Source: Ochrovirga pacifica (GTDB taxonomy: Bacteria > Bacteroidota > Bacteroidia > Flavobacteriales > Flavobacteriaceae). Taken from it: a DNA stretch of 64,000 nucleotides. The notes beneath the pieces are model-generated. The model was not told the DNA's origin, did no database searches, and was given only the letters and a program-made list of their open reading frames with translations. A program made the translations under genes and the position numbers. Shown here one piece after another: positions 1-64,000 of the stretch; the first letter of the stretch is position 1; each line of letters opens with the position of its first letter. Location of the stretch: NCBI RefSeq assembly GCF_000220525.1, contig NZ_AFPK01000067.1:1-64000 (forward strand). Direction: 5' to 3'.

Positions 1-26
1 ATATTTTATTGAGTGTAATTTTCTAA

Positions 27-191
27 TTACTTTTTTCCTTTTTTAGCAGCTGCTTTCAATTGAAAATTTTCGATAATTGTTCCTGTAATCCAGTAAGGTA
101 CAACAAACGTTAACAAAAATAACAACAACCAAAATCCTGTTGTAAATACAAACAAGAAAGCTAAAAATCCTGAGAATTGAGAAAAATCCAT
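27..191 (-). CDS. Small hydrophobic membrane protein, 54 aa
   Basis: I do not recognise the family. On the minus strand an ATG at 191 opens a 54-residue frame ending in TAA at 27. Residues 9-32 are almost entirely hydrophobic (one or two membrane passes, with WLLLFLL in the middle), followed by PYWITG and a lysine-rich tail ending AAAKKGKK. A hydrophobic core with a positively charged cytosolic tail is typical of a real small membrane protein, and it fits better than the longer overlapping frame at 43-228, whose translation looks random. It lies about 80 bp downstream of the aspartate kinase stop on the same strand, so it may be cotranscribed. No function is proposed. Confidence 0.6.
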   Translation of the reverse strand: MDFSQFSGFLAFLFVFTTGFWLLLFLLTFVVPYWITGTIIENFQLKAAAKKGKK

Positions 192-272
192 TGTATACTG
201 TGTCTTTAATCTGTGAGTTATAATACAAAAATATATTTTTTTTGATGATTATACTGCTATTTTTAGAATTAA

Positions 273-1595
273 TTACCTACCAAATACACCTTTATTTAGT
301 GCCACCAATGCTTCTTTTTTATTTTCGGTATTAATTACCAAAGAAACATTGTAATTAGATCCTCCGTAAGAAATCATACGGATTGGAATATTGGTTAAAC
401 TGTTAAATATTGGCGAACTAGCTCCTTTACTTTCTTCGGTAAAATTACCTGCTAAACAAATTATACTTAAATCTGTATCCACTTCTACAGAACCAATTTC
501 TTCCAATTCTTTTACAATCTCATTTAGATGTGTTGTATCATCAATTGTTAAAGATACGGCCACCTCTGATGTTGTAATCATGTCAATAGACGTTTTGTAG
601 TTTTCAAACACCTGAAAAACTCCTTTCAAAAATCCGTAAGCCATTAACATACGGTACGATTTTATTTTTATGGCTGTAATACCATCCTTAGCAGCAATAG
701 CTCTTACTCCAGCAGGTACATCACAGTTTTTAATAATGGTTCCAGCAGCGTTGGGTTCAAAAGTATTTTTTAACATTACAGGTACATTTGCTTTTCTTGC
801 AGGAATTACCGATTGTGGATGCAAGATTTTTGCACCAAAATACGCTAATTCGGCTGCTTCATCAAAAGAAAGTTCTTTTAACGAAAATGTATTTTCTACA
901 AAACGAGGATCGTTGTTGTGCATTCCGTCTATATCTGTCCAAATCTGAATTTCTTCTGCTTTGATAGCAGCTCCAATCAAAGAGGCTGAGTAGTCAGATC
1001 CACCTCTTTTTAAATTGTCTATTTTACCTCTGTGGCTTAAACAAATATATCCTTGAGTTACAAAAATTTCCGTGTTCGTGTTGGCAGCTACAATTTCTCC
1101 ATAAGCTTCGGTAATTTTAGAAATTACAGGCTCGTTAGCTTCATCAATAGCCATAAAATCAAAGGCAGAAACTAATGTTGCTTTTGCTCCCTCTTCTTTT
1201 AAATGAAAAATGAATAAATTAGTAGATAATACTTCACCTTGTGCTACGATGTTTTTTTCTATTTGAGAAGACGGAATTTCAATACCAACATGTTCTCTAA
1301 TGTACTCAAATCGGTCAGAGATTAAAGCAATAGCTGCTTCTTGATTTTCTTTTTCGTTTAACAACTCGTGTGCTACATCAACGTATTTAGCAATTAAATC
1401 GTCTATTAGCTGATTGGCTTCTTCTTCTTTGTAGTTAATAATGTAATCTGCTACTTCGTGCAATGCATTGGTTGTACCAGACATGGCAGAAAGAACCACT
1501 GTTTTTTTACCTTCAATGTTTCTAACAATGTTAGCTACCTCTTTTATACTCGAAGGGCTTCCTACAGAAGTTCCTCCAAATTTTAATACCTTCAT
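273..1595 (-). CDS. lysC: Aspartate kinase, monofunctional
   Basis: Phosphorylates L-aspartate to 4-aspartyl phosphate, the first step towards lysine, diaminopimelate, threonine and methionine. The 440-residue protein starts with the diagnostic MKVLKFGGTSVGSP nucleotide-binding motif. It has the KRGGSDYSASL segment near residue 195 and WTDIDGM near 218. From about residue 300 the C-terminus holds tandem ACT-type regulatory sequence. Length is that of a monofunctional kinase without a fused homoserine dehydrogenase. It diverges from an ACT-like gene at 1756 across a 160-bp gap, and the diaminopimelate genes dapA and dapF lie further along the window. Feedback inhibition by an amino acid through the ACT region is expected from the family but cannot be read from sequence. 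Confidence 0.93.
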   Translation of the reverse strand: MKVLKFGGTSVGSPSSIKEVANIVRNIEGKKTVVLSAMSGTTNALHEVADYIINYKEEEANQLIDDLIAKYVDVAHELLNEKENQEAAIALISDRFEYIREHVGIEIPSSQIEKNIVAQGEVLSTNLFIFHLKEEGAKATLVSAFDFMAIDEANEPVISKITEAYGEIVAANTNTEIFVTQGYICLSHRGKIDNLKRGGSDYSASLIGAAIKAEEIQIWTDIDGMHNNDPRFVENTFSLKELSFDEAAELAYFGAKILHPQSVIPARKANVPVMLKNTFEPNAAGTIIKNCDVPAGVRAIAAKDGITAIKIKSYRMLMAYGFLKGVFQVFENYKTSIDMITTSEVAVSLTIDDTTHLNEIVKELEEIGSVEVDTDLSIICLAGNFTEESKGASSPIFNSLTNIPIRMISYGGSNYNVSLVINTENKKEALVALNKGVFGR

Positions 1596-1755
1596 AATCT
1601 TTTATAGTCTCTAGTTTTTGTTGTTTTTTTAGGTAGCGAATTTAAAAAAATAAAATAGCCCCTAAAAAATGCAAAGGTTCTATAATTGTTGGCTGCTTAC
1701 AAAAAAATAATAATATCTTTACATCTTATTACGAATTGTTAAAATTTGAACAGGT

Positions 1756-2415
1756 ATGAAGACCATACAGGAATCTGTGGAAGGGATTATAAGAAAAACC
1801 CCTTTTTTGGAAGAAGCTTTGAACGACAAATTAATTAACGTATCCTCTTTAGCGAGAGTTATTCAGCCCGATGTAGAAAAAGATTTAAATAAAGATGTAA
1901 AATCAGGAGCAATCATGATGGCCATCAATAGATTATCTCCTTCTAGTATTTTAAAAATCAGGAAAAACATAAAAAAAATCACACTTACTTTGGGTGATTT
2001 TATTGTACGTTCGGACTTAGGAAACTTTACTTTTAAAAACACCCCAACCTTACTTACGTGTATTTCTGAATTGATTCAAGAGTTTGGAAATGATAAAGAT
2101 TATTTCTTTACCATTTCACAAGGTATTTTTGAAACGAATATTATTACCAGTAAAAAATTACACACTAAGGTTGAAGAGATTTTTAAAGCAGAGCAATTGC
2201 TTTCTTCCTCTGTAGAACTGGCTTCTATTACCATTAAGTTGCCAAAATCTAATTCGCAACAATCGGGAATATATTATTTTATTCTAAAGCAATTGGCTTG
2301 GGCAGACATTCCTGTACAAGAAATTATTTCTACCACTCACGAAATTACCATTGTGGTAAAGGAAGAAGACATTAACAAAACATTCTCTATCTTAATTGAT
2401 ATGAAAAAAAGTTAA
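1756..2415 (+). CDS. ACT-like domain protein, divergent from aspartate kinase
   Basis: A 219-residue cytosolic protein without signal peptide or membrane segment. The N-terminal 85 residues are predicted helical. Residues from about 85 to the end alternate short strands and helices, with two stretches (ITLTLGDFIVRSDLGNF and SVELASITIKLP) that look like ACT-fold strands. Homologues in Bacteroidota are often labelled as aspartate-kinase-like or ACT-domain proteins, but the kinase catalytic motifs are absent. Its divergent pairing with lysC suggests an amino-acid sensing role; that is inference. A strong intrinsic terminator follows at 2440. A TATCTTTA element at 1714-1721, 22 bp after a TTG, is a plausible promoter. 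Confidence 0.6.
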   Translation: MKTIQESVEGIIRKTPFLEEALNDKLINVSSLARVIQPDVEKDLNKDVKSGAIMMAINRLSPSSILKIRKNIKKITLTLGDFIVRSDLGNFTFKNTPTLLTCISELIQEFGNDKDYFFTISQGIFETNIITSKKLHTKVEEIFKAEQLLSSSVELASITIKLPKSNSQQSGIYYFILKQLAWADIPVQEIISTTHEITIVVKEEDINKTFSILIDMKKS

Positions 2416-2439
2416 TTGAAACTGCTTCTGCACAGATCT

Positions 2440-2471
2440 AAGAGTTCAACCGTGGTTGAACTCTTTTTTTT
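2440..2471 (+). terminator. Intrinsic terminator after the ACT-like gene
   Basis: AGAGTTCAACC and GGTTGAACTCT form a stem of 11 bp around a two-base loop, followed by a run of eight T. It ends the transcript of the gene at 1756-2415. Because it lies upstream of 2576, it also argues that the M1 peptidase starts at 2576 and not in the upstream extension of its frame. Confidence 0.88.
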
Positions 2472-2575
2472 GTTTTATTTTTATGACAAAGCGCAGTTGC
2501 TTTCTATACGTTTGTAAATGTCTTTGTTTTCTAAGATGTTTTACTTTTACCTTTTTAACTTTTGATGTTCTTTTT

Positions 2576-4195
2576 ATGCAAAAAGCGATTATCTCTTTTG
2601 TTTTTTTACTTTATTTAGGTGCAGATGCACAAACTCATTTTACACAACAAGACACCTTAAGAGGTTCCATTACTAAAGAAAGAGCTTGGTGGGATGTTGT
2701 ACATTACGATTTAAATGTTCGGGTATTTCCTAAAACCAAAAGTATTGTTGGTCGCAACACCATTTTTTACAAAGTACTAAAACCTTATCAAACACTACAA
2801 ATAGAACTGCAACAACCTTTGGTGATTGATTCTATTTTACAAAATCAACAAAAATTAAGCTTTCAAGCCAAAGGATACAGTTATTTTATAAAGCTAAAAA
2901 AAGAACAAAAAGTGCATCAAACAGAAGAATTGCACATTTATTACCACGGAATCCCTAAAGAAGCCATAAAAGCCCCTTGGGATGGTGGTTTTGTATGGAG
3001 TAGCGATCATAATCAACAGCCTTTTATAGCTACTGCAAATCAATCTATTGGTCCTAGTGTTTGGTGGCCTTGCAAAGATCACCCTTACGACGAGCCATCT
3101 TCTGCCAATATTACCATTACCTGTCCTAGTAATCTCCAAAACATTTCGAACGGTAGAAATACTAAAACAGTTGTTAATACAAACGGTACCACTTCATATA
3201 CTTGGCAAGTTAAAAATCCTATTAACAATTATGGAATTAGCATTAATATTGCCAACTATACCCATTTTAGCGAAGTGTACCATGGTGAAAAAGGAGCTTT
3301 GGATTGTAACTATTACGTACTAAAGGAAAACGAAACCAAAGCCAAAACACATTTTAAAGATGCCACAAGAATGTTGCAAGCTTTTGAGTACTGGATGGGA
3401 CCTTATCCTTTTTACGAAGATGGTTACAAAATTGTAGAAGTTCCTTATCTGGGTATGGAACATCAAAGTTGTGTGGCTTATGGAAATCAGTATAAAAAAG
3501 GTTATTTAGGACATCGTATGGGAACTTCTACTTGGTCTGATACGTTTGATTTTATCATTATTCACGAATCGGGTCACGAATGGTTTGCCAACAATATAAG
3601 TTGTAGTGATGTTGCAGATTTATGGATTCATGAAGCATTTACTTCGTATTCCGAAAGCTTGTTTTTAGACTACCACTATGGAACCAAAGCTGCAAATGAA
3701 TATGTACAAGGTTTACGAAGCAGTGTAAAAAATGACAAACCTGTATTAGGTATCTTTCACGTGCACCATGAGGGTAGTATGGATATGTATCCAAAAGGAA
3801 GTTTGATGTTGCACACATTAAGACAAATTATTGACGATGATATTTTATGGAGAAAAATGCTGAGAGGTTTGGGAAGTGAATTCTACCACCAAACGGTAAA
3901 TGGAAAGCAAATTATAGATTATTTAGATGCCTATACCAAGGTAGATTTACAACCTTTTTTTAAACACTATTTAACCACCACTACTATTCCTAAACTACTT
4001 CTAAAAACAAAAGGCAACAAAATATTATACAAATGGGAGAATGTTGTTAAAGGGTTTAAGATTCCTGTAAAAGCTACTTTAAACAATAAAACAATTTGGT
4101 TACATCCCTCCGACAAAAAATGGAAGAAACTAAAAGGCAATAGTCAAGAACTAAAAATAGATCCTAATTTTTATATTGATGTGATTTTAGAATAA
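2576..4195 (+). CDS. Exported M1-family metallopeptidase (aminopeptidase N-like)
   Basis: Zinc aminopeptidase expected to remove N-terminal residues from peptides in the envelope. I start it at ATG 2576, which gives 539 residues and an N-terminal signal peptide ending GADAQ. The frame is open upstream to 2456, but that part overlaps a terminator and reads as low-complexity Cys/Phe-rich sequence. The zinc site is visible as HESGHEW (HExxH) with the third ligand Glu in LWIHEAFTSYSE 18 residues on, and a GMEH segment (YLGMEHQS) stands where GAMEN lies in classical members. It is shorter than PepN (about 870 residues), keeping the N-terminal beta saddle and catalytic domain only. It converges on fabI with a shared terminator. 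Confidence 0.88.
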   Translation: MQKAIISFVFLLYLGADAQTHFTQQDTLRGSITKERAWWDVVHYDLNVRVFPKTKSIVGRNTIFYKVLKPYQTLQIELQQPLVIDSILQNQQKLSFQAKGYSYFIKLKKEQKVHQTEELHIYYHGIPKEAIKAPWDGGFVWSSDHNQQPFIATANQSIGPSVWWPCKDHPYDEPSSANITITCPSNLQNISNGRNTKTVVNTNGTTSYTWQVKNPINNYGISINIANYTHFSEVYHGEKGALDCNYYVLKENETKAKTHFKDATRMLQAFEYWMGPYPFYEDGYKIVEVPYLGMEHQSCVAYGNQYKKGYLGHRMGTSTWSDTFDFIIIHESGHEWFANNISCSDVADLWIHEAFTSYSESLFLDYHYGTKAANEYVQGLRSSVKNDKPVLGIFHVHHEGSMDMYPKGSLMLHTLRQIIDDDILWRKMLRGLGSEFYHQTVNGKQIIDYLDAYTKVDLQPFFKHYLTTTTIPKLLLKTKGNKILYKWENVVKGFKIPVKATLNNKTIWLHPSDKKWKKLKGNSQELKIDPNFYIDVILE

Positions 4196-4212
4196 AATCA
4201 ATTTATACCGAT

Positions 4213-4252
4213 AAAAAAAGCTGTCAGAATATAACATTCGGACAGCTTTTTT
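4213..4252. terminator. Bidirectional terminator between convergent genes
   Basis: AAAAAAGCTGTC and GACAGCTTTTTT form a perfect stem with A and T runs on both sides, placed between the convergent M1 peptidase (plus) and fabI (minus) genes. The symmetric A/T tracts allow it to work in either direction. Confidence 0.88.
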
Positions 4253-4280
4253 AAAGGTTTATTTTTGTGATAATAAACGA

Positions 4281-5099
4281 CTATTCTTCGGCATCCTCAA
4301 AAGCAGCCATGATTTCTGTAGAAACTCCCATGTTAGAGAATCCACCATCGTGAAATAAGTTTTGTAGTGTTACTTTTTTAGTCAAATCTGAGAACAAAGT
4401 AATAGTATAATCTGCACAATCTTGCGCTGATGCATTTCCTAACGGAGACATTTTTTCAGCATAGTTGATAAATCCTTTAAATCCTTTAACACCGTTTCCT
4501 GCTGTGGTTGCTGTTGGTGACTGAGAAATGGTATTTACACGTACTTTATGATCTCTTCCAAAGAAGTATCCAAAAGAACGAGCGATAGATTCTAAATAAG
4601 CTTTATTGTCAGCCATATCGTTGTAATCTGGAAAAACTCTTTGTGCAGCCATATAGGTTAATGCAACAATAGATCCCCACTCAGACATGGCTTCTTTTTT
4701 GTACAACACCTGCATTACTCTATGAAAAGACAATGCGGATATATCAAATCCTTTGTGTGTAAAATCGTAGTTATTTTCTGTGTAATGTTTTCCTTTACGT
4801 ACGTTTAAAGACATCCCTATAGAGTGCAATACAAAATCTATTTTTCCTCCTAAAATTTCCATAGACTTTTCTACTAAATTTTCTAAGTCTTCCATAGAAG
4901 TTGCATCCGCAGGAATTATTTGCGATCCTGTTTTTTCTGCCAACTCATTAATGGTTCCCATACGCATAGCGATAGGAGCGTTGGTCAACACAAATTCAGC
5001 TCCATTTTCGTGAGCTGTTTCAGCTACTTTCCAAGCAATAGAGTTTGCATCTAAAGCTCCAAAGATAATTCCTTTCTTTCCTTTTAATAAATTGTACAT
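4281..5099 (-). CDS. fabI: Enoyl-[acyl-carrier-protein] reductase, FabI type
   Basis: Catalyses the last reductive step of each fatty-acid elongation cycle with NAD(P)H. The 272-residue length and the divergent SDR features are those of FabI: GKKGIIFGALDANSIAWKVA at residues 8-27 in place of a classical GxxxGxG, the HSIGMS segment near 92, and a Tyr/Lys active-site region around YMAAQRVFPDYNDMADNKA with lysine near residue 162. It is the last gene of the dapA-to-recN block, 51 bp after recN. A good promoter-like pair lies across the recN stop, so it can probably be transcribed on its own. Confidence 0.92.
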   Translation of the reverse strand: MYNLLKGKKGIIFGALDANSIAWKVAETAHENGAEFVLTNAPIAMRMGTINELAEKTGSQIIPADATSMEDLENLVEKSMEILGGKIDFVLHSIGMSLNVRKGKHYTENNYDFTHKGFDISALSFHRVMQVLYKKEAMSEWGSIVALTYMAAQRVFPDYNDMADNKAYLESIARSFGYFFGRDHKVRVNTISQSPTATTAGNGVKGFKGFINYAEKMSPLGNASAQDCADYTITLFSDLTKKVTLQNLFHDGGFSNMGVSTEIMAAFEDAEE

Positions 5100-5135
5100 A
5101 TCTGTAGTTTATAGTGTTCTAAATATATCTGGCAG

Positions 5136-5168
5136 CAAATATAAAGTATTCTAGTTAATACTTAACAA
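5136..5168 (-). promoter_or_regulatory. Flavobacterial-type promoter for fabI
   Basis: On the minus strand TTG (5168-5166) is followed after 22 bp by TATATTTG (5143-5136), matching the Bacteroidota TTG-N17-23-TAnnTTTG pattern. It overlaps the 3' end of recN and leaves a leader of about 30 bases before the fabI ATG. Confidence 0.55.
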
Positions 5169-6812
5169 TTGCTGAGCGTGTTCTATGGCAGATTGTGTTT
5201 TCTCTTTTCCTCCCAACATTTCGGCTACTTCGTTTATTCTCTGTTCTTGATTTAAAGTAATTAGGTGTGTTTCTGTTTCTTGTCCTTTTACTTCTTTATA
5301 CACCTTATAGTGTTGTTTTCCTTTGGCAGCTACCTGAGGCAAATGTGTAATGGTAATTACTTGCATATTATCTCCCATAGCTTGCATTACATCGGCTATT
5401 TTGGTCGCTACTTCTCCCGATACTCCAGTATCAATTTCATCAAATAAAATGGTGGGTAATTTTACAACTCTAGATAAAATCATCTTTATTCCTAGCATAA
5501 TTCTAGACAACTCTCCTCCAGAAGCAACTTTTTTTAGTGGTCCGTAATCCGAACCTTTGTTAGAAGCTAACAAGAAGGACACGTCGTCTAATCCGTATTC
5601 TGAAAAGTTTTTTAGAGCTGTGATCTGCACTTTAAACTGTGCGTTTTCCATTCCTAAGTTACTTAAAATTTGTTCTAGTTCTGCCTTAAATTTTTTAATG
5701 ACTTTAGCTCTGTTTTTGCTAATTTTTTGTGCTAGTTCTAACGTTATTTTATGGGTACTGTCTACTTCTTTTGTTGCATTTTGTAATGCATCGGCTGCAT
5801 CTTCTACTTGTTTTACCTTTTCTGATAGTTGTTTTTTTACAGCTATCAATTCTTCTACAGAAGATACAAAATGTTTTTTTTGTAAATCAAACAGCAAAGT
5901 CAATCGTTGATTTAACTCCTCTAGCTCCTCAGGATTAGATTCTACTTTTTCACTTTGTTTTTCTAGTTCAAACACCAAATCATCCAATTCTATTTTTAAA
6001 CTTTTAGATCTTTGGTATAAATCGGCATATTGTTCGTCGTAAGAAGCTATTTTAGACAAAGCATTTTCTAACTTATTTAACAAACTTTGCACTCCTATTT
6101 CTTCTTCAGTACTAAGTTGTACACTTTCTAAAAGATTGATTTGAATATCTTCGGCATGTGCTAATTTTTCTATTTCTTTTTCTAGAGTTTCAACTTCATC
6201 AACCTCTTTCAATTTTGCCGTTTCTAACTCTTTGTACAGATGCAAATTGTAATCGTATTGTTGTTGTGCTTCTTCTTGCTGTGTTTTTAGTAACTCTAAC
6301 TGTTTTACAGCATTTTTGTGTTGTTTTAGGGCTTTTTTATAAGACAAAAGCAAAGGTGCATTTTCTGCTAAGGCATCTATAACGTAGTATTGATAAAATT
6401 TATCAGACAAAGCCATTGTATTGTGTTGCGAGTGTATGTCTAACAAACGTTCTTTTACACTCTGCAATGCTTTTAGACTTACGGGAGTATCATTTACAAA
6501 TGCCCTACTTTTTCCACTAGGCAACAGCTCTCTTCTAATAATAGTTAACGCTTCGTAATCCAATTCTAAATCATCAAAAACACTCTCTAAATCGTAAGCT
6601 CCTATTTGGAATTCAGCTTCTATGATACATTTTTTTTCTTTGTCTTTTAGATGTGATAAGTCTGCCCTATTTCCCAATACCAAACCTAATGCTCCTAACA
6701 AAATAGATTTTCCTGCACCTGTTTCACCTGTAATTACGGAGTATCCTTGTGTAAAGTCCACTTGCAATTGCTTGATCAAAGCATAATTTTGAACAGTTAA
6801 AGATGTTAACAT
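5151..6812 (-). CDS. recN: DNA repair protein RecN
   Basis: SMC-like ATPase for recombinational double-strand break repair. The 553-residue protein has the Walker A GETGAGKSILLGAL at about residues 29-42. A long coiled-coil middle (about 150-370) carries many Glu/Lys heptads. The ABC signature is ASGGELSRIMLGIK and the Walker B is TILFDEIDTGVSGE, followed by THLPQVAAKG. The order matches full-length RecN. It follows the DUF4835 gene by 15 bp, so it is in the operon. A RecN in a dapA-coaBC block is a common Bacteroidota arrangement. Confidence 0.95.
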   Translation of the reverse strand: MLTSLTVQNYALIKQLQVDFTQGYSVITGETGAGKSILLGALGLVLGNRADLSHLKDKEKKCIIEAEFQIGAYDLESVFDDLELDYEALTIIRRELLPSGKSRAFVNDTPVSLKALQSVKERLLDIHSQHNTMALSDKFYQYYVIDALAENAPLLLSYKKALKQHKNAVKQLELLKTQQEEAQQQYDYNLHLYKELETAKLKEVDEVETLEKEIEKLAHAEDIQINLLESVQLSTEEEIGVQSLLNKLENALSKIASYDEQYADLYQRSKSLKIELDDLVFELEKQSEKVESNPEELEELNQRLTLLFDLQKKHFVSSVEELIAVKKQLSEKVKQVEDAADALQNATKEVDSTHKITLELAQKISKNRAKVIKKFKAELEQILSNLGMENAQFKVQITALKNFSEYGLDDVSFLLASNKGSDYGPLKKVASGGELSRIMLGIKMILSRVVKLPTILFDEIDTGVSGEVATKIADVMQAMGDNMQVITITHLPQVAAKGKQHYKVYKEVKGQETETHLITLNQEQRINEVAEMLGGKEKTQSAIEHAQQLLSIN

Positions 6813-6827
6813 AAAAAGAATGTAATT

Positions 6828-7727
6828 TTAGTAATTGGTATAAATTTGCTTCCATTTTTTTGAGTTGTTTGGAGCAACTTTTTTTAAGACTACTAGCAAT
6901 TCTGAGGTATCTACTCCTCTATTTTTTCTAAAAATATTAATCAATTCATCTGATTTTGCATCAGTAAACAATCTTAATGCAATGCTATTTGGATTTTGAT
7001 TGTAAATATCTTTAAAATAAGACAAGGTTTTTACAATTTTTGTTACTGCTTTTTTTTGGTTGCGTTCAAATTCATCCATGGCATCGTAGTGATACTCATA
7101 AAATAAATCTCTATACATATTATTATCTTCTGCCACATATTTATCTACCATGGTAAAACGAGTAATATCTACCCTAGAGTTTTCCCACCCAGCTGCACCA
7201 AATTGTTGTGCTTGGTTGGCAATTCTTAAAGCTGTATTAAGGTATGGAGTTCCTCCTTTATTTTGAAAACTGTCTGTGTACATTCCTAAAATTAAGTAAG
7301 AATAGTACGAAATCACAGAAATTAAATTAGATTCAAAATTATTGATATTAAAATTCAGTGGTTGAAACTCTGTATAATTAAACGAAAAATTATTGTCTTT
7401 ATAGTTAAAAATTGGACTGTAATAATTAGATCCAAACACGGGTCTAGATGCTTGTACTTGTAAATTTCCTCTAAACGAATTGGGACCTGTTTGCTCTGTT
7501 AGCAATAAAGTAAACGCACATTTTATACGCTCGTGTTTTTCTAAATCTAGATTGGTCCATTTTTGCTGATTTACAAATTCTGTTAACGATTTTTCTAAAG
7601 TCTTAAAGATTTGATTGTTAGAAACCGATATTTGATCTGCATTTACTATAATATTACAATCCAGCTCTTGGGCTTTTACTCCCGTAAAAACCAATACAAA
7701 AACAATCCATAACAAAGACTTAGACAT
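6828..7727 (-). CDS. DUF4835 family exported protein
   Basis: 299 residues with an N-terminal signal peptide (ILWIVF-type hydrophobic stretch ending GVKAQE), so periplasmic or outer-membrane associated. The body is rich in aromatic and Asn residues (FNYKDNNFSFNYTEFQPLNFNINNFE) and matches the Bacteroidota-specific family annotated DUF4835 that sits between coaBC and recN. Its function is not known to me. Its start overlaps the coaBC stop by 8 bp, which implies translational coupling. Confidence 0.8.
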   Translation of the reverse strand: MSKSLLWIVFVLVFTGVKAQELDCNIIVNADQISVSNNQIFKTLEKSLTEFVNQQKWTNLDLEKHERIKCAFTLLLTEQTGPNSFRGNLQVQASRPVFGSNYYSPIFNYKDNNFSFNYTEFQPLNFNINNFESNLISVISYYSYLILGMYTDSFQNKGGTPYLNTALRIANQAQQFGAAGWENSRVDITRFTMVDKYVAEDNNMYRDLFYEYHYDAMDEFERNQKKAVTKIVKTLSYFKDIYNQNPNSIALRLFTDAKSDELINIFRKNRGVDTSELLVVLKKVAPNNSKKWKQIYTNY

Positions 7728-8928
7728 GCAGTTTTTCTATTATAAAATTAAGAATATCTTTTGCTACCTCTTGTTTGGGTTTTGTTCCAAATTCGTGACT
7801 AGCAAAATGCTTATCAATAATAGTAATTTTATTGGTATCTTTTGCAAAACCTGCTCCTGGATCTCTCAAAGAATTTAAAACAATCATATCCAGATTTTTT
7901 CGTTCTATTTTTCCTTGAGCATTGGCTACTTCATTTTCCGTTTCTAATGCAAATCCTACCAAAAATTGATGTTGTTTTTGCTTTCCTAAAGATGCAAGGA
8001 TATCTTTTGTAGGTGTTAAGTCTATTTGTAAACTTGCTTCTTTTTTCTTGATTTTTTGATTAGCTACTTGCAAAGGTTTGTAATCTGCCACTGCAGCAGC
8101 ACAAATAGCAACATCTACATCTTGATAGTATTGATGGCAAGCTTGATACATTTCCTCAGCACTAACCACATCAACTTTACGTACCAAACCATGCTTAATT
8201 TTTTGATGTGTAGGTCCTGAAACTAAATAAACCTCAGCTCCCAAATTGGCAGCTTCTTTTGCTATTTGATACCCCATTTTTCCAGAAGAATGATTTCCTA
8301 TAAAACGAACAGGATCTATAGCTTCATACGTTGGTCCAGCGGTAATCATTATTTTTTTTCCTTTCAAAGGAAGCTTAGCTAACCAATCTTGCTCTATAAA
8401 AGCTACAATATCTTCAGGCTCAGCCATTCTTCCTTCTCCAACCAGACCGCTTGCCAGCTCTCCACTAGTTGCAGGTATAAACACGTTGCCGTAAGAAGTT
8501 AATTTTTGTATACTCTCTTTGGTAGATGGGTGTTGGTACATATCCAAATCCATAGCAGGAGCAAAATAGACTGGACACTTTGCAGATAAGTATACTGCAA
8601 GTAGTAAATTGTCACAAACTCCATGAGTCATTTTTGACAATGTATTTGCTGTTGCGGGAGCAATAATCATTAAGTCTGCCCACAATCCCAGCTCTACGTG
8701 ATTGTTCCAAACCTCGTTTTCCTCTTCGTCGTAAAAAGTAGAATATACAGGTTTTTTGGACAATGTAGATAATGTTAAAGAGGTAACAAAATCTTTAGAA
8801 GCAGGTGTTTGTACCACTTGTACTTGTGCACCTGCCTTTATAAACTGCCTTACCAAATGAGCTGTTTTGTAGGCTGCTATTCCTGCAGTTACTCCCAACA
8901 AAACTTTTTTACCTTGTAGTATGCTCAT
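7720..8928 (-). CDS. coaBC: Bifunctional phosphopantothenoylcysteine decarboxylase / phosphopantothenate-cysteine ligase
   Basis: Two consecutive steps of coenzyme A synthesis: 4'-phosphopantothenate is joined to cysteine (CoaB, C-terminal half) and the product decarboxylated (CoaC, N-terminal flavin half). The 402-residue protein has VTAGIAAYK at the N-terminus. It also has the decarboxylase signature with the conserved NxxM-type segment PAMDLDMYQHP near residue 125. The C-terminal half has TAGPTYEAIDPVRFIGNHSSG, the CoaB nucleotide-binding motif, from about residue 197. It is coupled to its neighbours, 10 bp after the omega-like gene and overlapping DUF4835. Confidence 0.95.
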   Translation of the reverse strand: MSILQGKKVLLGVTAGIAAYKTAHLVRQFIKAGAQVQVVQTPASKDFVTSLTLSTLSKKPVYSTFYDEEENEVWNNHVELGLWADLMIIAPATANTLSKMTHGVCDNLLLAVYLSAKCPVYFAPAMDLDMYQHPSTKESIQKLTSYGNVFIPATSGELASGLVGEGRMAEPEDIVAFIEQDWLAKLPLKGKKIMITAGPTYEAIDPVRFIGNHSSGKMGYQIAKEAANLGAEVYLVSGPTHQKIKHGLVRKVDVVSAEEMYQACHQYYQDVDVAICAAAVADYKPLQVANQKIKKKEASLQIDLTPTKDILASLGKQKQHQFLVGFALETENEVANAQGKIERKNLDMIVLNSLRDPGAGFAKDTNKITIIDKHFASHEFGTKPKQEVAKDILNFIIEKLHV

Positions 8929-8938
8929 TGTAATAATG

Positions 8939-9262
8939 TTACTGTTCTGATTGAGGCTTTCTATAGTAAATTTTACCTTGCAACCATTCTTCTACAGCAA
9001 TAGCATGAGGTTTTGGTAATTTTTCGTAAAACTTAGATACTTCTATTTGCTCTTTGTTTTCAAAAACTTCCTCTAAACTATCATTATAAGTAGCAAATTC
9101 ATCTAATTTTTCTACCAACTCTTTTTTTAAATCTGTTCCAACCTGAGTTGCTCTTTGTGCAATAACAGCTATTGCTTCGTAAATGTTGTTTGTTGGTTCT
9201 TCTACTTTATTTTTGTCGTACGTTACGGTAGACAAAGGAGCTTCTACTTTTTTATAATCCAT
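8939..9262 (-). CDS. rpoZ: RNA polymerase omega-like protein (RpoZ-like)
   Basis: A 107-residue soluble protein. The helix NNIYEAIAVIAQRATQVGTDLKKEL corresponds to the omega core (bacterial omega has ...RFxLVxxAakRArQL... in this place). Bacteroidota genomes carry this divergent omega between bamD and coaBC, and the position here is the same. The C-terminal half (LPKPHAIAVEEWLQGKIYYRKP) is specific to this phylum. It is expected to help assemble or stabilise RNA polymerase. Sequence identity to classical omega is low, so the assignment depends largely on context. Confidence 0.72.
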   Translation of the reverse strand: MDYKKVEAPLSTVTYDKNKVEEPTNNIYEAIAVIAQRATQVGTDLKKELVEKLDEFATYNDSLEEVFENKEQIEVSKFYEKLPKPHAIAVEEWLQGKIYYRKPQSEQ

Positions 9263-9278
9263 AATCTCTAAAATTCTC

Positions 9279-10094
9279 TTAACTATTTAATACAGGTTGT
9301 TTACCCTCTTTAATTTTCACTAATTTATCATACAAGTCTTTTGCATCTTCTTGATAATCTGATGTTGGAAATGCTTTTAAAAATCGTTCGTAAATTTTTA
9401 AAGCATCTTCTATTCTTGCTTCTTTTTTATGCAATACACTGTTAACTCCTAGTTCGTATGCCGATAGAAATTTGTAATACATTGCTTCTTCTTTTAGCTG
9501 AGTTCCTAGAAAGTCTAAAATCACATTGTCAAAAGCCACAATAGCAGATTTATAGTTTCCTATTTTATAGTATTGTTTAGCAATTTCGAAGGCTTTCTTT
9601 TCTAATTTAAAACTTAGCTCTTTAATTCTTTTATTAGCTTCTTCTATTTTTTCAGAATCAGGGTTTTCATCAATAAAATTTTGGTAGGCCTGAATCGCCT
9701 TTTTGGTATCTGTTTGATCTACACTATATTTAGGCGATAGTTGATAATAACTTTCGGCAATATTGAACTGAGCTGTTTCTATCTCGGTACTTTTGGGATA
9801 ACTCCTTAAAAACTTTTCATAGTAGTAAACAGAAGTTAGGTAGTCTTTGGTTAGATAATTAGCATCTGCCAATCTAAACACAATGGCTTCGCTTTGAGGT
9901 TTGGTTGCGTAAGAAGGCAATACCAACTCATACAGACGAATGGCTTTGGAATATTCTCCTTTTTTGTACAATTCGTTTGCTAATTTATATCGATCAGGGT
10001 TGGTTCCCTTGTTCAATATTTTATTATACTCCCCACAAGCGTGCAAAAGTAGTACAGTTGCAATAACCAAACTGTAGTTTACTATTTTCATCAT
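9279..10094 (-). CDS. bamD: Outer membrane assembly lipoprotein BamD
   Basis: Lipoprotein of the BAM complex that inserts beta-barrel proteins into the outer membrane. The signal peptide ends in a lipobox LLHAC with the acylated cysteine near residue 20. The rest is a TPR array: YKKGEYSKAIRLYELVLPSYA, YYYEKFLRSYPKSTEIETAQFNIAESYYQ, and later AIVAFDNVILDF and ALKIYERFLKAFPTSDYQEDA. Total length 271 is typical. It sits 9 bp after dapA and 16 bp before the omega-like gene. Confidence 0.92.
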   Translation of the reverse strand: MMKIVNYSLVIATVLLLHACGEYNKILNKGTNPDRYKLANELYKKGEYSKAIRLYELVLPSYATKPQSEAIVFRLADANYLTKDYLTSVYYYEKFLRSYPKSTEIETAQFNIAESYYQLSPKYSVDQTDTKKAIQAYQNFIDENPDSEKIEEANKRIKELSFKLEKKAFEIAKQYYKIGNYKSAIVAFDNVILDFLGTQLKEEAMYYKFLSAYELGVNSVLHKKEARIEDALKIYERFLKAFPTSDYQEDAKDLYDKLVKIKEGKQPVLNS

Positions 10095-10103
10095 ATCGTA
10101 TTT

Positions 10104-10988
10104 TTAGGAAGCCACATAAAAGGCCTCTACAAAATTTCTTAGTTTGCTTTTTAATGCAGGACTTGCTTCTATCAATGGTAATCTTACATAGCTAGAAGAT
10201 TGACCTAAAATTTCTAACAATGCTTTTACGCCGACAGGGTTTCCTTCAGAAAAAATCAATTCTATACACTCTTGCAATTTGTAATGCATACGGAAAGATT
10301 TCTTTGATTCTTCTAAGATTCCCAATCGAATCATGTGCGTAAACTCTGATGGAAAAGCCTGACCTATAACAGAAATAACCCCCGAACCACCTGCTAAAGT
10401 AATTGGCAGTGCCAACATATCGTCTCCAGAAATAACTAAGAAATTTTTAGGAACAGACTTGATTAATTTTAAGGCCTGATCCATATCTCCTTTTGCTTCT
10501 TTTATTCCGATAATGTTTGGAATTTCTGCCAAACGAACTACTGTTTCAGGTTTTATATTAGAACCCGTTCTACCTGGTACGTTGTACAAAATAACATCTA
10601 CAGGAGAAGCTTCTGCTACAGCTTTAAAATGTTGATAAATTCCTTCTTGACTAGGTTTGTTATAAAAAGGAGAAACAGACAATACTGCTTGAAAAACAGT
10701 AAAATCTGTTTCTTTTATTTCTTGAATAACACTTGCTGTACTATTTCCTCCAATTCCAATAGCAATAGGCAATCTACCTGCATTGGTTTTTACCACAGTT
10801 TCTTTTACCAGTTCTTTTTCTTCTTTTGACAATGTTGCCGATTCTCCCGTGGTTCCTAAAACCACTAAATATTCAACCGCATTATCTATCTGAAACTCTA
10901 CAAGTTTTTCTAAAGCTTGTACGTCTACGTTACCATTTTGATCAAAAGGGGTTACCAAAGCAACTCCTGTACCTAAAAAACTACTCAT
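10104..10988 (-). CDS. dapA: 4-hydroxy-tetrahydrodipicolinate synthase
   Basis: Condenses pyruvate with aspartate semialdehyde in lysine and diaminopimelate synthesis. The 294-residue TIM-barrel protein shows GTGVALVTPF at the start, LGTTGESATLS near residue 44 and YNVPGRTGSNI near 133 with the catalytic tyrosine. The Schiff-base lysine is in IIGIKEAKGD near 162. It leads the seven-gene minus-strand block. It works on the product of the aspartate kinase branch encoded at 273-1595. Confidence 0.96.
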   Translation of the reverse strand: MSSFLGTGVALVTPFDQNGNVDVQALEKLVEFQIDNAVEYLVVLGTTGESATLSKEEKELVKETVVKTNAGRLPIAIGIGGNSTASVIQEIKETDFTVFQAVLSVSPFYNKPSQEGIYQHFKAVAEASPVDVILYNVPGRTGSNIKPETVVRLAEIPNIIGIKEAKGDMDQALKLIKSVPKNFLVISGDDMLALPITLAGGSGVISVIGQAFPSEFTHMIRLGILEESKKSFRMHYKLQECIELIFSEGNPVGVKALLEILGQSSSYVRLPLIEASPALKSKLRNFVEAFYVAS

Positions 10989-11024
10989 TTTTTACTTACC
11001 TTCTTTAATATTTGTGCTAGCCCG

Positions 11025-11032
11025 CAAATTTA
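11025..11032 (-). promoter_or_regulatory. Promoter -7 element for the dapA-bamD-coaBC block
   Basis: The minus strand reads TAAATTTG, an exact match to TAnnTTTG, ending about 36 bases before the dapA ATG. No convincing TTG was found at the -33 distance, so only the -7 element is claimed. Confidence 0.45.
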
Positions 11033-11130
11033 GCATTTTATTTAGAGAATATCCACTTAAATATTTTCTAAAGAAATTAAGTTTAAGAATTAAACAGATT
11101 AGGCAATCAGGAATATTTTACTAACGGTAT

Positions 11131-12510
11131 TTACCAACCTCTAGAAAATGTTTCTCTTTCTCCTTGAAGATTAATTACCACTAACTTGTTAATGCTTTCT
11201 TCTGATTTTACCATCTTTTTTATAAGATCTATATCCGCTACGCTTTTTAGAGTGTAGTTGTTAATAGAAACAATTACATATCCTGGTCGTATTCCTAATT
11301 TCTGTAAATCCTTGTTGTTAATTTTGGTAACTTTTACTCCTACTTCGGTATTTAAATCTTGTTTTTCTTTGGCTTTTAGCTCTCCAAACTGAATTCCAAA
11401 TGCTTCAGAAACAAAGGTTGATACTTCTGACAGAGTTACTTTCATCAGCTTTTCTACTCCGTCTCTATCAATAGTAACCAACACTTGATCTCCAGGTCTT
11501 TTGGCAACCAGTTGACCTACCAAGTCAGAAAATTTATGGATTTTAACTTGGTTGATTTTTTTTATCACATCACCAGACTTTATTCCTGCTTTGTCTGCTC
11601 CACTTCCTTTAGATACTTCGGCAATATAAACCCCATCTAAGTCAGACTTTGGTTGGGTACTTACACCCAATACTGCTCTTTTTACCGATCCGTTTTCCAT
11701 TAAATCCTCTATGACACGTTTGGCTATATTAGAAGGCACTGCAAAAGAATATCCAACAAATGATCCTGTTTGAGAAGAAATTGCTGTGTTAATCCCTATA
11801 AGCTCTCCTCTTGTATTTACTAAGGCTCCACCACTATTTCCTGGATTTACTGCTGCATCTGTTTGAATAAAGGATTCTATGTTATTATTTCCTTCCAAAT
11901 CTCTTCCTTTAGCACTAATAATTCCTGCGGTTACTGTTGATGTTAAATTGTATGGATTACCGACTGCCAGTACCCACTCCCCTATTTTAGAGGTGTCAGA
12001 GTCTCCAAAAGTGATAAAATGTAAATCTTCTGCATCAATTTTTAACAACGCAATGTCTGTACTTTTATCAGCACCTATTAATTCTGCCTTGTATTTTTTT
12101 TGATTGTTTAGACTAATCTCTATTTCTTTTGCTCCTTCTATTACGTGGTTATTGGTTACTATATATCCATCAGGAGAAATAACCACACCGCTTCCTGTTC
12201 CTACTCTCTCATATTCTCTTCCTCCGTAACCACGACCAAAAAAGTATTCTGCAAAAGGGTCTTGTTGAATTCCAATGGCAGTATTTTTTACGTGCACTAC
12301 TGCATTTAATGTTTTTTCTGCTGCTTCTGTAAAGTCTGTCAAAGTTTCAGCAGCTACCACACCAGTACTATTGCTAGTTCTAAAAACAGGCAACGTACTT
12401 TGTTCTTTTTCTATAATTTTTACTTTCGGTTGGATAAACTGACTGTAGACAACTAATGAAAGAATACTACCTAACACAGCTACTACAACTAATTTTATAT
12501 TCTGTTTCAT
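11131..12510 (-). CDS. Do/DegP-type periplasmic serine protease (HtrA family)
   Basis: Periplasmic quality-control protease and chaperone. The 459-residue protein begins with a membrane anchor or uncleaved signal (KLVVVAVLGSILSLVVYSQ). The trypsin-like triad is visible: His122 in TNNHVIEGA, Asp152 in STDIALLKI and Ser226 in NPGNSGGALV. A PDZ domain follows from about 275 (AVLGVSTQ... SGADKAGIKSGDVI) and a second, weaker one from about 385 to the end (KLGIRPGYVIVSIN). It stands alone on the minus strand, 55 bp after the holin-like gene. Confidence 0.93.
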   Translation of the reverse strand: MKQNIKLVVVAVLGSILSLVVYSQFIQPKVKIIEKEQSTLPVFRTSNSTGVVAAETLTDFTEAAEKTLNAVVHVKNTAIGIQQDPFAEYFFGRGYGGREYERVGTGSGVVISPDGYIVTNNHVIEGAKEIEISLNNQKKYKAELIGADKSTDIALLKIDAEDLHFITFGDSDTSKIGEWVLAVGNPYNLTSTVTAGIISAKGRDLEGNNNIESFIQTDAAVNPGNSGGALVNTRGELIGINTAISSQTGSFVGYSFAVPSNIAKRVIEDLMENGSVKRAVLGVSTQPKSDLDGVYIAEVSKGSGADKAGIKSGDVIKKINQVKIHKFSDLVGQLVAKRPGDQVLVTIDRDGVEKLMKVTLSEVSTFVSEAFGIQFGELKAKEKQDLNTEVGVKVTKINNKDLQKLGIRPGYVIVSINNYTLKSVADIDLIKKMVKSEESINKLVVINLQGERETFSRGW

Positions 12511-12565
12511 GTTTCTAAATTTTTTTATTCAAACTGAAATTTTCAAAAACTATGCCAACACAATA

Positions 12566-12916
12566 TCAGTCTTCTTTTAGCCCAAACATTCCGTGTAAAA
12601 GTGACTGCAAAAATGACAGTAGTAAACTAAAAAACAAAGCTGTAAAAAAACCATGTACATCAAACCCTGTTATTAAACCGTCTGCCATTTTTATGATAAT
12701 TGCATTAATCACTAGCAAAAACAATCCCAATGTAAGTAAGGTTATAGGCAAAGTAAAAATCACCAATAAGGGTTTTACTACCAAATTCAACAAACTTAGC
12801 CCAAAAGCTACTAAAATAGCAATCCAATAACTAGACACATATGCCCCTGGTAAAATAGCAGCAATTACATATACCGCAATGGCATTTACCAAAAGCTGAA
12901 CAATATATTTTTTCAT
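12566..12916 (-). CDS. Phage-holin-4-2-like (PF04020-type) membrane protein
   Basis: A 116-residue very hydrophobic protein with four predicted membrane segments. It shows the family features ILPGAYVSSYW, the LLNLVVKPLLVIFTLPITLLTLGLF region and LLHGMFG near the C-terminus. Despite the family name such proteins are usually chromosomal and not part of phages; no other phage genes are nearby. It follows the gene at 12925 by 8 bp on the same strand and is probably cotranscribed. The function is unknown. Confidence 0.8.
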   Translation of the reverse strand: MKKYIVQLLVNAIAVYVIAAILPGAYVSSYWIAILVAFGLSLLNLVVKPLLVIFTLPITLLTLGLFLLVINAIIIKMADGLITGFDVHGFFTALFFSLLLSFLQSLLHGMFGLKED

Positions 12917-12924
12917 TGATTTTT

Positions 12925-14181
12925 TTATTTTATAAATCCATATGCTAAATTTAAGCTAATTGTGTGAGTATTAAAATAGTTACTATAACCTAAACCAAAC
13001 TTATAGGTAAAATCTAATGAAATTTCTTGTTTATTAAGGCTATTGTTTCTAACACCAAGCCCCAAAATCACCCCAGCATTATACGCATCAAATATATCCT
13101 CTGTATTTTGATACGTGTATCTGTCCTTTAAATTTCCCGAGTTAAAAAAAGTACTTGTTCTTGTTGCTTTGTAATCTTTAGAAACATAATAATCTCCAAA
13201 AATTCCAAAATGAACATTAGGTTTGATAAGCGATTTATTAAATTCATATTTCAACAACAAATCCAATCCTAAACTAGATACTTCTGCATCTACCTGATAC
13301 ACATCTCTTATAGGACTACTATTGACATTGCTGTGGTCATTTGTGGTGCTTTGCTTAAAACTTGCATACATCACTCTTGATTCAAAAAACATTTTTTCGT
13401 TCCAGTTTGGCAAACTTCTCTTATAATAAAAACCAAAAGATGAATAAGCTGAAGACTTAAAGTCACTGTCTTCCAAGTAAACGTAAGGATTTTCATCACT
13501 CTTAATTTCGGACAAAGAGGTACTTGCTACTCCAAACAATAGTCCAAATGAATACGTCGCTTGTGTTTTGGTTTCGGTATAATCTATACATACGTCTCCC
13601 GGCACACATACTTCATTATGGTATTTTTTTGAAATTTTAACTAAAGATTTTCTATTTAACAAAACATGATCTACATCTTTTCTTGTTTTCTCTGCATCTC
13701 TAAACAAATATTTTAGCACCCCTTTGTATTTATTACTGCTTTTTTGATAATGTTGACTTCCTTTGTAAATGTTTTTATCGTCATTGGTTAGTTTATACAA
13801 CTCTCCTTCATTATTTTCTACTAAGTAATATTCATCATGAACAAAATTGGTGTAGTAAAAAAGATCTACCAAACCATCAACCAAAAACTCTACAAAAACC
13901 TTCTTCTTTTCGTAGTTTAACTGCAACTCTCTTGCTATATAATACTTTCCATTATTAAATTTATAAGAACGTATCTGATCTGGGGTATACACTATTACTC
14001 TGCTTGTTCGTTCTTTTTTAAAATGGCAGCTTTGTGCATTGAAAGATTTTCCTCTAAAATTAATAAAACCATGAATTGTATCCATATTCATGGTTACCAC
14101 ATAACCTTTTCGATAATCGGATTGTGAATATCCTACTATTGAAAACATAAAGACACAACACGCCAAAATTATTTTTTTCAT
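12925..14181 (-). CDS. Exported beta-barrel-like protein of unknown function
   Basis: 418 residues with a signal peptide (KKIILACCVFMFSIVGYSQS). The first half (about 25-190) has a globular region with YRKGYVVTMNMDTIHGFINFRG, typical of Bacteroidota proteins of unknown function. The second half (about 205-418) is a string of amphipathic strands with alternating aromatic residues and ends in LNLAYGFIK, as in outer-membrane beta-barrels. The cysteine pair in EVCVPGDVCIDY may form a disulfide. I do not assign a function. Confidence 0.7.
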   Translation of the reverse strand: MKKIILACCVFMFSIVGYSQSDYRKGYVVTMNMDTIHGFINFRGKSFNAQSCHFKKERTSRVIVYTPDQIRSYKFNNGKYYIARELQLNYEKKKVFVEFLVDGLVDLFYYTNFVHDEYYLVENNEGELYKLTNDDKNIYKGSQHYQKSSNKYKGVLKYLFRDAEKTRKDVDHVLLNRKSLVKISKKYHNEVCVPGDVCIDYTETKTQATYSFGLLFGVASTSLSEIKSDENPYVYLEDSDFKSSAYSSFGFYYKRSLPNWNEKMFFESRVMYASFKQSTTNDHSNVNSSPIRDVYQVDAEVSSLGLDLLLKYEFNKSLIKPNVHFGIFGDYYVSKDYKATRTSTFFNSGNLKDRYTYQNTEDIFDAYNAGVILGLGVRNNSLNKQEISLDFTYKFGLGYSNYFNTHTISLNLAYGFIK

Positions 14182-14246
14182 AAACTTTTTTTTTTTCGAG
14201 GTGAATATAAGTTATTAAACTTAAAGTCACATATACGTTTAACTTT

Positions 14247-14275
14247 TTGTTCCCGTAAATTTCTTTGTATTTTTG
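14247..14275 (+). promoter_or_regulatory. Flavobacterial-type promoter for dapF
   Basis: TTG at 14247-14249, an 18-bp spacer and TATTTTTG at 14268-14275 match the phylum consensus. The leader to the dapF ATG is about 15-20 bases. It probably drives dapF-GNAT-mltG. Confidence 0.5.
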
Positions 14276-14296
14276 CAGTCTAATTTTACAAGGAAA

Positions 14297-15082
14297 ATGA
14301 AAATTACCTTTTACAAATACCAAGGAACAGGAAACGATTTTGTTGTAATAGACAACCGAGATTTAAACTTTCCAAGAGAAAACACCAAGCTGGTAAATTT
14401 TCTGTGCGACAGGAGATTTGGGATTGGAGCAGACGGTTTGATGTTATTAAACCCTTCGGAAACATATGATTTTACCATGGTATACTACAATGCAGACGGA
14501 ACCGAAAGTACCATGTGTGGAAATGGAGGTAGATGTTTGGTTGCTTTTGCCAATCAATTAGGAATTATTGAAAACGAAACTACTTTTGATGCTGTAGATG
14601 GTTTGCATTATGCTACTTATCATGACGGAATTACCAATTTACAAATGATAGACGTAGCTAAAGTTGCCGTATATAATACTCATTGTTTTTTAGATACTGG
14701 ATCTCCCCATCACGTACAGTTAGTAGACGACATCGAAAACTTTGACGTAAAAAATACTGGAGCAAAAATTAGATATGGTGCACCTTACTTTGATGAAGGA
14801 ACCAATGTGAATTTTGTTCAAAAAACAACTAACAACACCTTCAGACTAAGAACTTATGAAAGAGGGGTTGAAGATGAAACATTGGCATGTGGAACAGGTG
14901 CTACTGCTGCTGCCATAGCCTTGCATCAACAAAAGCACACAACACAAACTACAGTACCATTACAAGTACAGGGAGGGTTCTTAGAGGTTTCCTTTCAACC
15001 TACAGAAAACGGTTACAAAAATGTGTTTTTAAAAGGCCCTGCAACATTTGTCTTTAAAGGAGTAATTGATTACAATGATTAA
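14297..15082 (+). CDS. dapF: Diaminopimelate epimerase
   Basis: Interconverts LL- and meso-diaminopimelate for peptidoglycan and lysine. Starting at ATG 14297 (MKITFYKYQGTGNDF, the usual N-terminus) gives 261 residues. The two catalytic cysteines are visible in STMCGNGGRC near residue 75 and in LACGTGATAA near 200, and the RFGIGADGL motif lies near 40. The stop overlaps the start of the GNAT gene by 8 bp, so translation of the pair is probably coupled. Confidence 0.95.
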   Translation: MKITFYKYQGTGNDFVVIDNRDLNFPRENTKLVNFLCDRRFGIGADGLMLLNPSETYDFTMVYYNADGTESTMCGNGGRCLVAFANQLGIIENETTFDAVDGLHYATYHDGITNLQMIDVAKVAVYNTHCFLDTGSPHHVQLVDDIENFDVKNTGAKIRYGAPYFDEGTNVNFVQKTTNNTFRLRTYERGVEDETLACGTGATAAAIALHQQKHTTQTTVPLQVQGGFLEVSFQPTENGYKNVFLKGPATFVFKGVIDYND

Positions 15083-15596
15083 TTTAACGGGAAAAAAAGT
15101 AAAACTTCGAGCTTTGGAACCCGAAGATTTATCCATTTTATATACAACTGAAAATAATGAGGAGTTTTGGGAAGCTAGCAACACCCTAACCCCTTTTTCT
15201 AAAGCCACTTTACAATCGTATTTAGAAAATGCCCACGTAGACATATACCAAGCCAAACAACTAAGACTAGCCGTAGAAAACACAAACAAAGCAACAGTAG
15301 GTTTTATTGATTTGTTTGATTTTGATCCTAAACATCAAAGAGCCGGAGTTGGCATCGTAATTTTACCTCAATATCAAAAATTAGGCTATGCGAACGAAAG
15401 TTTATTTTTGCTAAAAAACTATGCTTTTAACAGATTAAACCTACATCAATTATACGCTCATATAGCAAGTAACAATAGCAAAAGCATCCATTTATTTCAA
15501 AAATCAGGATACCTACAAACGGGAATTTTAAAAAACTGGCTGTACAACAACGGTACATTTTTAGATGTTTTTGTTTATCAATTGATTGACTCTTAA
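15075..15596 (+). CDS. GNAT family N-acetyltransferase (RimJ/RimL-like)
   Basis: Transfers an acetyl group from acetyl-CoA to an amine; the substrate cannot be told. ATG 15075 gives 173 residues and overlaps the end of dapF; the longer TTG start at 15066 is less likely. MINLTGKKVKLRALEPEDL is the typical beginning of the Acetyltransf_3 group. The acetyl-CoA loop lies in VGIVILPQYQKLGYANESL, and RLNLHQLYAHIASNNSKSIHLFQKSGY is the usual C-terminal segment. mltG starts 7 bp after its stop codon. Confidence 0.88.
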   Translation: MINLTGKKVKLRALEPEDLSILYTTENNEEFWEASNTLTPFSKATLQSYLENAHVDIYQAKQLRLAVENTNKATVGFIDLFDFDPKHQRAGVGIVILPQYQKLGYANESLFLLKNYAFNRLNLHQLYAHIASNNSKSIHLFQKSGYLQTGILKNWLYNNGTFLDVFVYQLIDS

Positions 15597-15603
15597 CACC
15601 AAC

Positions 15604-16626
15604 ATGAAAAAAATACATATTGCGTTAAGCATTTTTTGCTTAGCTATACTAGGAATCGCTATACACTTTTACCAAATTATTTACAGCACCCAAATTGGTA
15701 ATAGTACTTCTTTTTACATAAAATCAACAGATTCTATTGCACAAGTTCTAAGCAATCTAGATGCTATTTGTAAAGACATCAACAACGTAAAAACAGTTGC
15801 TAGCTTAAAAAAATACAATACTCCAAAGCCAGGAAGATATGTGTTAGCAAAAGGAATGAATGCCAACCAAATCATCAACATACTACGTAGCGGAAAACAA
15901 ACTCCTATCAAAGTAACATTCAACAACCAAAACTATATAGAAGATTTAGCGGGTAGACTTGCCATGCAAATTGAAGCAGATTCTGTAGCGATTTTAAGAA
16001 GTCTTACAAATCCTGATTTTTTAGACAAACACAATTTTAATTACAAAACAGCACTGAATTACTGCATGCCTTACACATACAATTGTTACTGGAACATTTC
16101 TCCAGACCAATTAAGAAACAAACTCTACCAAGCGTACCTACGCTACTGGAACAAGGAAAGACAGCAAAAAGCACAACAACTAAACCTTACTCAGAACGAA
16201 GTAATTGCTCTTGCCTCTATTGTTCATAAAGAAACACAATACAAACCCGAAAGAAAACGTGTTGCCGGGGTTTACCTTAATCGTATACGAAAAGGAATTC
16301 CTTTACAAGCTGATCCTACAATTATTTATGCTCTAAAAGAAAAACAAGGGAAAAAAGTGATTATTAAAAGAGTACTAACCAAAGATTTAGAAATAGATTC
16401 TCCTTACAATACATATAAAAAAAGAGGCATTCCACCATCTGCAATTGCCATGCCCGATATTGATGCCATAGATGCTGTGCTAAATCCCGAAAGACACCAT
16501 TATTATTATTTTTGTGCAAGTGCTGATCATTTGGGAACACATAAATTTGCCCAAACTCTAAGACAGCATAATAGAAATGCTTACGAATACCACCGCTGGT
16601 TACAAAAGCAACGCATTCATCGCTAA
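15604..16626 (+). CDS. mltG: Endolytic murein transglycosylase MltG
   Basis: Inner-membrane lytic transglycosylase that cuts nascent glycan strands and so limits their length. From ATG 15604 the protein has 340 residues, with one N-terminal membrane segment (IALSIFCLAILGIAIHFY). A LysM-like subdomain covers about 40-110 and the YceG catalytic domain follows. The catalytic glutamate is in ASIVHKETQY near residue 209, followed by RVAGVYLNRIRKGIPLQADPT. The pairing with dapF, another peptidoglycan gene, is reasonable. Confidence 0.94.
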   Translation: MKKIHIALSIFCLAILGIAIHFYQIIYSTQIGNSTSFYIKSTDSIAQVLSNLDAICKDINNVKTVASLKKYNTPKPGRYVLAKGMNANQIINILRSGKQTPIKVTFNNQNYIEDLAGRLAMQIEADSVAILRSLTNPDFLDKHNFNYKTALNYCMPYTYNCYWNISPDQLRNKLYQAYLRYWNKERQQKAQQLNLTQNEVIALASIVHKETQYKPERKRVAGVYLNRIRKGIPLQADPTIIYALKEKQGKKVIIKRVLTKDLEIDSPYNTYKKRGIPPSAIAMPDIDAIDAVLNPERHHYYYFCASADHLGTHKFAQTLRQHNRNAYEYHRWLQKQRIHR

Positions 16627-16627
16627 C

Positions 16628-17332
16628 TTATGCGTGAATGATAAAAATAGCTGGAATTTTATGTAATTCTGGCTGTTTTTGTTTCCACTCTGTAATAGTA
16701 AAAGTTTTTATGTATTCTGATGGCATGGTTATATTTGCTGCAATACATAGTTGAGTATTAGGAGACAAAGTACTTTTTAAATCTTCTAGCATTTTATGAT
16801 TCCTATACGGAGTTTCTATAAAAATCTGAGACTGTTGATGTTCTTTAGACAAACGCTCTAATCTCTTAATTTCTTTTTTCCTTTCTGATTTATCAATAGG
16901 CAAATATCCATTAAAAGCAAAACTCTGACCATTCATTCCGCTAGCCATCATTGCCATTAAAATAGATGAAGGCCCCACCAACGGCACCACTCTTATTCCT
17001 TTTTTATGAGCTAATTTAACCACCTTGGCACCTGGATCTGCCACCGCAGGAACACCAGCTTCCGATAACAAACCTATAGACTCGCCTTCCAAACAAACAT
17101 CTAAATAAGAATTTACTTCAATAGGGTCAACATATTTGTCTATTAACTTTAACTGCAAGCTTGGTTGAGGCTTTAGTGGTGTTATTTTTTTGATGAATCT
17201 ACGAGCAGACTTTTCATTTTCTACAACGAAATGAGTCAATTCTTCTACTACAGATTTTACCGATATAGGCATTACCTCTAAAGGCTCATTATCTCCTAAA
17301 GTTGTTGGAATAAGATACAGATTACCTTTCAT
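16628..17332 (-). CDS. Short RsmI-like SAM-dependent methyltransferase (TP-methylase fold)
   Basis: A 234-residue protein with the tetrapyrrole-methylase fold: YLIPTTLGD at the start, GLLSEAGVPAVADPGAKVV near residue 93 (RsmI has GxPxISDPG here) and VPLVGPSSILMAMMASG near 121. RsmI methylates the 2'-OH of C1402 in 16S rRNA and is about 280 residues. This shorter form lacks the usual C-terminal domain and is a known Bacteroidota variant, so the substrate is uncertain. It overlaps the LMW phosphatase gene by 11 bp and follows dnaA in the same direction. Confidence 0.75.
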   Translation of the reverse strand: MKGNLYLIPTTLGDNEPLEVMPISVKSVVEELTHFVVENEKSARRFIKKITPLKPQPSLQLKLIDKYVDPIEVNSYLDVCLEGESIGLLSEAGVPAVADPGAKVVKLAHKKGIRVVPLVGPSSILMAMMASGMNGQSFAFNGYLPIDKSERKKEIKRLERLSKEHQQSQIFIETPYRNHKMLEDLKSTLSPNTQLCIAANITMPSEYIKTFTITEWKQKQPELHKIPAIFIIHA

Positions 17333-17795
17333 GTTTATTGGCTATTTTGTTTACAATAACATCTGCTGCTAAAGTTAACATATTGTACACGTTTTCAAAT
17401 CCTTGATCTCCTCCGTAATACGGATCAGGAACAGAAATCCCCTTCTGTAAATCCACCTCATCCATAATCATTTTTACTTTGGATTTTTGAGCATCAGTCT
17501 TAGCCAACCTTATTACATTTTGATAATTTGCTTTATCCATTACATAAATAAAATCAAAGGTATCAAAATCATCTAGCTCAAACTTTCTTGCTCTTTGGTC
17601 GGTAATATCAATTCCGTTTTTTTTGGCTACAGCAATAGATCTTGCATCTGGTAAATTTCCTACATGATAAGCTCCTGTACCCGCAGAATCTACAACAACA
17701 TCTAAATTTTGTATTTTAGATTTTAGAATACCTTCTGCCAATGGAGATCTACAAATATTTCCCAAACAAACCATTAAAACTTTTGTTGTTGCCAT
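17322..17795 (-). CDS. Low-molecular-weight protein-tyrosine phosphatase
   Basis: A 157-residue cytosolic phosphatase. The P-loop CLGNICRS (CX5R, Cys10 and Arg16) is at the N-terminus and the general-acid aspartate is in VPDPYYGG near residue 123. In other bacteria members dephosphorylate tyrosine kinases or arginine-phosphorylated proteins; there is no exopolysaccharide cluster here to suggest such a partner. It lies 8 bp after dnaA and overlaps the methyltransferase, so the three genes look like one transcript. Confidence 0.92.
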   Translation of the reverse strand: MATTKVLMVCLGNICRSPLAEGILKSKIQNLDVVVDSAGTGAYHVGNLPDARSIAVAKKNGIDITDQRARKFELDDFDTFDFIYVMDKANYQNVIRLAKTDAQKSKVKMIMDEVDLQKGISVPDPYYGGDQGFENVYNMLTLAADVIVNKIANKHER

Positions 17796-17803
17796 CTATG
17801 CTA

Positions 17804-19234
17804 TTAAAAAGACAATTTTTTAGAAATATCATCAACATATTTCTTAAACTGCTTGTCGGTGGCAGTTAAATTATCCACGGTTTTACAAGCATGCAAAACA
17901 GTTGCATGGTCTCTTTTCCCTATTTGTGCTCCAATACTAGCCAAAGAAGATTTGGTCATTTTTTTAGAAAAATACATGGCCAATTGCCTTGCCTGCACAA
18001 TGTGTCTTTTTCTGGTTTTAGATTGTAAAGTAGCCAAATCTATTTCAAAATATTTAGAAACTACTTTTTGAATATAATCTACAGAAACTTCCTTTTTGGT
18101 GTTTTTTACAAACTTATCAACAATACTTTTTGCCAAAGACAAGCTGAACTCTTTTTTATTAAAAGCTGCTTGTGCAATTAAAGAAGTAACTACACCTTCT
18201 AGCTCTCTTACGTTGCTCTTAATGTGCTTTGCAATAAACTCAATAACTTCTTCAGGAACTTCTACACCGTCTCTGTACAATCTATTCTTTAAGATATTGA
18301 TACGTGTCTCGTAATCAGGAGACTGCAATTCTGCCGACAAGCCCCATTTAAAACGAGACAACAGACGTTGTTCAATATCTTGCATATCTACAGGTGCTTT
18401 GTCTGATGTTAAAATGACTTGCTTTCCGTTTTGGTGCAACTCGTTAAAAATTTGGAAAAACGCATCTTGAGTTTTTGTTTTTCCTGATAAAAACTGAATA
18501 TCATCAATAATTAACACATCTATCATTTGATAGAAATGCAAAAAGTCGTTTCTATTGTTGTTTTTTAAAACAGCATCTCCGTATTGTTGTATAAATTTTT
18601 CGGTAGAAACATACAAGACTGTTTTGTCTGGATATTTGTCTTTTACCTGTACCCCAATAGCATGTGCTAAGTGTGTTTTTCCTAGTCCTACACCTCCATA
18701 AATCATTAATGGGTTAAAAGAAGTTCCACCTGGTTTGTTGGCAACAGCCATCCCTGCAGATCTTCCCAGTCGGTTAGAGTCTCCCTCCATAAACGTATCA
18801 AAACTATAGTTTGGGTTTAAGTTAGACTCTACTTTTACTTTTTGCAATCCTGGAATTACAAAAGGGTTTTTTACTTCTCTACTAGCAGTTTTGGCTGTAA
18901 AAGGTACATCTTGCGGTTTGATAGGTGCTCTATTGGCACTTGGTATTTTTACCGTTTGTGGTACTTTACTACTGTACGAGTTTTCCAATCGAACGTCATA
19001 TAGCAAACGGGCTTCTTTTCCTAATTCCCTTACCAAAGCACTTCTCATAATCTTTACATAGTTATCCTCTAAGAACTCAAAAAAGAATTTGCTTGGCACC
19101 TGAATTGTTAACGCACTTCCTTCCAATTTTACAGGTACGATAGGTTCGAACCATGTTTTAAAACCAACAGGGGTGATGTTGTCCTTTATAAATTGTAAGC
19201 AAGAAGCCCATACATCTTCAGCAGTCTTTATCAT
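17804..19234 (-). CDS. dnaA: Chromosomal replication initiator DnaA
   Basis: ATP-dependent initiator that binds DnaA boxes and opens oriC. The 476-residue protein has domain I at the N-terminus (AEDVWASCLQFIKDNITPVGFKTWFEPI) and a variable linker at about 85-140. The AAA+ domain has Walker A GGVGLGKTHLAHA near 180 and Walker B VLIIDDIQFL near 240. The C-terminal DNA-binding motif is IGKRDHATVLHACKTV near 440. The upstream 190 bp contain no clear cluster of TTATCCACA-like boxes, so I do not place oriC here. In this phylum dnaA is often away from the origin. Confidence 0.97.
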   Translation of the reverse strand: MIKTAEDVWASCLQFIKDNITPVGFKTWFEPIVPVKLEGSALTIQVPSKFFFEFLEDNYVKIMRSALVRELGKEARLLYDVRLENSYSSKVPQTVKIPSANRAPIKPQDVPFTAKTASREVKNPFVIPGLQKVKVESNLNPNYSFDTFMEGDSNRLGRSAGMAVANKPGGTSFNPLMIYGGVGLGKTHLAHAIGVQVKDKYPDKTVLYVSTEKFIQQYGDAVLKNNNRNDFLHFYQMIDVLIIDDIQFLSGKTKTQDAFFQIFNELHQNGKQVILTSDKAPVDMQDIEQRLLSRFKWGLSAELQSPDYETRINILKNRLYRDGVEVPEEVIEFIAKHIKSNVRELEGVVTSLIAQAAFNKKEFSLSLAKSIVDKFVKNTKKEVSVDYIQKVVSKYFEIDLATLQSKTRKRHIVQARQLAMYFSKKMTKSSLASIGAQIGKRDHATVLHACKTVDNLTATDKQFKKYVDDISKKLSF

Positions 19235-19425
19235 AATTTTACTCGCACTTTTAGTTTTAGTTTTTTTTCACTTATTTGATTGCATTTTTGTAAGCAATTT
19301 TTCATCACTGCAATCTTATCTAGGGGAGTACAAAAGTGTGAATAAAATTCAGTAAAAAAAAACACAAACGCTATTGCATTTTTTCTTTTTTTTGTCTACT
19401 ATAAAAAAGCAAACGACATATTTAC

Positions 19426-19833
19426 ATGAATCCTAAAAAATATCATTTTAGAGTAAAATATTACGAAACAGACCAAATGCAATATGCACACCATAGCAAC
19501 TACGCAAAATACTTCGAAACCGCTCGTATTGAATGGCTTAGGTCTGTAGGAATCTCTTACAAAAGCATGGAAGACCAAGGAATTATGCTTCCTGTAATCA
19601 ACCTAAATACGACCTTTAAAAAACCTGCTAAATACGATGATTTATTAACTATTGAAACCTCTTTAAAACAAAAGCCAGATGTAAAAATTATCTTTCTTTA
19701 CAAGGTGTATAATGAAGCTAAAGAATTGTTAACAACTGGGGAAACTACTTTAGTTTTTGTAGACATGAAAAAGAACAAACCAATGCGTTGTCCTGATGCT
19801 ATTTTAGAGACTATTTTAAACGCTAAAAATTAA
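19426..19833 (+). CDS. YbgC/FadM-type acyl-CoA thioesterase
   Basis: A 135-residue single hot-dog domain. The active-site region KYYETDQMQYAHHSNYAKYFETARIEWL matches the 4-hydroxybenzoyl-CoA thioesterase group, with the catalytic aspartate in the YxxTDxMxxxxxxxY pattern. It hydrolyses acyl-CoA esters, but the chain specificity is not visible. It stands alone between dnaA (divergent) and the YigZ-type gene (convergent, 3 bp away). Confidence 0.9.
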   Translation: MNPKKYHFRVKYYETDQMQYAHHSNYAKYFETARIEWLRSVGISYKSMEDQGIMLPVINLNTTFKKPAKYDDLLTIETSLKQKPDVKIIFLYKVYNEAKELLTTGETTLVFVDMKKNKPMRCPDAILETILNAKN

Positions 19834-19836
19834 TAG

Positions 19837-20451
19837 TTAAGTAATTGTTTTTATCGTAAAACATCTCATCTCTTTAAAATCACTAAGTACCTTTTTATAT
19901 ATTTCAACGGGACTTTCTAAAACAAATCTACAATCTAAATACATGTCTTGAGTTACCATATTTAGATTGTGGTTTTTTATCAACCGCATGACTTTATCAA
20001 CATCCTCATAACTACTTTTTATTTCAAAAGTAGCAGTAATTGTTTTTAATTTTATGTCAGCTTCTTGCAACGTTTCTTCTGCTGTTGTTCTATAAGCTTT
20101 AATCAAACCACCCACACCTAATTTTACTCCCCCAAAGTAACGTACAACAATTAGCAATATATTTGTTACATCAAAAGCTAATAGCTGTCCATAAATAGGT
20201 TGTCCTGCTGTATTGCTTGGCTCACCATCGTCGTTTACCCTATAGGTAAGGCCATCATAGCCTAATCGGTATGCATAACACCAGTGACGTGCATCGTGGT
20301 GTTTTTTTTTGATTTGTTGCAAACACTCTTTTACCGTTTCTTCATCAGAAACAGGAAAAGCATATCCAATAAATTTACTTCCTTTTTCTTTGTATAAAAT
20401 CTCTTCTATTGGATGGTCTATGGTTTGATACGTGGTTAATTCTTTACTCAT
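19837..20451 (-). CDS. YigZ/IMPACT family protein
   Basis: From ATG 20451 the protein has 204 residues. The IMPACT N-terminal domain is clear: EILYKEKGSKFIGYAFPVSD, KKHHDARHWCYAYRLG, and DDGEPSNTAGQPIYGQL followed by VVRYFGGVKLGVGGLIKAYR. A DUF1949-like C-terminal domain follows. The biochemical role in bacteria is poorly defined, with links to translation or ribosome regulation. The start overlaps the stop of the EamA gene by 4 bp (ATGA), which decides it over the upstream start at 20484. Confidence 0.9.
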   Translation of the reverse strand: MSKELTTYQTIDHPIEEILYKEKGSKFIGYAFPVSDEETVKECLQQIKKKHHDARHWCYAYRLGYDGLTYRVNDDGEPSNTAGQPIYGQLLAFDVTNILLIVVRYFGGVKLGVGGLIKAYRTTAEETLQEADIKLKTITATFEIKSSYEDVDKVMRLIKNHNLNMVTQDMYLDCRFVLESPVEIYKKVLSDFKEMRCFTIKTIT

Positions 20452-21314
20452 AAAGCGAAATATAGTAAAATAATAGCGATACATGAAAGCCCTAGGCCGA
20501 TGTAGTTTTGGACATTTAACTTTTCTTTATACAACCACAAACCTATCAACACCGATATTAAAACTACCAATAAATTGTTTGCGGAAAACACAAAAGCTGC
20601 ATCAAACTCTTTTTGAGAAAGAGCTTTTACTATATAATAAATAGAAAAATAGTTGGGAAAACCCAAAGCTAGTCCTCCTATCCAACTTTTAGGATGAAGT
20701 TTTAGCTTACCCATACTCCACTTTACAAAAAAGACTAGCAGGCCTAAGAGTCCACAAAACAAGAACAAAGAAGTTGAAAACACATCAAATTCATGCACAG
20801 GAACATACTGTGTTTGCATATGATTTAGCAAAGTATCTGCCAACCCCGCACCTATAAAAATAAAGAACGGTAAGTACCACAAACGTTTGTCAAACTTATG
20901 AGCCTCGGCTTTTTTACACGCAAACCACAATCCTAAAAAAGCCAATAAAATTCCAGCTATTTTTAACACTCCTAATTGTTCATCATACAAAAGAACTCCT
21001 GCCAAAATAGGAATAGACATGCTCATCTTATTAGCAATGGTCATAACGGACAAACCTCCTTTTTGCGCAGTAATTGCCATTAAATTAAACACAATAATAA
21101 ACAATGTAGAAATTGCCATTGCTCCATAAATCCATGGCTTAGAAAGCAAAAAAGAAAATGTCATAGGGGTTTCACTAAAACCAATTCCAATGAGCAAGGC
21201 AGTAAAATAACTTACCACGATTGCCTGAAGATTATCTAAGCCAAATCGGTTAAATTCTTTAAGAATTACAAACACCAATACCGTAAAAAGAACACTTAAA
21301 AAAAGGTAAATCAT
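20448..21314 (-). CDS. EamA/DMT-superfamily transporter
   Basis: 288 residues with ten predicted membrane helices arranged as two EamA repeats (about 1-130 and 145-288). The repeat motifs KMSMSIPILAGVLLYDEQLGVLKIAGILLAFLGLW and NNLLVVLISVLIGLWLYKEKLNVQNYIGLGL occupy equivalent places. Probably an inner-membrane metabolite or drug exporter; the substrate is unknown. It overlaps ribD by 4 bp upstream and the YigZ-type gene by 4 bp downstream, so it is part of a tightly coupled minus-strand operon. Confidence 0.88.
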   Translation of the reverse strand: MIYLFLSVLFTVLVFVILKEFNRFGLDNLQAIVVSYFTALLIGIGFSETPMTFSFLLSKPWIYGAMAISTLFIIVFNLMAITAQKGGLSVMTIANKMSMSIPILAGVLLYDEQLGVLKIAGILLAFLGLWFACKKAEAHKFDKRLWYLPFFIFIGAGLADTLLNHMQTQYVPVHEFDVFSTSLFLFCGLLGLLVFFVKWSMGKLKLHPKSWIGGLALGFPNYFSIYYIVKALSQKEFDAAFVFSANNLLVVLISVLIGLWLYKEKLNVQNYIGLGLSCIAIILLYFAL

Positions 21315-22363
21315 TTTGTGTTTTTATAATGAAACAGAGAGTCGTTTTCTAACGAATAGTTTGCAATACTAAGAGCATCTAACTTTGGGGCTTTGATTCC
21401 TGAATCAAAGGCAGCAACTCCCTGATACACATAAGCTTCGTCCCACAAATCTTCTTCAATCAAACTCTCTAAAATCTGTTTACCTCCTTCTACAAGAACA
21501 GACTGTATGTTTTCTTGATGTAAAATCTTTAAAATCTGAGTCATGATAGATTTCGAAAAATCGATCTCTTTGTATACAACATTGGGATGTTTTGCTTTTT
21601 TTTCAGTAAACACAATCGTGGCAACTGTACCATCATATAATTGATAATTTTCTGGAACCCGCAAAGCTCTATCAATCAACACACGAACGGGAGATAAACC
21701 TCCTACCGATCGAGTGGTTAAACTAGGATTGTCTTTTATAGCTGTATTGGTTCCTATCAAAATAGCATGCTCCTTAGCCCTTAGTTGATGTACATGCTGT
21801 CTTGATAACGAATTTGAAATCCAAGTAGGCTTCGCTTGTTTTTTTGTAGACACTACTCTATCAACATCTATAAAACCATCTTTGGTTTGTGCCCATTTTA
21901 AAAATACATAGGGTCTTTGTTGATTGTGAAATGTTAAAAAACGCTTGTGCAATGCCAAACAATCTTCTTCTAACAACCCCACACGCACTTCCCTACCCGC
22001 TTCTAGCAACATTTTAATTCCACGTCCTGATACTTCTGAAAAAGAATCTACACAGCCAATAAATATTTTAGGAATTTGCTTTTCTATAATCAACAACGAA
22101 CATGGTGGTGTTTTACCATAATGAGAACATGGTTCTAATGTAACATACAAACTCGCGTTACTTAACAAAGCTGTATCTTTTACAGCATTGATGGCGTTTA
22201 CTTCTGCATGAGGTCCACCATAGGCACTCGTAAAACCCTCTCCTATAATTTTTCCATTGTATACAACAACTGCTCCAACGGATGGGTTGGGATAAGCTGC
22301 TCGCATTCCTTTTTTTGCCAACGCAATGGCTCTTTGCATAAAAGCTACATGTACAGCATCCAT
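21311..22363 (-). CDS. ribD: Bifunctional riboflavin biosynthesis deaminase/reductase RibD
   Basis: Deaminates and then reduces the pyrimidine intermediate of riboflavin synthesis. The N-terminal deaminase (about 1-145) has the zinc site GGPHAEVNAI near residue 50 and LEPCSHYGKTPPC near 77. The reductase domain follows, with LKWAQTKDGFID near 155 and VLVEGGKQILESL near 291. Length 350 is normal. Start and the preceding lipoprotein stop share TAATG, so translation is coupled. Confidence 0.95.
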   Translation of the reverse strand: MDAVHVAFMQRAIALAKKGMRAAYPNPSVGAVVVYNGKIIGEGFTSAYGGPHAEVNAINAVKDTALLSNASLYVTLEPCSHYGKTPPCSLLIIEKQIPKIFIGCVDSFSEVSGRGIKMLLEAGREVRVGLLEEDCLALHKRFLTFHNQQRPYVFLKWAQTKDGFIDVDRVVSTKKQAKPTWISNSLSRQHVHQLRAKEHAILIGTNTAIKDNPSLTTRSVGGLSPVRVLIDRALRVPENYQLYDGTVATIVFTEKKAKHPNVVYKEIDFSKSIMTQILKILHQENIQSVLVEGGKQILESLIEEDLWDEAYVYQGVAAFDSGIKAPKLDALSIANYSLENDSLFHYKNTK

Positions 22364-22830
22364 TACTTTACAATTTTGATTTTTTCGTGGAACTTAATAG
22401 GATATTTTTTTTTAACCAAAAACTTTTTAAACATTGCTTCTCCCTCTAGTTTTACTGCTACTTGATTGGTTAATATACTACTTAAAATAGACCCTAACAA
22501 TCCTTTTTTAGAATCGAATAACTGGCCATAAGACAATTTTATTTCTAAAGGAACAGAAAAATCTTTTTTAGAAGGCACTTTTACTTTTTGATTTTTTAAA
22601 GTTCCTAAATCTATATCATTCACCACAGCATGCAAGTCATTTAAATACATTGTTCCTCCTACTTTGTTTGGATTGTTAAAATTTAAACCTGCTTTTATAG
22701 TAATGGAATCATTGATAATTTTAGAAACTTCTACAGTTCCAACTCCCCTATACTTGGGTGCTTTTAGATGTGCACACGACACTACTAAAAAACCTGCTAA
22801 ACAAAGGAAACTTATTTTTACGAATTTCAT
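22363..22830 (-). CDS. LEA type 2-like lipoprotein
   Basis: 155 residues with a lipoprotein signal peptide ending LVVSC. The body, with GLNFNNPNKVGGTMYLNDLHAVVNDIDLGTLKN and KKDFSVPLEIKLSYGQL, matches the LEA14/WHy-type fold found in small envelope lipoproteins. No catalytic residue is apparent. It is first in the ribD-EamA-YigZ operon and divergent from prmC, with a 49-bp gap holding both promoters. Confidence 0.78.
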   Translation of the reverse strand: MKFVKISFLCLAGFLVVSCAHLKAPKYRGVGTVEVSKIINDSITIKAGLNFNNPNKVGGTMYLNDLHAVVNDIDLGTLKNQKVKVPSKKDFSVPLEIKLSYGQLFDSKKGLLGSILSSILTNQVAVKLEGEAMFKKFLVKKKYPIKFHEKIKIVK

Positions 22831-22835
22831 ATTTG

Positions 22836-22843
22836 TATATTTG
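22836..22843 (+). promoter_or_regulatory. Promoter -7 element for prmC
   Basis: TATATTTG, an exact TAnnTTTG match, lies 36 bases before the prmC ATG at 22880 and inside the gap to the divergent lipoprotein gene. No clear -33 TTG is seen. Confidence 0.4.
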
Positions 22844-22879
22844 TACTCGCAACAAAAATATCAATTAATAAGCCATTTA

Positions 22880-23725
22880 ATGACTTTAGCAACATTTAAA
22901 CAAGAACTTTATACTCAACTAGAAAGTCATTACCCCAAAACAGAGCTTGATTCTTTTTTTAACATCTTGTTACAAGACATCTTAGGTATATCAAAAATAG
23001 ATGCAATTCTAAGCCCACAGTTATCAATACCAGAGCAGCAATCTCATCAACTAATGACAATTTTACAAGGTTTGACTGAGCAACAACCCATTCAGCATTT
23101 AATTGGTTTTATAGAGTTTATGGATTTAAAATTCAACGTAAACTCGCATGTTCTAATTCCAAGACCCGAAACTGAAGAATTAATTCGTTGGATTATAGAA
23201 GACTTTACCCCACAACAAAAAACAGAAATTTTAGATATTGGAACCGGAACAGGCTGCATTCCCATTTGCCTAGCTAAAAATCTTAGAAACGCCCATATTA
23301 CGACTATAGACGTCTCTGAAAAAGCCATCGAAACGGCTAAAATAAATGCAACAAAAAACAAGGTGCAGGTACATTTCCTACATCAAAATATTTTAACAAC
23401 TTCTAATTTGCCTCAACAGTATGATGTGATAGTAAGCAACCCTCCTTATGTCAGAAATTTAGAAAAGAAAAAAATGCAAAAAAACGTATTGAACTACGAA
23501 CCTCACTTAGCCTTGTTTGTAGAAGATAACAATCCGTTAATTTTTTATAAAAAAATTGCTGAATTAGCTTTGACATCACTAAAACCTAAAGGAATACTGT
23601 ATTTCGAAATCAATCAATACTTAGGAAAAGAAACGGTTGATTTATTGTATCACCTTGGTTTTAAAAATGTAGAACTTCGAAAAGATGTGTTTGGAAATTA
23701 TAGAATGACAAAAGCTTCAACCTGA
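22880..23725 (+). CDS. prmC: Peptide chain release factor N5-glutamine methyltransferase
   Basis: Methylates the GGQ glutamine of release factors RF1 and RF2. The frame is open from 22664, but the upstream part overlaps the divergent lipoprotein gene. The ATG at 22880 (MTLATFKQELYTQL) gives 281 residues, the usual length. Motif I is ILDIGTGTGCIPICLAK near residue 117, the active-site NPPY is in VSNPPYVRN near 187, and the N-terminal substrate-binding helical domain covers about 1-85. A TATATTTG promoter element is at 22836. Confidence 0.94.
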   Translation: MTLATFKQELYTQLESHYPKTELDSFFNILLQDILGISKIDAILSPQLSIPEQQSHQLMTILQGLTEQQPIQHLIGFIEFMDLKFNVNSHVLIPRPETEELIRWIIEDFTPQQKTEILDIGTGTGCIPICLAKNLRNAHITTIDVSEKAIETAKINATKNKVQVHFLHQNILTTSNLPQQYDVIVSNPPYVRNLEKKKMQKNVLNYEPHLALFVEDNNPLIFYKKIAELALTSLKPKGILYFEINQYLGKETVDLLYHLGFKNVELRKDVFGNYRMTKAST

Positions 23726-23804
23726 AGCATTTTACCAAAAAAGTAGTTTATTTCCTATAATTTTATCATTTTGATTTGTCTAAATTTGCAAAAAAATATT
23801 TTTC

Positions 23805-24485
23805 ATGCGTATAGATATTATAACTGTTTCTCCAGAACTCATCCAGAGTCCGTTTGAGCATTCTATTATGAAAAGAGCTCAAGAAAAAGGATTGGCTCAA
23901 GTTCATTTTCACAATTTAAGAGATTACGCAATTAACGACTACGGAAAAATTGACGATATGCAATTTGGAGGTGGTGCCGGAATGGTACTAATGATAGAAC
24001 CTATTGATGCATGCATTCGTAAACTGAAATCAGAAAGAGACTACGATGAAATTATTTACATGACCCCAGATGCCCCTACGCTAAACCAAAGAACAGCCAA
24101 CACCCTTTCTTTAAAACAAAATATAATAATACTTTGTGGTCATTATAAAGGCGTAGACCAACGCGTACGTGATTTGTTTATTACTAAAGAAATTTCTATT
24201 GGCGATTATGTACTAAGCGGTGGGGAATTAGGTGCTGCTGTTTTGTGCGACACTATTTTACGTTTGATTCCAGGAGTTTTAGGTGATGAAACCTCGGCAT
24301 TAACAGACTCTTTTCAAGATGATTTGTTATCTCCGCCCGTATACACACGTCCTGCAGATTACCAAGGACATAAAGTGCCCGAAATCTTGACCAGTGGAAA
24401 CTTTCCTAAAATTGAAGAATGGCGTAGTGATAAAGCTTTAGAAATAACTCAAAAAATTAGACCCGATTTACTAAAAGATTTCTAA
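23805..24485 (+). CDS. trmD: tRNA (guanine-N1-)-methyltransferase TrmD
   Basis: Makes m1G37 in tRNAs, preventing frameshifts. The 226-residue SPOUT protein has the SAM-binding trefoil knot: [16 protein letters not shown] near residue 48, [13 protein letters not shown] near 109 and [15 protein letters not shown] near 133. The C-terminal domain carries [21 protein letters not shown] -7 element lies at 23781-23788. rplS follows after 179 bp, a widely conserved pairing, although rimM and rpsP are not adjacent here. Confidence 0.96.
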
Positions 24486-24664
24486 CTTGCTGCTAGCATC
24501 AAACCCTAGGTAACTTGTTTATAAGATAGCTTTTATAGTTTCTAAAAAAAATCAATTGCAAATACCTAAAAACTAACTACTAATTATTATATTTGCAGCC
24601 GCTAAAACAACCTCTGACGAAAATCGTGTATGTTGTTTAGTAGCAAACCATTCAAAAGAACAAA

Positions 24665-25018
24665 ATGGAAAATTTAGTAAAATTTGTACAAGACGAATTT
24701 GTAACCAAAAAAGAAACTCCTGATTTTAAAGCTGGAGACACAATTACTGTATACTACGAAATCCGTGAAGGTGAAAAAGTACGTACTCAGTTTTTTAAAG
24801 GTGTAGTAATTCAACGTAGAGGAACTGGAACATCAGAAACTTTTACCATTCGTAAAATGTCTGGAACTGTTGGTGTAGAGCGTATATTCCCTATCAACTT
24901 ACCTGCTATTCAAAAAATTGAATTGAACAAGCAAGGTAAAGTTCGTAGAGCTAGAATCTACTACTTTAGAGGACTTACAGGTAAAAAAGCAAGAATTAAA
25001 GAAGTTAGAAGAAAATAA
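24665..25018 (+). CDS. rplS: Large ribosomal subunit protein bL19
   Basis: 117 residues, full length. Visible family features are FKAGDTITVYYEIREGEKVRTQFFKGVVIQRRG and the conserved TFTIRKMSGTVGVERIFPINLPAI, with a basic C-terminal tail rich in Arg/Lys (GLTGKKARIKEVRRK). It binds 23S rRNA at the 30S-50S interface. It has its own leader, with a TATATTTG at 24588-24595, and is followed by an intrinsic terminator. Confidence 0.97.
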   Translation: MENLVKFVQDEFVTKKETPDFKAGDTITVYYEIREGEKVRTQFFKGVVIQRRGTGTSETFTIRKMSGTVGVERIFPINLPAIQKIELNKQGKVRRARIYYFRGLTGKKARIKEVRRK

Positions 25019-25041
25019 TTTTTTTAATCACAAATTAAAAG

Positions 25042-25073
25042 AAACTCAATACAATTGTATTGAGTTTTTTTTT
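25042..25073 (+). terminator. Intrinsic terminator after rplS
   Basis: AAACTCAATACAA and TTGTATTGAGTTT are exact reverse complements, followed by a run of T. It starts 23 bp after the rplS stop. Confidence 0.88.
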
Positions 25074-25138
25074 ACTTTTAAACCTCAACTTTCGCTTAAA
25101 ATAGCACAGTTTGACAAAAATCGTTATGTTTTTAACAG

Positions 25139-25172
25139 TTGGTACAAAAACCATTGTTAATTAGTACATTTG
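25139..25172 (+). promoter_or_regulatory. Flavobacterial-type promoter for icd
   Basis: TTG at 25139-25141, a 23-bp spacer and TACATTTG at 25165-25172 match TTG-N17-23-TAnnTTTG. The leader before the icd ATG is about 50 bases. Confidence 0.5.
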
Positions 25173-25185
25173 CAGCATAAAATGA

Positions 25186-27423
<2,238 letters not shown>

Positions 27424-27445
27424 TTCCACAATTATATAAACATAT

Positions 27446-27480
27446 AAAAAGCTGCAATTATAAAAGTTGCAGCTTTTTTT
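27446..27480 (+). terminator. Intrinsic terminator after icd
   Basis: AAAAAGCTGCAA and TTGCAGCTTTTT flank a nine-base loop and end in a run of T, 22 bp after the icd stop. It could also serve the convergent small gene at 27513. Confidence 0.88.
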
Positions 27481-27512
27481 GGAACTATAAAACACTATGA
27501 TAAACGATACTT

Positions 27513-27848
27513 TTATGATTTATGATTTGTGTACAATGACTTAAACTGTCCTAAGAAAAATCGTAAAGACAAATAAGATTGATCGTGAGATTGAGCCAAT
27601 GTTACTGATGTTTCTTCAGGAACCACTTCTTCTAAAGTTTTCTTAGCCAGCACACTCGGTAAAATAGAAAGTTTGTTGCTTAGAATAACGTTTGCTTTAT
27701 GTTGATTTGCTTCATCTACCATCAAACAAATGGCACCATCCTGTTTTTTTAAATAAACCTGAATAGAGATTACATTTTGAATTACATTTTTTAGATAATA
27801 CGCATCTAATTTGTTGTTGCATCTGTGTAAAAGGGCTGGGGTATTCAT
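27513..27848 (-). CDS. Hypothetical protein, 111 aa
   Basis: I do not recognise the family. The translation is a balanced soluble sequence with no signal peptide or membrane segment. It contains IQNVISIQVYLKKQDGAICLMVDEANQHKANVILSNKL, an alternating strand/helix pattern. The sequence is free of the low-complexity look of spurious frames, and the gene ends just before the icd terminator. It stands alone, with 257 bp to the next gene. Moderate confidence that it is expressed. Confidence 0.5.
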   Translation of the reverse strand: MNTPALLHRCNNKLDAYYLKNVIQNVISIQVYLKKQDGAICLMVDEANQHKANVILSNKLSILPSVLAKKTLEEVVPEETSVTLAQSHDQSYLSLRFFLGQFKSLYTNHKS

Positions 27849-28028
27849 AAGCTTCTATTTAGGGGTAAGATTTTCTACTTATTTCTCTAGTATAAAGATA
27901 CTCAAACAGTAATATATAAGTAGGTGATATACATCACCTTATGACTTTTTTGAATAAGATACTCATCAACTTTTATTATGATCTTTTATGCGAAAACGCA
28001 AGAAAATGCTTCTTATCTTCATTAAAAA

Positions 28029-28068
28029 CAAACTCCATCAACAAAATTCGTATTGTTGATGGAGTTTT
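28029..28068 (-). terminator. Intrinsic terminator after the geranylgeranyl-reductase-family gene
   Basis: ACTCCATCAACAA and TTGTTGATGGAGT pair perfectly over 13 bp around a loop of about ten bases. Read on the minus strand it ends TTTGTTTTT, which suits termination of the gene ending at 28106. The 180 bp between it and 27848 contain no gene I can support. Confidence 0.8.
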
Positions 28069-28105
28069 CTTATTCTGTTATGTAACCTTAGTTTTCTTTA
28101 AGAAT

Positions 28106-29251
28106 TTAAAAAACCAATTCTTTTAATTTCTCTTTAATTTTTTCATTCACGTTTTTAGGATAATTTTTTTCTCCCATAAAGATGTCTGTCAAAGCTTCGC
28201 TAAAACGTTGTCCATACTTTTTTAACAAAAACTTTCTTACAGTTTTGTTACTATAAAATAACTTTGCCAATTTCATAGATGTTAACAACTCTGGCATGAT
28301 TGTGTTTTCTATAATTTTACTGTAGTTTGCTGCAGCTTTTTTTAAGTCTCCTTTTGATTCTTCAATAGCCTTGGCAACCAACTTACCGCTTAAAATAGCA
28401 TTAGAAATACCTTCCGCGGTTAAAGGATCTGCAAAGCCAGCAGCATCTCCTATTAAAAACACATTATTTTTTACAAAACCATCTAATCTTGGAGTTACAG
28501 GAATTTGGTAACCATACTTTTTAATATCTACAATTTCATCAATCCCTAAGAACTGCATATACTTGGCACAATATGCTTTTATTTTTTGTTCGTCTTTTAA
28601 TTTTTGAATAATAGCTACCCCAATAGACAAATGGTGCTTTTTAGGAAAACACCATCCGTAACCTCCTGGAATTGCATCTATATCAAATCTTATTTCTTTA
28701 GACAATCTTTCAAAATTTTTGGGGTCTACTTCTACTTCGTATTCCAATGCAGGAATTAACGTTCGGGTATCTTTTTCCCAACCAGCCATTTTCGCTAACT
28801 GACTGTATACCCCATCGGCAGCTATTACTTGTTGTACTTGTAACGTTCCCTGATTGGTTTCTACCATAACACCGTTTTTAGAGGAACTAAGAGCTATTAC
28901 TTTACAATTTTCTAGCAATGTTACTCCATGTTCTTGTGCTTTTTCTATCATCAACTTATCAAAAGCATCTCGCATAACCAACGAAACTATGGGCTGATCT
29001 CTGTGTGTTTTAAAATGTAAGTTTTTTCCCATGTAAACATCTACTTCATGAAAAGTGATGTCTACCGCAGAAGTTACATCAAAAGGCATGTCTTTTTTCC
29101 CTCTATAAACCAAACCTCCACCACACACTTTGTATCGTGGCAAAGTTTCTTTTTCTAGGACAATGGATTTAATTCCTGCTTTGGCTAAATGGAATGCTGC
29201 AGAGGCTCCTGATGGTCCTGACCCTACAATGGCTACTTGATAATTCTCCAT
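28106..29251 (-). CDS. Geranylgeranyl-reductase-family FAD-dependent oxidoreductase
   Basis: A 381-residue flavoprotein. The N-terminal Rossmann motif VAIVGSGPSGASAAFHLAKAG is followed by VLEKETLPRYKVCGGGL, typical of the geranylgeranyl reductase family. The second FAD motif is VFLIGDAAGFADPLTAEGISNAI near residue 263. In Bacteroidota such enzymes may act on isoprenoid or lipid double bonds; the substrate is not known. It is monocistronic with its own terminator, and divergent from ccsBA. Confidence 0.85.
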   Translation of the reverse strand: MENYQVAIVGSGPSGASAAFHLAKAGIKSIVLEKETLPRYKVCGGGLVYRGKKDMPFDVTSAVDITFHEVDVYMGKNLHFKTHRDQPIVSLVMRDAFDKLMIEKAQEHGVTLLENCKVIALSSSKNGVMVETNQGTLQVQQVIAADGVYSQLAKMAGWEKDTRTLIPALEYEVEVDPKNFERLSKEIRFDIDAIPGGYGWCFPKKHHLSIGVAIIQKLKDEQKIKAYCAKYMQFLGIDEIVDIKKYGYQIPVTPRLDGFVKNNVFLIGDAAGFADPLTAEGISNAILSGKLVAKAIEESKGDLKKAAANYSKIIENTIMPELLTSMKLAKLFYSNKTVRKFLLKKYGQRFSEALTDIFMGEKNYPKNVNEKIKEKLKELVF

Positions 29252-29413
29252 AGTTTTTTCAATAATTGCGTAACAATAATAGAAATTAAAATTTGCTTAT
29301 CAAACAGTGGAATTGGCTTTATTTTTGAGTCAATAAAAACAATCTTAAAATTTTAAATCTTGACGCTATTTCTAAGTATATTCTTAATTTAGCGGTCTAA
29401 ATTTTACCCTTTC

Positions 29414-32400
29414 ATGAAAAAAATATGGAACCTTGTTTACAGCACTAGATTAATGGCTGTATTATTTGTTGTTTTTGCTGCTGCTATGGGAATTGCCACC
29501 TTTATTGAAAATGATTACGGAACAGAAACAGCCAAAGTTTTGGTATATAATGCTTGGTGGTTTGAGCTTATTATGGTGTTTTTTGTAATTAACTTTTGCG
29601 GTAATATTTTTAAATATAAGTTATACAAAAAAGAAAAGTGGACTGTTTTGCTGTTTCATGTTGCTTTTATCTTTATTATAATTGGTGCAGCTGTTACTAG
29701 ATATGTCAGTTACGAAGGTATGATGCCTATATTAGAAGGAGAAAAAACAAATCAGATTTTTTCTGAAACCACGTATTTAAACCTAAACATACATAACTTT
29801 AAAGAAGAAAAATACGTACACAGTCCTATTTTATTGTCTGCTAAAGGTAAAGCTTCTTATCAATTAGAAACAGATTTTAGAGGTCAGAAAATAGCTATTG
29901 AACTTACGGATTATATACCTAATGCAAAAACAGAATTCACACAAACTGAACAAGGAGACTTGTACTTGCACTTTGTGGAATCTAGTTCGGGAAGCAGACA
30001 TGATCACTATATAAAAAAAGGAAGTATAGAAAATATTCATGGAGTATTGGTAGGTTTTGAAAATGAAGAAAATGCATCTATCAATTTTACTGAAGCAAAC
30101 GGTGAGATGCAAATTCAGTCTAAACACAACGGTACTTTTATGCGAATGGCAGATCGTTACACTGGACAAATTACGAAAGGAGAAACCACTAAATTTAACT
30201 ACCTAAGTTTGCATCAATTGGCAGGGTTGAGTTTTGTAGTACCCGAAAAACCAGTTCATGGAGAAATGAAAACTGTTTCTGCAAAAGATAAAAACGCTTA
30301 TCCAGAAGCCTTAATTACACTAAAAGTAAGCTCTAAGGACAAGATGACTTTGGTACAAGTTAGAGGAGGAAAATACACTTCTAACAAGCCTATTTCTTTT
30401 CAACTAGCAGATTTAAACTTTAATATTTCTTATGGTTCAAAAATTATTGAATTGCCATTTTTTATACAACTAAACGATTTTCAATTGGAAAAATATCCTG
30501 GTTCAGAATCTGCAGCCTCTTATGCTAGTGAAGTTACAGTAATTGATGAAAGAGAAAACAATACGTTTGATTTTAGAATTTACATGAACCACATTCTTAA
30601 CTACAAAGGATACAAATTCTTTCAATCTAGTTACGACTTATCTGGACCTAAAGAAGAAACCCGTTTGTCTGTTAACCACGATGCTATAGGAACTTTAATT
30701 ACCTATTTTGGATACTCTTTATTATATACTTGTATGATTATGACTTTGTTCTTAAAAAAGACTCGCTTTGGTCAATTAAGTCAGAAATTAAGAAAACTAA
30801 AAAATAAAACTACTGTTATCGGTTTGTTTATCACCCTTTCTACTACTGTTGGATTTGCCCAAGAACACGATCACAATCACACCGATCATACACAAGAAGA
30901 AACTCATGAGCATCAACATGACCACGACCATAACCATGACCATGACCATTCACACGAAAACACGCATCAACACGAAGGTCATCAAGCACAAACTTTACCA
31001 CAACAATTAGATCCAGAAACGGTAAAAAACGCAATCATAAAAAATGCTGTAAAACCAGAACATGCCTTAAAATTTAGCAAGTTGGTTATACAAGATGCCG
31101 GAGGTCGTATGAAACCTGTACATACTTTTGCCAGCGAATTGTTAAGAAAAGTTAGCAAAAAAGACACTTACCACGGTTTGGATGCCAATCAAGTATTTTT
31201 GTCTATTATTGAAAATCCCAGAGCTTGGTTTGGTGCTCCTATTATTTATTTAGAACGTAACGACAAAAAAATACGAAGCATTATTGGTGTAAATCAAGAT
31301 ACCAAATATGCTGCTTTGTCAGACTTTATTGATCCTAGCGGAAATTATATTTTAACTTCTTATGTAGCAGAAGCTGAAAAAAATCAGAAAAAAAACACTT
31401 TTGAAAAAGATGTTATTAATGTAGACAAACGTGTTGGCTTATTATATACAGCCATTAGCGGAAGTATTTTAAGAATTTTTCCTAAACCTAATGATGAAAA
31501 TAACAAATGGGTTTCTCAGCTAGAACTAGAAACTGCTGGATTTACTGGCATTGATTCTGTGTTTGTAAAACAAATTGTACCTGCTTACAGACAAACTTTG
31601 TGGCAAGCAAAACAAAACAAAGATTATTCTGAAGCCAATGAAATTTTAACGGGAATTAAAAATTTTCAGAAAAAATTTGGTGCGGCTGTTTACCCTAGTC
31701 AAGATAAAATAGATTTTGAAGTTTTGTACAATCAATACGATGTCTTTAAAAAACTATTCTCTTACTACATGTACATCAGTGCTTTGTTGTTTGTATTTAT
31801 CATCATTCAGATTTTTAAAGATGGTAGAATCATCAATTATCTTATCAAAGGAAGCATTGTAGTTGTAATCTTTCTGTTTATATTACAAACCCTTGGATTG
31901 GGAGTTCGCTGGTTCATTTCTGGACACGCTCCTTGGTCCGATGCGTACGAATCTATTATTTACGTATCATGGGCCACTATGTTGTTTGGTTTGTGGTTTG
32001 GAAAAAAATCATCCTTAACCATAGCTGCTACTGCTTTTGTTACTTCTATGATTCTTATGATTGCTCACTGGAACTGGATGGATCCACAAATTGCCAACTT
32101 ACAACCTGTATTAAACTCTTATTGGCTAATGATACACGTGGCGATTATTGTAGCAAGTTACGGACCGTTTACGCTAAGTATGATTTTGGGAATTGTTGCC
32201 CTAATTTTGATGATTTTAACCAACGAAAAAAACAGAAAATCTTTAAAAACTAAAATTGAAGAACTAACCATTATTAACGAAATGAGTATGACCGTTGGTT
32301 TGGTTATGCTAACCATTGGAAACTTTTTAGGTGGAATGTGGGCCAACGAAAGTTGGGGACGTTATTGGGGATGGGATCCTAAAGAAACTTGGGCCTTAAT

Positions 32401-32665
32401 TAGCATTATGGTTTACGCATTTGTACTTCACATGCGCTTAATTCCTGGACTTAGAGGTCGATTTGCTTTTAATATCATATCGGTTTATGCCTTTGCTAGT
32501 ATTATGATGACTTATTTTGGTGTAAACTTTTACTTATCAGGATTGCACTCATACGCTAGTGGAGATCAAGTAGTAACTCCTAATTTTGTTTATTATTCTA
32601 TTGCTACTGTAGCTGTTCTAGGTATTTTGGCCTATGTAAAGTTTAAAAAGTATTATAAAAAGTAA
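29414..32665 (+). CDS. ccsBA: Fused cytochrome c maturation protein ResB-CcsA (CcsBA) with His-rich insert
   Basis: System II heme exporter and ligase that attaches heme to apocytochrome c. The 1083-residue fusion has the ResB part at about 1-470: four N-terminal and C-terminal helices around a large periplasmic domain. The CcsA part follows from about 780, with the WWD heme-handling motif in NESWGRYWGWDPKETWALIS near residue 978 and conserved His residues nearby (MIHVAI, VLHMRL, SGLHSYASGD). Between the two parts, after a signal-peptide-like segment ending TTVGFAQ, there is a stretch of about 40 residues (484-523) with 16 histidines. The rest of the 525-760 linker is soluble. The next gene is 65 bp away. 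Confidence 0.92.
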   Translation: MKKIWNLVYSTRLMAVLFVVFAAAMGIATFIENDYGTETAKVLVYNAWWFELIMVFFVINFCGNIFKYKLYKKEKWTVLLFHVAFIFIIIGAAVTRYVSYEGMMPILEGEKTNQIFSETTYLNLNIHNFKEEKYVHSPILLSAKGKASYQLETDFRGQKIAIELTDYIPNAKTEFTQTEQGDLYLHFVESSSGSRHDHYIKKGSIENIHGVLVGFENEENASINFTEANGEMQIQSKHNGTFMRMADRYTGQITKGETTKFNYLSLHQLAGLSFVVPEKPVHGEMKTVSAKDKNAYPEALITLKVSSKDKMTLVQVRGGKYTSNKPISFQLADLNFNISYGSKIIELPFFIQLNDFQLEKYPGSESAASYASEVTVIDERENNTFDFRIYMNHILNYKGYKFFQSSYDLSGPKEETRLSVNHDAIGTLITYFGYSLLYTCMIMTLFLKKTRFGQLSQKLRKLKNKTTVIGLFITLSTTVGFAQEHDHNHTDHTQEETHEHQHDHDHNHDHDHSHENTHQHEGHQAQTLPQQLDPETVKNAIIKNAVKPEHALKFSKLVIQDAGGRMKPVHTFASELLRKVSKKDTYHGLDANQVFLSIIENPRAWFGAPIIYLERNDKKIRSIIGVNQDTKYAALSDFIDPSGNYILTSYVAEAEKNQKKNTFEKDVINVDKRVGLLYTAISGSILRIFPKPNDENNKWVSQLELETAGFTGIDSVFVKQIVPAYRQTLWQAKQNKDYSEANEILTGIKNFQKKFGAAVYPSQDKIDFEVLYNQYDVFKKLFSYYMYISALLFVFIIIQIFKDGRIINYLIKGSIVVVIFLFILQTLGLGVRWFISGHAPWSDAYESIIYVSWATMLFGLWFGKKSSLTIAATAFVTSMILMIAHWNWMDPQIANLQPVLNSYWLMIHVAIIVASYGPFTLSMILGIVALILMILTNEKNRKSLKTKIEELTIINEMSMTVGLVMLTIGNFLGGMWANESWGRYWGWDPKETWALISIMVYAFVLHMRLIPGLRGRFAFNIISVYAFASIMMTYFGVNFYLSGLHSYASGDQVVTPNFVYYSIATVAVLGILAYVKFKKYYKK

Positions 32666-32730
32666 AAGCTTTGGTATTTTCCATAATTATTCGTTTAAAT
32701 TTGCACAACTAAAAAAATTCATAAACTAAC

Positions 32731-33246
32731 ATGTTTCACAAGTATTTAAAACTCGTATTGGCAGCTGGAGTTGTTGTTTTAGCAGTATTGCAATTTATTG
32801 ATGAAAATATAGGTAACGGTATCTTGTTACTCTTATTGGCAGGTATTTTTATCTTTTTATATTTTAAAAACGAAATCTTATTATTAGCTTTTTTGCAAAT
32901 GAGAAAACAAGATATGGTAGGAACTGAAAAGTGGCTGCTAAAAATCAAAAATCCAGAAATGTCTTTAATTACTTCTCAACAAGCTTACTACTACTATTTA
33001 CAAGGCTTGATTGTAATTCAGAAAAACATGACCCAAGGCGAAAAGTTACTAAAGAAAGCATTAAACATTGGATTAAGAATGGGGCACGATCAGGCAATGG
33101 CTAAATTAAATTTGGCAGGGGTTGCTATGAGCAAACGTAGAAAAAGAGAAGCTACTACCTTGTTGAACGAAGCTAAAAAATTAGACAAACATGGTATGTT
33201 AGGAGATCAAATAAAAATGATGAAAGATCAGATGAAAAGAATCTAA
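32731..33246 (+). CDS. Small membrane protein with TPR-like cytosolic domain
   Basis: 171 residues. Two membrane segments (LVLAAGVVVLAVLQF and GILLLLLAGIFIFLYF) occupy residues 7-45, then a helical soluble part follows. The helices QQAYYYYLQGLIVIQKNMTQGEKLLKKALNIG and DQAMAKLNLAGVAMSKRRKREATTLLNEAKKL look like two degenerate TPR units. I do not recognise a named function. It is 65 bp after ccsBA and may be cotranscribed; a terminator follows at 33276. Confidence 0.75.
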   Translation: MFHKYLKLVLAAGVVVLAVLQFIDENIGNGILLLLLAGIFIFLYFKNEILLLAFLQMRKQDMVGTEKWLLKIKNPEMSLITSQQAYYYYLQGLIVIQKNMTQGEKLLKKALNIGLRMGHDQAMAKLNLAGVAMSKRRKREATTLLNEAKKLDKHGMLGDQIKMMKDQMKRI

Positions 33247-33275
33247 TTCTTTTTTACGTACACAATAAATACAAA

Positions 33276-33308
33276 CAAAGCCTTCTAAAAATTAGAAGGC
33301 TTTGTAAT
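33276..33308. terminator. Bidirectional terminator
   Basis: CAAAGCCTTCTAA and TTAGAAGGCTTTG pair perfectly around AAA, between the plus-strand membrane-protein gene and the convergent minus-strand bshA. Confidence 0.8.
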
Positions 33309-33333
33309 TTGTTATCAGTTCTACTTTATTCTT

Positions 33334-34470
33334 TTACACAGGCACTACCAAGCTTTTATAAATTGCTTCATATTTTGGGAGTACAGCATCCATTTGAAAA
33401 GTTGCAGCTCTTTGTTGTGCATTTTCTTTAAAGGTTTCTAAAACTCCTTTATTTTCTATTAGTTTCAAGGTGTTTTTGGCCATATCTTCTACATCTCCAA
33501 CGTTGCTTAAAAAACCTGTTTCTCCATGAATATTTACCTCTGGTAACCCTCCTGTATTACTAGAAATAACAGGAGTTCTAGCTGCCATCGCTTCCAAAGC
33601 AGCCAAACCAAAACTTTCGGATTTAGAAGGTAATAAAAAAACATCTGTATAACATAGTATTTTTGCTACTTCGGTACTATTTCCTAAAAATAAAATTTTG
33701 TGATATACATTTAGTTCTTTAGCTATTTTTTTTACTTCTACCATTTCGGGTCCCTCTCCTACCAACAATAATTTAGCAGGTTTAATAGCTGCTACTTTTG
33801 CAAAAATACGAACCACATCTTTCGCTCTTTTTACGGGCCTATAGTTACTAATATGTGTTAAAATGTACTCATCTTCTTTAGCAATATTTTTTCGTTGACA
33901 ATCAACTGCTCCTAAGGGATGTTTTGCATATTTTTCTAACTCAATAAAATTGTACACAACTTCTATATCCCTTTTTATGTCGAACAAACGGAAGGTATCA
34001 TCTTTAAGACTTTGCGATACCGATGTTACAACATCAGAATTGTTAATACTAAACTCAACAGCTGTTTTGTAGTTTGGATGGCTACCTACCAAAGTAATAT
34101 CTGTACCATGTAGTGTAGTTACTACTCTTACATCAATTCCTTTTTGTGCCAACATTTGTTTGGCCATGTAAGCTGCATAAGCATGGGGTATGGCATAATG
34201 AACATGTAAAATATCTATCTTATATTTTTCTACAACTTGTGCCATTCTACTAGACAAAGCAAGTTCATAAGGTTGGTAATGAAACAGAGAATATTCCTGT
34301 ATTTGTACTTGATGGAAATGAATTCCGCTAGCAATTAAATCCAATCTAACAGGAGGTTTGTAGGTAATAAAATGTACCTCATATCCTTTTTGTGCTAATG
34401 CCATTCCCAATTCTGTTGCTACTACCCCACTACCACCAAAAGTCGGGTAGCATACAATACCTATACGCAT
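33334..34470 (-). CDS. bshA: N-acetyl-alpha-D-glucosaminyl L-malate synthase (bacillithiol synthesis)
   Basis: GT4 glycosyltransferase joining GlcNAc from UDP-GlcNAc to L-malate, the first step of bacillithiol synthesis. I start it at 34470 (MRIGIVCYPTFGGSGVVATELG), the conserved N-terminus, giving 378 residues; the frame continues five codons upstream. Further BshA signatures are FHYQPYELALSSRMAQVV, ILHVHYAIPHAYAAYMAKQML, RVVTTLHGTDITLVGS and the donor-site motif KSESFGLAALEAMAARTPVISSNTGGLPEV near residue 290. bshB and bshC are not in the window. Confidence 0.9.
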   Translation of the reverse strand: MRIGIVCYPTFGGSGVVATELGMALAQKGYEVHFITYKPPVRLDLIASGIHFHQVQIQEYSLFHYQPYELALSSRMAQVVEKYKIDILHVHYAIPHAYAAYMAKQMLAQKGIDVRVVTTLHGTDITLVGSHPNYKTAVEFSINNSDVVTSVSQSLKDDTFRLFDIKRDIEVVYNFIELEKYAKHPLGAVDCQRKNIAKEDEYILTHISNYRPVKRAKDVVRIFAKVAAIKPAKLLLVGEGPEMVEVKKIAKELNVYHKILFLGNSTEVAKILCYTDVFLLPSKSESFGLAALEAMAARTPVISSNTGGLPEVNIHGETGFLSNVGDVEDMAKNTLKLIENKGVLETFKENAQQRAATFQMDAVLPKYEAIYKSLVVPV

Positions 34471-34648
34471 ATGATTATTTTTCAATATCTGTCTATAAAA
34501 CGATTCTTAACTTACGTGGTTACAAAATTAATGTAAAATAAGCCTGAATCCTACTATCAAAAACCAAGCCTTTGTATGCTAAACTTTTTTAAAAAAAATT
34601 ATTTTTATCCAAAAAAAAGTTTAATTTCGCAACCGCTAAGTTAAGCAT

Positions 34649-34721
34649 GGTGCCTTAGCTCAGTTGGTAGAGCAAAGGACTGAAAATCCTTGTGTCCCTG
34701 GTTCGATTCCTGGAGGCACCA
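34649..34721 (+). tRNA. tRNA-Phe (GAA anticodon)
   Basis: A 73-base cloverleaf. The acceptor stem GGTGCCT pairs with AGGCACC, with A as the discriminator and no encoded CCA. The D arm is GCTCAGTTGGTAGAGC, the anticodon loop CTGAAAA presents GAA, and the T arm is CCTGGTTCGATTCCTGG. The minus-strand frame across it is spurious. Confidence 0.97.
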
Positions 34722-34724
34722 CAC

Positions 34725-34757
34725 AAAAAACCGTTCCTAATTAGGAACGGTTTTTTT
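34725..34757 (+). terminator. Intrinsic terminator after tRNA-Phe
   Basis: AAAAAACCGTTCCTA and TAGGAACGGTTTTTT are a nearly uninterrupted palindrome ending in seven T, four bases after the tRNA. It could work on both strands. Confidence 0.88.
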
Positions 34758-34850
34758 ATATGATAAACTTCAACTTCTTTTTTAAACATATCACCCTCTA
34801 AACTTTCTAAAATTGGTATCTTTAAACTATTGAAGAAAACAGCCTTTTTT

Positions 34851-35876
34851 ATGAAAATAATTGCTCCTTCCATTATACGTCAACTATTTATTCTTTTATT
34901 GATATTAACTACTGGCGGACTTATTTTTAGCAAAATGACTCCTTATTTATCAGGAGTATTGGGAGCTATTACTCTGTATGTAATCTTAAGCAAAGGGATG
35001 CATCTATTAACTAAAAAAGGTTGGAAAAAACACTGGTCTGCCACCGCGTTGTTAGCTCTATCTTTTGTAGCTATTTTGCTACCAATTCTTGGTGTATTTT
35101 TTATGTTATCAGAAAAAATTAAGAACATTTCTAAAAATTCAGATCAAATTATAGACGAAGTCAAACAAAAACTAGATGCAACCAAACAATACATTGGCTA
35201 TGATGTAACGGAATTCATTAACACATCCGAAGTTTCTTCTTGGCTTTCTGAAAATTTACAAAGTTGGATTGGCGGTACTTTTAACACTGCTATGGTTATT
35301 TTTATCATGTACTTTTTGCTGTACTATATGTTAATCAACTTTCAGCATTTAAACACCTCCATATACAATTACCTTCCTTTAAAAAGAAAAAACTTTTCCC
35401 TTTTAGAAAAAGAAATTAACGCTATGGTAAAAGCCAATGCTTTGGGAATTCCACTAGTAGCAGTAGCACAAGGACTTGTAGCCCTTGTTGGTTTTTTTAT
35501 TTTTAACATCGAAAACCCGTTTTTTTGGGCAGTTGTTGTAGCCATCGGTTCTATGATTCCGTTTATTGGTAGCATGTTAGGTACTTTGCCAGTTTTTGCC
35601 CTTACCTTTTCTAGTGGAGATGTGTTTAACGCTTGGGGAATTTTAGTATATGGAATTGTTTTTGTCGGAGCTACGGACAATATCATTCGTTTGTACGTAC
35701 TTAATAAATTAGACGATGTACATCCATTAATTACACTTTTAGGAGTATTAATTGGTATTCCTCTATTTGGATTTATTGGTTTGGTTTTTGGCCCCTTGCT
35801 AGTAAGTATCTTTTTTGTGATGGTACGCATTTATAAAAATGAGTACAGCTCCTCAGATTCTAAAACTGCCACTTAA
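34851..35876 (+). CDS. AI-2E family transporter (PerM/TqsA-like)
   Basis: From ATG 34851 the protein has 341 residues; an upstream TTG at 34830 is less likely. Seven or eight membrane helices are evident, with a charged soluble segment between the third and fourth (EKIKNISKNSDQIIDEVKQKLDATKQYIG). The family-typical motif AIGSMIPFIGSMLGTLPVFALTFSSGD lies near residue 240 and LIGIPLFGFIGLVFGPLL near the end. Members export small molecules or sodium; the substrate is unknown. It stands between tRNA-Phe and the TolB-like/AraC regulator. Confidence 0.87.
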   Translation: MKIIAPSIIRQLFILLLILTTGGLIFSKMTPYLSGVLGAITLYVILSKGMHLLTKKGWKKHWSATALLALSFVAILLPILGVFFMLSEKIKNISKNSDQIIDEVKQKLDATKQYIGYDVTEFINTSEVSSWLSENLQSWIGGTFNTAMVIFIMYFLLYYMLINFQHLNTSIYNYLPLKRKNFSLLEKEINAMVKANALGIPLVAVAQGLVALVGFFIFNIENPFFWAVVVAIGSMIPFIGSMLGTLPVFALTFSSGDVFNAWGILVYGIVFVGATDNIIRLYVLNKLDDVHPLITLLGVLIGIPLFGFIGLVFGPLLVSIFFVMVRIYKNEYSSSDSKTAT

Positions 35877-36009
35877 TTTTTTACATTTCAGCCCTAAATT
35901 TTAACAATTCGGTCTTATTTTTCATTCACTTTTTGATATCATTATTATTTTTGACGTGTAAGTTAGCTACTATAACAACTGCTAAACCACTGATTAAATT
36001 GTTATTGTA

Positions 36010-37851
36010 ATGTCATCAACCGTAAAAACTGAAAAACTACTTCCTTTAAAGTCTATAGCTGTATTGCCTTTTGTAAATATGAGTAGCAATTCTGAAAACA
36101 GCTATTTTTGTGATGGAATGACAGAAGAAATCATTAATGCATTGACCACCATTGCTAATTTGAAAGTGATTGCCAGAACCTCTTCTTTTGCCTACAAAAA
36201 CAAAAACACCGATTTAAGAACTGTTGGACAAGAGCTTGGAGTGGTTTCTATTTTAGAAGGTAGTATTCGCTTTCAGAAAAAAAGAGTACGCATTACAGCG
36301 CAGCTAATTAACACTACCGATGGATTTCATTATTGGTCTCAAAATTTTGATAGAGAACTCCAAGATATTTTTCAACTTCAAGACGAAATTAGTTTGTTAA
36401 TTGCAGATAAAATCCGAGAAAACTTTGGACACCTAGATCTTGAGGATAGCTTAGTAAAACCACCTGATATTTCCATTACTGCATACCAACATTTCTTACA
36501 AGCCAAAGCACTGATTGCAGAATTTAACAAACAAGCCATTTTGCAAGGAATTGATTTGCTAAAAAATATAATTAACGATTTTCCAAATTTCGCCCAAGCT
36601 TACGTAACCATTCACTACGCTTATAATAGTATGGCTGCTGGGGGCTTAATGCCTGTAGAAAAAGCTTTTGATTTAGGAGGTACTTACCTAAATAAAGCCA
36701 ACGATTTAGATATGTATTTGCCCGAAGTTTACCATTCTAAAGGTTGGGATGCATTAAACAAAAACTGGGATTTTATTCACGCTGTACAACACTTGCAAAA
36801 AGCCATACAATTGTTACCTAATTATGCCGATGCACATCAAAAATTATTCATCACCTTAATTCTTGAGGGCAATTTATCTCAGGCACAAACTCATATTCAG
36901 CATGCGTACGAGTTAGATCCTTTAAACGATCTTAACAATTATTTTATGGCTTACAATGCCTATATAAATTCCGATGCTCAAAACACCAATGTTTATTTTA
37001 ATCGCTGTTTTGAAATTAACAATAAGTTTATAGTAGGATATAGTATTTATGCATTGGCCTTAATACATCAAAAAAGGAGCAAACACATCCTTAGACTTTG
37101 TGAGCAAATTCCCCCAATAGAAGGTTCGGATATTGAAATAAAAATTATGCAAACCTTGGCTTATGCAGCAATGCAACATCAAAGTAAATTACAAGTGCAT
37201 TTAGACCAACTTCAACTTTTGTTATCTTCCGACAGCAGAGAAAGAGTACGTTTTTTTCTAATTTATGTCTATGTATTACTTAAGGAAGATAGACTTGCTT
37301 TACAATTAATAGATCAGGGAATTGAAAATAAAGAACCTTTAATGACTTTGTTAAAGGTTGATCCTTTGCTAAAACCATTACATCGCTACCAAAAATTCAA
37401 TCAACAATTACAAACTATTTTTAAGCTGTCTAACACTCATATATTGTCAGAAAAAACAACTGTAAAAAAACCACTTTCTTCTAGTTTAATTGCTACTTAC
37501 AAAAATAAATTGCAAACAAGCATGGAACAAGATCAGGTGTATTTAGATTCTTCTTTATCGTTACGTAAACTTGCCCAAAAAATTGATCTTCACCCCAACC
37601 AACTCTCTTGGTTGCTAAACGATTGTTTTGATCAAAATTTTAATGATTTCATCAATTTCTACAGAATTCAACATTTTAAAAAGTTAGCCGTACAGCCAGG
37701 TTCAGAGCAATACACACTGCTTAGTTTAGCTTACGAAAGTGGCTTTAATTCTAAAAGTGTGTTTAATGCCTGTTTTAAAAAGCAAGAAGCTAATACCCCT
37801 AGTCAGTGGGTAAAATCTGTTAAAAAACCATCTAATTTCTTAACAACTTAA
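36010..37851 (+). CDS. TolB-like / TPR / AraC-HTH fusion regulator
   Basis: A 613-residue soluble protein with three parts. Residues 11-150 form a TolB/FlgO-like N-terminal domain (SIAVLPFVNMSSNSENSYFCDGMTEEIINALTTI ... LEGSIRFQKKRVRITAQLINTTDGFHYWSQNFDRELQDIF) as seen in some adenylate cyclases. Residues of about 160-440 are TPR-like helices (for example AVQHLQKAIQLLPNYADAHQKL). Residues 495-605 are an AraC-type helix-turn-helix (LSLRKLAQKIDLHPNQLSWLLND and LLSLAYESGFNSKSVFNACFKKQ). No membrane segment is visible. It is presumably a transcription regulator sensing a ligand or partner through its N-terminal part. Its tail overlaps the convergent radical SAM gene by 12 bp. Confidence 0.82.
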   Translation: MSSTVKTEKLLPLKSIAVLPFVNMSSNSENSYFCDGMTEEIINALTTIANLKVIARTSSFAYKNKNTDLRTVGQELGVVSILEGSIRFQKKRVRITAQLINTTDGFHYWSQNFDRELQDIFQLQDEISLLIADKIRENFGHLDLEDSLVKPPDISITAYQHFLQAKALIAEFNKQAILQGIDLLKNIINDFPNFAQAYVTIHYAYNSMAAGGLMPVEKAFDLGGTYLNKANDLDMYLPEVYHSKGWDALNKNWDFIHAVQHLQKAIQLLPNYADAHQKLFITLILEGNLSQAQTHIQHAYELDPLNDLNNYFMAYNAYINSDAQNTNVYFNRCFEINNKFIVGYSIYALALIHQKRSKHILRLCEQIPPIEGSDIEIKIMQTLAYAAMQHQSKLQVHLDQLQLLLSSDSRERVRFFLIYVYVLLKEDRLALQLIDQGIENKEPLMTLLKVDPLLKPLHRYQKFNQQLQTIFKLSNTHILSEKTTVKKPLSSSLIATYKNKLQTSMEQDQVYLDSSLSLRKLAQKIDLHPNQLSWLLNDCFDQNFNDFINFYRIQHFKKLAVQPGSEQYTLLSLAYESGFNSKSVFNACFKKQEANTPSQWVKSVKKPSNFLTT

Positions 37852-39699
37852 AGCATTTAAAATTAAACACTTATCTACTTTTGTTTTTGGCACCTTAAAG
37901 TCAAAAAAATCTTGCAAAGGAGTCTCAAAACCTTTATGATTTAAATATTGATGTAGCGCTGTATTTAAGCCTTGCGTAAATTTTTGATGTTTGGCTCCTT
38001 TAGGATCTTTGTGAAATAAATCATTCTCTGCAAAACCTTTAAAAACAGGACCTGTTACTTCAATATCGTAAGCATCTGGATTTTTTCCTACAGGACTATG
38101 AGCTGTACAAGCAAACAAATGCCAAAAACCAGACTGTATACATTGATGATAAAACAATTGTCTTACCACCTCTAACGAATCAATTGTTTCTTGTATCGTT
38201 TGTGTTGGGAATCCGTACATTAAATAAGCATGAACCATGATATTATGATTTGAAAAGGCCTTGGTTACTCTTGCTACCTGAGCAATATCTACCCCCTTTT
38301 TCATTTTGGTCAACAATCTATCGGATGCTACTTCTAGACCACCAGTAACAGCAATACAGCCTGATTTTGCTAACAAAGCACAAAGTTCTTCGTTAAATGT
38401 TTTCTCGAAACGAATATTTGTCCACCAGGTAATGTATACCTTTCTTTCTAAAAGTTTATGAGCTAAAGCTCTTAACATTTTTGGAGGTGCTGCTTCATCT
38501 ACAAAATGAAAACCTCTAATGCCTGTTTCACTGATTATTTTTTCTATTTTGTTTACCAAATCATCGGCTGTGGTGTTTTGGTAGTTTCCTATATAATCTA
38601 AAGTTACATCACAAAAAGAACATTGTTTCCAATAACATCCGTGGGCAATTGTTAGTTTGTTCCACCTACCATCCGACCACATTCTGTGCATTGGGTTCAT
38701 TACATCTAAAAATGACAAATATTTATCATGAGGCAGGCCAACATAACTTGGAGCTGGTAAGTTTTTGTGATGGAAAATAGTATTGGGAATCTTGTTTTTA
38801 TACACTACTTTTCCTGACTGGATTTTGTAAGTTCTTTCCAACTCATTTTCTGACACATTGTTTTGTAAGTACTGAATCAGTTTTAACAAAGGTCCTTCTC
38901 CATCATCTAAAGTAATAAAATCAACATAATTAAAAACTCTGGGATCAGACAACCTCCTTAATTCCGTATTACAATAACCTCCTCCTAGTGTAATTCTTAG
39001 TTGTGGAAATTCCTGTTTTAAATACTGTGCACATCGCAAAGCAGAAAATAAATTTCCTGGAAAAGGTATACTAAACCCCACCAAATCATATGCTTTTTGG
39101 GTTACCTGTTCTTTTAACAGATACAACATTTCGTCCTCTATAATAGTGGTTTCGTATTGCAACAAATCGTCTATTTCGTCAAAACTAGAAGCAGCTCTGG
39201 CAATGTGTTCGGCATAGCGAGTAAAAGAGAAAAACTCATCCACATTAGCTTGTATAAAATCGCCTAATTCTTCTACAAACAAAGTAGCCAAATGCTTAGC
39301 TTTGTCTAATATTCCTAAATTCCCAAAAGTTGTGCTTAGATCACTTTCTAACTGAATTCTTCTATGTCCTTGTGGTAAATAACTTGGGTGATTTATTTGA
39401 TAAGCAGCCGTAATTTCTTGATTTCTTAAATAATTCATCACAGAATCTACCTTATCTATGTATTCCTCTTTGTATTTCCAAACCAAAGGAAATTCATAGT
39501 TACCCAACATTTCTGCTTGTTTAAAAAGTGCCTCTACATATTCTGATGTAAAAATTTCCGTAAACAACTCAATACTTAAATCCATTTGATCTACACAAAC
39601 CCCTTTGGTTTCTAAAAAACCTTTGAGATACGCTGTGGCAGGATATGCTGTGTTGAGTTGGGTAAAGGGTGGAGTGATTAATAAAACGTTTGCCGACAT
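37840..39699 (-). CDS. B12-binding-type radical SAM protein
   Basis: 619 residues. The first 110 residues resemble the front of a cobalamin-binding Rossmann domain (NVLLITPPFTQLNTAYPATAYLKGFLE). Residues 195-280 (YDLVGFSIPFPGNLFSALRCAQYLKQEFPQLRITLGGGYCN) continue that fold. The radical SAM cluster motif is GCYWKQCSFCD near residue 350, which reads CX4CX2C instead of the common CX3CX2C. HFVDEAAPP and TGGLEVASDRLL are radical SAM barrel features, and there is a long C-terminal extension. The substrate is unknown. Its 3' end overlaps the convergent regulator gene. Confidence 0.83.
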   Translation of the reverse strand: MSANVLLITPPFTQLNTAYPATAYLKGFLETKGVCVDQMDLSIELFTEIFTSEYVEALFKQAEMLGNYEFPLVWKYKEEYIDKVDSVMNYLRNQEITAAYQINHPSYLPQGHRRIQLESDLSTTFGNLGILDKAKHLATLFVEELGDFIQANVDEFFSFTRYAEHIARAASSFDEIDDLLQYETTIIEDEMLYLLKEQVTQKAYDLVGFSIPFPGNLFSALRCAQYLKQEFPQLRITLGGGYCNTELRRLSDPRVFNYVDFITLDDGEGPLLKLIQYLQNNVSENELERTYKIQSGKVVYKNKIPNTIFHHKNLPAPSYVGLPHDKYLSFLDVMNPMHRMWSDGRWNKLTIAHGCYWKQCSFCDVTLDYIGNYQNTTADDLVNKIEKIISETGIRGFHFVDEAAPPKMLRALAHKLLERKVYITWWTNIRFEKTFNEELCALLAKSGCIAVTGGLEVASDRLLTKMKKGVDIAQVARVTKAFSNHNIMVHAYLMYGFPTQTIQETIDSLEVVRQLFYHQCIQSGFWHLFACTAHSPVGKNPDAYDIEVTGPVFKGFAENDLFHKDPKGAKHQKFTQGLNTALHQYLNHKGFETPLQDFFDFKVPKTKVDKCLILNALSC

Positions 39700-39775
39700 A
39701 TAGGTAATAAAACCACAAAGGTAAATCTTATATAGCTACTTGAAAAATCTATTTTGTTACAATAAAGTACAAAAA

Positions 39776-39810
39776 AAACAGAGCTAAGAAGTGTTTCTTA
39801 GCTCTGTTTT
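39776..39810 (-). terminator. Terminator of the AraC-GH2-VOC unit
   Basis: AAAACAGAGCTAAGAA and TTCTTAGCTCTGTTTT pair perfectly around a short loop. On the minus strand it ends in a run of eight T, 17 bp beyond the VOC gene stop. It marks the left border of the polysaccharide utilisation region. Confidence 0.87.
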
Positions 39811-39826
39811 AAATGTTCCTGAAAAA

Positions 39827-40147
39827 TTATTCTTTTATTTCCATAAACTCTACAGGAGAACCATTGTGTGCTATAAACACTACTCGAACTCCTTTTGCAG
39901 GACTAAACGGAGCTACAACAACTTCTTTCCCTTTAATAGCCTCTTCTATATTAGGAACCAAATAAGCTACGTGAGGTATAGAGGTTACCAAAGGATGCCA
40001 AGGACTATCGGCATCAAATTTTACCCACTCTATCTTGTATTCGTCTTTGTCAAATTCTGTAAAGTGAACTTTTCCTGGTTCAAAAAAACCATCCCATTCT
40101 TTATCTTCGGTTGTTGGGATTCCGATGTGGCTAAACTTATATTCCAT
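39827..40147 (-). CDS. Single-domain VOC (glyoxalase-fold) protein
   Basis: A 106-residue cytosolic VOC protein. His7 (FSHIGIP), His59 (SIPHVAYLV) and Glu100 (GSPVEFMEI) occupy the usual metal-ligand positions of the fold, so a divalent-metal enzyme is likely. The chemistry could be isomerisation, lyase or epimerase activity. It follows the GH2 gene by 20 bp and is within its transcript, so a role in handling a sugar or sugar acid from the polysaccharide is reasonable but unproven. There is no signal peptide. Confidence 0.75.
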   Translation of the reverse strand: MEYKFSHIGIPTTEDKEWDGFFEPGKVHFTEFDKDEYKIEWVKFDADSPWHPLVTSIPHVAYLVPNIEEAIKGKEVVVAPFSPAKGVRVVFIAHNGSPVEFMEIKE

Positions 40148-40167
40148 TTTTTTTGGTTTTGATGTAT

Positions 40168-43413
<3,246 letters not shown>

Positions 43414-43458
43414 TTATTGGTTTGTTTTTTGCGATTTTTTATTGGCTATAAAAAGGTC

Positions 43459-44325
43459 TTAATTATTTAAGTACATTTTTTGAAAAGCTTTGGGGTTTAC
43501 CCCTTTTATTTTTTTAAACTGTCTGTTAAAATTGGTTTGCGAATTGTAACCACAACTGTAAGTAACTTCAGAAATAGATAGTTTGTTATCTATTAACAAT
43601 TTACAAGCATGTCCTACTCTTACTTCGTTTAAAAATTGTGAAAAAGTTTTGTGCATTCTTTTCTTAAAAAATCTACAGAAAGGAGAAACACCCAAATGTG
43701 CAATATTGGCAACCTCTTCTAGATGAATTTCTCTGCTTAAATTTTCTAATACGTATTGGTATACCTTTTCTAGCCTTTGTGAATCTTTAACGTATATTTT
43801 TTCAGTGTATCCATTGCTGGCAAATTCTTTAGTATCTTTTGCTGAGGCCAATGCATATAAAATTCCCAACATACATTCTATACTTTTGTAGCCTGTTAAA
43901 GTTAACAGCTTAGACATTTCTCCTGCTACAAAAGTTCTTACCTCTTCGTTTAAAAAAGCAACTCCATTACTCGCTTTGGTCAATAGGTTCTTAATTAGTA
44001 CCATTTCTGTAATTTCAAAAAAATCTTTTCCTAAAAAGTCTTCATTAAAATGTAGTACTATTACTTCTGCCTTTTTATTGATGTCTTTATGATATGCATC
44101 TGAGTTTCTCCATAAATGAGGCATATTACTTCCTATCAAAGCCAATTCTCCAGAAGAAAACTCATGTACATTATCTCCTATAAAACAAGTTCCCTCTCCT
44201 TCTATTATGTAAATCAATTCTAGTTCTTGATGCAAATGCCAAGACTCATCTAGGTAAGGCTTGTTGTTTTGATAAACTGAAAAGCTTTTATTAGAAGGCG
44301 TTATTTTTTTCTGTAAAATCTTCAA
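43459..44325 (-). CDS. AraC-family transcriptional regulator of the galactan locus
   Basis: A cupin-type N-terminal sensor (HLHQELELIYIIEGEGTCFIGDNVHEFSSGELALIGSNMPHLWRN) is followed by a C-terminal AraC double helix-turn-helix (LSREIHLEEVANIAHLGVSPFCRFFKKRMHKTFSQFLNEVRVG and CGYNSQTNFNRQFKKIKGVNPKAFQK). No ATG is available at the front of the frame. I place the start at TTG 44325 (288 residues, KILQKKI...), with the alternative TTG at 44376. It is divergent from the catabolic operon and upstream of the GH2 gene. An AraC-type gene in this position suits a regulator responding to an anhydrogalactose-derived inducer. Confidence 0.87.
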   Translation of the reverse strand: MKILQKKITPSNKSFSVYQNNKPYLDESWHLHQELELIYIIEGEGTCFIGDNVHEFSSGELALIGSNMPHLWRNSDAYHKDINKKAEVIVLHFNEDFLGKDFFEITEMVLIKNLLTKASNGVAFLNEEVRTFVAGEMSKLLTLTGYKSIECMLGILYALASAKDTKEFASNGYTEKIYVKDSQRLEKVYQYVLENLSREIHLEEVANIAHLGVSPFCRFFKKRMHKTFSQFLNEVRVGHACKLLIDNKLSISEVTYSCGYNSQTNFNRQFKKIKGVNPKAFQKMYLNN

Positions 44326-44453
44326 GGTTAAATAATTATTACGTCGTTCAAGTATAAAATTAACACATTTAATCAATATAATACTCCTTATCCTTAAAAA
44401 TTGTCAATAAAATACTTGTTTAGGTATATTGTTGTTAAATAAATGCACAATTA

Positions 44454-44470
44454 TTAACGAAATTTGTTAA
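44454..44470. promoter_or_regulatory. Candidate operator in the araC/permease divergent region
   Basis: TTAAC and GTTAA form an inverted repeat around a 7-bp AT-rich centre, 19 bp before the permease ATG. The centre contains GAAATTTG, one base from a TAnnTTTG -7 element, so a protein bound here could cover the promoter. AraC proteins often bind direct repeats, so the assignment is weak. Confidence 0.3.
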
Positions 44471-44488
44471 AACTTAATATACAACTTT

Positions 44489-45514
44489 ATGGATACCTAT
44501 TTGTTTGCAATTATTCTAGTTTTAATTGCCAGTTTATTTCAAGGAAGCTTTGGATTGGGAATGAAATACATAGCTCCTTTAAAATGGGAAGCCTGGTGGA
44601 TTGTTCATGCAACAGTAGCTATGGTTATTTTTCCTTTGTTATGGGCTTTTTTAGTCGTTCCAGACTTATTTAGTATAATAGCACAAGCTCCTAGCAATGA
44701 AATTTTTTCGGGAGCAGCCTTAGGTTTTGGATGGGGAATAGGAGGAATTATGTTTGGAGTCTCTGTTGGATATATAGGAATGTCTTTGACTTATGGAATT
44801 GTAATGGGGCTTTGTTCTATTGCTGGGGCATTAATTCCCATGTTTTTAAAATACAACTCTATAAATAAAGATAGTATTCCTTATATATTATTGGGTTTAA
44901 TTCTGTTAGCTGTTGCCGTTGTTGTGGTAACCATTGCAGGATTAAAAAGAGATAAATTATTAGCTATACAAGGAGCAGAAATAGAAGGAATTAAAAAAGG
45001 GGCTGCCTTTAAAAAAGGATTGATAATTGCTTCGGTCAGCGGAATTTTATCTGCCATGCTTGCTGTAGGGTTTGACAATACCCCAGAAATAGGAAAACTA
45101 GCAGAAAAAGCGGGAGCCTTACAAAGAAACACTGCCTTGGCTCGCTGGGTTGTTGTTTTGGCGGGAGCTTATGTAATGAATTTAGGATATAGTTTGTTCT
45201 TACTCATCAAGAACAATTCATTCAACTCCTTTAAAACACCACAAATGGGAAAAGCACTTAAATGGTCTATCATTGCTGGGCTGCTATGGTTTGCTGCTTT
45301 AGGAACTTACGGACAAGGTGTTGCTCTGATGGGAGAAATAGGAACCATGATTGCCTGGCCTATGATGTTGGGTATTTCTTTAATCATTAGCAATATTTGG
45401 GCTTATCGATCAGGAGAATGGAAAAACGCTACCAAACCTTTTCAGACATTATTACTGGGAATAGGAATTATTATTATCGCAACTTGCGTATTGGCATATT
45501 CTAACACTTTATAA
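44489..45514 (+). CDS. RhaT-family sugar:proton symporter-like permease
   Basis: 341 residues with about ten membrane helices (for example LFAIILVLIASLFQGSFGLGMKYI at the start and TLLLGIGIIIIATCVLAYS at the end). It belongs to the L-rhamnose/proton symporter RhaT group within the DMT superfamily; KYIAPLKWEAWW is a family signature. Rhamnose genes are absent here. It is the first gene of the anhydrogalactose operon, so the substrate is more likely 3,6-anhydrogalactose, galactose or a short oligosaccharide. That is inference from context. A 72-bp gap separates it from the cycloisomerase gene. Confidence 0.82.
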   Translation: MDTYLFAIILVLIASLFQGSFGLGMKYIAPLKWEAWWIVHATVAMVIFPLLWAFLVVPDLFSIIAQAPSNEIFSGAALGFGWGIGGIMFGVSVGYIGMSLTYGIVMGLCSIAGALIPMFLKYNSINKDSIPYILLGLILLAVAVVVVTIAGLKRDKLLAIQGAEIEGIKKGAAFKKGLIIASVSGILSAMLAVGFDNTPEIGKLAEKAGALQRNTALARWVVVLAGAYVMNLGYSLFLLIKNNSFNSFKTPQMGKALKWSIIAGLLWFAALGTYGQGVALMGEIGTMIAWPMMLGISLIISNIWAYRSGEWKNATKPFQTLLLGIGIIIIATCVLAYSNTL

Positions 45515-45586
45515 AACAAAACTAACACAAATAGAGCTTCCTAGGATTTTTTTAATGCAGGTTGCTCCTAACTAATTATAGAATTA

Positions 45587-46747
45587 ATGATGAGGATTAA
45601 AGAAATTACACCTTATGTATTGATTAGTAAATTGGACGAACCTTTTTACTTTTCACAGTGGCAATACGACACTAGAAAGATTTGTTTGGTAAAAATTACC
45701 TTAGAAGACGGAACTTATGGATGGGGAGAAGGGTATGGTCCTGCTGATGTAATTAAAGCAGGTATTGAGTATTTTACTCCTTTTATCAAAGGAAAGTCTG
45801 CACTAGAACACGAAACCATTTGGCAAGAAATGTACTTGCGTTCACTTGACTTTGGCCGTAGTGGTATTTTTCAGGCTGCTGTAAGTGCTATTGATGTTGC
45901 TTTATGGGATTTGAAAGGAAAAATCTTAAACCAACCTGTATCTGTACTTTTAGGAGGTGTAAAAAATCCTGAAATTCATCCCTATGCAACAGGTTTATAT
46001 TTTGAACGCGTAGAAAATCTAGAAAAAAAACTAGTTGATGAGGCTTTGTTGTACAAAAGTCAAGGATTTAAAGCTATAAAAATGAAAGTTGGTTTAGGAA
46101 TTGAGCCCGATACTCATTATGTAAAAGCAGTTAGAGCAGCCATTGGTAATGATATTAAATTAATGATAGATGCCAATCACGCATACTCTTACAAAGAAGC
46201 TTTGGAACTCGCTTTAAAAGTAGAAAAATACAACATTTCGTGGTTTGAAGAACCCGTTTCCCCTGAAGATTATGATGGTTATAAAAAATTACGCTTACGC
46301 ACTTCTATCCCAATAGCAGGTGGAGAGTGCGAGTATTTAAAACATGGTTTTAAGCGTTTGTTTGACAACGATTCTGTAGACATTGCTCAACCCGATATTT
46401 GTGCCACAGGAGGTTTAACAGAAGCTAAAAGAATTGCCTCTTTGGCTCAAACTTATTCTAAAGATGTGGTTCCGCATACTTGGGGAACATGGATTGCCAT
46501 TAGTGCTGCCGTACATTTTGTTGCAAATCTAGACAAAAACCCTGGTAGAATGTATTCTGAAAAACCTGTAATGGAATTAGACAGAACAGAAAATCCGCTA
46601 AGAGATAAAGTAGTAAAACATAGTTTGATTATAGAAAACGGGGTATTGACCGTACCTAAAGTTCCTGGTTTAGGAGTAGACATTAATGAAGAAGCTTTAA
46701 TTAAATACTCCTGTCAAAACAGCAATACAAATCACCTTATAAAATAA
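45587..46747 (+). CDS. Enolase-superfamily sugar-acid cycloisomerase (probably 3,6-anhydrogalactonate cycloisomerase)
   Basis: 386 residues of the mandelate racemase/muconate cycloisomerase group. KMK at residues 165-167 carries the catalytic lysine. The metal ligands are Asp195 (MIDANHAY), Glu221 (WFEEPV) and Glu247 (AGGE), and the His297/Asp270 dyad is in PHTWG and AQPDIC. Known 3,6-anhydrogalactonate cycloisomerases open the anhydro ring to 2-keto-3-deoxygalactonate and are members of this superfamily. Placement between an aldehyde dehydrogenase and a KDGal kinase makes that reaction the best guess. A galactonate dehydratase is the main alternative. Confidence 0.8.
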   Translation: MMRIKEITPYVLISKLDEPFYFSQWQYDTRKICLVKITLEDGTYGWGEGYGPADVIKAGIEYFTPFIKGKSALEHETIWQEMYLRSLDFGRSGIFQAAVSAIDVALWDLKGKILNQPVSVLLGGVKNPEIHPYATGLYFERVENLEKKLVDEALLYKSQGFKAIKMKVGLGIEPDTHYVKAVRAAIGNDIKLMIDANHAYSYKEALELALKVEKYNISWFEEPVSPEDYDGYKKLRLRTSIPIAGGECEYLKHGFKRLFDNDSVDIAQPDICATGGLTEAKRIASLAQTYSKDVVPHTWGTWIAISAAVHFVANLDKNPGRMYSEKPVMELDRTENPLRDKVVKHSLIIENGVLTVPKVPGLGVDINEEALIKYSCQNSNTNHLIK

Positions 46748-46754
46748 TTTATGT

Positions 46755-48197
46755 ATGAGCAATTTACTTTTTGGACATAAAAATTTATACATCAACGGAG
46801 AATTAAAACCCGCTAGCAATAATGGGGTGTTTGATGTGATTTCTCCAGCTACTGAAAAAAGCATAGGAACCATTGCTTGGGCAACCAAACAAGATACCCT
46901 AAAAGCTTTAGAAACCGCTGAACAAGGATTTCATTATTGGTCTCAACTTTCTATTGAAGACCGTAACCAATGGATTCATAAACTACGAAACAAAATAGTT
47001 GAAAACAGCGATTTGTTGCGTGAAGCCATTATGAACGAGATGGGAAAAACATGGGAAGCTTCGGAAGAAGACGTAGAACTTTTAATCAAGTCTTTGGAAT
47101 TTTATGCTGATGAAATACACAATAGAAATCCAGAAGAAATAGCAGATAAAGAAGGCACACACTCTCATAAAATAGTAGCAAAACCATTAGGAGTAGCTGT
47201 GGCATTCTTAGCGTATAACTTTCCATTACTTAACTTAGGATATAAGCTAGGACCCGCTTTAGCAGCAGGCTGTAGTATTGTTTTAAAACCGTCGGAATTC
47301 TCTCCTATTTCGGCTTATATTATAGGAGAAATTGCGAAAGAAATTAATTTTCCTAAAGGAGTAATTACTGTTCTTTGTGGTGATTTAGAAAATGTTGGTA
47401 TTCCATTGTGCGAAAGTACCATTCCGCAACTAATTACCATGATTGGGTCTGCAGGTACAGCTCAAAAATTAATGGAGCAAAGTAGCAAAACTTCTATCAA
47501 ACGTTACAGTATGGAATGTGGTGGTAATGCTCCTTTTATTGTTTGCGAAGATGCTGATCTGGATACTGCCATTAACATTGGATCTATTTTAAAAACTAGC
47601 AACTCTGGACAAATATGTGTGGCTCCTAACCGCTATTTTGTGCATCAATCGGTTTTAGATGCTTTTGTAGCTGGAGTTAAAGCAAAATTTGAAAAAACAA
47701 AAATAGGTTTTGGACGTGATAACAAACCCGACATGGGACCATTGGCTAACAAACAATCCGTAGCTAAGGTAAAAGAAATTGTAAATAGAGCTATTGCACA
47801 AGGTGGAAAATTAATTACAGGAGGTAAAGAAATTGAAGGAGATGGTTATTATTTTGAACCGACCATTATTCTATTTGATAAACCTTATGCAGATATTATG
47901 GAAGAAGAAATTTTTGGTCCTGTAGTAATTGCTGTTCCCTTTACAGACAAAGCAGAGGTACTAAAATTAGCCAATAATGTTGATGCTGGTCTTTCGTCTT
48001 TTGTGTTTTCTAAAAGCAATGAAACCATTCAGTACTTTGCCCAAAATTTAGACTTTGGAGAAATTCAAGTCAACGGAGTTAAATACGATATCTATTTACC
48101 TCATGTGGGGGTTAAAAATGCTGGTGTTAGTATGGACTGTTCTAAATATGCATTAGACGATTATTTATCAAAAAGAAGAATTACCATCAAACTATAA
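46755..48197 (+). CDS. NAD(P)-dependent aldehyde dehydrogenase (probably 3,6-anhydrogalactose dehydrogenase)
   Basis: 480 residues of the succinate-semialdehyde-dehydrogenase-like branch. The oxyanion Asn155 is in LAYNFPLL, the cofactor Lys178 in VLKPSEFSP, the general base Glu254 in SMECGGNAP and the nucleophile Cys288 in NSGQICVAPNRY. Oxidation of 3,6-anhydrogalactose to 3,6-anhydrogalactonate is inferred from context: it follows the cycloisomerase by 7 bp and precedes the KDGal kinase by 3 bp. There is no signal peptide, so it is cytosolic. Confidence 0.82.
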   Translation: MSNLLFGHKNLYINGELKPASNNGVFDVISPATEKSIGTIAWATKQDTLKALETAEQGFHYWSQLSIEDRNQWIHKLRNKIVENSDLLREAIMNEMGKTWEASEEDVELLIKSLEFYADEIHNRNPEEIADKEGTHSHKIVAKPLGVAVAFLAYNFPLLNLGYKLGPALAAGCSIVLKPSEFSPISAYIIGEIAKEINFPKGVITVLCGDLENVGIPLCESTIPQLITMIGSAGTAQKLMEQSSKTSIKRYSMECGGNAPFIVCEDADLDTAINIGSILKTSNSGQICVAPNRYFVHQSVLDAFVAGVKAKFEKTKIGFGRDNKPDMGPLANKQSVAKVKEIVNRAIAQGGKLITGGKEIEGDGYYFEPTIILFDKPYADIMEEEIFGPVVIAVPFTDKAEVLKLANNVDAGLSSFVFSKSNETIQYFAQNLDFGEIQVNGVKYDIYLPHVGVKNAGVSMDCSKYALDDYLSKRRITIKL

Positions 48198-48200
48198 AAG

Positions 48201-49139
48201 ATGAGTACACATCAACAATTTATCAGTTGCGACTGGGGTACATCTAACTTTAGATTGCGACTGATAGATTATCAAACGCTAGAAATTCTAAAAGAACTTA
48301 CTTCTGATGTAGGCGTAAAAAAACTGTATCAAAAGTTTCAGTTAGACACTTCTGCCAACAACCAAACCGATTTTTTTGTTCACTTTTTAAGAGAACAAAT
48401 TAAGTTACTAAACTTAGATTACACACCTACCATTGTTGCTTCTGGAATGGCTACTGCTAGTATTGGTTTGTTAGAGTTGCCCTATGTGGCCATGCCTGTT
48501 AAGTTTAATGGAGACAATTTACTGAGTAAATATGTGCATCAAGCTAATTTAAACATTGTTCTTATTTCAGGAACTAAAACCAAGAATGATGTAATGCGCG
48601 GTGAAGAAATTCAAGCAGTAGGATTGTCTCAGTACATTCCAACCAATCAAAAAGGAGTTTTATTGTTGCCTGGTACTCATAGCAAGCATATTCAATTTAA
48701 TAATGGAGTGTTTACAGACTTTACCACTTTTATGACAGGAGAACTGTTTGATGTGATTCAAAAACAAACCTTACTAGGGAACTCTATTCAAAAATCTGCA
48801 TGGAGCGAGACTTATCAACCTGCTTTTTTAGAAGGAGTTCGCAAAGGATTGAATCATCAACACTTGGCTTCGTTATTTTCTATTAGAGCCAACGATTTAT
48901 TATCCAATGCTAGCAAAGAAGAAAACTTTTACTTTTTATCTGGCTTGTTGATTGGAGGTGAACTTGCTTATCTAAAAAATAAACAAACAGAAGTATACAT
49001 TGCTACCACTGGAATATTACACACTTTGTACAAACTTGCTTTAGATCAAACAGGCTGTAACCTAACCAGTTTTAACGCAGACATGATAGATAAAGCACTA
49101 TTAATAGGTCACAAACAAATTTTAGCATCTTATGTCTAA
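48201..49139 (+). CDS. dgoK: 2-keto-3-deoxy-galactonate kinase
   Basis: 312 residues of the DgoK family, an ASKHA-fold sugar kinase. FISCDWGTSNFRLRLID is the phosphate-1 region. RGEEIQAVGLSQ near residue 134, LLPGTHSKHIQFNNG near 155 and TTFMTGELFDVI near 175 are family hallmarks. It phosphorylates 2-keto-3-deoxy-D-galactonate at C6. Using a galactonate-type kinase and not KdgK points to the D-configured anhydro sugar of carrageenan. The stop overlaps the aldolase start by 8 bp. Confidence 0.88.
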   Translation: MSTHQQFISCDWGTSNFRLRLIDYQTLEILKELTSDVGVKKLYQKFQLDTSANNQTDFFVHFLREQIKLLNLDYTPTIVASGMATASIGLLELPYVAMPVKFNGDNLLSKYVHQANLNIVLISGTKTKNDVMRGEEIQAVGLSQYIPTNQKGVLLLPGTHSKHIQFNNGVFTDFTTFMTGELFDVIQKQTLLGNSIQKSAWSETYQPAFLEGVRKGLNHQHLASLFSIRANDLLSNASKEENFYFLSGLLIGGELAYLKNKQTEVYIATTGILHTLYKLALDQTGCNLTSFNADMIDKALLIGHKQILASYV

Positions 49140-49767
49140 TTCAACATTTTCTTGGGAAAAATACAATCAAACTCCTGTTGTAGGAATTATGAGAGGTCTA
49201 ACTATAGATCAAATTAAAGAAATTATTCCAACCTATATAGAGGCTGGTTTTTATACGGTAGAAATTACCATGAACTCTCCAAAAGTAGAAGAATCCATCA
49301 GCAAACTATCCACAGAATATCCTGAACTAAATGTAGGTGCAGGTACAGTTTGCAATATGGACGATTTACAAAAAGCATTGAATGCTGGTGCACAATTTAT
49401 TGTAACCCCTATTATTGATGAGGACGTTATAAAACATTGTGTTACACATAGCATTCCTGTGTTTCCAGGGGCTTATAGTCCTACCGAAATTTACAAAGCA
49501 TGGTCTTTAGGAGCTAATGCTGTAAAAATATTTCCAGCTACCCAACTAGGGACTCAGTATCTAAAAGATGTTTCAGGTCCTTTAAATACCATTAAGCTAT
49601 TGCCTACAGGTGGTGTTTCTAAAAACAACATTGCTGACTTTTTTAAAGTTGGTGCTGTGGGCGTTGGTATGGGAAGCTCTTTGTTTGATAAAAAACTAAT
49701 TGCTACAGGAAACATGCAAGCATTAAAACAGCATTTTATTTCTATAAAAAACAATGCTGCTTGCTAA
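49132..49767 (+). CDS. dgoA: 2-keto-3-deoxy-6-phosphogalactonate aldolase (KDPG/KDPGal class I)
   Basis: 211 residues of the Eda/DgoA family. The Schiff-base lysine is Lys132 in ANAVKIFPATQLG, the catalytic glutamate is Glu44 in VEITMNSP, and GAGTV lies near residue 69. VEITMNSP resembles DgoA more than Eda. It yields pyruvate and D-glyceraldehyde 3-phosphate. It is the last gene of the operon before the insertion sequence, and its start overlaps dgoK. Confidence 0.88.
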   Translation: MSNSTFSWEKYNQTPVVGIMRGLTIDQIKEIIPTYIEAGFYTVEITMNSPKVEESISKLSTEYPELNVGAGTVCNMDDLQKALNAGAQFIVTPIIDEDVIKHCVTHSIPVFPGAYSPTEIYKAWSLGANAVKIFPATQLGTQYLKDVSGPLNTIKLLPTGGVSKNNIADFFKVGAVGVGMGSSLFDKKLIATGNMQALKQHFISIKNNAAC

Positions 49768-49788
49768 ATAAAGTAATTTATGTGTTAT

Positions 49789-49817
49789 AAGAGGCTGTCC
49801 AAAAAGGATAGTCTCTT
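49789..49817. repeat. IS left-end hairpin
   Basis: AAGAGGCTGTCC and GGATAGTCTCTT can pair in 10 of 12 positions (one more as G-T) around AAAAA, followed by a T run. The IS end is therefore also a stem-loop that may stop transcription entering from the aldolase gene. Confidence 0.7.
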
Positions 49818-51489
49818 TTTTTTATGGTTATATTTTCGTATTTTAAAGTATGAAAACTTCACCTATTTTTAAGACCTACAATCAGTCTCAAGCGTATCTT
49901 TTCCCACCAAGTTATGATGATTTTATTTCTCAAGATCATCCAGTTCGTCTGATTAATTCCATTTTAGACAGTATTGATATTAGCAGTATTGAGTTAGGAT
50001 ACAAGGGAGGCGGAACTTCGAGCTACCACCCAAGAATGTTGCTTAAGGTTATTGTGTATGCTTATTTACGCAATATCTATTCCTCTAGAAAGATAGCCCA
50101 AGCTTTGGAAGAAAATGTTCACTTTATGTGGCTTAGTGCGGGGAATCAACCCGATCATAGAACCATTAATGATTTTAGAGGAAAACGTTTAAAAGGAAAG
50201 CTGGAACCTATTTTCAACCAAGTTGTTTTGTTTTTAAATCAAGAAGGAGTTTTAAGTTTGAAAGAACTCTATATTGACGGTACTAAGATTGAGGCTAATG
50301 CCAATAAGTTTACTTTTGTTTGGGCAAAATCTATAGAGACTAACAAGGCTAAGATCGAACAACAACTCAAAGATTTATGGGCTTACGTAGAACAGGTTTA
50401 TCAGTCAGAATCGCAGGAAATCACCGCACCAGAGATCAAGGATATCTCCCCTGAAAAAGTCGTAGGAGTCATTGATAAAATCAATCAGGCTTTGGAGGGA
50501 AAATCTGTAGATAGTAAAGTAAAAAGTAAGCTCACCTATGGTAAGAAGAACTGGCCAAAAAATTTAGCTAAGTATCAAGAACAACAAGAAATTTTACAAG
50601 GAAGAGGGAGTTATAGTAAGACAGATACAGATGCCACTTTTATGAGAATGAAAGATGATTATATGAAAAATGGGCAGTTAAAACCAGGCTATAATCTACA
50701 GGTTTCTTCCAACAACCAATATATCACTGATTACAGTTTGGGACAAACTACCTCTGATACTTCTTTATTCCCAAATCATATCAAAGCTCATATAGAACAA
50801 TACAATCAAATACCTGATACAGTTACAGCAGATGCAGGTTATGGTAGCGAAGAGAATTATGAGCTATTAGAGCAAAATAACATTGATGCTTTTGTAAAGT
50901 ATCCTTATTTCCACAAAGAACAAAGAAGTAAAAAACACAGAGAAAATACATTTTTAGCAGACAATCTTTATTACAATCAACAGGAAGATTACTATGTATG
51001 CCCCATGGGACAGCATATGGAAAACATAGGAACAACCACTCAGAAAACAAAAAATGGCTACGAACAAACTCTGACCAAATACCAAGCGAAAAATTGCCAT
51101 AAATGCCCCATGAGAGGCCTGTGTCATAAGGCGAAAACGAATCGTATCATCACAAGAAATCATAACTTGATTCGACATAAACACAAAGCTAAAGAATTAC
51201 TTACTTCCGAAAAAGGTATCGAACACAGAAAACAGCGGTGTTGGGATGTAGAAGCTATCTTCGGAAATATCAAACAAAATAAAAATTACAAGAGATTTAT
51301 GTTAAGGGGACTCGAAAAAGTGCAAGTTGAAACTGGATTGATTGCATTAGCACATAATTTGAACAAATACAGCCTAAGTCAAATAGCATAAACTAAAGAA
51401 GAATCAATATTAACCCCAATTCTAAAAAAAAGAAGCTAAAACGAAAAATAAAAAGAGACTGTAAAAATTACTTTTTAGACAGCCTCTTT
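49790..51489. mobile_element. IS1182-family insertion sequence, about 1.7 kb, intact
   Basis: The ends share an imperfect inverted repeat: AAGAGGCTGTCCAAAAA on the left and, on the other strand, AAGAGGCTGTCTAAAAA on the right. The 5-base TTATA is present directly outside each end (49785-49789 and 51490-51494), a likely target duplication, though the AT richness makes the exact border uncertain by one or two bases. One transposase gene fills it. It lies 22 bp after the aldolase stop and ahead of the second VOC gene. Confidence 0.85.
49850..51391 (+). CDS. IS1182-family transposase
   Basis: 513 residues, uninterrupted. The N-terminal helix-turn-helix region (HPVRLINSILDSIDIS ... PRMLLKVIVYAYLRNIYSSRKIAQALEENVHFMWL) is typical. 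The DDE residues are Asp143 in YIDGTKIEAN, Asp328 in TADAGYGSEEN and Glu468 in DVEAIFGNIKQN. A four-cysteine knuckle (Cys384, Cys416, Cys419, Cys425) interrupts the catalytic domain, as in IS1182 members. All catalytic parts are present, so the element may still be active. Confidence 0.94.
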   Translation: MKTSPIFKTYNQSQAYLFPPSYDDFISQDHPVRLINSILDSIDISSIELGYKGGGTSSYHPRMLLKVIVYAYLRNIYSSRKIAQALEENVHFMWLSAGNQPDHRTINDFRGKRLKGKLEPIFNQVVLFLNQEGVLSLKELYIDGTKIEANANKFTFVWAKSIETNKAKIEQQLKDLWAYVEQVYQSESQEITAPEIKDISPEKVVGVIDKINQALEGKSVDSKVKSKLTYGKKNWPKNLAKYQEQQEILQGRGSYSKTDTDATFMRMKDDYMKNGQLKPGYNLQVSSNNQYITDYSLGQTTSDTSLFPNHIKAHIEQYNQIPDTVTADAGYGSEENYELLEQNNIDAFVKYPYFHKEQRSKKHRENTFLADNLYYNQQEDYYVCPMGQHMENIGTTTQKTKNGYEQTLTKYQAKNCHKCPMRGLCHKAKTNRIITRNHNLIRHKHKAKELLTSEKGIEHRKQRCWDVEAIFGNIKQNKNYKRFMLRGLEKVQVETGLIALAHNLNKYSLSQIA

Positions 51490-51491
51490 TT
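51450..51491. repeat. IS right-end hairpin
   Basis: AAAAAGAGACTGT and ACAGCCTCTTTTT pair over 12 of 13 positions around an AT-rich loop and end in five T. It mirrors the left end and may terminate the transposase transcript and insulate the downstream VOC gene. Confidence 0.7.
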
Positions 51492-51596
51492 ATACCTACT
51501 GCTTTTACAACGCTTTTCAAAAAAAGCAATTTCTTTAACATTATAGAATGGTAAAAAAAAATTCTGTAATTTATCTTGCAACAAACAAGCTATTTT

Positions 51597-52274
51597 ATGA
51601 AGTTTAAAAAACTTACGTTATATACGCAAACCTTAGAAGCCAATTTAGCGTTTTATCAACAAAACCTAGGCTTAGAAATAACACAACAAAATAAAAATTG
51701 TTTTTCGGTTCAGGTTGGGTGGACAGAGCTTGAGTTTCATCAATCGGACTTAGCACATCACTACCATTATTGTTTTTTAATTCCATCTTCTCTTTTATTT
51801 AAAGCAATGCAATGGATGGAAAACAGAGTTCCTGTATTGCGTATTGAAGAAGGTCGTAAAACACAGTTTTTTGATGCATGGAATGCAGAGTCTTTTTATT
51901 TTTATGATGGCAGTGGAAATTTGGCGGAGTGTATTGTGCATTACGATCTAAAAAGCTCTTTGTCTTATTTTGATGCTCGTAAAATTCTAGGAGTTTGTGA
52001 AATTGGACTCCCTACTACATCAATAAAAGATATACATCAACAACTTAGCACAGAAATTCAATCTAAATTTTGGAAAGGGGACTTGGTAAGATTTGGAACC
52101 CATGGAACTATAGAAGCTAAATTTTTAATCCCCAATTATACGTTAAAAAAAACGTGGTTTCCTACTTCTATGCCTGTAAATCCTAAAAATTTTATCGCAA
52201 TTATTTACCATCAAGAAAAAGAATACCAATTGCATTTTTACAACGAAAAAATTAAAACCCAAAGAATTTCTTAA
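51597..52274 (+). CDS. Two-half VOC (glyoxalase/bleomycin-resistance fold) protein
   Basis: From ATG 51597 the protein has 225 residues. The first half (KFKKLTLYTQTLEANLAFYQQNLGLEI ... GNLAECIVHY, 1-125) is a clear VOC domain; the second half (from ILGVCEIGLPTTSIKDIHQQL) is a diverged copy. Metal ligands are less evident than in the VOC protein at 39827. The start at 51576 is also in frame but less likely. It lies directly downstream of the IS and ends at a terminator, and may have been the last gene of the anhydrogalactose operon before the insertion. Substrate unknown. Confidence 0.75.
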   Translation: MKFKKLTLYTQTLEANLAFYQQNLGLEITQQNKNCFSVQVGWTELEFHQSDLAHHYHYCFLIPSSLLFKAMQWMENRVPVLRIEEGRKTQFFDAWNAESFYFYDGSGNLAECIVHYDLKSSLSYFDARKILGVCEIGLPTTSIKDIHQQLSTEIQSKFWKGDLVRFGTHGTIEAKFLIPNYTLKKTWFPTSMPVNPKNFIAIIYHQEKEYQLHFYNEKIKTQRIS

Positions 52275-52291
52275 AAAACACTATCTACAAA

Positions 52292-52322
52292 AATAGAGTT
52301 GCTATATGCAGCAACTCTATTC
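52292..52322. terminator. Terminator between the VOC and GH110 genes
   Basis: AATAGAGTTGC and GCAACTCTATT pair perfectly around TATAT/CA between convergent genes. The flanking T runs are short, so efficiency is uncertain. Confidence 0.65.
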
Positions 52323-52351
52323 TAAAAAAGGGAATATAACGATACTTAAAA

Positions 52352-54169
52352 CTACTTTTTAATTCCTTTATTTCTTTTAATCTTTACATTATTATTGTTA
52401 TCGTTTTGATGAATTTTCAAGTCCCAATCAAACCCATTAAATCTATTTTTTTCTAGCACCACATCTTCACAATAATTTAATGAAACTGCAGGCAGGGTAC
52501 TTCCTGTAGGATAGGTAGTCTGCAACTCTATTGTATTGTTTTTTACATACAAACCTTTTACAGACTTGGCGTGTATTAACAACCCGTTAAAACTTTTAAA
52601 CGTATTATTTTTTACTGTTATATTGTGATGGTATTTTTGAGCTCCCAGTTTTTGTGTTGGCAGAAACATAGGAGAAATATACAAAGGATAACCGTCTCCA
52701 GATCCGTAACCAATATTTTCAAAAACGTTATTTTTAATAGTAACATCCATTACAGCACCTGACTCATACCAAGCTTTGTTGTCTCCCTCAATTAAAATTC
52801 CATGCATCTGAGAAGAAAAATAATTGTTTTCTACTGTAACTTTTCCTTTGGTAGTAATAAGGGCAGAACGTGCTCTGTTTTCTTTAATAACGTTATTTGC
52901 CAAATACAAGTCTGGATTCCAAGTTATGTTTTCAAATGATAAAGGTCCTTCTGGAATCGTATTAGGAACTTCTGCTACTGTTAGTAAAAAACGAGTGTCA
53001 TTTATTTTTTTTACCGTAGTTACCGTAGTTTCATAAAAAGGCAGTACCGTTTCTCTAGATAACAAAGCAACCTTATCTCCTGCTTCTGCAAAAGTAATTC
53101 CGCGTTGCTGTACATGGCTAATCTCGCACAAAAACGTTTTATGGTCTATATATTTTTCTACTTTAACATAAGCTCCGTGAACATTAATTCCATCATCTAA
53201 CATATGTTGTAACAAACAATTCTCTACTTTAATCAATCCTTTACACCCTAAAAAATGGGTTGCATCTGCCCTTGTAGAAAAAAAGCGATCTTCTCTGGAA
53301 GTAACCACAAATTTGTTCAGAGTTACGTTTTCACATCTTTCGGCAATTAAAGCCATTCCTCCCGCTGCCAAAACTTTTACATTGTGAATAGTGTTGTTTT
53401 TAGAATAAGCTAGATGAATTGCCTGAGCAAACCTGTTTCCTCCCGGACTTGGTCCGTAGGTAGCAAAAACAGTTCCTATGGGTGGTGTTTTTTTGGTATA
53501 GTGGCTAAATTTAACTGTCTTTTCATTCAGTTTTTGCACCTTAGATTTTCCAAATTTTTCTTTTAAATAATAACTCCTTGTATCCCAAATAGCCGCATGT
53601 GTAGTAGCATCAAAAGCTATATTTTGTCCAATAGGATCTTGCCAGTTATAGTGGTTAAATAAAATCTGATTATCTTTTACTTCAAAACCAAACTTTCCAT
53701 TATTTACAAGTGCAACAAATGAATTTTCTTTTGGATTGTTTGCAATTACTTTTAGCTCATTTACAAAAGAATGTTCCCAATCTATCGTAAAATCCTTTAG
53801 TGTGGTATTGGTTGCATTATCTACCACAATAGGACATATTTTTCCATGAAAAAGAAAAGTAGAACCATTACCGTCTAAAGTAAAATCTGAAAACCCAAAC
53901 AAAGGAAAGGCAATAGGTTTTAAACTATTGTCATGATTGGTAACCGCTCGGTATTGTTCGTAGGCATTTTCTGGATAAAACTCGTAAGTTCCTTTAGGAA
54001 AAAACAAGGTTACTCCTGTTTTTCCTTTTAACGTTTGTAGTAACTTATTGACTTCTAAAGTTACATCTTTACCAGGCTGTATTCCGTAATCTGCAACATT
54101 AATCACTTGCGCTTTTGTTTGTAAAAACAGCAACACAAAAAACAAGCAAATCGTTTGTATTTTTTTCAT
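52352..54169 (-). CDS. GH110 exo-alpha-1,3-galactosidase
   Basis: 605 residues with a signal peptide (FFVLLFLQTKAQ) and a right-handed parallel beta-helix. The N-terminal FFPKGTYEFYPENAYEQY...TNHD is characteristic of GH110. The probable catalytic aspartates are Asp302 in TRADATHF and Asp325/Asp326 in HMLDDGINVHG. I recall the same spacing in a characterised marine GH110 (from memory, not aligned here). The known family activity is removal of terminal alpha-1,3-linked galactose, including from lambda-type carrageenan fragments. It would clear galactose units lacking the anhydro bridge. It is last in the unit GH82-like, S1 sulfatase, GH110, 107 bp after the sulfatase. Confidence 0.82.
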   Translation of the reverse strand: MKKIQTICLFFVLLFLQTKAQVINVADYGIQPGKDVTLEVNKLLQTLKGKTGVTLFFPKGTYEFYPENAYEQYRAVTNHDNSLKPIAFPLFGFSDFTLDGNGSTFLFHGKICPIVVDNATNTTLKDFTIDWEHSFVNELKVIANNPKENSFVALVNNGKFGFEVKDNQILFNHYNWQDPIGQNIAFDATTHAAIWDTRSYYLKEKFGKSKVQKLNEKTVKFSHYTKKTPPIGTVFATYGPSPGGNRFAQAIHLAYSKNNTIHNVKVLAAGGMALIAERCENVTLNKFVVTSREDRFFSTRADATHFLGCKGLIKVENCLLQHMLDDGINVHGAYVKVEKYIDHKTFLCEISHVQQRGITFAEAGDKVALLSRETVLPFYETTVTTVKKINDTRFLLTVAEVPNTIPEGPLSFENITWNPDLYLANNVIKENRARSALITTKGKVTVENNYFSSQMHGILIEGDNKAWYESGAVMDVTIKNNVFENIGYGSGDGYPLYISPMFLPTQKLGAQKYHHNITVKNNTFKSFNGLLIHAKSVKGLYVKNNTIELQTTYPTGSTLPAVSLNYCEDVVLEKNRFNGFDWDLKIHQNDNNNNVKIKRNKGIKK

Positions 54170-54276
54170 TTAACTTTTTTATAATAGTTTAACAACCAAG
54201 ACAAAACTAAAAGCTCTATCTGTTTTTCTAGTCTTTCAGCGTTCATCTTATTAGCCCTAGCGTACATTTATCCTAT

Positions 54277-55854
54277 TTAGGAGTGTTTGTCTAGTAATTG
54301 TTCAACTTGTTCTTTTATTTTTTTATTGTTGTCTCCTGAAATTTTCATGTAATTTTTTAGTTCTTTAGACAATTTTACAATCACATCAGAATACTTTTTA
54401 TCGTCTATAAAGTTTAATACCTCATCTGGGTCTGCTTCTATATCCAATAACCAAGGTTTTCCTTTACTTTGAACGCTTAATTTGTACCTACTTGTAATAG
54501 CTGCATAGTAACCCAAACGCGAAAAAGTAACATCTTTCCAATTAGCAGGTGCTTTTCCTTGAATTATAGGACTTAAATCTCTACCTGGAACTTTGGGACA
54601 ATCAACATTTAAAAGACTTAAAAAAGTAGGCATCCAGTCTGTATTGTTGGCAGCCAAATTCACTACTTTATTTCTTGGGATCAGTGGATTTTTTCCTTCT
54701 TTACCATGAGCCATTACAAAAGGAATTTTTGCCGATGCTTCGTGAATAGTTCCTTTATTTACTCTTCCATGCTCTCCTAATAAGTCTCCATGATCTGATG
54801 AAAACATTACAATGGTATTTTCTAAAATACCTTCAGTTTCTAATTTGTTTAAAATTCTTCCTACATTTTCATCAACAATCTTAACCATTCCCAAATATTG
54901 CTTGATGGAATTCTTTAATTTTTCCTGATTGTTTGTTTTGTTATCCGGACTTTGCCATTTGGGCATTTTTTCTTTGTTTTGAAAAGATTGGTAATACGTT
55001 TTGGGCAAGTTTACCTGCATGTCTTTGTATTTTACATCGTACGGAGTACGTGCAATATCTGGTGTATGTGGGTCTGGAATACTTACAACATAAAAAAACG
55101 GCTTGTCTTTGTTTTTGCCAATAAACTCTACCGCTCTATCTCCCAAAAAGTCTGTGGTAAATTTTACATTTTTAGATTTGTTATCTTGATACAAAGGCTG
55201 TCCATATTGATCTCTTCCTATCAATGTAGGTTTTTTAGAGGCATTGTAAGGGTTTCCTTCTGCATCCAATCCTTTAAACTTATCGTGTCCTCCATTAAAC
55301 ATATATCGTTTATCCTGAAAACCATACGTATCATCTGGGTGCCCAGTAGGATATGGAGACCACCATTCATCATGATCTTTATTTCCATCGGCTGATCTAC
55401 TTTCGGCCAAATGCCATTTTCCTGCATAGCCTGTAAAGTAGCCTGCTTTAGACAAAACATCAGCTATTGTTGTTACATTAGGTTTTAGATATTTACCGTC
55501 TCCTTTTTTGTTCGAATTGTTAGGGATTCCTAAAGTCATAGGATACATTCCTGTAAACATCGAAGCTCTAGATGCAGTACATACAGCTGCACTACAATAC
55601 ATCCTGTTAAAAAGAATTCCATTTTTTGCCAAAGCATCAATGTTTGGAGTTTCTACAGCAGCTTCTTTTCCCCATTGATAAGCCTGATCTGGCGACAACT
55701 GCTCTCTATAACAACTTAGGGTTCTAAAATTATGTTCATCAGTAATAATCCAAATTACATTTGTTTTTTTTGTTTGTTGAGCAAAACCACTCGTTCCCAT
55801 CAATCCAACAACAGTGCAACACATTAATGTGGTCATCCAATTTTTAATTTTCAT
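54277..55854 (-). CDS. S1-family formylglycine sulfatase
   Basis: From ATG 55854 (525 residues) the signal peptide is MKIKNWMTTLMCCTVVGLMG to GFAQQ; the upstream in-frame ATG at 55893 is less suitable. The formylglycine precursor Cys92 is in the CTASR motif of AAVCTASRASMFTG. The metal-site acid pair is in IITDEHN at the front and SDHGDLLGEHG near residue 360, with HTPDIARTP between. It removes sulfate esters from the galactan. The subfamily (S1_7, S1_19 or other carrageenan-linked groups) needs a database comparison. A formylglycine-generating enzyme is not in the window. It follows the GH82-like gene by 23 bp. Confidence 0.9.
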   Translation of the reverse strand: MKIKNWMTTLMCCTVVGLMGTSGFAQQTKKTNVIWIITDEHNFRTLSCYREQLSPDQAYQWGKEAAVETPNIDALAKNGILFNRMYCSAAVCTASRASMFTGMYPMTLGIPNNSNKKGDGKYLKPNVTTIADVLSKAGYFTGYAGKWHLAESRSADGNKDHDEWWSPYPTGHPDDTYGFQDKRYMFNGGHDKFKGLDAEGNPYNASKKPTLIGRDQYGQPLYQDNKSKNVKFTTDFLGDRAVEFIGKNKDKPFFYVVSIPDPHTPDIARTPYDVKYKDMQVNLPKTYYQSFQNKEKMPKWQSPDNKTNNQEKLKNSIKQYLGMVKIVDENVGRILNKLETEGILENTIVMFSSDHGDLLGEHGRVNKGTIHEASAKIPFVMAHGKEGKNPLIPRNKVVNLAANNTDWMPTFLSLLNVDCPKVPGRDLSPIIQGKAPANWKDVTFSRLGYYAAITSRYKLSVQSKGKPWLLDIEADPDEVLNFIDDKKYSDVIVKLSKELKNYMKISGDNNKKIKEQVEQLLDKHS

Positions 55855-55877
55855 CTGTATATTTATTTTATTTTCTA

Positions 55878-57170
55878 TTACTTCTGTTCGCAATTTTCAA
55901 TAGCCTCACTATCATCTACATACTCATAACCTGCTACAAACCCGTTGGCAATCATTGCTTTCTGATTAAAAACGACAGGATAATTTGCAGTATTTAAAAC
56001 TCCTGCTACAGAAGGGCCATAAAAACTTGTTCCTTCTTGGTCAATGGGAATTGTGCTAATTTGGCCTCTTAGTTCACAAGGCATGTATTTGTAATGTTTG
56101 GACTTTAGTTGAGCTTTGTTTCCAAAGTCTGCGTGTACATTTCTTAGCTCAACGCTTTCAAAGGTTCCATTTATCAATCCTGGAGTTGTATATTTTTTTG
56201 ACACAAATCCATCACCTATTCTTACAGCAAATCCACTACTTTTAGAATAAATATTTTGCAAGTAAACTTTACCACAATGCATTGCATGAGGAGAAATCAT
56301 AGCTGCTGCATTTCCGCTGGTACAAGAAATTTGATCACCATAAATATCAAACACTCCCCCTATTTGTAGGTTGTTCATTTGTTTTTCACCTGTTTCCAAT
56401 CGTAAGGTTACTCCTCCTTCTCCATCAATTTTTTTGAACAATACATTTTGTAACGCTTGTGCTTGCACCAATCCATAGCCGTAGTGTGCCCCCTCTGTAA
56501 CTGCATTTTTTATAACACCGTTTTTAGAAAATTTCCAATCACTATTAAACTCAGAAATTCCAAAAGTAAAAGATGAAAAAACAGTCAATTTATCTAAAAT
56601 ATGAACTCCTGATATTAGAAAATTTTCGGTATAACCAAAGCTAAATACAGCAACATTTCGATTGTCTCCAAACCTTAAATCTACCATAAACTTCTCCGTT
56701 TCAGAATCCGAAACAATACTTATGTTTTCTACTTTATCATTGTGTCTACCTATACTAAATATTTTAAAGTTTCTGGTATCACCTCTTAACGAAGGCCTTA
56801 ATACTGCTTTATGACTGATAACGATATGTACATTTGATTTTAGTTTGACTTCTGCAAAAGAATAATTTCCTTCTGGTATGATAAGTCTACCTCCTCCTAG
56901 TGAGTGAATATCATTAACAGCTATTTGAAGTAAATCGCTATCATCTGTATCAAAAGAATTGTCAACACCGTAATCTTCAACTAGATTTTTGATGACTGCA
57001 TAGGTTGAAGGGGCTTTATAAAAATCAGATTCTACAAATACTCTTTCAGATTCATTTGTAGTTGTTTGTTCTTGTTGTGCCTTTTCCTCTGGTTCAGAAG
57101 TTTCAACGGAATTTTTTGAGCATGCTAAAAAAATACAAGTACTAAAAAGTAGAAGTCCGATAGTTCTCAT
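55878..57170 (-). CDS. GH82-like iota-carrageenase, lipoprotein
   Basis: I start at ATG 57170 (430 residues), which gives a lipoprotein signal with lipobox FLAC (Cys17); the frame continues 30 codons upstream with no signal. A short acidic/Gln linker precedes a parallel beta-helix. Gln236 (GLVQAQ), Glu259 (LRLETG) and His295 (ISPHAMH) have separations of 23 and 36, the same as Gln222, Glu245 and His281 that I recall for Alteromonas iota-carrageenase. The residue matching the catalytic Asp247 is Gly261 here. iota-Carrageenase (endo-beta-1,4 cleavage, surface lipoprotein) is the best call; an inactive or altered GH82 relative or another beta-helix enzyme is possible. It is cotranscribed with the sulfatase and GH110. 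Confidence 0.68.
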   Translation of the reverse strand: MRTIGLLLFSTCIFLACSKNSVETSEPEEKAQQEQTTTNESERVFVESDFYKAPSTYAVIKNLVEDYGVDNSFDTDDSDLLQIAVNDIHSLGGGRLIIPEGNYSFAEVKLKSNVHIVISHKAVLRPSLRGDTRNFKIFSIGRHNDKVENISIVSDSETEKFMVDLRFGDNRNVAVFSFGYTENFLISGVHILDKLTVFSSFTFGISEFNSDWKFSKNGVIKNAVTEGAHYGYGLVQAQALQNVLFKKIDGEGGVTLRLETGEKQMNNLQIGGVFDIYGDQISCTSGNAAAMISPHAMHCGKVYLQNIYSKSSGFAVRIGDGFVSKKYTTPGLINGTFESVELRNVHADFGNKAQLKSKHYKYMPCELRGQISTIPIDQEGTSFYGPSVAGVLNTANYPVVFNQKAMIANGFVAGYEYVDDSEAIENCEQK

Positions 57171-57194
57171 GTTTTTGTTGTTTTTATCAATCAT

Positions 57195-57202
57195 CAAAAC
57201 TA
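57195..57202 (-). promoter_or_regulatory. Possible promoter -7 element of the GH82-sulfatase-GH110 unit
   Basis: The minus strand reads TAGTTTTG, matching TAnnTTTG, 25 bases before the lipoprotein ATG. No TTG at the -33 distance was found. Confidence 0.3.
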
Positions 57203-57355
57203 CAAGGACATCAGAAAAAAGGTGTCTTATGGAATTTATTATTTGTACGCTGGGGTACAATTTTTAATTCTTTCTATCAATTTATTTCCTTTTTTAACTT
57301 CTAACCTCTCAAAATCTACCAGTTATATTCAAATAAAACCAATTTATTTTATGCA

Positions 57356-57393
57356 CAAAAAAAAGCCCTCTTGTTTTGTATAAGAGGACTTTG
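57356..57393 (-). terminator. Terminator after the second GH2 gene
   Basis: On the minus strand AAAGTCCTCTT pairs with AAGAGGGCTTT (one mismatch) and ends in eight T, about 20 bp after the GH2 stop. It separates the GH-A/FN3/GH2 unit from the GH82/sulfatase/GH110 unit. Confidence 0.8.
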
Positions 57394-57413
57394 GGTATAA
57401 TTGTTTTTTTTTG

Positions 57414-60400
57414 CTATTGAATAATGATTTCATCTATTCCAACACCTCTAGTTTCTACAGTTTCTATTTTAATAGTATTTGCTCCTCTAGCTAATAAAAT
57501 AGGAACTTTAACTTTGTTCCACGATTTAAAGTGATTTCTGGTATTTCGTAAAAACAATTTTTCGTTTACAACCTTTCCATTTACAATTACTTTTACAAAA
57601 GTTCCTATGGCATTTTTTGCAATACCACTGTATCGTACAAACATGTTTGCAGATCCTGCTCCTCCATCATTTTCATAATACCATTCAACCCCTGCTCCTT
57701 TTACATGCTTTAGTTTTACAAATCCCGTACCTTTGTATTTGCTCCCTTTTTGAGTGATTTCTGCTTGATATAAAGTTGCTTCTTCAGCTTGTTCTCCTGC
57801 TATTTCTATTCCTTTTTCATTCTTGTTCCATGTAAATCCTTCGTCTGCTGCAAAACGCTCTTCTAACACTTGAATAGGTTTTCCATTTAATACCAACAGA
57901 GCTTTTACAGTAGTCCCTAATTCTACCTCAAAACTAGAAGTGTATTGCCTAGATTTTGTTGTTGGTGTATCTCCATTAGTTGTGTAGAAAACCTTAACAT
58001 CAGCCTTTATATTTTGTCCTCTTAAGTTAATGATATCCGTATCTATGCTCACTTTTTTAGAAGTAATCAATCTTTTTTCTCCTAAAATACAAGCAGCTAC
58101 TAAAGATATGTCTCCTTTAGAATCTGTAGACTCTATATAGGCACGTGTCAATCCATAAAATGCTTTTCTGTGATTAGGTCCCACATGTTGCTCCACATCC
58201 ACAGGGCTACCATTGTCTAATGATTTGATTTTACCAGATCCTACCACGTGGAAATAGATTCTATTTTCTCCATAAGGATACATTTCACCTTTGGCATCTT
58301 GGGTTGTTACACGAACCTGAACCAAATCTCCTTCTTTGTCTTCTAAATTTACTCCATCTACAGACAACTCAATTTTCGATGGAGTATCTGCGGTTCTTAC
58401 AATTTGTTCTGCCACCACTTTTCCGTTTTTGTATCCTACTGCTTTTAAAGTTCCTGGCTTCCATTTCACCATCCAATCGCACTGCATATTATCCCAGTTT
58501 TTTCCTGGGATGTCTTTTCCTAAAGAAGTTCCGTTAAAAAACAATTCTACCTCATCGCAATTAGAATATACCCATACAGGAATTTCTGTTCCTGAAGCTA
58601 CTTTTGGATGTGTCCAATGTGGTAAAACATGTACCATAGGTTTGATAGTCCACTGACTTTGATATAGGTAAAACAAATCTTTTTCAAAATTAGCCATGTC
58701 TATCGCTCCTCCCATAAAGGATTTAAAAGGCCATCCTCCTTGGTATTTTGCCTCACCAATATAATCGTAACCTGTCCATCTAAAAGAACCTGCATGGTTA
58801 GGAATGTCTCGTATTTGCTGAATGTTTCTACGTGAGGTCAATCGAACCATTGCGTTGTCGTAACTAGATCTAAAACGTTGTTTTTCGTTAGATCGTTCTG
58901 CTGCATCAATCCAATCGTGAGTAAATACTTCTTTTTGCGTTAGGTCTGGACACTCATAAGGTTTTTGACGTTCACTAGGATATCCATCTCTAAACCAAGT
59001 TTGCGTTCTATAAAAACCTCTAATTTGCCAAGTATGTGTGTTCTCTGTTCCTATAAAAACTTTTCCATCACTCTCTTCTTCTAAATGATCAAAAAATCCT
59101 TTTTTTTCACTGTGTCCATTTACACCAAAAACATCCATATGCTCGGAACCTGAATGCCCTGAAGTAACAGGTCTTGTAGGATCTAAATAGTGACATAATT
59201 CTACCAAATCTTTAGCCACTTCTCCTTTGGTTTCATTCCCCACGCTATAAATAAAAACCGATGGGTGATTTCGATCTCTACGAATCCAATCTGTAACATC
59301 TTTTTGCCACCATTCCTCAAAACTATGCGCTCCATAATCATGTGGTGCTTTTCTTTCCCATCCGTCAAAAATCTCATCCATCACAATCATTCCCATTTCA
59401 TCACACAAATCATAAAAAATTGGGGTTTGCGGGTTGTGAGCAGTACGGATAGCATTGACTCCCATATCTTTTAGTTGCTGAATTCTAAATCGGATAATTT
59501 TGTCAGGAACTGCCGCTCCTAAAGCTCCAGCATCTTGATGATTACACACTCCTTGCAACTTAACATTTTTTCCGTTTAGCCACATTCCCGTTGCAGCTTT
59601 CCATTGAATGTCTCTAAGTCCAAAACGTGTTTTTACCACGTCTACTATCTTGCCTTTTACCATCACTTCTGAAACCAAAGTGTACAAATATGGAGATTCT
59701 GGGCTCCACATTTTCGGATTTTGAATGGTAAAAACTTCCTGTAAAGCTACAATTTGGCTCTCAACCTTTGTTTTTTGTTTATTGGTAACCAGCCTATTTC
59801 CTTTGGCATCCTCTATAGAAGTTATCAAGGTAGTTTTCTGATTTTTTTTATTCTGATACGTTTCTAACTCCGTAGTAATTGTTACCTGATTTTCTTTGGT
59901 TTTTACAAACACTCCGTCTCTTACAATATGTGTTGGATTTTTGACATCCATCCAAACATGTGAGTAAATTCCGCTCCCCGTATACCATCTGGCAGAAGGT
60001 TGCTTGCTGTTATCTACACGAACTGCAAACGTTATAGTTTCTGAATTTTTAACAATCGTACTTATATCATAAGCAAAAGAAATCCATCCATAAGGTCTTT
60101 CTCCCAGCTTGATTCCATTTGCCCAAACAGTACTATTCATAAACACCCCCTCGAAAGCAATCTCTACGTGTTTGTTTTTCCACTCTTTAGGAACATTAAT
60201 TGTTTTACGATACCATCCAATACCTGCGGGCAAATAACCACATTGGTCTCCCATAGGATGTGTTTCTTTATACTCCCCTTCTATACTCCAATCATGAGGC
60301 AAGTTAAGCTGCCTCCAATCGTCATCATGATAATTTACCTTTTCTGCTCCAACATCATCTTTTTGAATAAACTTCCAGCCTTTATCTATATTAATGTGTT

Positions 60401-60458
60401 GTTGTCCGTAAACACATATTGTTAATGCTAGTATTAGTCCGGTTAACCAATTTTTCAT
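57414..60458 (-). CDS. GH2 beta-galactosidase-like enzyme with DUF4982 and C-terminal ligand-binding domains
   Basis: 1014 residues, signal peptide ending VYGQQ. GH2 N-terminal, Ig-like and barrel domains cover about 20-590. The acid/base is Glu409 in YSVGNETKGE; the probable nucleophile is Glu472 in FIGTENTHTW. A DUF4982-like Ig domain with a GH2_C5-type region covers about 610-800. The end, about 875-1014 (GVEWYYENDGGAGSANMFVRYSG ... VGIDEIIIQ), looks like a CBM6/35-type module. This architecture differs from the LacZ-type GH2 at 40168, so the two probably split oligosaccharides by size or sulfation. It follows the FN3 lipoprotein by 18 bp. Confidence 0.88.
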   Translation of the reverse strand: MKNWLTGLILALTICVYGQQHINIDKGWKFIQKDDVGAEKVNYHDDDWRQLNLPHDWSIEGEYKETHPMGDQCGYLPAGIGWYRKTINVPKEWKNKHVEIAFEGVFMNSTVWANGIKLGERPYGWISFAYDISTIVKNSETITFAVRVDNSKQPSARWYTGSGIYSHVWMDVKNPTHIVRDGVFVKTKENQVTITTELETYQNKKNQKTTLITSIEDAKGNRLVTNKQKTKVESQIVALQEVFTIQNPKMWSPESPYLYTLVSEVMVKGKIVDVVKTRFGLRDIQWKAATGMWLNGKNVKLQGVCNHQDAGALGAAVPDKIIRFRIQQLKDMGVNAIRTAHNPQTPIFYDLCDEMGMIVMDEIFDGWERKAPHDYGAHSFEEWWQKDVTDWIRRDRNHPSVFIYSVGNETKGEVAKDLVELCHYLDPTRPVTSGHSGSEHMDVFGVNGHSEKKGFFDHLEEESDGKVFIGTENTHTWQIRGFYRTQTWFRDGYPSERQKPYECPDLTQKEVFTHDWIDAAERSNEKQRFRSSYDNAMVRLTSRRNIQQIRDIPNHAGSFRWTGYDYIGEAKYQGGWPFKSFMGGAIDMANFEKDLFYLYQSQWTIKPMVHVLPHWTHPKVASGTEIPVWVYSNCDEVELFFNGTSLGKDIPGKNWDNMQCDWMVKWKPGTLKAVGYKNGKVVAEQIVRTADTPSKIELSVDGVNLEDKEGDLVQVRVTTQDAKGEMYPYGENRIYFHVVGSGKIKSLDNGSPVDVEQHVGPNHRKAFYGLTRAYIESTDSKGDISLVAACILGEKRLITSKKVSIDTDIINLRGQNIKADVKVFYTTNGDTPTTKSRQYTSSFEVELGTTVKALLVLNGKPIQVLEERFAADEGFTWNKNEKGIEIAGEQAEEATLYQAEITQKGSKYKGTGFVKLKHVKGAGVEWYYENDGGAGSANMFVRYSGIAKNAIGTFVKVIVNGKVVNEKLFLRNTRNHFKSWNKVKVPILLARGANTIKIETVETRGVGIDEIIIQ

Positions 60459-60476
60459 ATTAAAATTTCTATCTAT

Positions 60477-61148
60477 TTATTGAACATTAAAACTCCAGAT
60501 TGTACTTAAGGCCATTCCTCCATTATTGTCTTTAGCGATGATACGCCAGTAATAGGTATTTGCTTCCAAACTGGTTGTAAATTTACTTGCTGACTGATTT
60601 TCAGAAACCAACTCTAATTCTTCAGAATCGGTACCTAAAAACACATCATAAACTAGAATATCATTTACATCTTTATCTACACAAGACCATGATAGGCTTA
60701 ATGAACCATCGGAAAGTACTTGATTAAGTTGTGGGCTAGTAAGTGTAGGTGTTTGTGGCAAATGATTGGTAACTGCATCTCCTTGCGTATAAAACTGAAA
60801 CACTGATGAATATTCACTTTCACTGGTTTTACCAATTGCTTTTACTCGCCAATAATAAGTGCTTGCTTTTTGTAACGACAACTGTATTTTATTTGTTGCT
60901 ATTGATGCTTGGCTGTCTACAGTTTGTGTAAATTTTTTGTCTGTAGCTAGTTCTATCTCATACGTTACAGCTTGGTTGCTTTTGCTCCACTCAAACACAA
61001 TTTCTTCTGCCTTTAAACATATCTGTTGGTGCTTAGGTTCTAACAACACTGGTCTCTCTATATTGTCTACAATTTCTTCTTCTGTTTTGCTTTTAGAACA
61101 AGAAACCAATAGTATTATACAAAGTGTATACACTCCTGTTTTTATCAT
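60477..61148 (-). CDS. FN3-repeat lipoprotein
   Basis: 223 residues with lipobox LLVSC (Cys17), so anchored in the outer membrane and perhaps surface exposed. Two fibronectin type III repeats are visible: about 33-125 (PVLLEPKHQQICLKAEEIVFEWSKSN ... STYYWRVKAIGKTSESEYSSVFQFYT) and about 135-223 (PTLTSPQLNQVLSDGSLSLSWSCVDKD ... NTYYWRIIAKDNNGGMALSTIWSFNVQ). No catalytic domain is present. The start overlaps the stop of the GH-A enzyme by 4 bp (ATGA). A glycan-binding or enzyme-docking role is an inference. Confidence 0.78.
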   Translation of the reverse strand: MIKTGVYTLCIILLVSCSKSKTEEEIVDNIERPVLLEPKHQQICLKAEEIVFEWSKSNQAVTYEIELATDKKFTQTVDSQASIATNKIQLSLQKASTYYWRVKAIGKTSESEYSSVFQFYTQGDAVTNHLPQTPTLTSPQLNQVLSDGSLSLSWSCVDKDVNDILVYDVFLGTDSEELELVSENQSASKFTTSLEANTYYWRIIAKDNNGGMALSTIWSFNVQ

Positions 61149-64000
61149 TTTTTTATCACTTTAGCCATTACTGATTTATTCCCGCGTAGTTTTACTAAAT
61201 ATATTCCACTTTTTACTGTAGATAGATCTACATGAACTCTTCCATCAACCTGTTGTGTATAGCTACTCTTTTTTAATAATTGCGACTGCATGTCATACAC
61301 CTCTACTTTTATCTCCTTTGCTTCGTCATTCACTAAAATCGAAAACAAGCTTGAAGTTGGATTAGGATACGCAAAAGTTAAACTGCTTAAACGCTCTACA
61401 ATACTCCCTTCGCACTCCTTAGAAGTTGCTAACTCTACCACATCACCTGGGCTTGTTTGCAATGTGAATCTTTTTTCTGAGGTATTTAATACCTCTTTTT
61501 TATTGATACGAACTTTATATGGAGCTGTTCCTTGTTTTACATCTACAAGCAAAGTTGTATTGGTTCCAGAAGTAAATACTTCTATTTTTTCACTCTTTGG
61601 AATTACAAACTCGTAACATTGCTCTTTATCAAAATCTGTATTCTCTATGCAAATACTATGATTTCCGAGGGCTATATCTTGTAGAGAAACAGATTGAGTA
61701 AACAATTGTTCTTCTCCATTAAATATCACTTTATAATTCCCTAATTTTTCAGCTGTAATTTCTAATTCTCCATTATGAGTATCTGGACAAGTTTCACCAA
61801 TGGTTTTTAAGGTATATTTTGTTTGTTTTTCTCCCAAGCTCTTCACTTCTAAAAGTAAAACTTGCTCTGGTTCCATTTCAAAACTACCTTCATATGTTTT
61901 ACCGTTTAACAAATCAACATAGGCTACGTTTGTTGTTGCCCCCCTAAAACCAACAGATACATTCGCTTTTGTTTTTCCTATATTCACAATGCTGATGATG
62001 TGCTTGTTATCTAAAGTTTCTATGGCTTTCCAATGACAACCTTTTGCTCCTATACTGTTGGTTTCTTCTAGTGTAAGAGCAGGAAATCTATTTTTAGTCT
62101 GTGCTATCTGCAGTGCTTTTTCTTTTATGGCTGCTATAGAAGCCAATTGATAAATTGTTCCTGTTCCAGCAGTTAATTGCAGCAAATGACTCCTTCCATA
62201 TTCATCTTTTTTAAGACTTGTAGCATCCGTAATTACAATTCCTCCTCCATTTAAATAATCTTGCAATGCTTCCAATTCAGCTTGGGTTACAAATTCGGTA
62301 TCATATATTAAAATCATATCCCAATCTGTATGATCCTGATTTAAAATAATATCTTTACTTGCAAACCCTATAGACAATCCCTCAAAGTAAAGCGATTCGT
62401 ACAAATCAAAAATACGATCCATATGATCTTTCTTGTTAATAGCGGTGGTTTGTGTATCGTAAATGCGGATGGATTTTCGCAAATTTTGTATCTGATTGAT
62501 TTCTTCGGCATAGGCATTTATATCCATCATGGTTGCCGTTACCTCATTAATAATTCTGGGTTGTTGATTGTTAGAACCTGCATAACCATTTCCTGATCCA
62601 TCTCTAATAGATCCGTCTTCCCTACGTGACCAAAACCAACACTGATCTACATCCAAACCATGCAACCTAGACAACCAATACACCATTCTTGCATATGAAG
62701 GTTTTTGATACAAATCTCTAGATTTAACTGTTGATAAGAAATGAGTCTCGGAATTATACATGATTTTGTTTGGGCTTACACTGGTAAAAAAATCGTAAGA
62801 CATGGCCATTTCTCTCCATTCAAAATTGTAACGGTCTTCCCAAGCTTCTTTCCCTCCCCACATGTAATTGTTATGAGCCCCAGCATCGTTCCCAATAATA
62901 TCACTCTGACGAGTCAAGGTCTCCATATCCAGTCCGTGATCTCTACCATTGTTAGACCATAAGTTAGGCATTACTTTAATGTGAGTTTTGGCTTGTGGAT
63001 CGTGTGCTTTTACTTCGCTTTGTAAAAACGCAAACCATTCGTTAATACGGTCCATGTTAAAACGTTGCCAGTCGTACCACATAGGAGTTCCTTGTAAATT
63101 TATTTCGATGGGAATATCTATTGTTACATTGTTAAAACCAGAAAAATCACTCCCCCACAAATGGTTTAAGTTTGTAATACTCTTATGTTTTTTAGACAAC
63201 CAAGTTCTAAACTTTTCTTTAGTGTATTCTGATACAGGCCCCGAAGCCCAAACATCTTTATCTCCATCTTTAGTGGTGATAAAATGAGGCTCGTTCGTTA
63301 ACATGTACCCTAGCTGCGTGTATTTTTTACCAGTCATTTTTGGTAAGGTTTCCTTTAACAAGAATTTCCACATTTGCCTTGCTCCTGGATTGTCTACATC
63401 ATAAGCAGTATAAGTATCCTCTCGCATTTTAAAGCCAGGTCCATAAGCAGTTTCTGTCCAATCTGGCACATTAGAATGGTTTAAAAAAACACTTCCAAAT
63501 GTTCCCGAAGCTTTGGTATTCAATTCGTTAATCATCCAGTTTTTAACACCTCCAGAAGCACTGTTTAGATGTGTGGGAGATAAGTAATACCCATCTTTAG
63601 CACCAAAATATTCATTCAATTCTGGAATATAGGGTTTCCAAGTATAATCTGTTAAAAAAACCGGACGTCCTTTATGACGTAATTCATTTCCTTGCAAACT
63701 AATTTTTGACCAATCAATTGCTGGAATTTCTTTACGAATAATTTCTCCAGAAATTACTTTTTGCAAGGTTGCAATGGCATCATCTAACATTAAAATAATT
63801 TCAGAACGCTCAAAATTAGGCAAAGCATCGGCCATTGCTGTCGCATTGTTTTTGTACCTTGCTACTTTCTGAAAATATTCCGTATTGATTGCTTTATTAT
63901 TTTCGTCCCAATTAGCGTACTTTAAAAATACCTCTGCAACACGAATACTCATTTTTTCTTTGGTTGCATCTAGCCCTTTTTCCTCTGCCTGTGCTATCCA
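61145..64000 (-). CDS. Clan GH-A glycoside hydrolase with T9SS sorting domain (GH42/GH167-like), 5' end cut by the window
   Basis: The frame is still open at base 64000, so the N-terminus is missing; over 950 residues are visible. The acid/base Glu is in MLTNEPHF (NEP, codon near 63290) and the nucleophile in MYNSETHF (codon near 62745), the layout of clan GH-A. A Rossmann-like domain (WDMILIYDTEFVTQAELEALQDYLNGGGIVITDA) resembles the trimerisation domain of GH42. The C-terminal about 75 residues (FAYPNPTSSLFSILV ... VKSGIYLVKLRGNKSVMAKVIKK) are a type A T9SS signal, so it is secreted or held at the surface. A beta-galactosidase on neocarrageenan oligosaccharides (GH42/GH167-type) is likely; GH50-like agarase is a weaker option. 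Confidence 0.75.
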   Translation of the reverse strand, partial: WIAQAEEKGLDATKEKMSIRVAEVFLKYANWDENNKAINTEYFQKVARYKNNATAMADALPNFERSEIILMLDDAIATLQKVISGEIIRKEIPAIDWSKISLQGNELRHKGRPVFLTDYTWKPYIPELNEYFGAKDGYYLSPTHLNSASGGVKNWMINELNTKASGTFGSVFLNHSNVPDWTETAYGPGFKMREDTYTAYDVDNPGARQMWKFLLKETLPKMTGKKYTQLGYMLTNEPHFITTKDGDKDVWASGPVSEYTKEKFRTWLSKKHKSITNLNHLWGSDFSGFNNVTIDIPIEINLQGTPMWYDWQRFNMDRINEWFAFLQSEVKAHDPQAKTHIKVMPNLWSNNGRDHGLDMETLTRQSDIIGNDAGAHNNYMWGGKEAWEDRYNFEWREMAMSYDFFTSVSPNKIMYNSETHFLSTVKSRDLYQKPSYARMVYWLSRLHGLDVDQCWFWSRREDGSIRDGSGNGYAGSNNQQPRIINEVTATMMDINAYAEEINQIQNLRKSIRIYDTQTTAINKKDHMDRIFDLYESLYFEGLSIGFASKDIILNQDHTDWDMILIYDTEFVTQAELEALQDYLNGGGIVITDATSLKKDEYGRSHLLQLTAGTGTIYQLASIAAIKEKALQIAQTKNRFPALTLEETNSIGAKGCHWKAIETLDNKHIISIVNIGKTKANVSVGFRGATTNVAYVDLLNGKTYEGSFEMEPEQVLLLEVKSLGEKQTKYTLKTIGETCPDTHNGELEITAEKLGNYKVIFNGEEQLFTQSVSLQDIALGNHSICIENTDFDKEQCYEFVIPKSEKIEVFTSGTNTTLLVDVKQGTAPYKVRINKKEVLNTSEKRFTLQTSPGDVVELATSKECEGSIVERLSSLTFAYPNPTSSLFSILVNDEAKEIKVEVYDMQSQLLKKSSYTQQVDGRVHVDLSTVKSGIYLVKLRGNKSVMAKVIKK

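Follow-up and report, generated by a model that had tools for sequence, protein, structure and literature searches.

A probable carrageenan utilisation region in a marine flavobacterium close to Wenyingzhuangia: two gene modules, separate in relatives, very probably joined in one strain

Introduction

Among the closest known systems is the regulon of Zobellia galactanivorans (ZGAL_3145-3159 and distal genes; PMC5698469), which resembles the region reported here in its gene order symporter-dauB-dauA-dauC-dauD and its AraC regulator, and which is described as a non-canonical locus without SusC/D, other carrageenan genes being located at a distance from it. Its induced genes include members of S1_30 and GH2, two families present here, and the four dau enzymes of this species were assayed biochemically (PMC5698469). 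In Flavobacteriaceae bacterium S85, dauABCD and a GH82 gene are described as close to each other (AFPK_670040-670057), and another PUL, whose numbering suggests a contig start, has two GH150 genes next to GH2 and GH110 (AFPK_440002-440015) (PMC6262041). The lambda-CarPUL of Pseudoalteromonas (P. distincta U2A and a P. carrageenovora plasmid; PMC12549532, PMC6262041) shares with our region GH150A- and GH150B-type enzymes, GH110, GH2 and S1 sulfatases, and in P. carrageenovora the dau genes are on the same plasmid. GH82, GH150, GH167 and sulfatases are reported in a single locus, the CarPUL of the bovine Bacteroides xylanisolvens BxMAG (PMC13168452).

The window analysed here, a stretch of 64,000 nucleotides, belongs to contig C11 of a genome that groups with Wenyingzhuangia; C4, C12, C26, C34, C41 and C52 are other contigs of the same genome. 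The PUL layout described for S85 fits C11 and C34, and S85 may therefore be the same genome. The two S85 PULs were treated apart in the published account (PMC6262041), whereas comparison with W. heitensis points to C34 and C11 lying next to each other, and C11 has a GH150B-type gene in addition. In contrast to Zobellia, there is no gene at the ZGAL_3158 position, the regulator is divergent (its relative in locus L007 of Z. barbeyronii is on the dau strand), the anhydrogalactosidases are coded elsewhere and the dau operon is followed by a hydrolase block of lambda type. Unlike in Pseudoalteromonas, the genes are divided between two contigs that are not known to belong to a plasmid, and GH167 and GH82 are part of the block; the dau genes are only 31-48% identical. 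The BxMAG CarPUL includes GH16_17 enzymes, which are absent here, and its main text contains neither 'galactonate' nor 'anhydro', so that no dau operon is described in that part of the report (PMC13168452).

Results

Features of the region

All the items named in a preliminary description of this DNA (AraC regulator, two dissimilar GH2 enzymes, GH110, GH82, S1 sulfatase, T9SS hydrolase and a five-gene operon) are present (Table 1). A transposase, a weakly glyoxalase-like ORF, an fn3 lipoprotein and a 106-aa VOC-fold ORF had not been listed there.

Table 1. Predicted features of the window (positions on C11)
Feature	Position	Strand	Basis or remark
VOC1, conserved 106-aa VOC-fold protein	39827..40147	-	linked to dau loci
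GH2 beta-galactosidase, LacZ type (GH2a)	40168..43404	-	Pfam GH2 N/C/LacZ_4/Bgal_small_N
AraC-family regulator, divergent from dau operon	43459..44376	-	Pfam HTH_18 + cupin
dau operon (symporter, cycloisomerase, aldehyde dehydrogenase, DgoK, KDPGal aldolase)	44489-49767	+	
RhaT/DMT-type sugar/H+ symporter	44489..45514	+	PF06379; position of ZGAL_3157
dauB, 3,6-anhydro-D-galactonate cycloisomerase	45587..46747	+	best solved relative 5olc (ZGAL_3156), 657 bits
dauA, 3,6-anhydro-D-galactose dehydrogenase (aldehyde dehydrogenase)	46755..48197	+	PF00171
dauC (DgoK)	48201..49139	+	PF05035
dauD, 2-keto-3-deoxy-6-phosphogalactonate aldolase	49132..49767	+	PF01081
Insertion element at the seam	49779..51498	+	transposase 49850-51391, complete; Pfam DDE_Tnp_1_6/DUF772
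Weakly glyoxalase-like protein	51576..52274	+	PF00903 E 0.008, below cut-off
GH110 alpha-1,3-galactosidase	52352..54169	-	PF23763/PF23764 (GLAA-B) above cut-off
S1 sulfatase, nearest S1_30	54277..55893	-	9ihk 'Sulfatase_S1_30A' 286 bits; CTASR signature
GH82 (iota-carrageenase family) lipoprotein	55878..57260	-	1h80/3lmw E 1.2e-60
GH2 with DUF4982, C5, Fn3-associated domains (GH2b)	57414..60458	-	
fn3/Ig-type lipoprotein	60477..61148	-	
GH167 exo-beta-galactosidase, T9SS tail	61145..64000, continues to C11:64099	-	9whd 805 bits, 6ptm 716 bits; PF18962

The anhydrogalactose pathway genes

The genes dauA, dauB, dauC and dauD are all present in the Zobellia order, the series symporter-dauB-dauA-dauC-dauD being equivalent to ZGAL_3157-3156-3155-3154-3153. 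In alignment, DauB keeps K167, D195, E221, E247 and H297 together with the pocket residues D88 and W299; with a constant offset of 1 these are the AtGCI metal ligands D194, E220 and E246, the base and acid K166 and H296, and the shared pocket residues D87 and W298. Its active site thus appears intact, and the protein is predicted to be a 3,6-anhydro-D-galactonate cycloisomerase. The preliminary description had proposed carrageenan as the substrate and, for the D form of anhydrogalactose, a sequence of oxidation, ring opening, phosphorylation and cleavage. Colinearity of the operon with the tested ZGAL_3157-3153 genes of a characterised carrageenan locus and the conserved catalytic residues of DauB support this proposal.

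We compared the region with 30 close dau loci, each with a dauB of at least 69.5% identity. The symporter is found in 23 of them, and a dauA relative (at least 60% identity), dauC and dauD each in 28. Four loci (L002-L005) have counterparts of the AraC regulator at 79-90% identity and orthologues of GH2a (57-76%) beside dau. VOC1, which has no Pfam match, occurs at 60-87% identity in 13 of the 30; its predicted fold (pLDDT 78.6) resembles VOC proteins in the PDB (best E 1e-4).

The hydrolase block

The gene of the T9SS clan GH-A hydrolase noticed earlier, which starts outside the window at C11:64099, codes for a GH167 enzyme homologous over its full length to the solved GH167 9whd (E 1e-240 over residues 9-752). 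Solved carrageenan-linked relatives exist for GH82 and GH110 as well. The best solved relative of GH110 is GH110A 9beh (287 bits); its identity to the two characterised GH110 types of lambda-carrageenan systems is only approximately 31-33% in either case, and alignment places Glu at the GH110A R460/GH110B E480 site and Asp at GH110B D344, the catalytic Asp.

The protein first described as 'GH82-like' is, by family homology and conserved residues, a true GH82. It has beta-helix homology to the iota-carrageenases 1h80 and 3lmw (best stretch, residues 72-354) and, by eye, a lipobox-like N-terminus following an internal Met. Gly-Tyr, Gln, Arg, the catalytic Glu and His are described as strictly or highly conserved in GH82 (PMC3669377), and the alignments show GYG, Q, R, the catalytic Glu and H281 to be kept. 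Gly occupies the position of Asp247 of A. fortis CgiA, a candidate catalytic residue (PMC4919138). Since Asp is found there in only three of 14 aligned GH82 proteins, Asp247 does not define the family.

The locus extends beyond the window up to the end of C11 at C11:74669, with four further S1 sulfatases (C-x-P-S-R in three, CAPAR in one), a protein with weak similarity to melibiase and a GH150 enzyme. The GH150 enzyme (C11:67240-69936) has three CGLA domains above the Pfam cut-off (PF25292, PF25290, PF25291) and is 49% identical to GH150B of Pseudoalteromonas carrageenovora and 26% to CglA; on this basis it is a predicted GH150B-type lambda-carrageenase. P. distincta GH150B is reported to act on lambda-, not kappa- or iota-carrageenan (PMC12549532). 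The sulfatase at C11:70132-71658 scores equally with S1_8A/B and a mucin sulfatase (117 and 115 bits with S1_8A and S1_8B, versus 120.5 for its best match). For those at C11:54277-55893, 64109-65539 and 73232-74623, S1_8 or S1_15 entries fall far below the best matches, and for that at C11:65722-67230 no S1_8 or S1_15 entry was found within E 1e-30.

The region is not self-sufficient. The scanned C11 genes (39.8 kb to the contig end) include no GH127/GH129 anhydrogalactosidase, and no SusC/SusD domain was detected in them or in ten scanned C34 genes. GH127 genes are present on C26, C41, C52 and, with a weaker match, C4; on C26 and C41 they adjoin GH16.

Changed location and the seam

In four relatives the dau cluster lies beside recR, whereas here it adjoins the hydrolase block. 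The right-hand dau neighbours of these relatives correspond to C12:35460-40462 and the left-hand ones to C26. GH82 was found within 10 kb in none of the 30 close dau loci, and GH110 in one. In W. heitensis the dau operon and the lambda/hybrid block are on separate contigs, and comparison with this genome makes our block (from 52.3 kb) one end of a lambda/hybrid carrageenan block of approximately 50 kb, the rest of which is on C34. Along the W. heitensis stretch C1:1.479-1.567 Mb, reciprocal best hits are found first for C34 genes (15 of 16, running from 28.9 kb to 1) and then for the block genes of C11 (eight of 12, running from 74.6 to 54.3 kb), in the same order and at 51-86% identity. This suggests that C34 and C11 are adjacent in the genome; their ends share no overlap. 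The W. heitensis block contains reciprocal best hits of the S1 sulfatase of the window (80%) and of GH2b (72%); GH110, GH167 and the fn3 lipoprotein have none, and that of GH82 is out of order (41%). As four of the 12 C11 block genes lack an in-order counterpart, conservation within the block is lowest for the hydrolases of the window itself.

A strain-specific rearrangement thus appears to join two gene blocks that are apart in relatives. The element at the seam, which from its domain content we take to be IS1182-like, has imperfect 28-bp terminal inverted repeats (49779-49806 and 51471-51498, 82% complementary); it is present in a single copy in this genome, and no copy was found in the three Wenyingzhuangia genomes searched. 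It may have caused the joining. Beside it, the weakly glyoxalase-like protein has no other relative among the compared loci.

Discussion

We conclude that this Wenyingzhuangia-like flavobacterium very probably uses the region for carrageenan, and that the region consists of two modules, separate in relatives and joined in this strain, the seam being marked by an insertion element. The DNA itself shows which genes are present, their order and orthology, the key residues and the change of location, whereas the substrates, co-regulation and the insertion element as cause are inferences. The first module (39.8-49.8 kb: AraC regulator, symporter, DauA-D and GH2 beta-galactosidase) would form the 3,6-anhydro-D-galactose pathway, with oxidation by DauA, ring opening by DauB, phosphorylation by DauC and cleavage by DauD to pyruvate and glyceraldehyde-3-phosphate. 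The second (from 52.3 kb to 74.7 kb, where the contig ends) would be the terminal part of a block for lambda/hybrid carrageenan. Here GH82 and GH150B are expected to cleave beta-1,4 bonds within the chains and S1 sulfatases to take off sulfate, while GH110, GH167 and GH2 would remove in turn alpha-galactose, neocarrabiose and beta-galactose. Free anhydrogalactose would come from the GH127 enzymes coded on other contigs. Several observations weigh against this reading: the scanned C11 genes include neither GH127/GH129 nor SusC/D, GH82 has Gly at the Asp247 site, GH110 is only distantly related to the characterised lambda-carrageenan types, no sulfatase can be firmly placed in S1_8 or S1_15, four of the 12 C11 block genes have no in-order counterpart in W. 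heitensis, and the ends of C34 and C11 do not overlap.

A dedicated hybrid-carrageenan locus, in which GH110 and GH82 form one pathway on mixed iota/nu-lambda chains and the dau operon consumes the anhydro-sugar of the same chains, seems unlikely to us. GH82 and GH150B are 10 kb apart on C11, and a GH150B-type gene also has a GH82 relative in its vicinity in W. heitensis (41%), G089 (12 kb, 44%), G387 (~7 kb, 56%) and G327 (~5 kb, 37%); GH167 acts on hybrid beta/kappa oligosaccharides (PMC6923384). However, the dau operon adjoins the block in this genome only, that of W. heitensis being on another contig, and among 14 GH150 genomes a close-type dauB is found in just G000 and G392, in the latter on another contig. 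Moreover, the G387 GH82 reading contains two in-frame stops, the closest GH82 of G007 is ~600 kb from the GH150B-type gene, and at E 1e-20 no match to GH82 is found in G392, G338 or G250. The earlier suggestion that GH110 with GH82 defines one variant pathway for hybrid carrageenans is unsupported as stated: the Pseudoalteromonas GH110 enzymes are described as serving the lambda-carrageenan cascade (PMC12549532), and a predicted GH150B-type lambda-carrageenase is in the same block. The combination already has precedents in published descriptions (PMC6262041, PMC13168452), and a two-module reading, in which dau genes and the end of a block of lambda/hybrid hydrolases came together in this strain, suits the sequence better.

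A D-galactonate (De Ley-Doudoroff) pathway, in which the enolase-family protein would dehydrate galactonate before DgoK and DgoA act, is a highly improbable reading of the five-gene operon. DgoK and DgoA are common to both routes, and the best NCBIfam matches, which are sub-threshold, are arabinonate and galactonate dehydratases. Yet these equivalog scores are far under the cut-off, the assayed cycloisomerase 5olc exceeds the next solved relative of the dauB product (312 bits) by a wide distance, the operon includes an aldehyde dehydrogenase unneeded for galactonate, and relatives of the regulator and symporter are found at dau loci. That the region serves agar or porphyran can practically be dismissed: GH2 and S1 enzymes are also present in agar loci, but the scanned C11 genes include no GH16 or other agarase family, the carrageenan markers GH82, GH150, GH167 and dau are present, and the dauB product scores only 160.5 bits with the solved 3,6-anhydro-L-galactonate cycloisomerase 5xd7, against 657 with the D-form enzyme.

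The carrageenan reading stands, and the system, though well formed, belongs to a kind that is already known. A more far-reaching view, which we consider rather improbable, is that of a working fusion, in which the carrageenan-sensing AraC regulator would also govern the lambda/hybrid hydrolase block, the GH150B-linked GH82 group (Gly at the D247 site here) would cut mixed iota/lambda stretches and not regular iota-carrageenan, and the 106-aa VOC protein would perform or speed an unrecognised step of anhydro-D-galactose use. Under the two-module reading that we prefer, the flavobacterial carrageenan toolkit would be modular: relatives keep the genes for lambda/hybrid hydrolases and those for the monosaccharide pathway in separate blocks, which rearrangement can join. 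The GH82 group near GH150B and the small VOC-fold protein of the close dau loci offer two concrete targets.

The anhydro-sugar operon and its substrate

The operon of the window (symporter, cycloisomerase, aldehyde dehydrogenase, DgoK and aldolase, in this order) reproduces the order of the characterised Zobellia genes ZGAL_3157, 3156 (dauB), 3155 (dauA), 3154 (dauC) and 3153 (dauD). The work on Zobellia includes assays of all four dau enzymes along the D-anhydrogalactose route, as well as in vivo deletion of the regulator and of the dehydrogenase (PMC5698469). The closest solved relative of the cycloisomerase is DauB 5olc (657 bits), followed by 4ggb (312 bits). At a constant offset of one, the protein keeps the catalytic residues K167, D195, E221, E247 and H297 described in the same work (PMC5698469), as well as D88 and W299, two pocket residues in common with AtGCI. 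A D-galactonate operon is rejected, since the cycloisomerase is much closer to 5olc than to any dehydratase and an aldehyde dehydrogenase is part of the operon; an agar locus is rejected on the domain content of the scanned C11 genes and the solved-structure matches of the cycloisomerase. The preliminary description had argued for the D form, and hence for carrageenan. This argument is sound, and it was right on both substrate and pathway.

Positions of the features discussed (window positions, or contig and position; C-numbers are contigs of O. pacifica unless stated)
Feature	Position	Strand	Remarks
VOC1	39827-40147	-	106-aa protein
GH2a (LacZ-type GH2)	40168-43404	-
dau operon	44489-49767
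Insertion element	starts 11 bases past the dauD stop		28-bp imperfect inverted repeats
Weakly glyoxalase-like gene	51576-52274	+	232 aa; adjoins the insertion element
GH150 enzyme of C11	C11:67240-69936
PF25290 match of C11	C11:67615-68580
Counterpart of the relatives' right-hand gene row	C12:35460-40462		without dau cluster
PF12831 oxidoreductase gene	C34:9519-11486
PF12831 oxidoreductase gene	C26:5618-7528
Large carrageenan block of W. heitensis	W. heitensis C1:1.479-1.567 Mb

A pattern-based scan for dauB in a collection of genomes from 84,980 species gave 91 matches, the best 80 of which represent 78 distinct loci; the counts below refer to these. Thirty loci are close (dauB at least 69.5% identical), the closest dauB genes being those of Wenyingzhuangia sp. 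2_MG-2023 (92%), W. heitensis (91%) and W. aestuarii (90%), members of a genus of Flavobacteriaceae. A dauA at 60% identity or more, dauC and dauD were each found in 28 of the 30, a symporter in 23 and an AraC relative in 26. Within 10 kb, and with some loci ending early at contig ends, GH82 was seen in none of the 30 and GH110 in one. GH167 and GH150 were not seen within that distance either, but this is barely informative, as even in the window dauB is separated from them by 15 and 21 kb.

A second dauB-like clade at 53–60% identity comprises 35 loci (L029-L061, L064, L069), and the remaining 13 of the 78 are distant. In this clade an aldehyde dehydrogenase at least 40% identical occurs in 29 of 35 loci (at least 60% in two), dauC in five and dauD in four. 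Mostly equipped with a different aldehyde dehydrogenase and lacking dauC and dauD, the clade may act on another aldonic acid or anhydro-sugar. Four of its loci, all from Tenacibaculum (L035, L042, L045, L046), have a GH82 relative nearby.

A small protein accompanying dau loci

VOC1 is encoded in 13 of the 30 close loci at 60–87% identity (L002-L006, L010, L011, L013, L014, L016, L020, L065 and L068); the remaining 48 loci from the 80 best-scoring of the 91 matches lack it. A premature stop interrupts one copy, and a fragment occurs in one further locus. No Pfam match was obtained up to E 0.1. The predicted model (pLDDT 78.6, with residues 19–34 poorly modelled) matches VOC-fold proteins with a best E of 1e-4 and three matches at E ≤0.001; it thus says that the fold would be VOC, and nothing more specific. 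A literature search for VOC-type proteins in carrageenan use found nothing related.

Two modules and the seam between them

Contig C11 carries two modules, one REARRANGEMENT: the dau cluster and, after the insertion element, the hydrolase block. In the loci of four relatives (L002-L005), VOC1, GH2a, AraC, symporter and dauBACD are followed by a gene for 208–211 aa, recR according to Pfam in L002, and then by a 487-aa gene traced in all four genomes. The O. pacifica counterpart of this right-hand row lies on C12; the relatives' left-hand neighbours match the small contig C26, with its GH127, GH16 and S1 genes. On C11 the dau cluster adjoins a radical-SAM gene whose orthologues are not on the dau-cluster contigs of three Wenyingzhuangia genomes. 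In W. heitensis the dau operon (L003) is on a separate contig from the carrageenan block.

The insertion element at the seam, which we take from its domains to be IS1182-like, is present in one copy in O. pacifica and is absent from three relatives. Base composition over the seam is 33–38% G+C in 2-kb steps, with no clear sign of foreign DNA. The glyoxalase-like gene beside the element is without relative in the other loci compared.

Carrageenan hydrolases

Every gene named in the preliminary description is present in the window, which spans C11:1-64000. The clan GH-A protein with a T9SS signal is a GH167 enzyme (9whd, 805 bits), of a family releasing beta-neocarrabiose from hybrid beta/kappa oligosaccharides (PMC6923384). 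GH110 is a beta-helix enzyme with GLAA-B domains. The sulfatase is closest to S1_30A, and an S1_30 gene of Zobellia is induced by carrageenan (PMC5698469). The 10.7 kb of C11 beyond the window encode four further S1 sulfatases, a weakly melibiase-like protein and a GH150 enzyme carrying the full set of three CGLA domains. In total, the assembly (3.38 Mb in 77 contigs) gives 62 sulfatase-family matches, a few of them pieces of one gene.

The protein described as GH82-like is a true GH82: its closest solved structures are the iota-carrageenases 1h80 and 3lmw (E 1.2e-60), and it retains the conserved residues described in PMC3669377. It has Gly at the position of CgiA Asp247, which at first sight could suggest loss of function; Asp, though, occurs there in just 3 of the 14 GH82 proteins aligned, and Gly is shared with the P. 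carrageenovora protein.

On C34, the GH110 enzyme belongs to the GH110A type (54%), with Arg at the R460 site, which leaves space for a 6-sulfate (PMC12549532). The window GH110 is about 31–33% identical to both GH110A and GH110B types; it has Glu at the R460 site, like GH110B, and does not keep the GH110B partner Asp518. The Glu suggests that the enzyme probably prefers an unsulfated end.

The C11 GH150 shares 49% identity with the second P. carrageenovora GH150 and 26% with CglA; for the two GH150 enzymes encoded on C34, identity to CglA is 44 and 47%. Both types are active on lambda-carrageenan in P. distincta, and neither on kappa- or iota-carrageenan, type B also yielding incompletely sulfated products (PMC12549532). 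At genus level the genome search covered this genome alone. Among 397 genomes drawn out of a larger group in the family, with O. pacifica one of them, the GH150 middle domain occurs in 14 (G250 weakly), and eight of these have the divergent type, always together with the classical one. PF25290 scores fall into two separate classes, about 190–215 and 510–690 bits; the low class comprises nine matches in eight genomes, that of C11 included, and the high class is also found in all eight. GH82 relatives near a GH150B-type gene are also seen in W. heitensis, G089, G327 and G387, although two in-frame stops interrupt that of G387. The nearest one in G007 is at a distance of about 600 kb, and no GH82 match at E 1e-20 came from G392, G338 or G250. 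The proposal that GH110 with GH82 defines a new variant specific to hybrid carrageenans was overstated.

Conservation of the hydrolase block

Reciprocal best hits in the W. heitensis block, at 51–86% identity and with order kept, exist for 15 of the 16 C34 genes (from 28.9 kb to 1) and, after them, for eight of the 12 genes in the C11 block (from 74.6 to 54.3 kb). C34 and C11, about 51 kb combined, are thus probably neighbours over an assembly gap; direct comparison of their ends revealed no overlap. Judged by these comparisons the whole block is conserved, yet conservation is lowest for the hydrolases that fall in the window, since GH110, GH167 and the fn3 lipoprotein are without reciprocal best hit in the W. 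heitensis block and that of GH82 (41%) is out of order. Two FAD-dependent oxidoreductases (PF12831), on C34 and C26, occur in two carrageenan blocks; each has its own match in the W. heitensis block (86 and 64%, respectively).

Precedents and organization of the locus

Gobet et al. reported dauABCD near a GH82 gene in Flavobacteriaceae bacterium S85, with a further PUL in which two GH150 genes adjoin GH2 and GH110 (PMC6262041). This is the layout of C11 and C34 of O. pacifica; we found no mention of a joined reading of the two in the available part of that account (PMC6262041). In cattle Bacteroides, a CarPUL brings together GH16_17, GH82, GH150 and GH167 (PMC13168452). In view of these two precedents, the locus is a further example of a kind of system already known. 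The genome may be that of S85 or of a close relative of it; if it is S85, the parts of the locus have been published before.

The C11 region has no anhydrogalactosidase among its scanned genes. GH127 genes are found on C26, C41 and C52, and at much lower score on C4, adjoining a GH16 gene on C26 and C41; GH129 was rejected for this role, its one weak match in the genome (C76) scoring 26.5 bits over 95 positions. SusC/D was detected neither in the scanned C11 genes nor in ten scanned C34 genes, a 1069-aa C34 candidate for SusC being a TMEM260-like protein. Because the region holds neither function, it looks less like a complete PUL than like part of a carrageenan regulon dispersed over the genome, as in Zobellia (PMC5698469).
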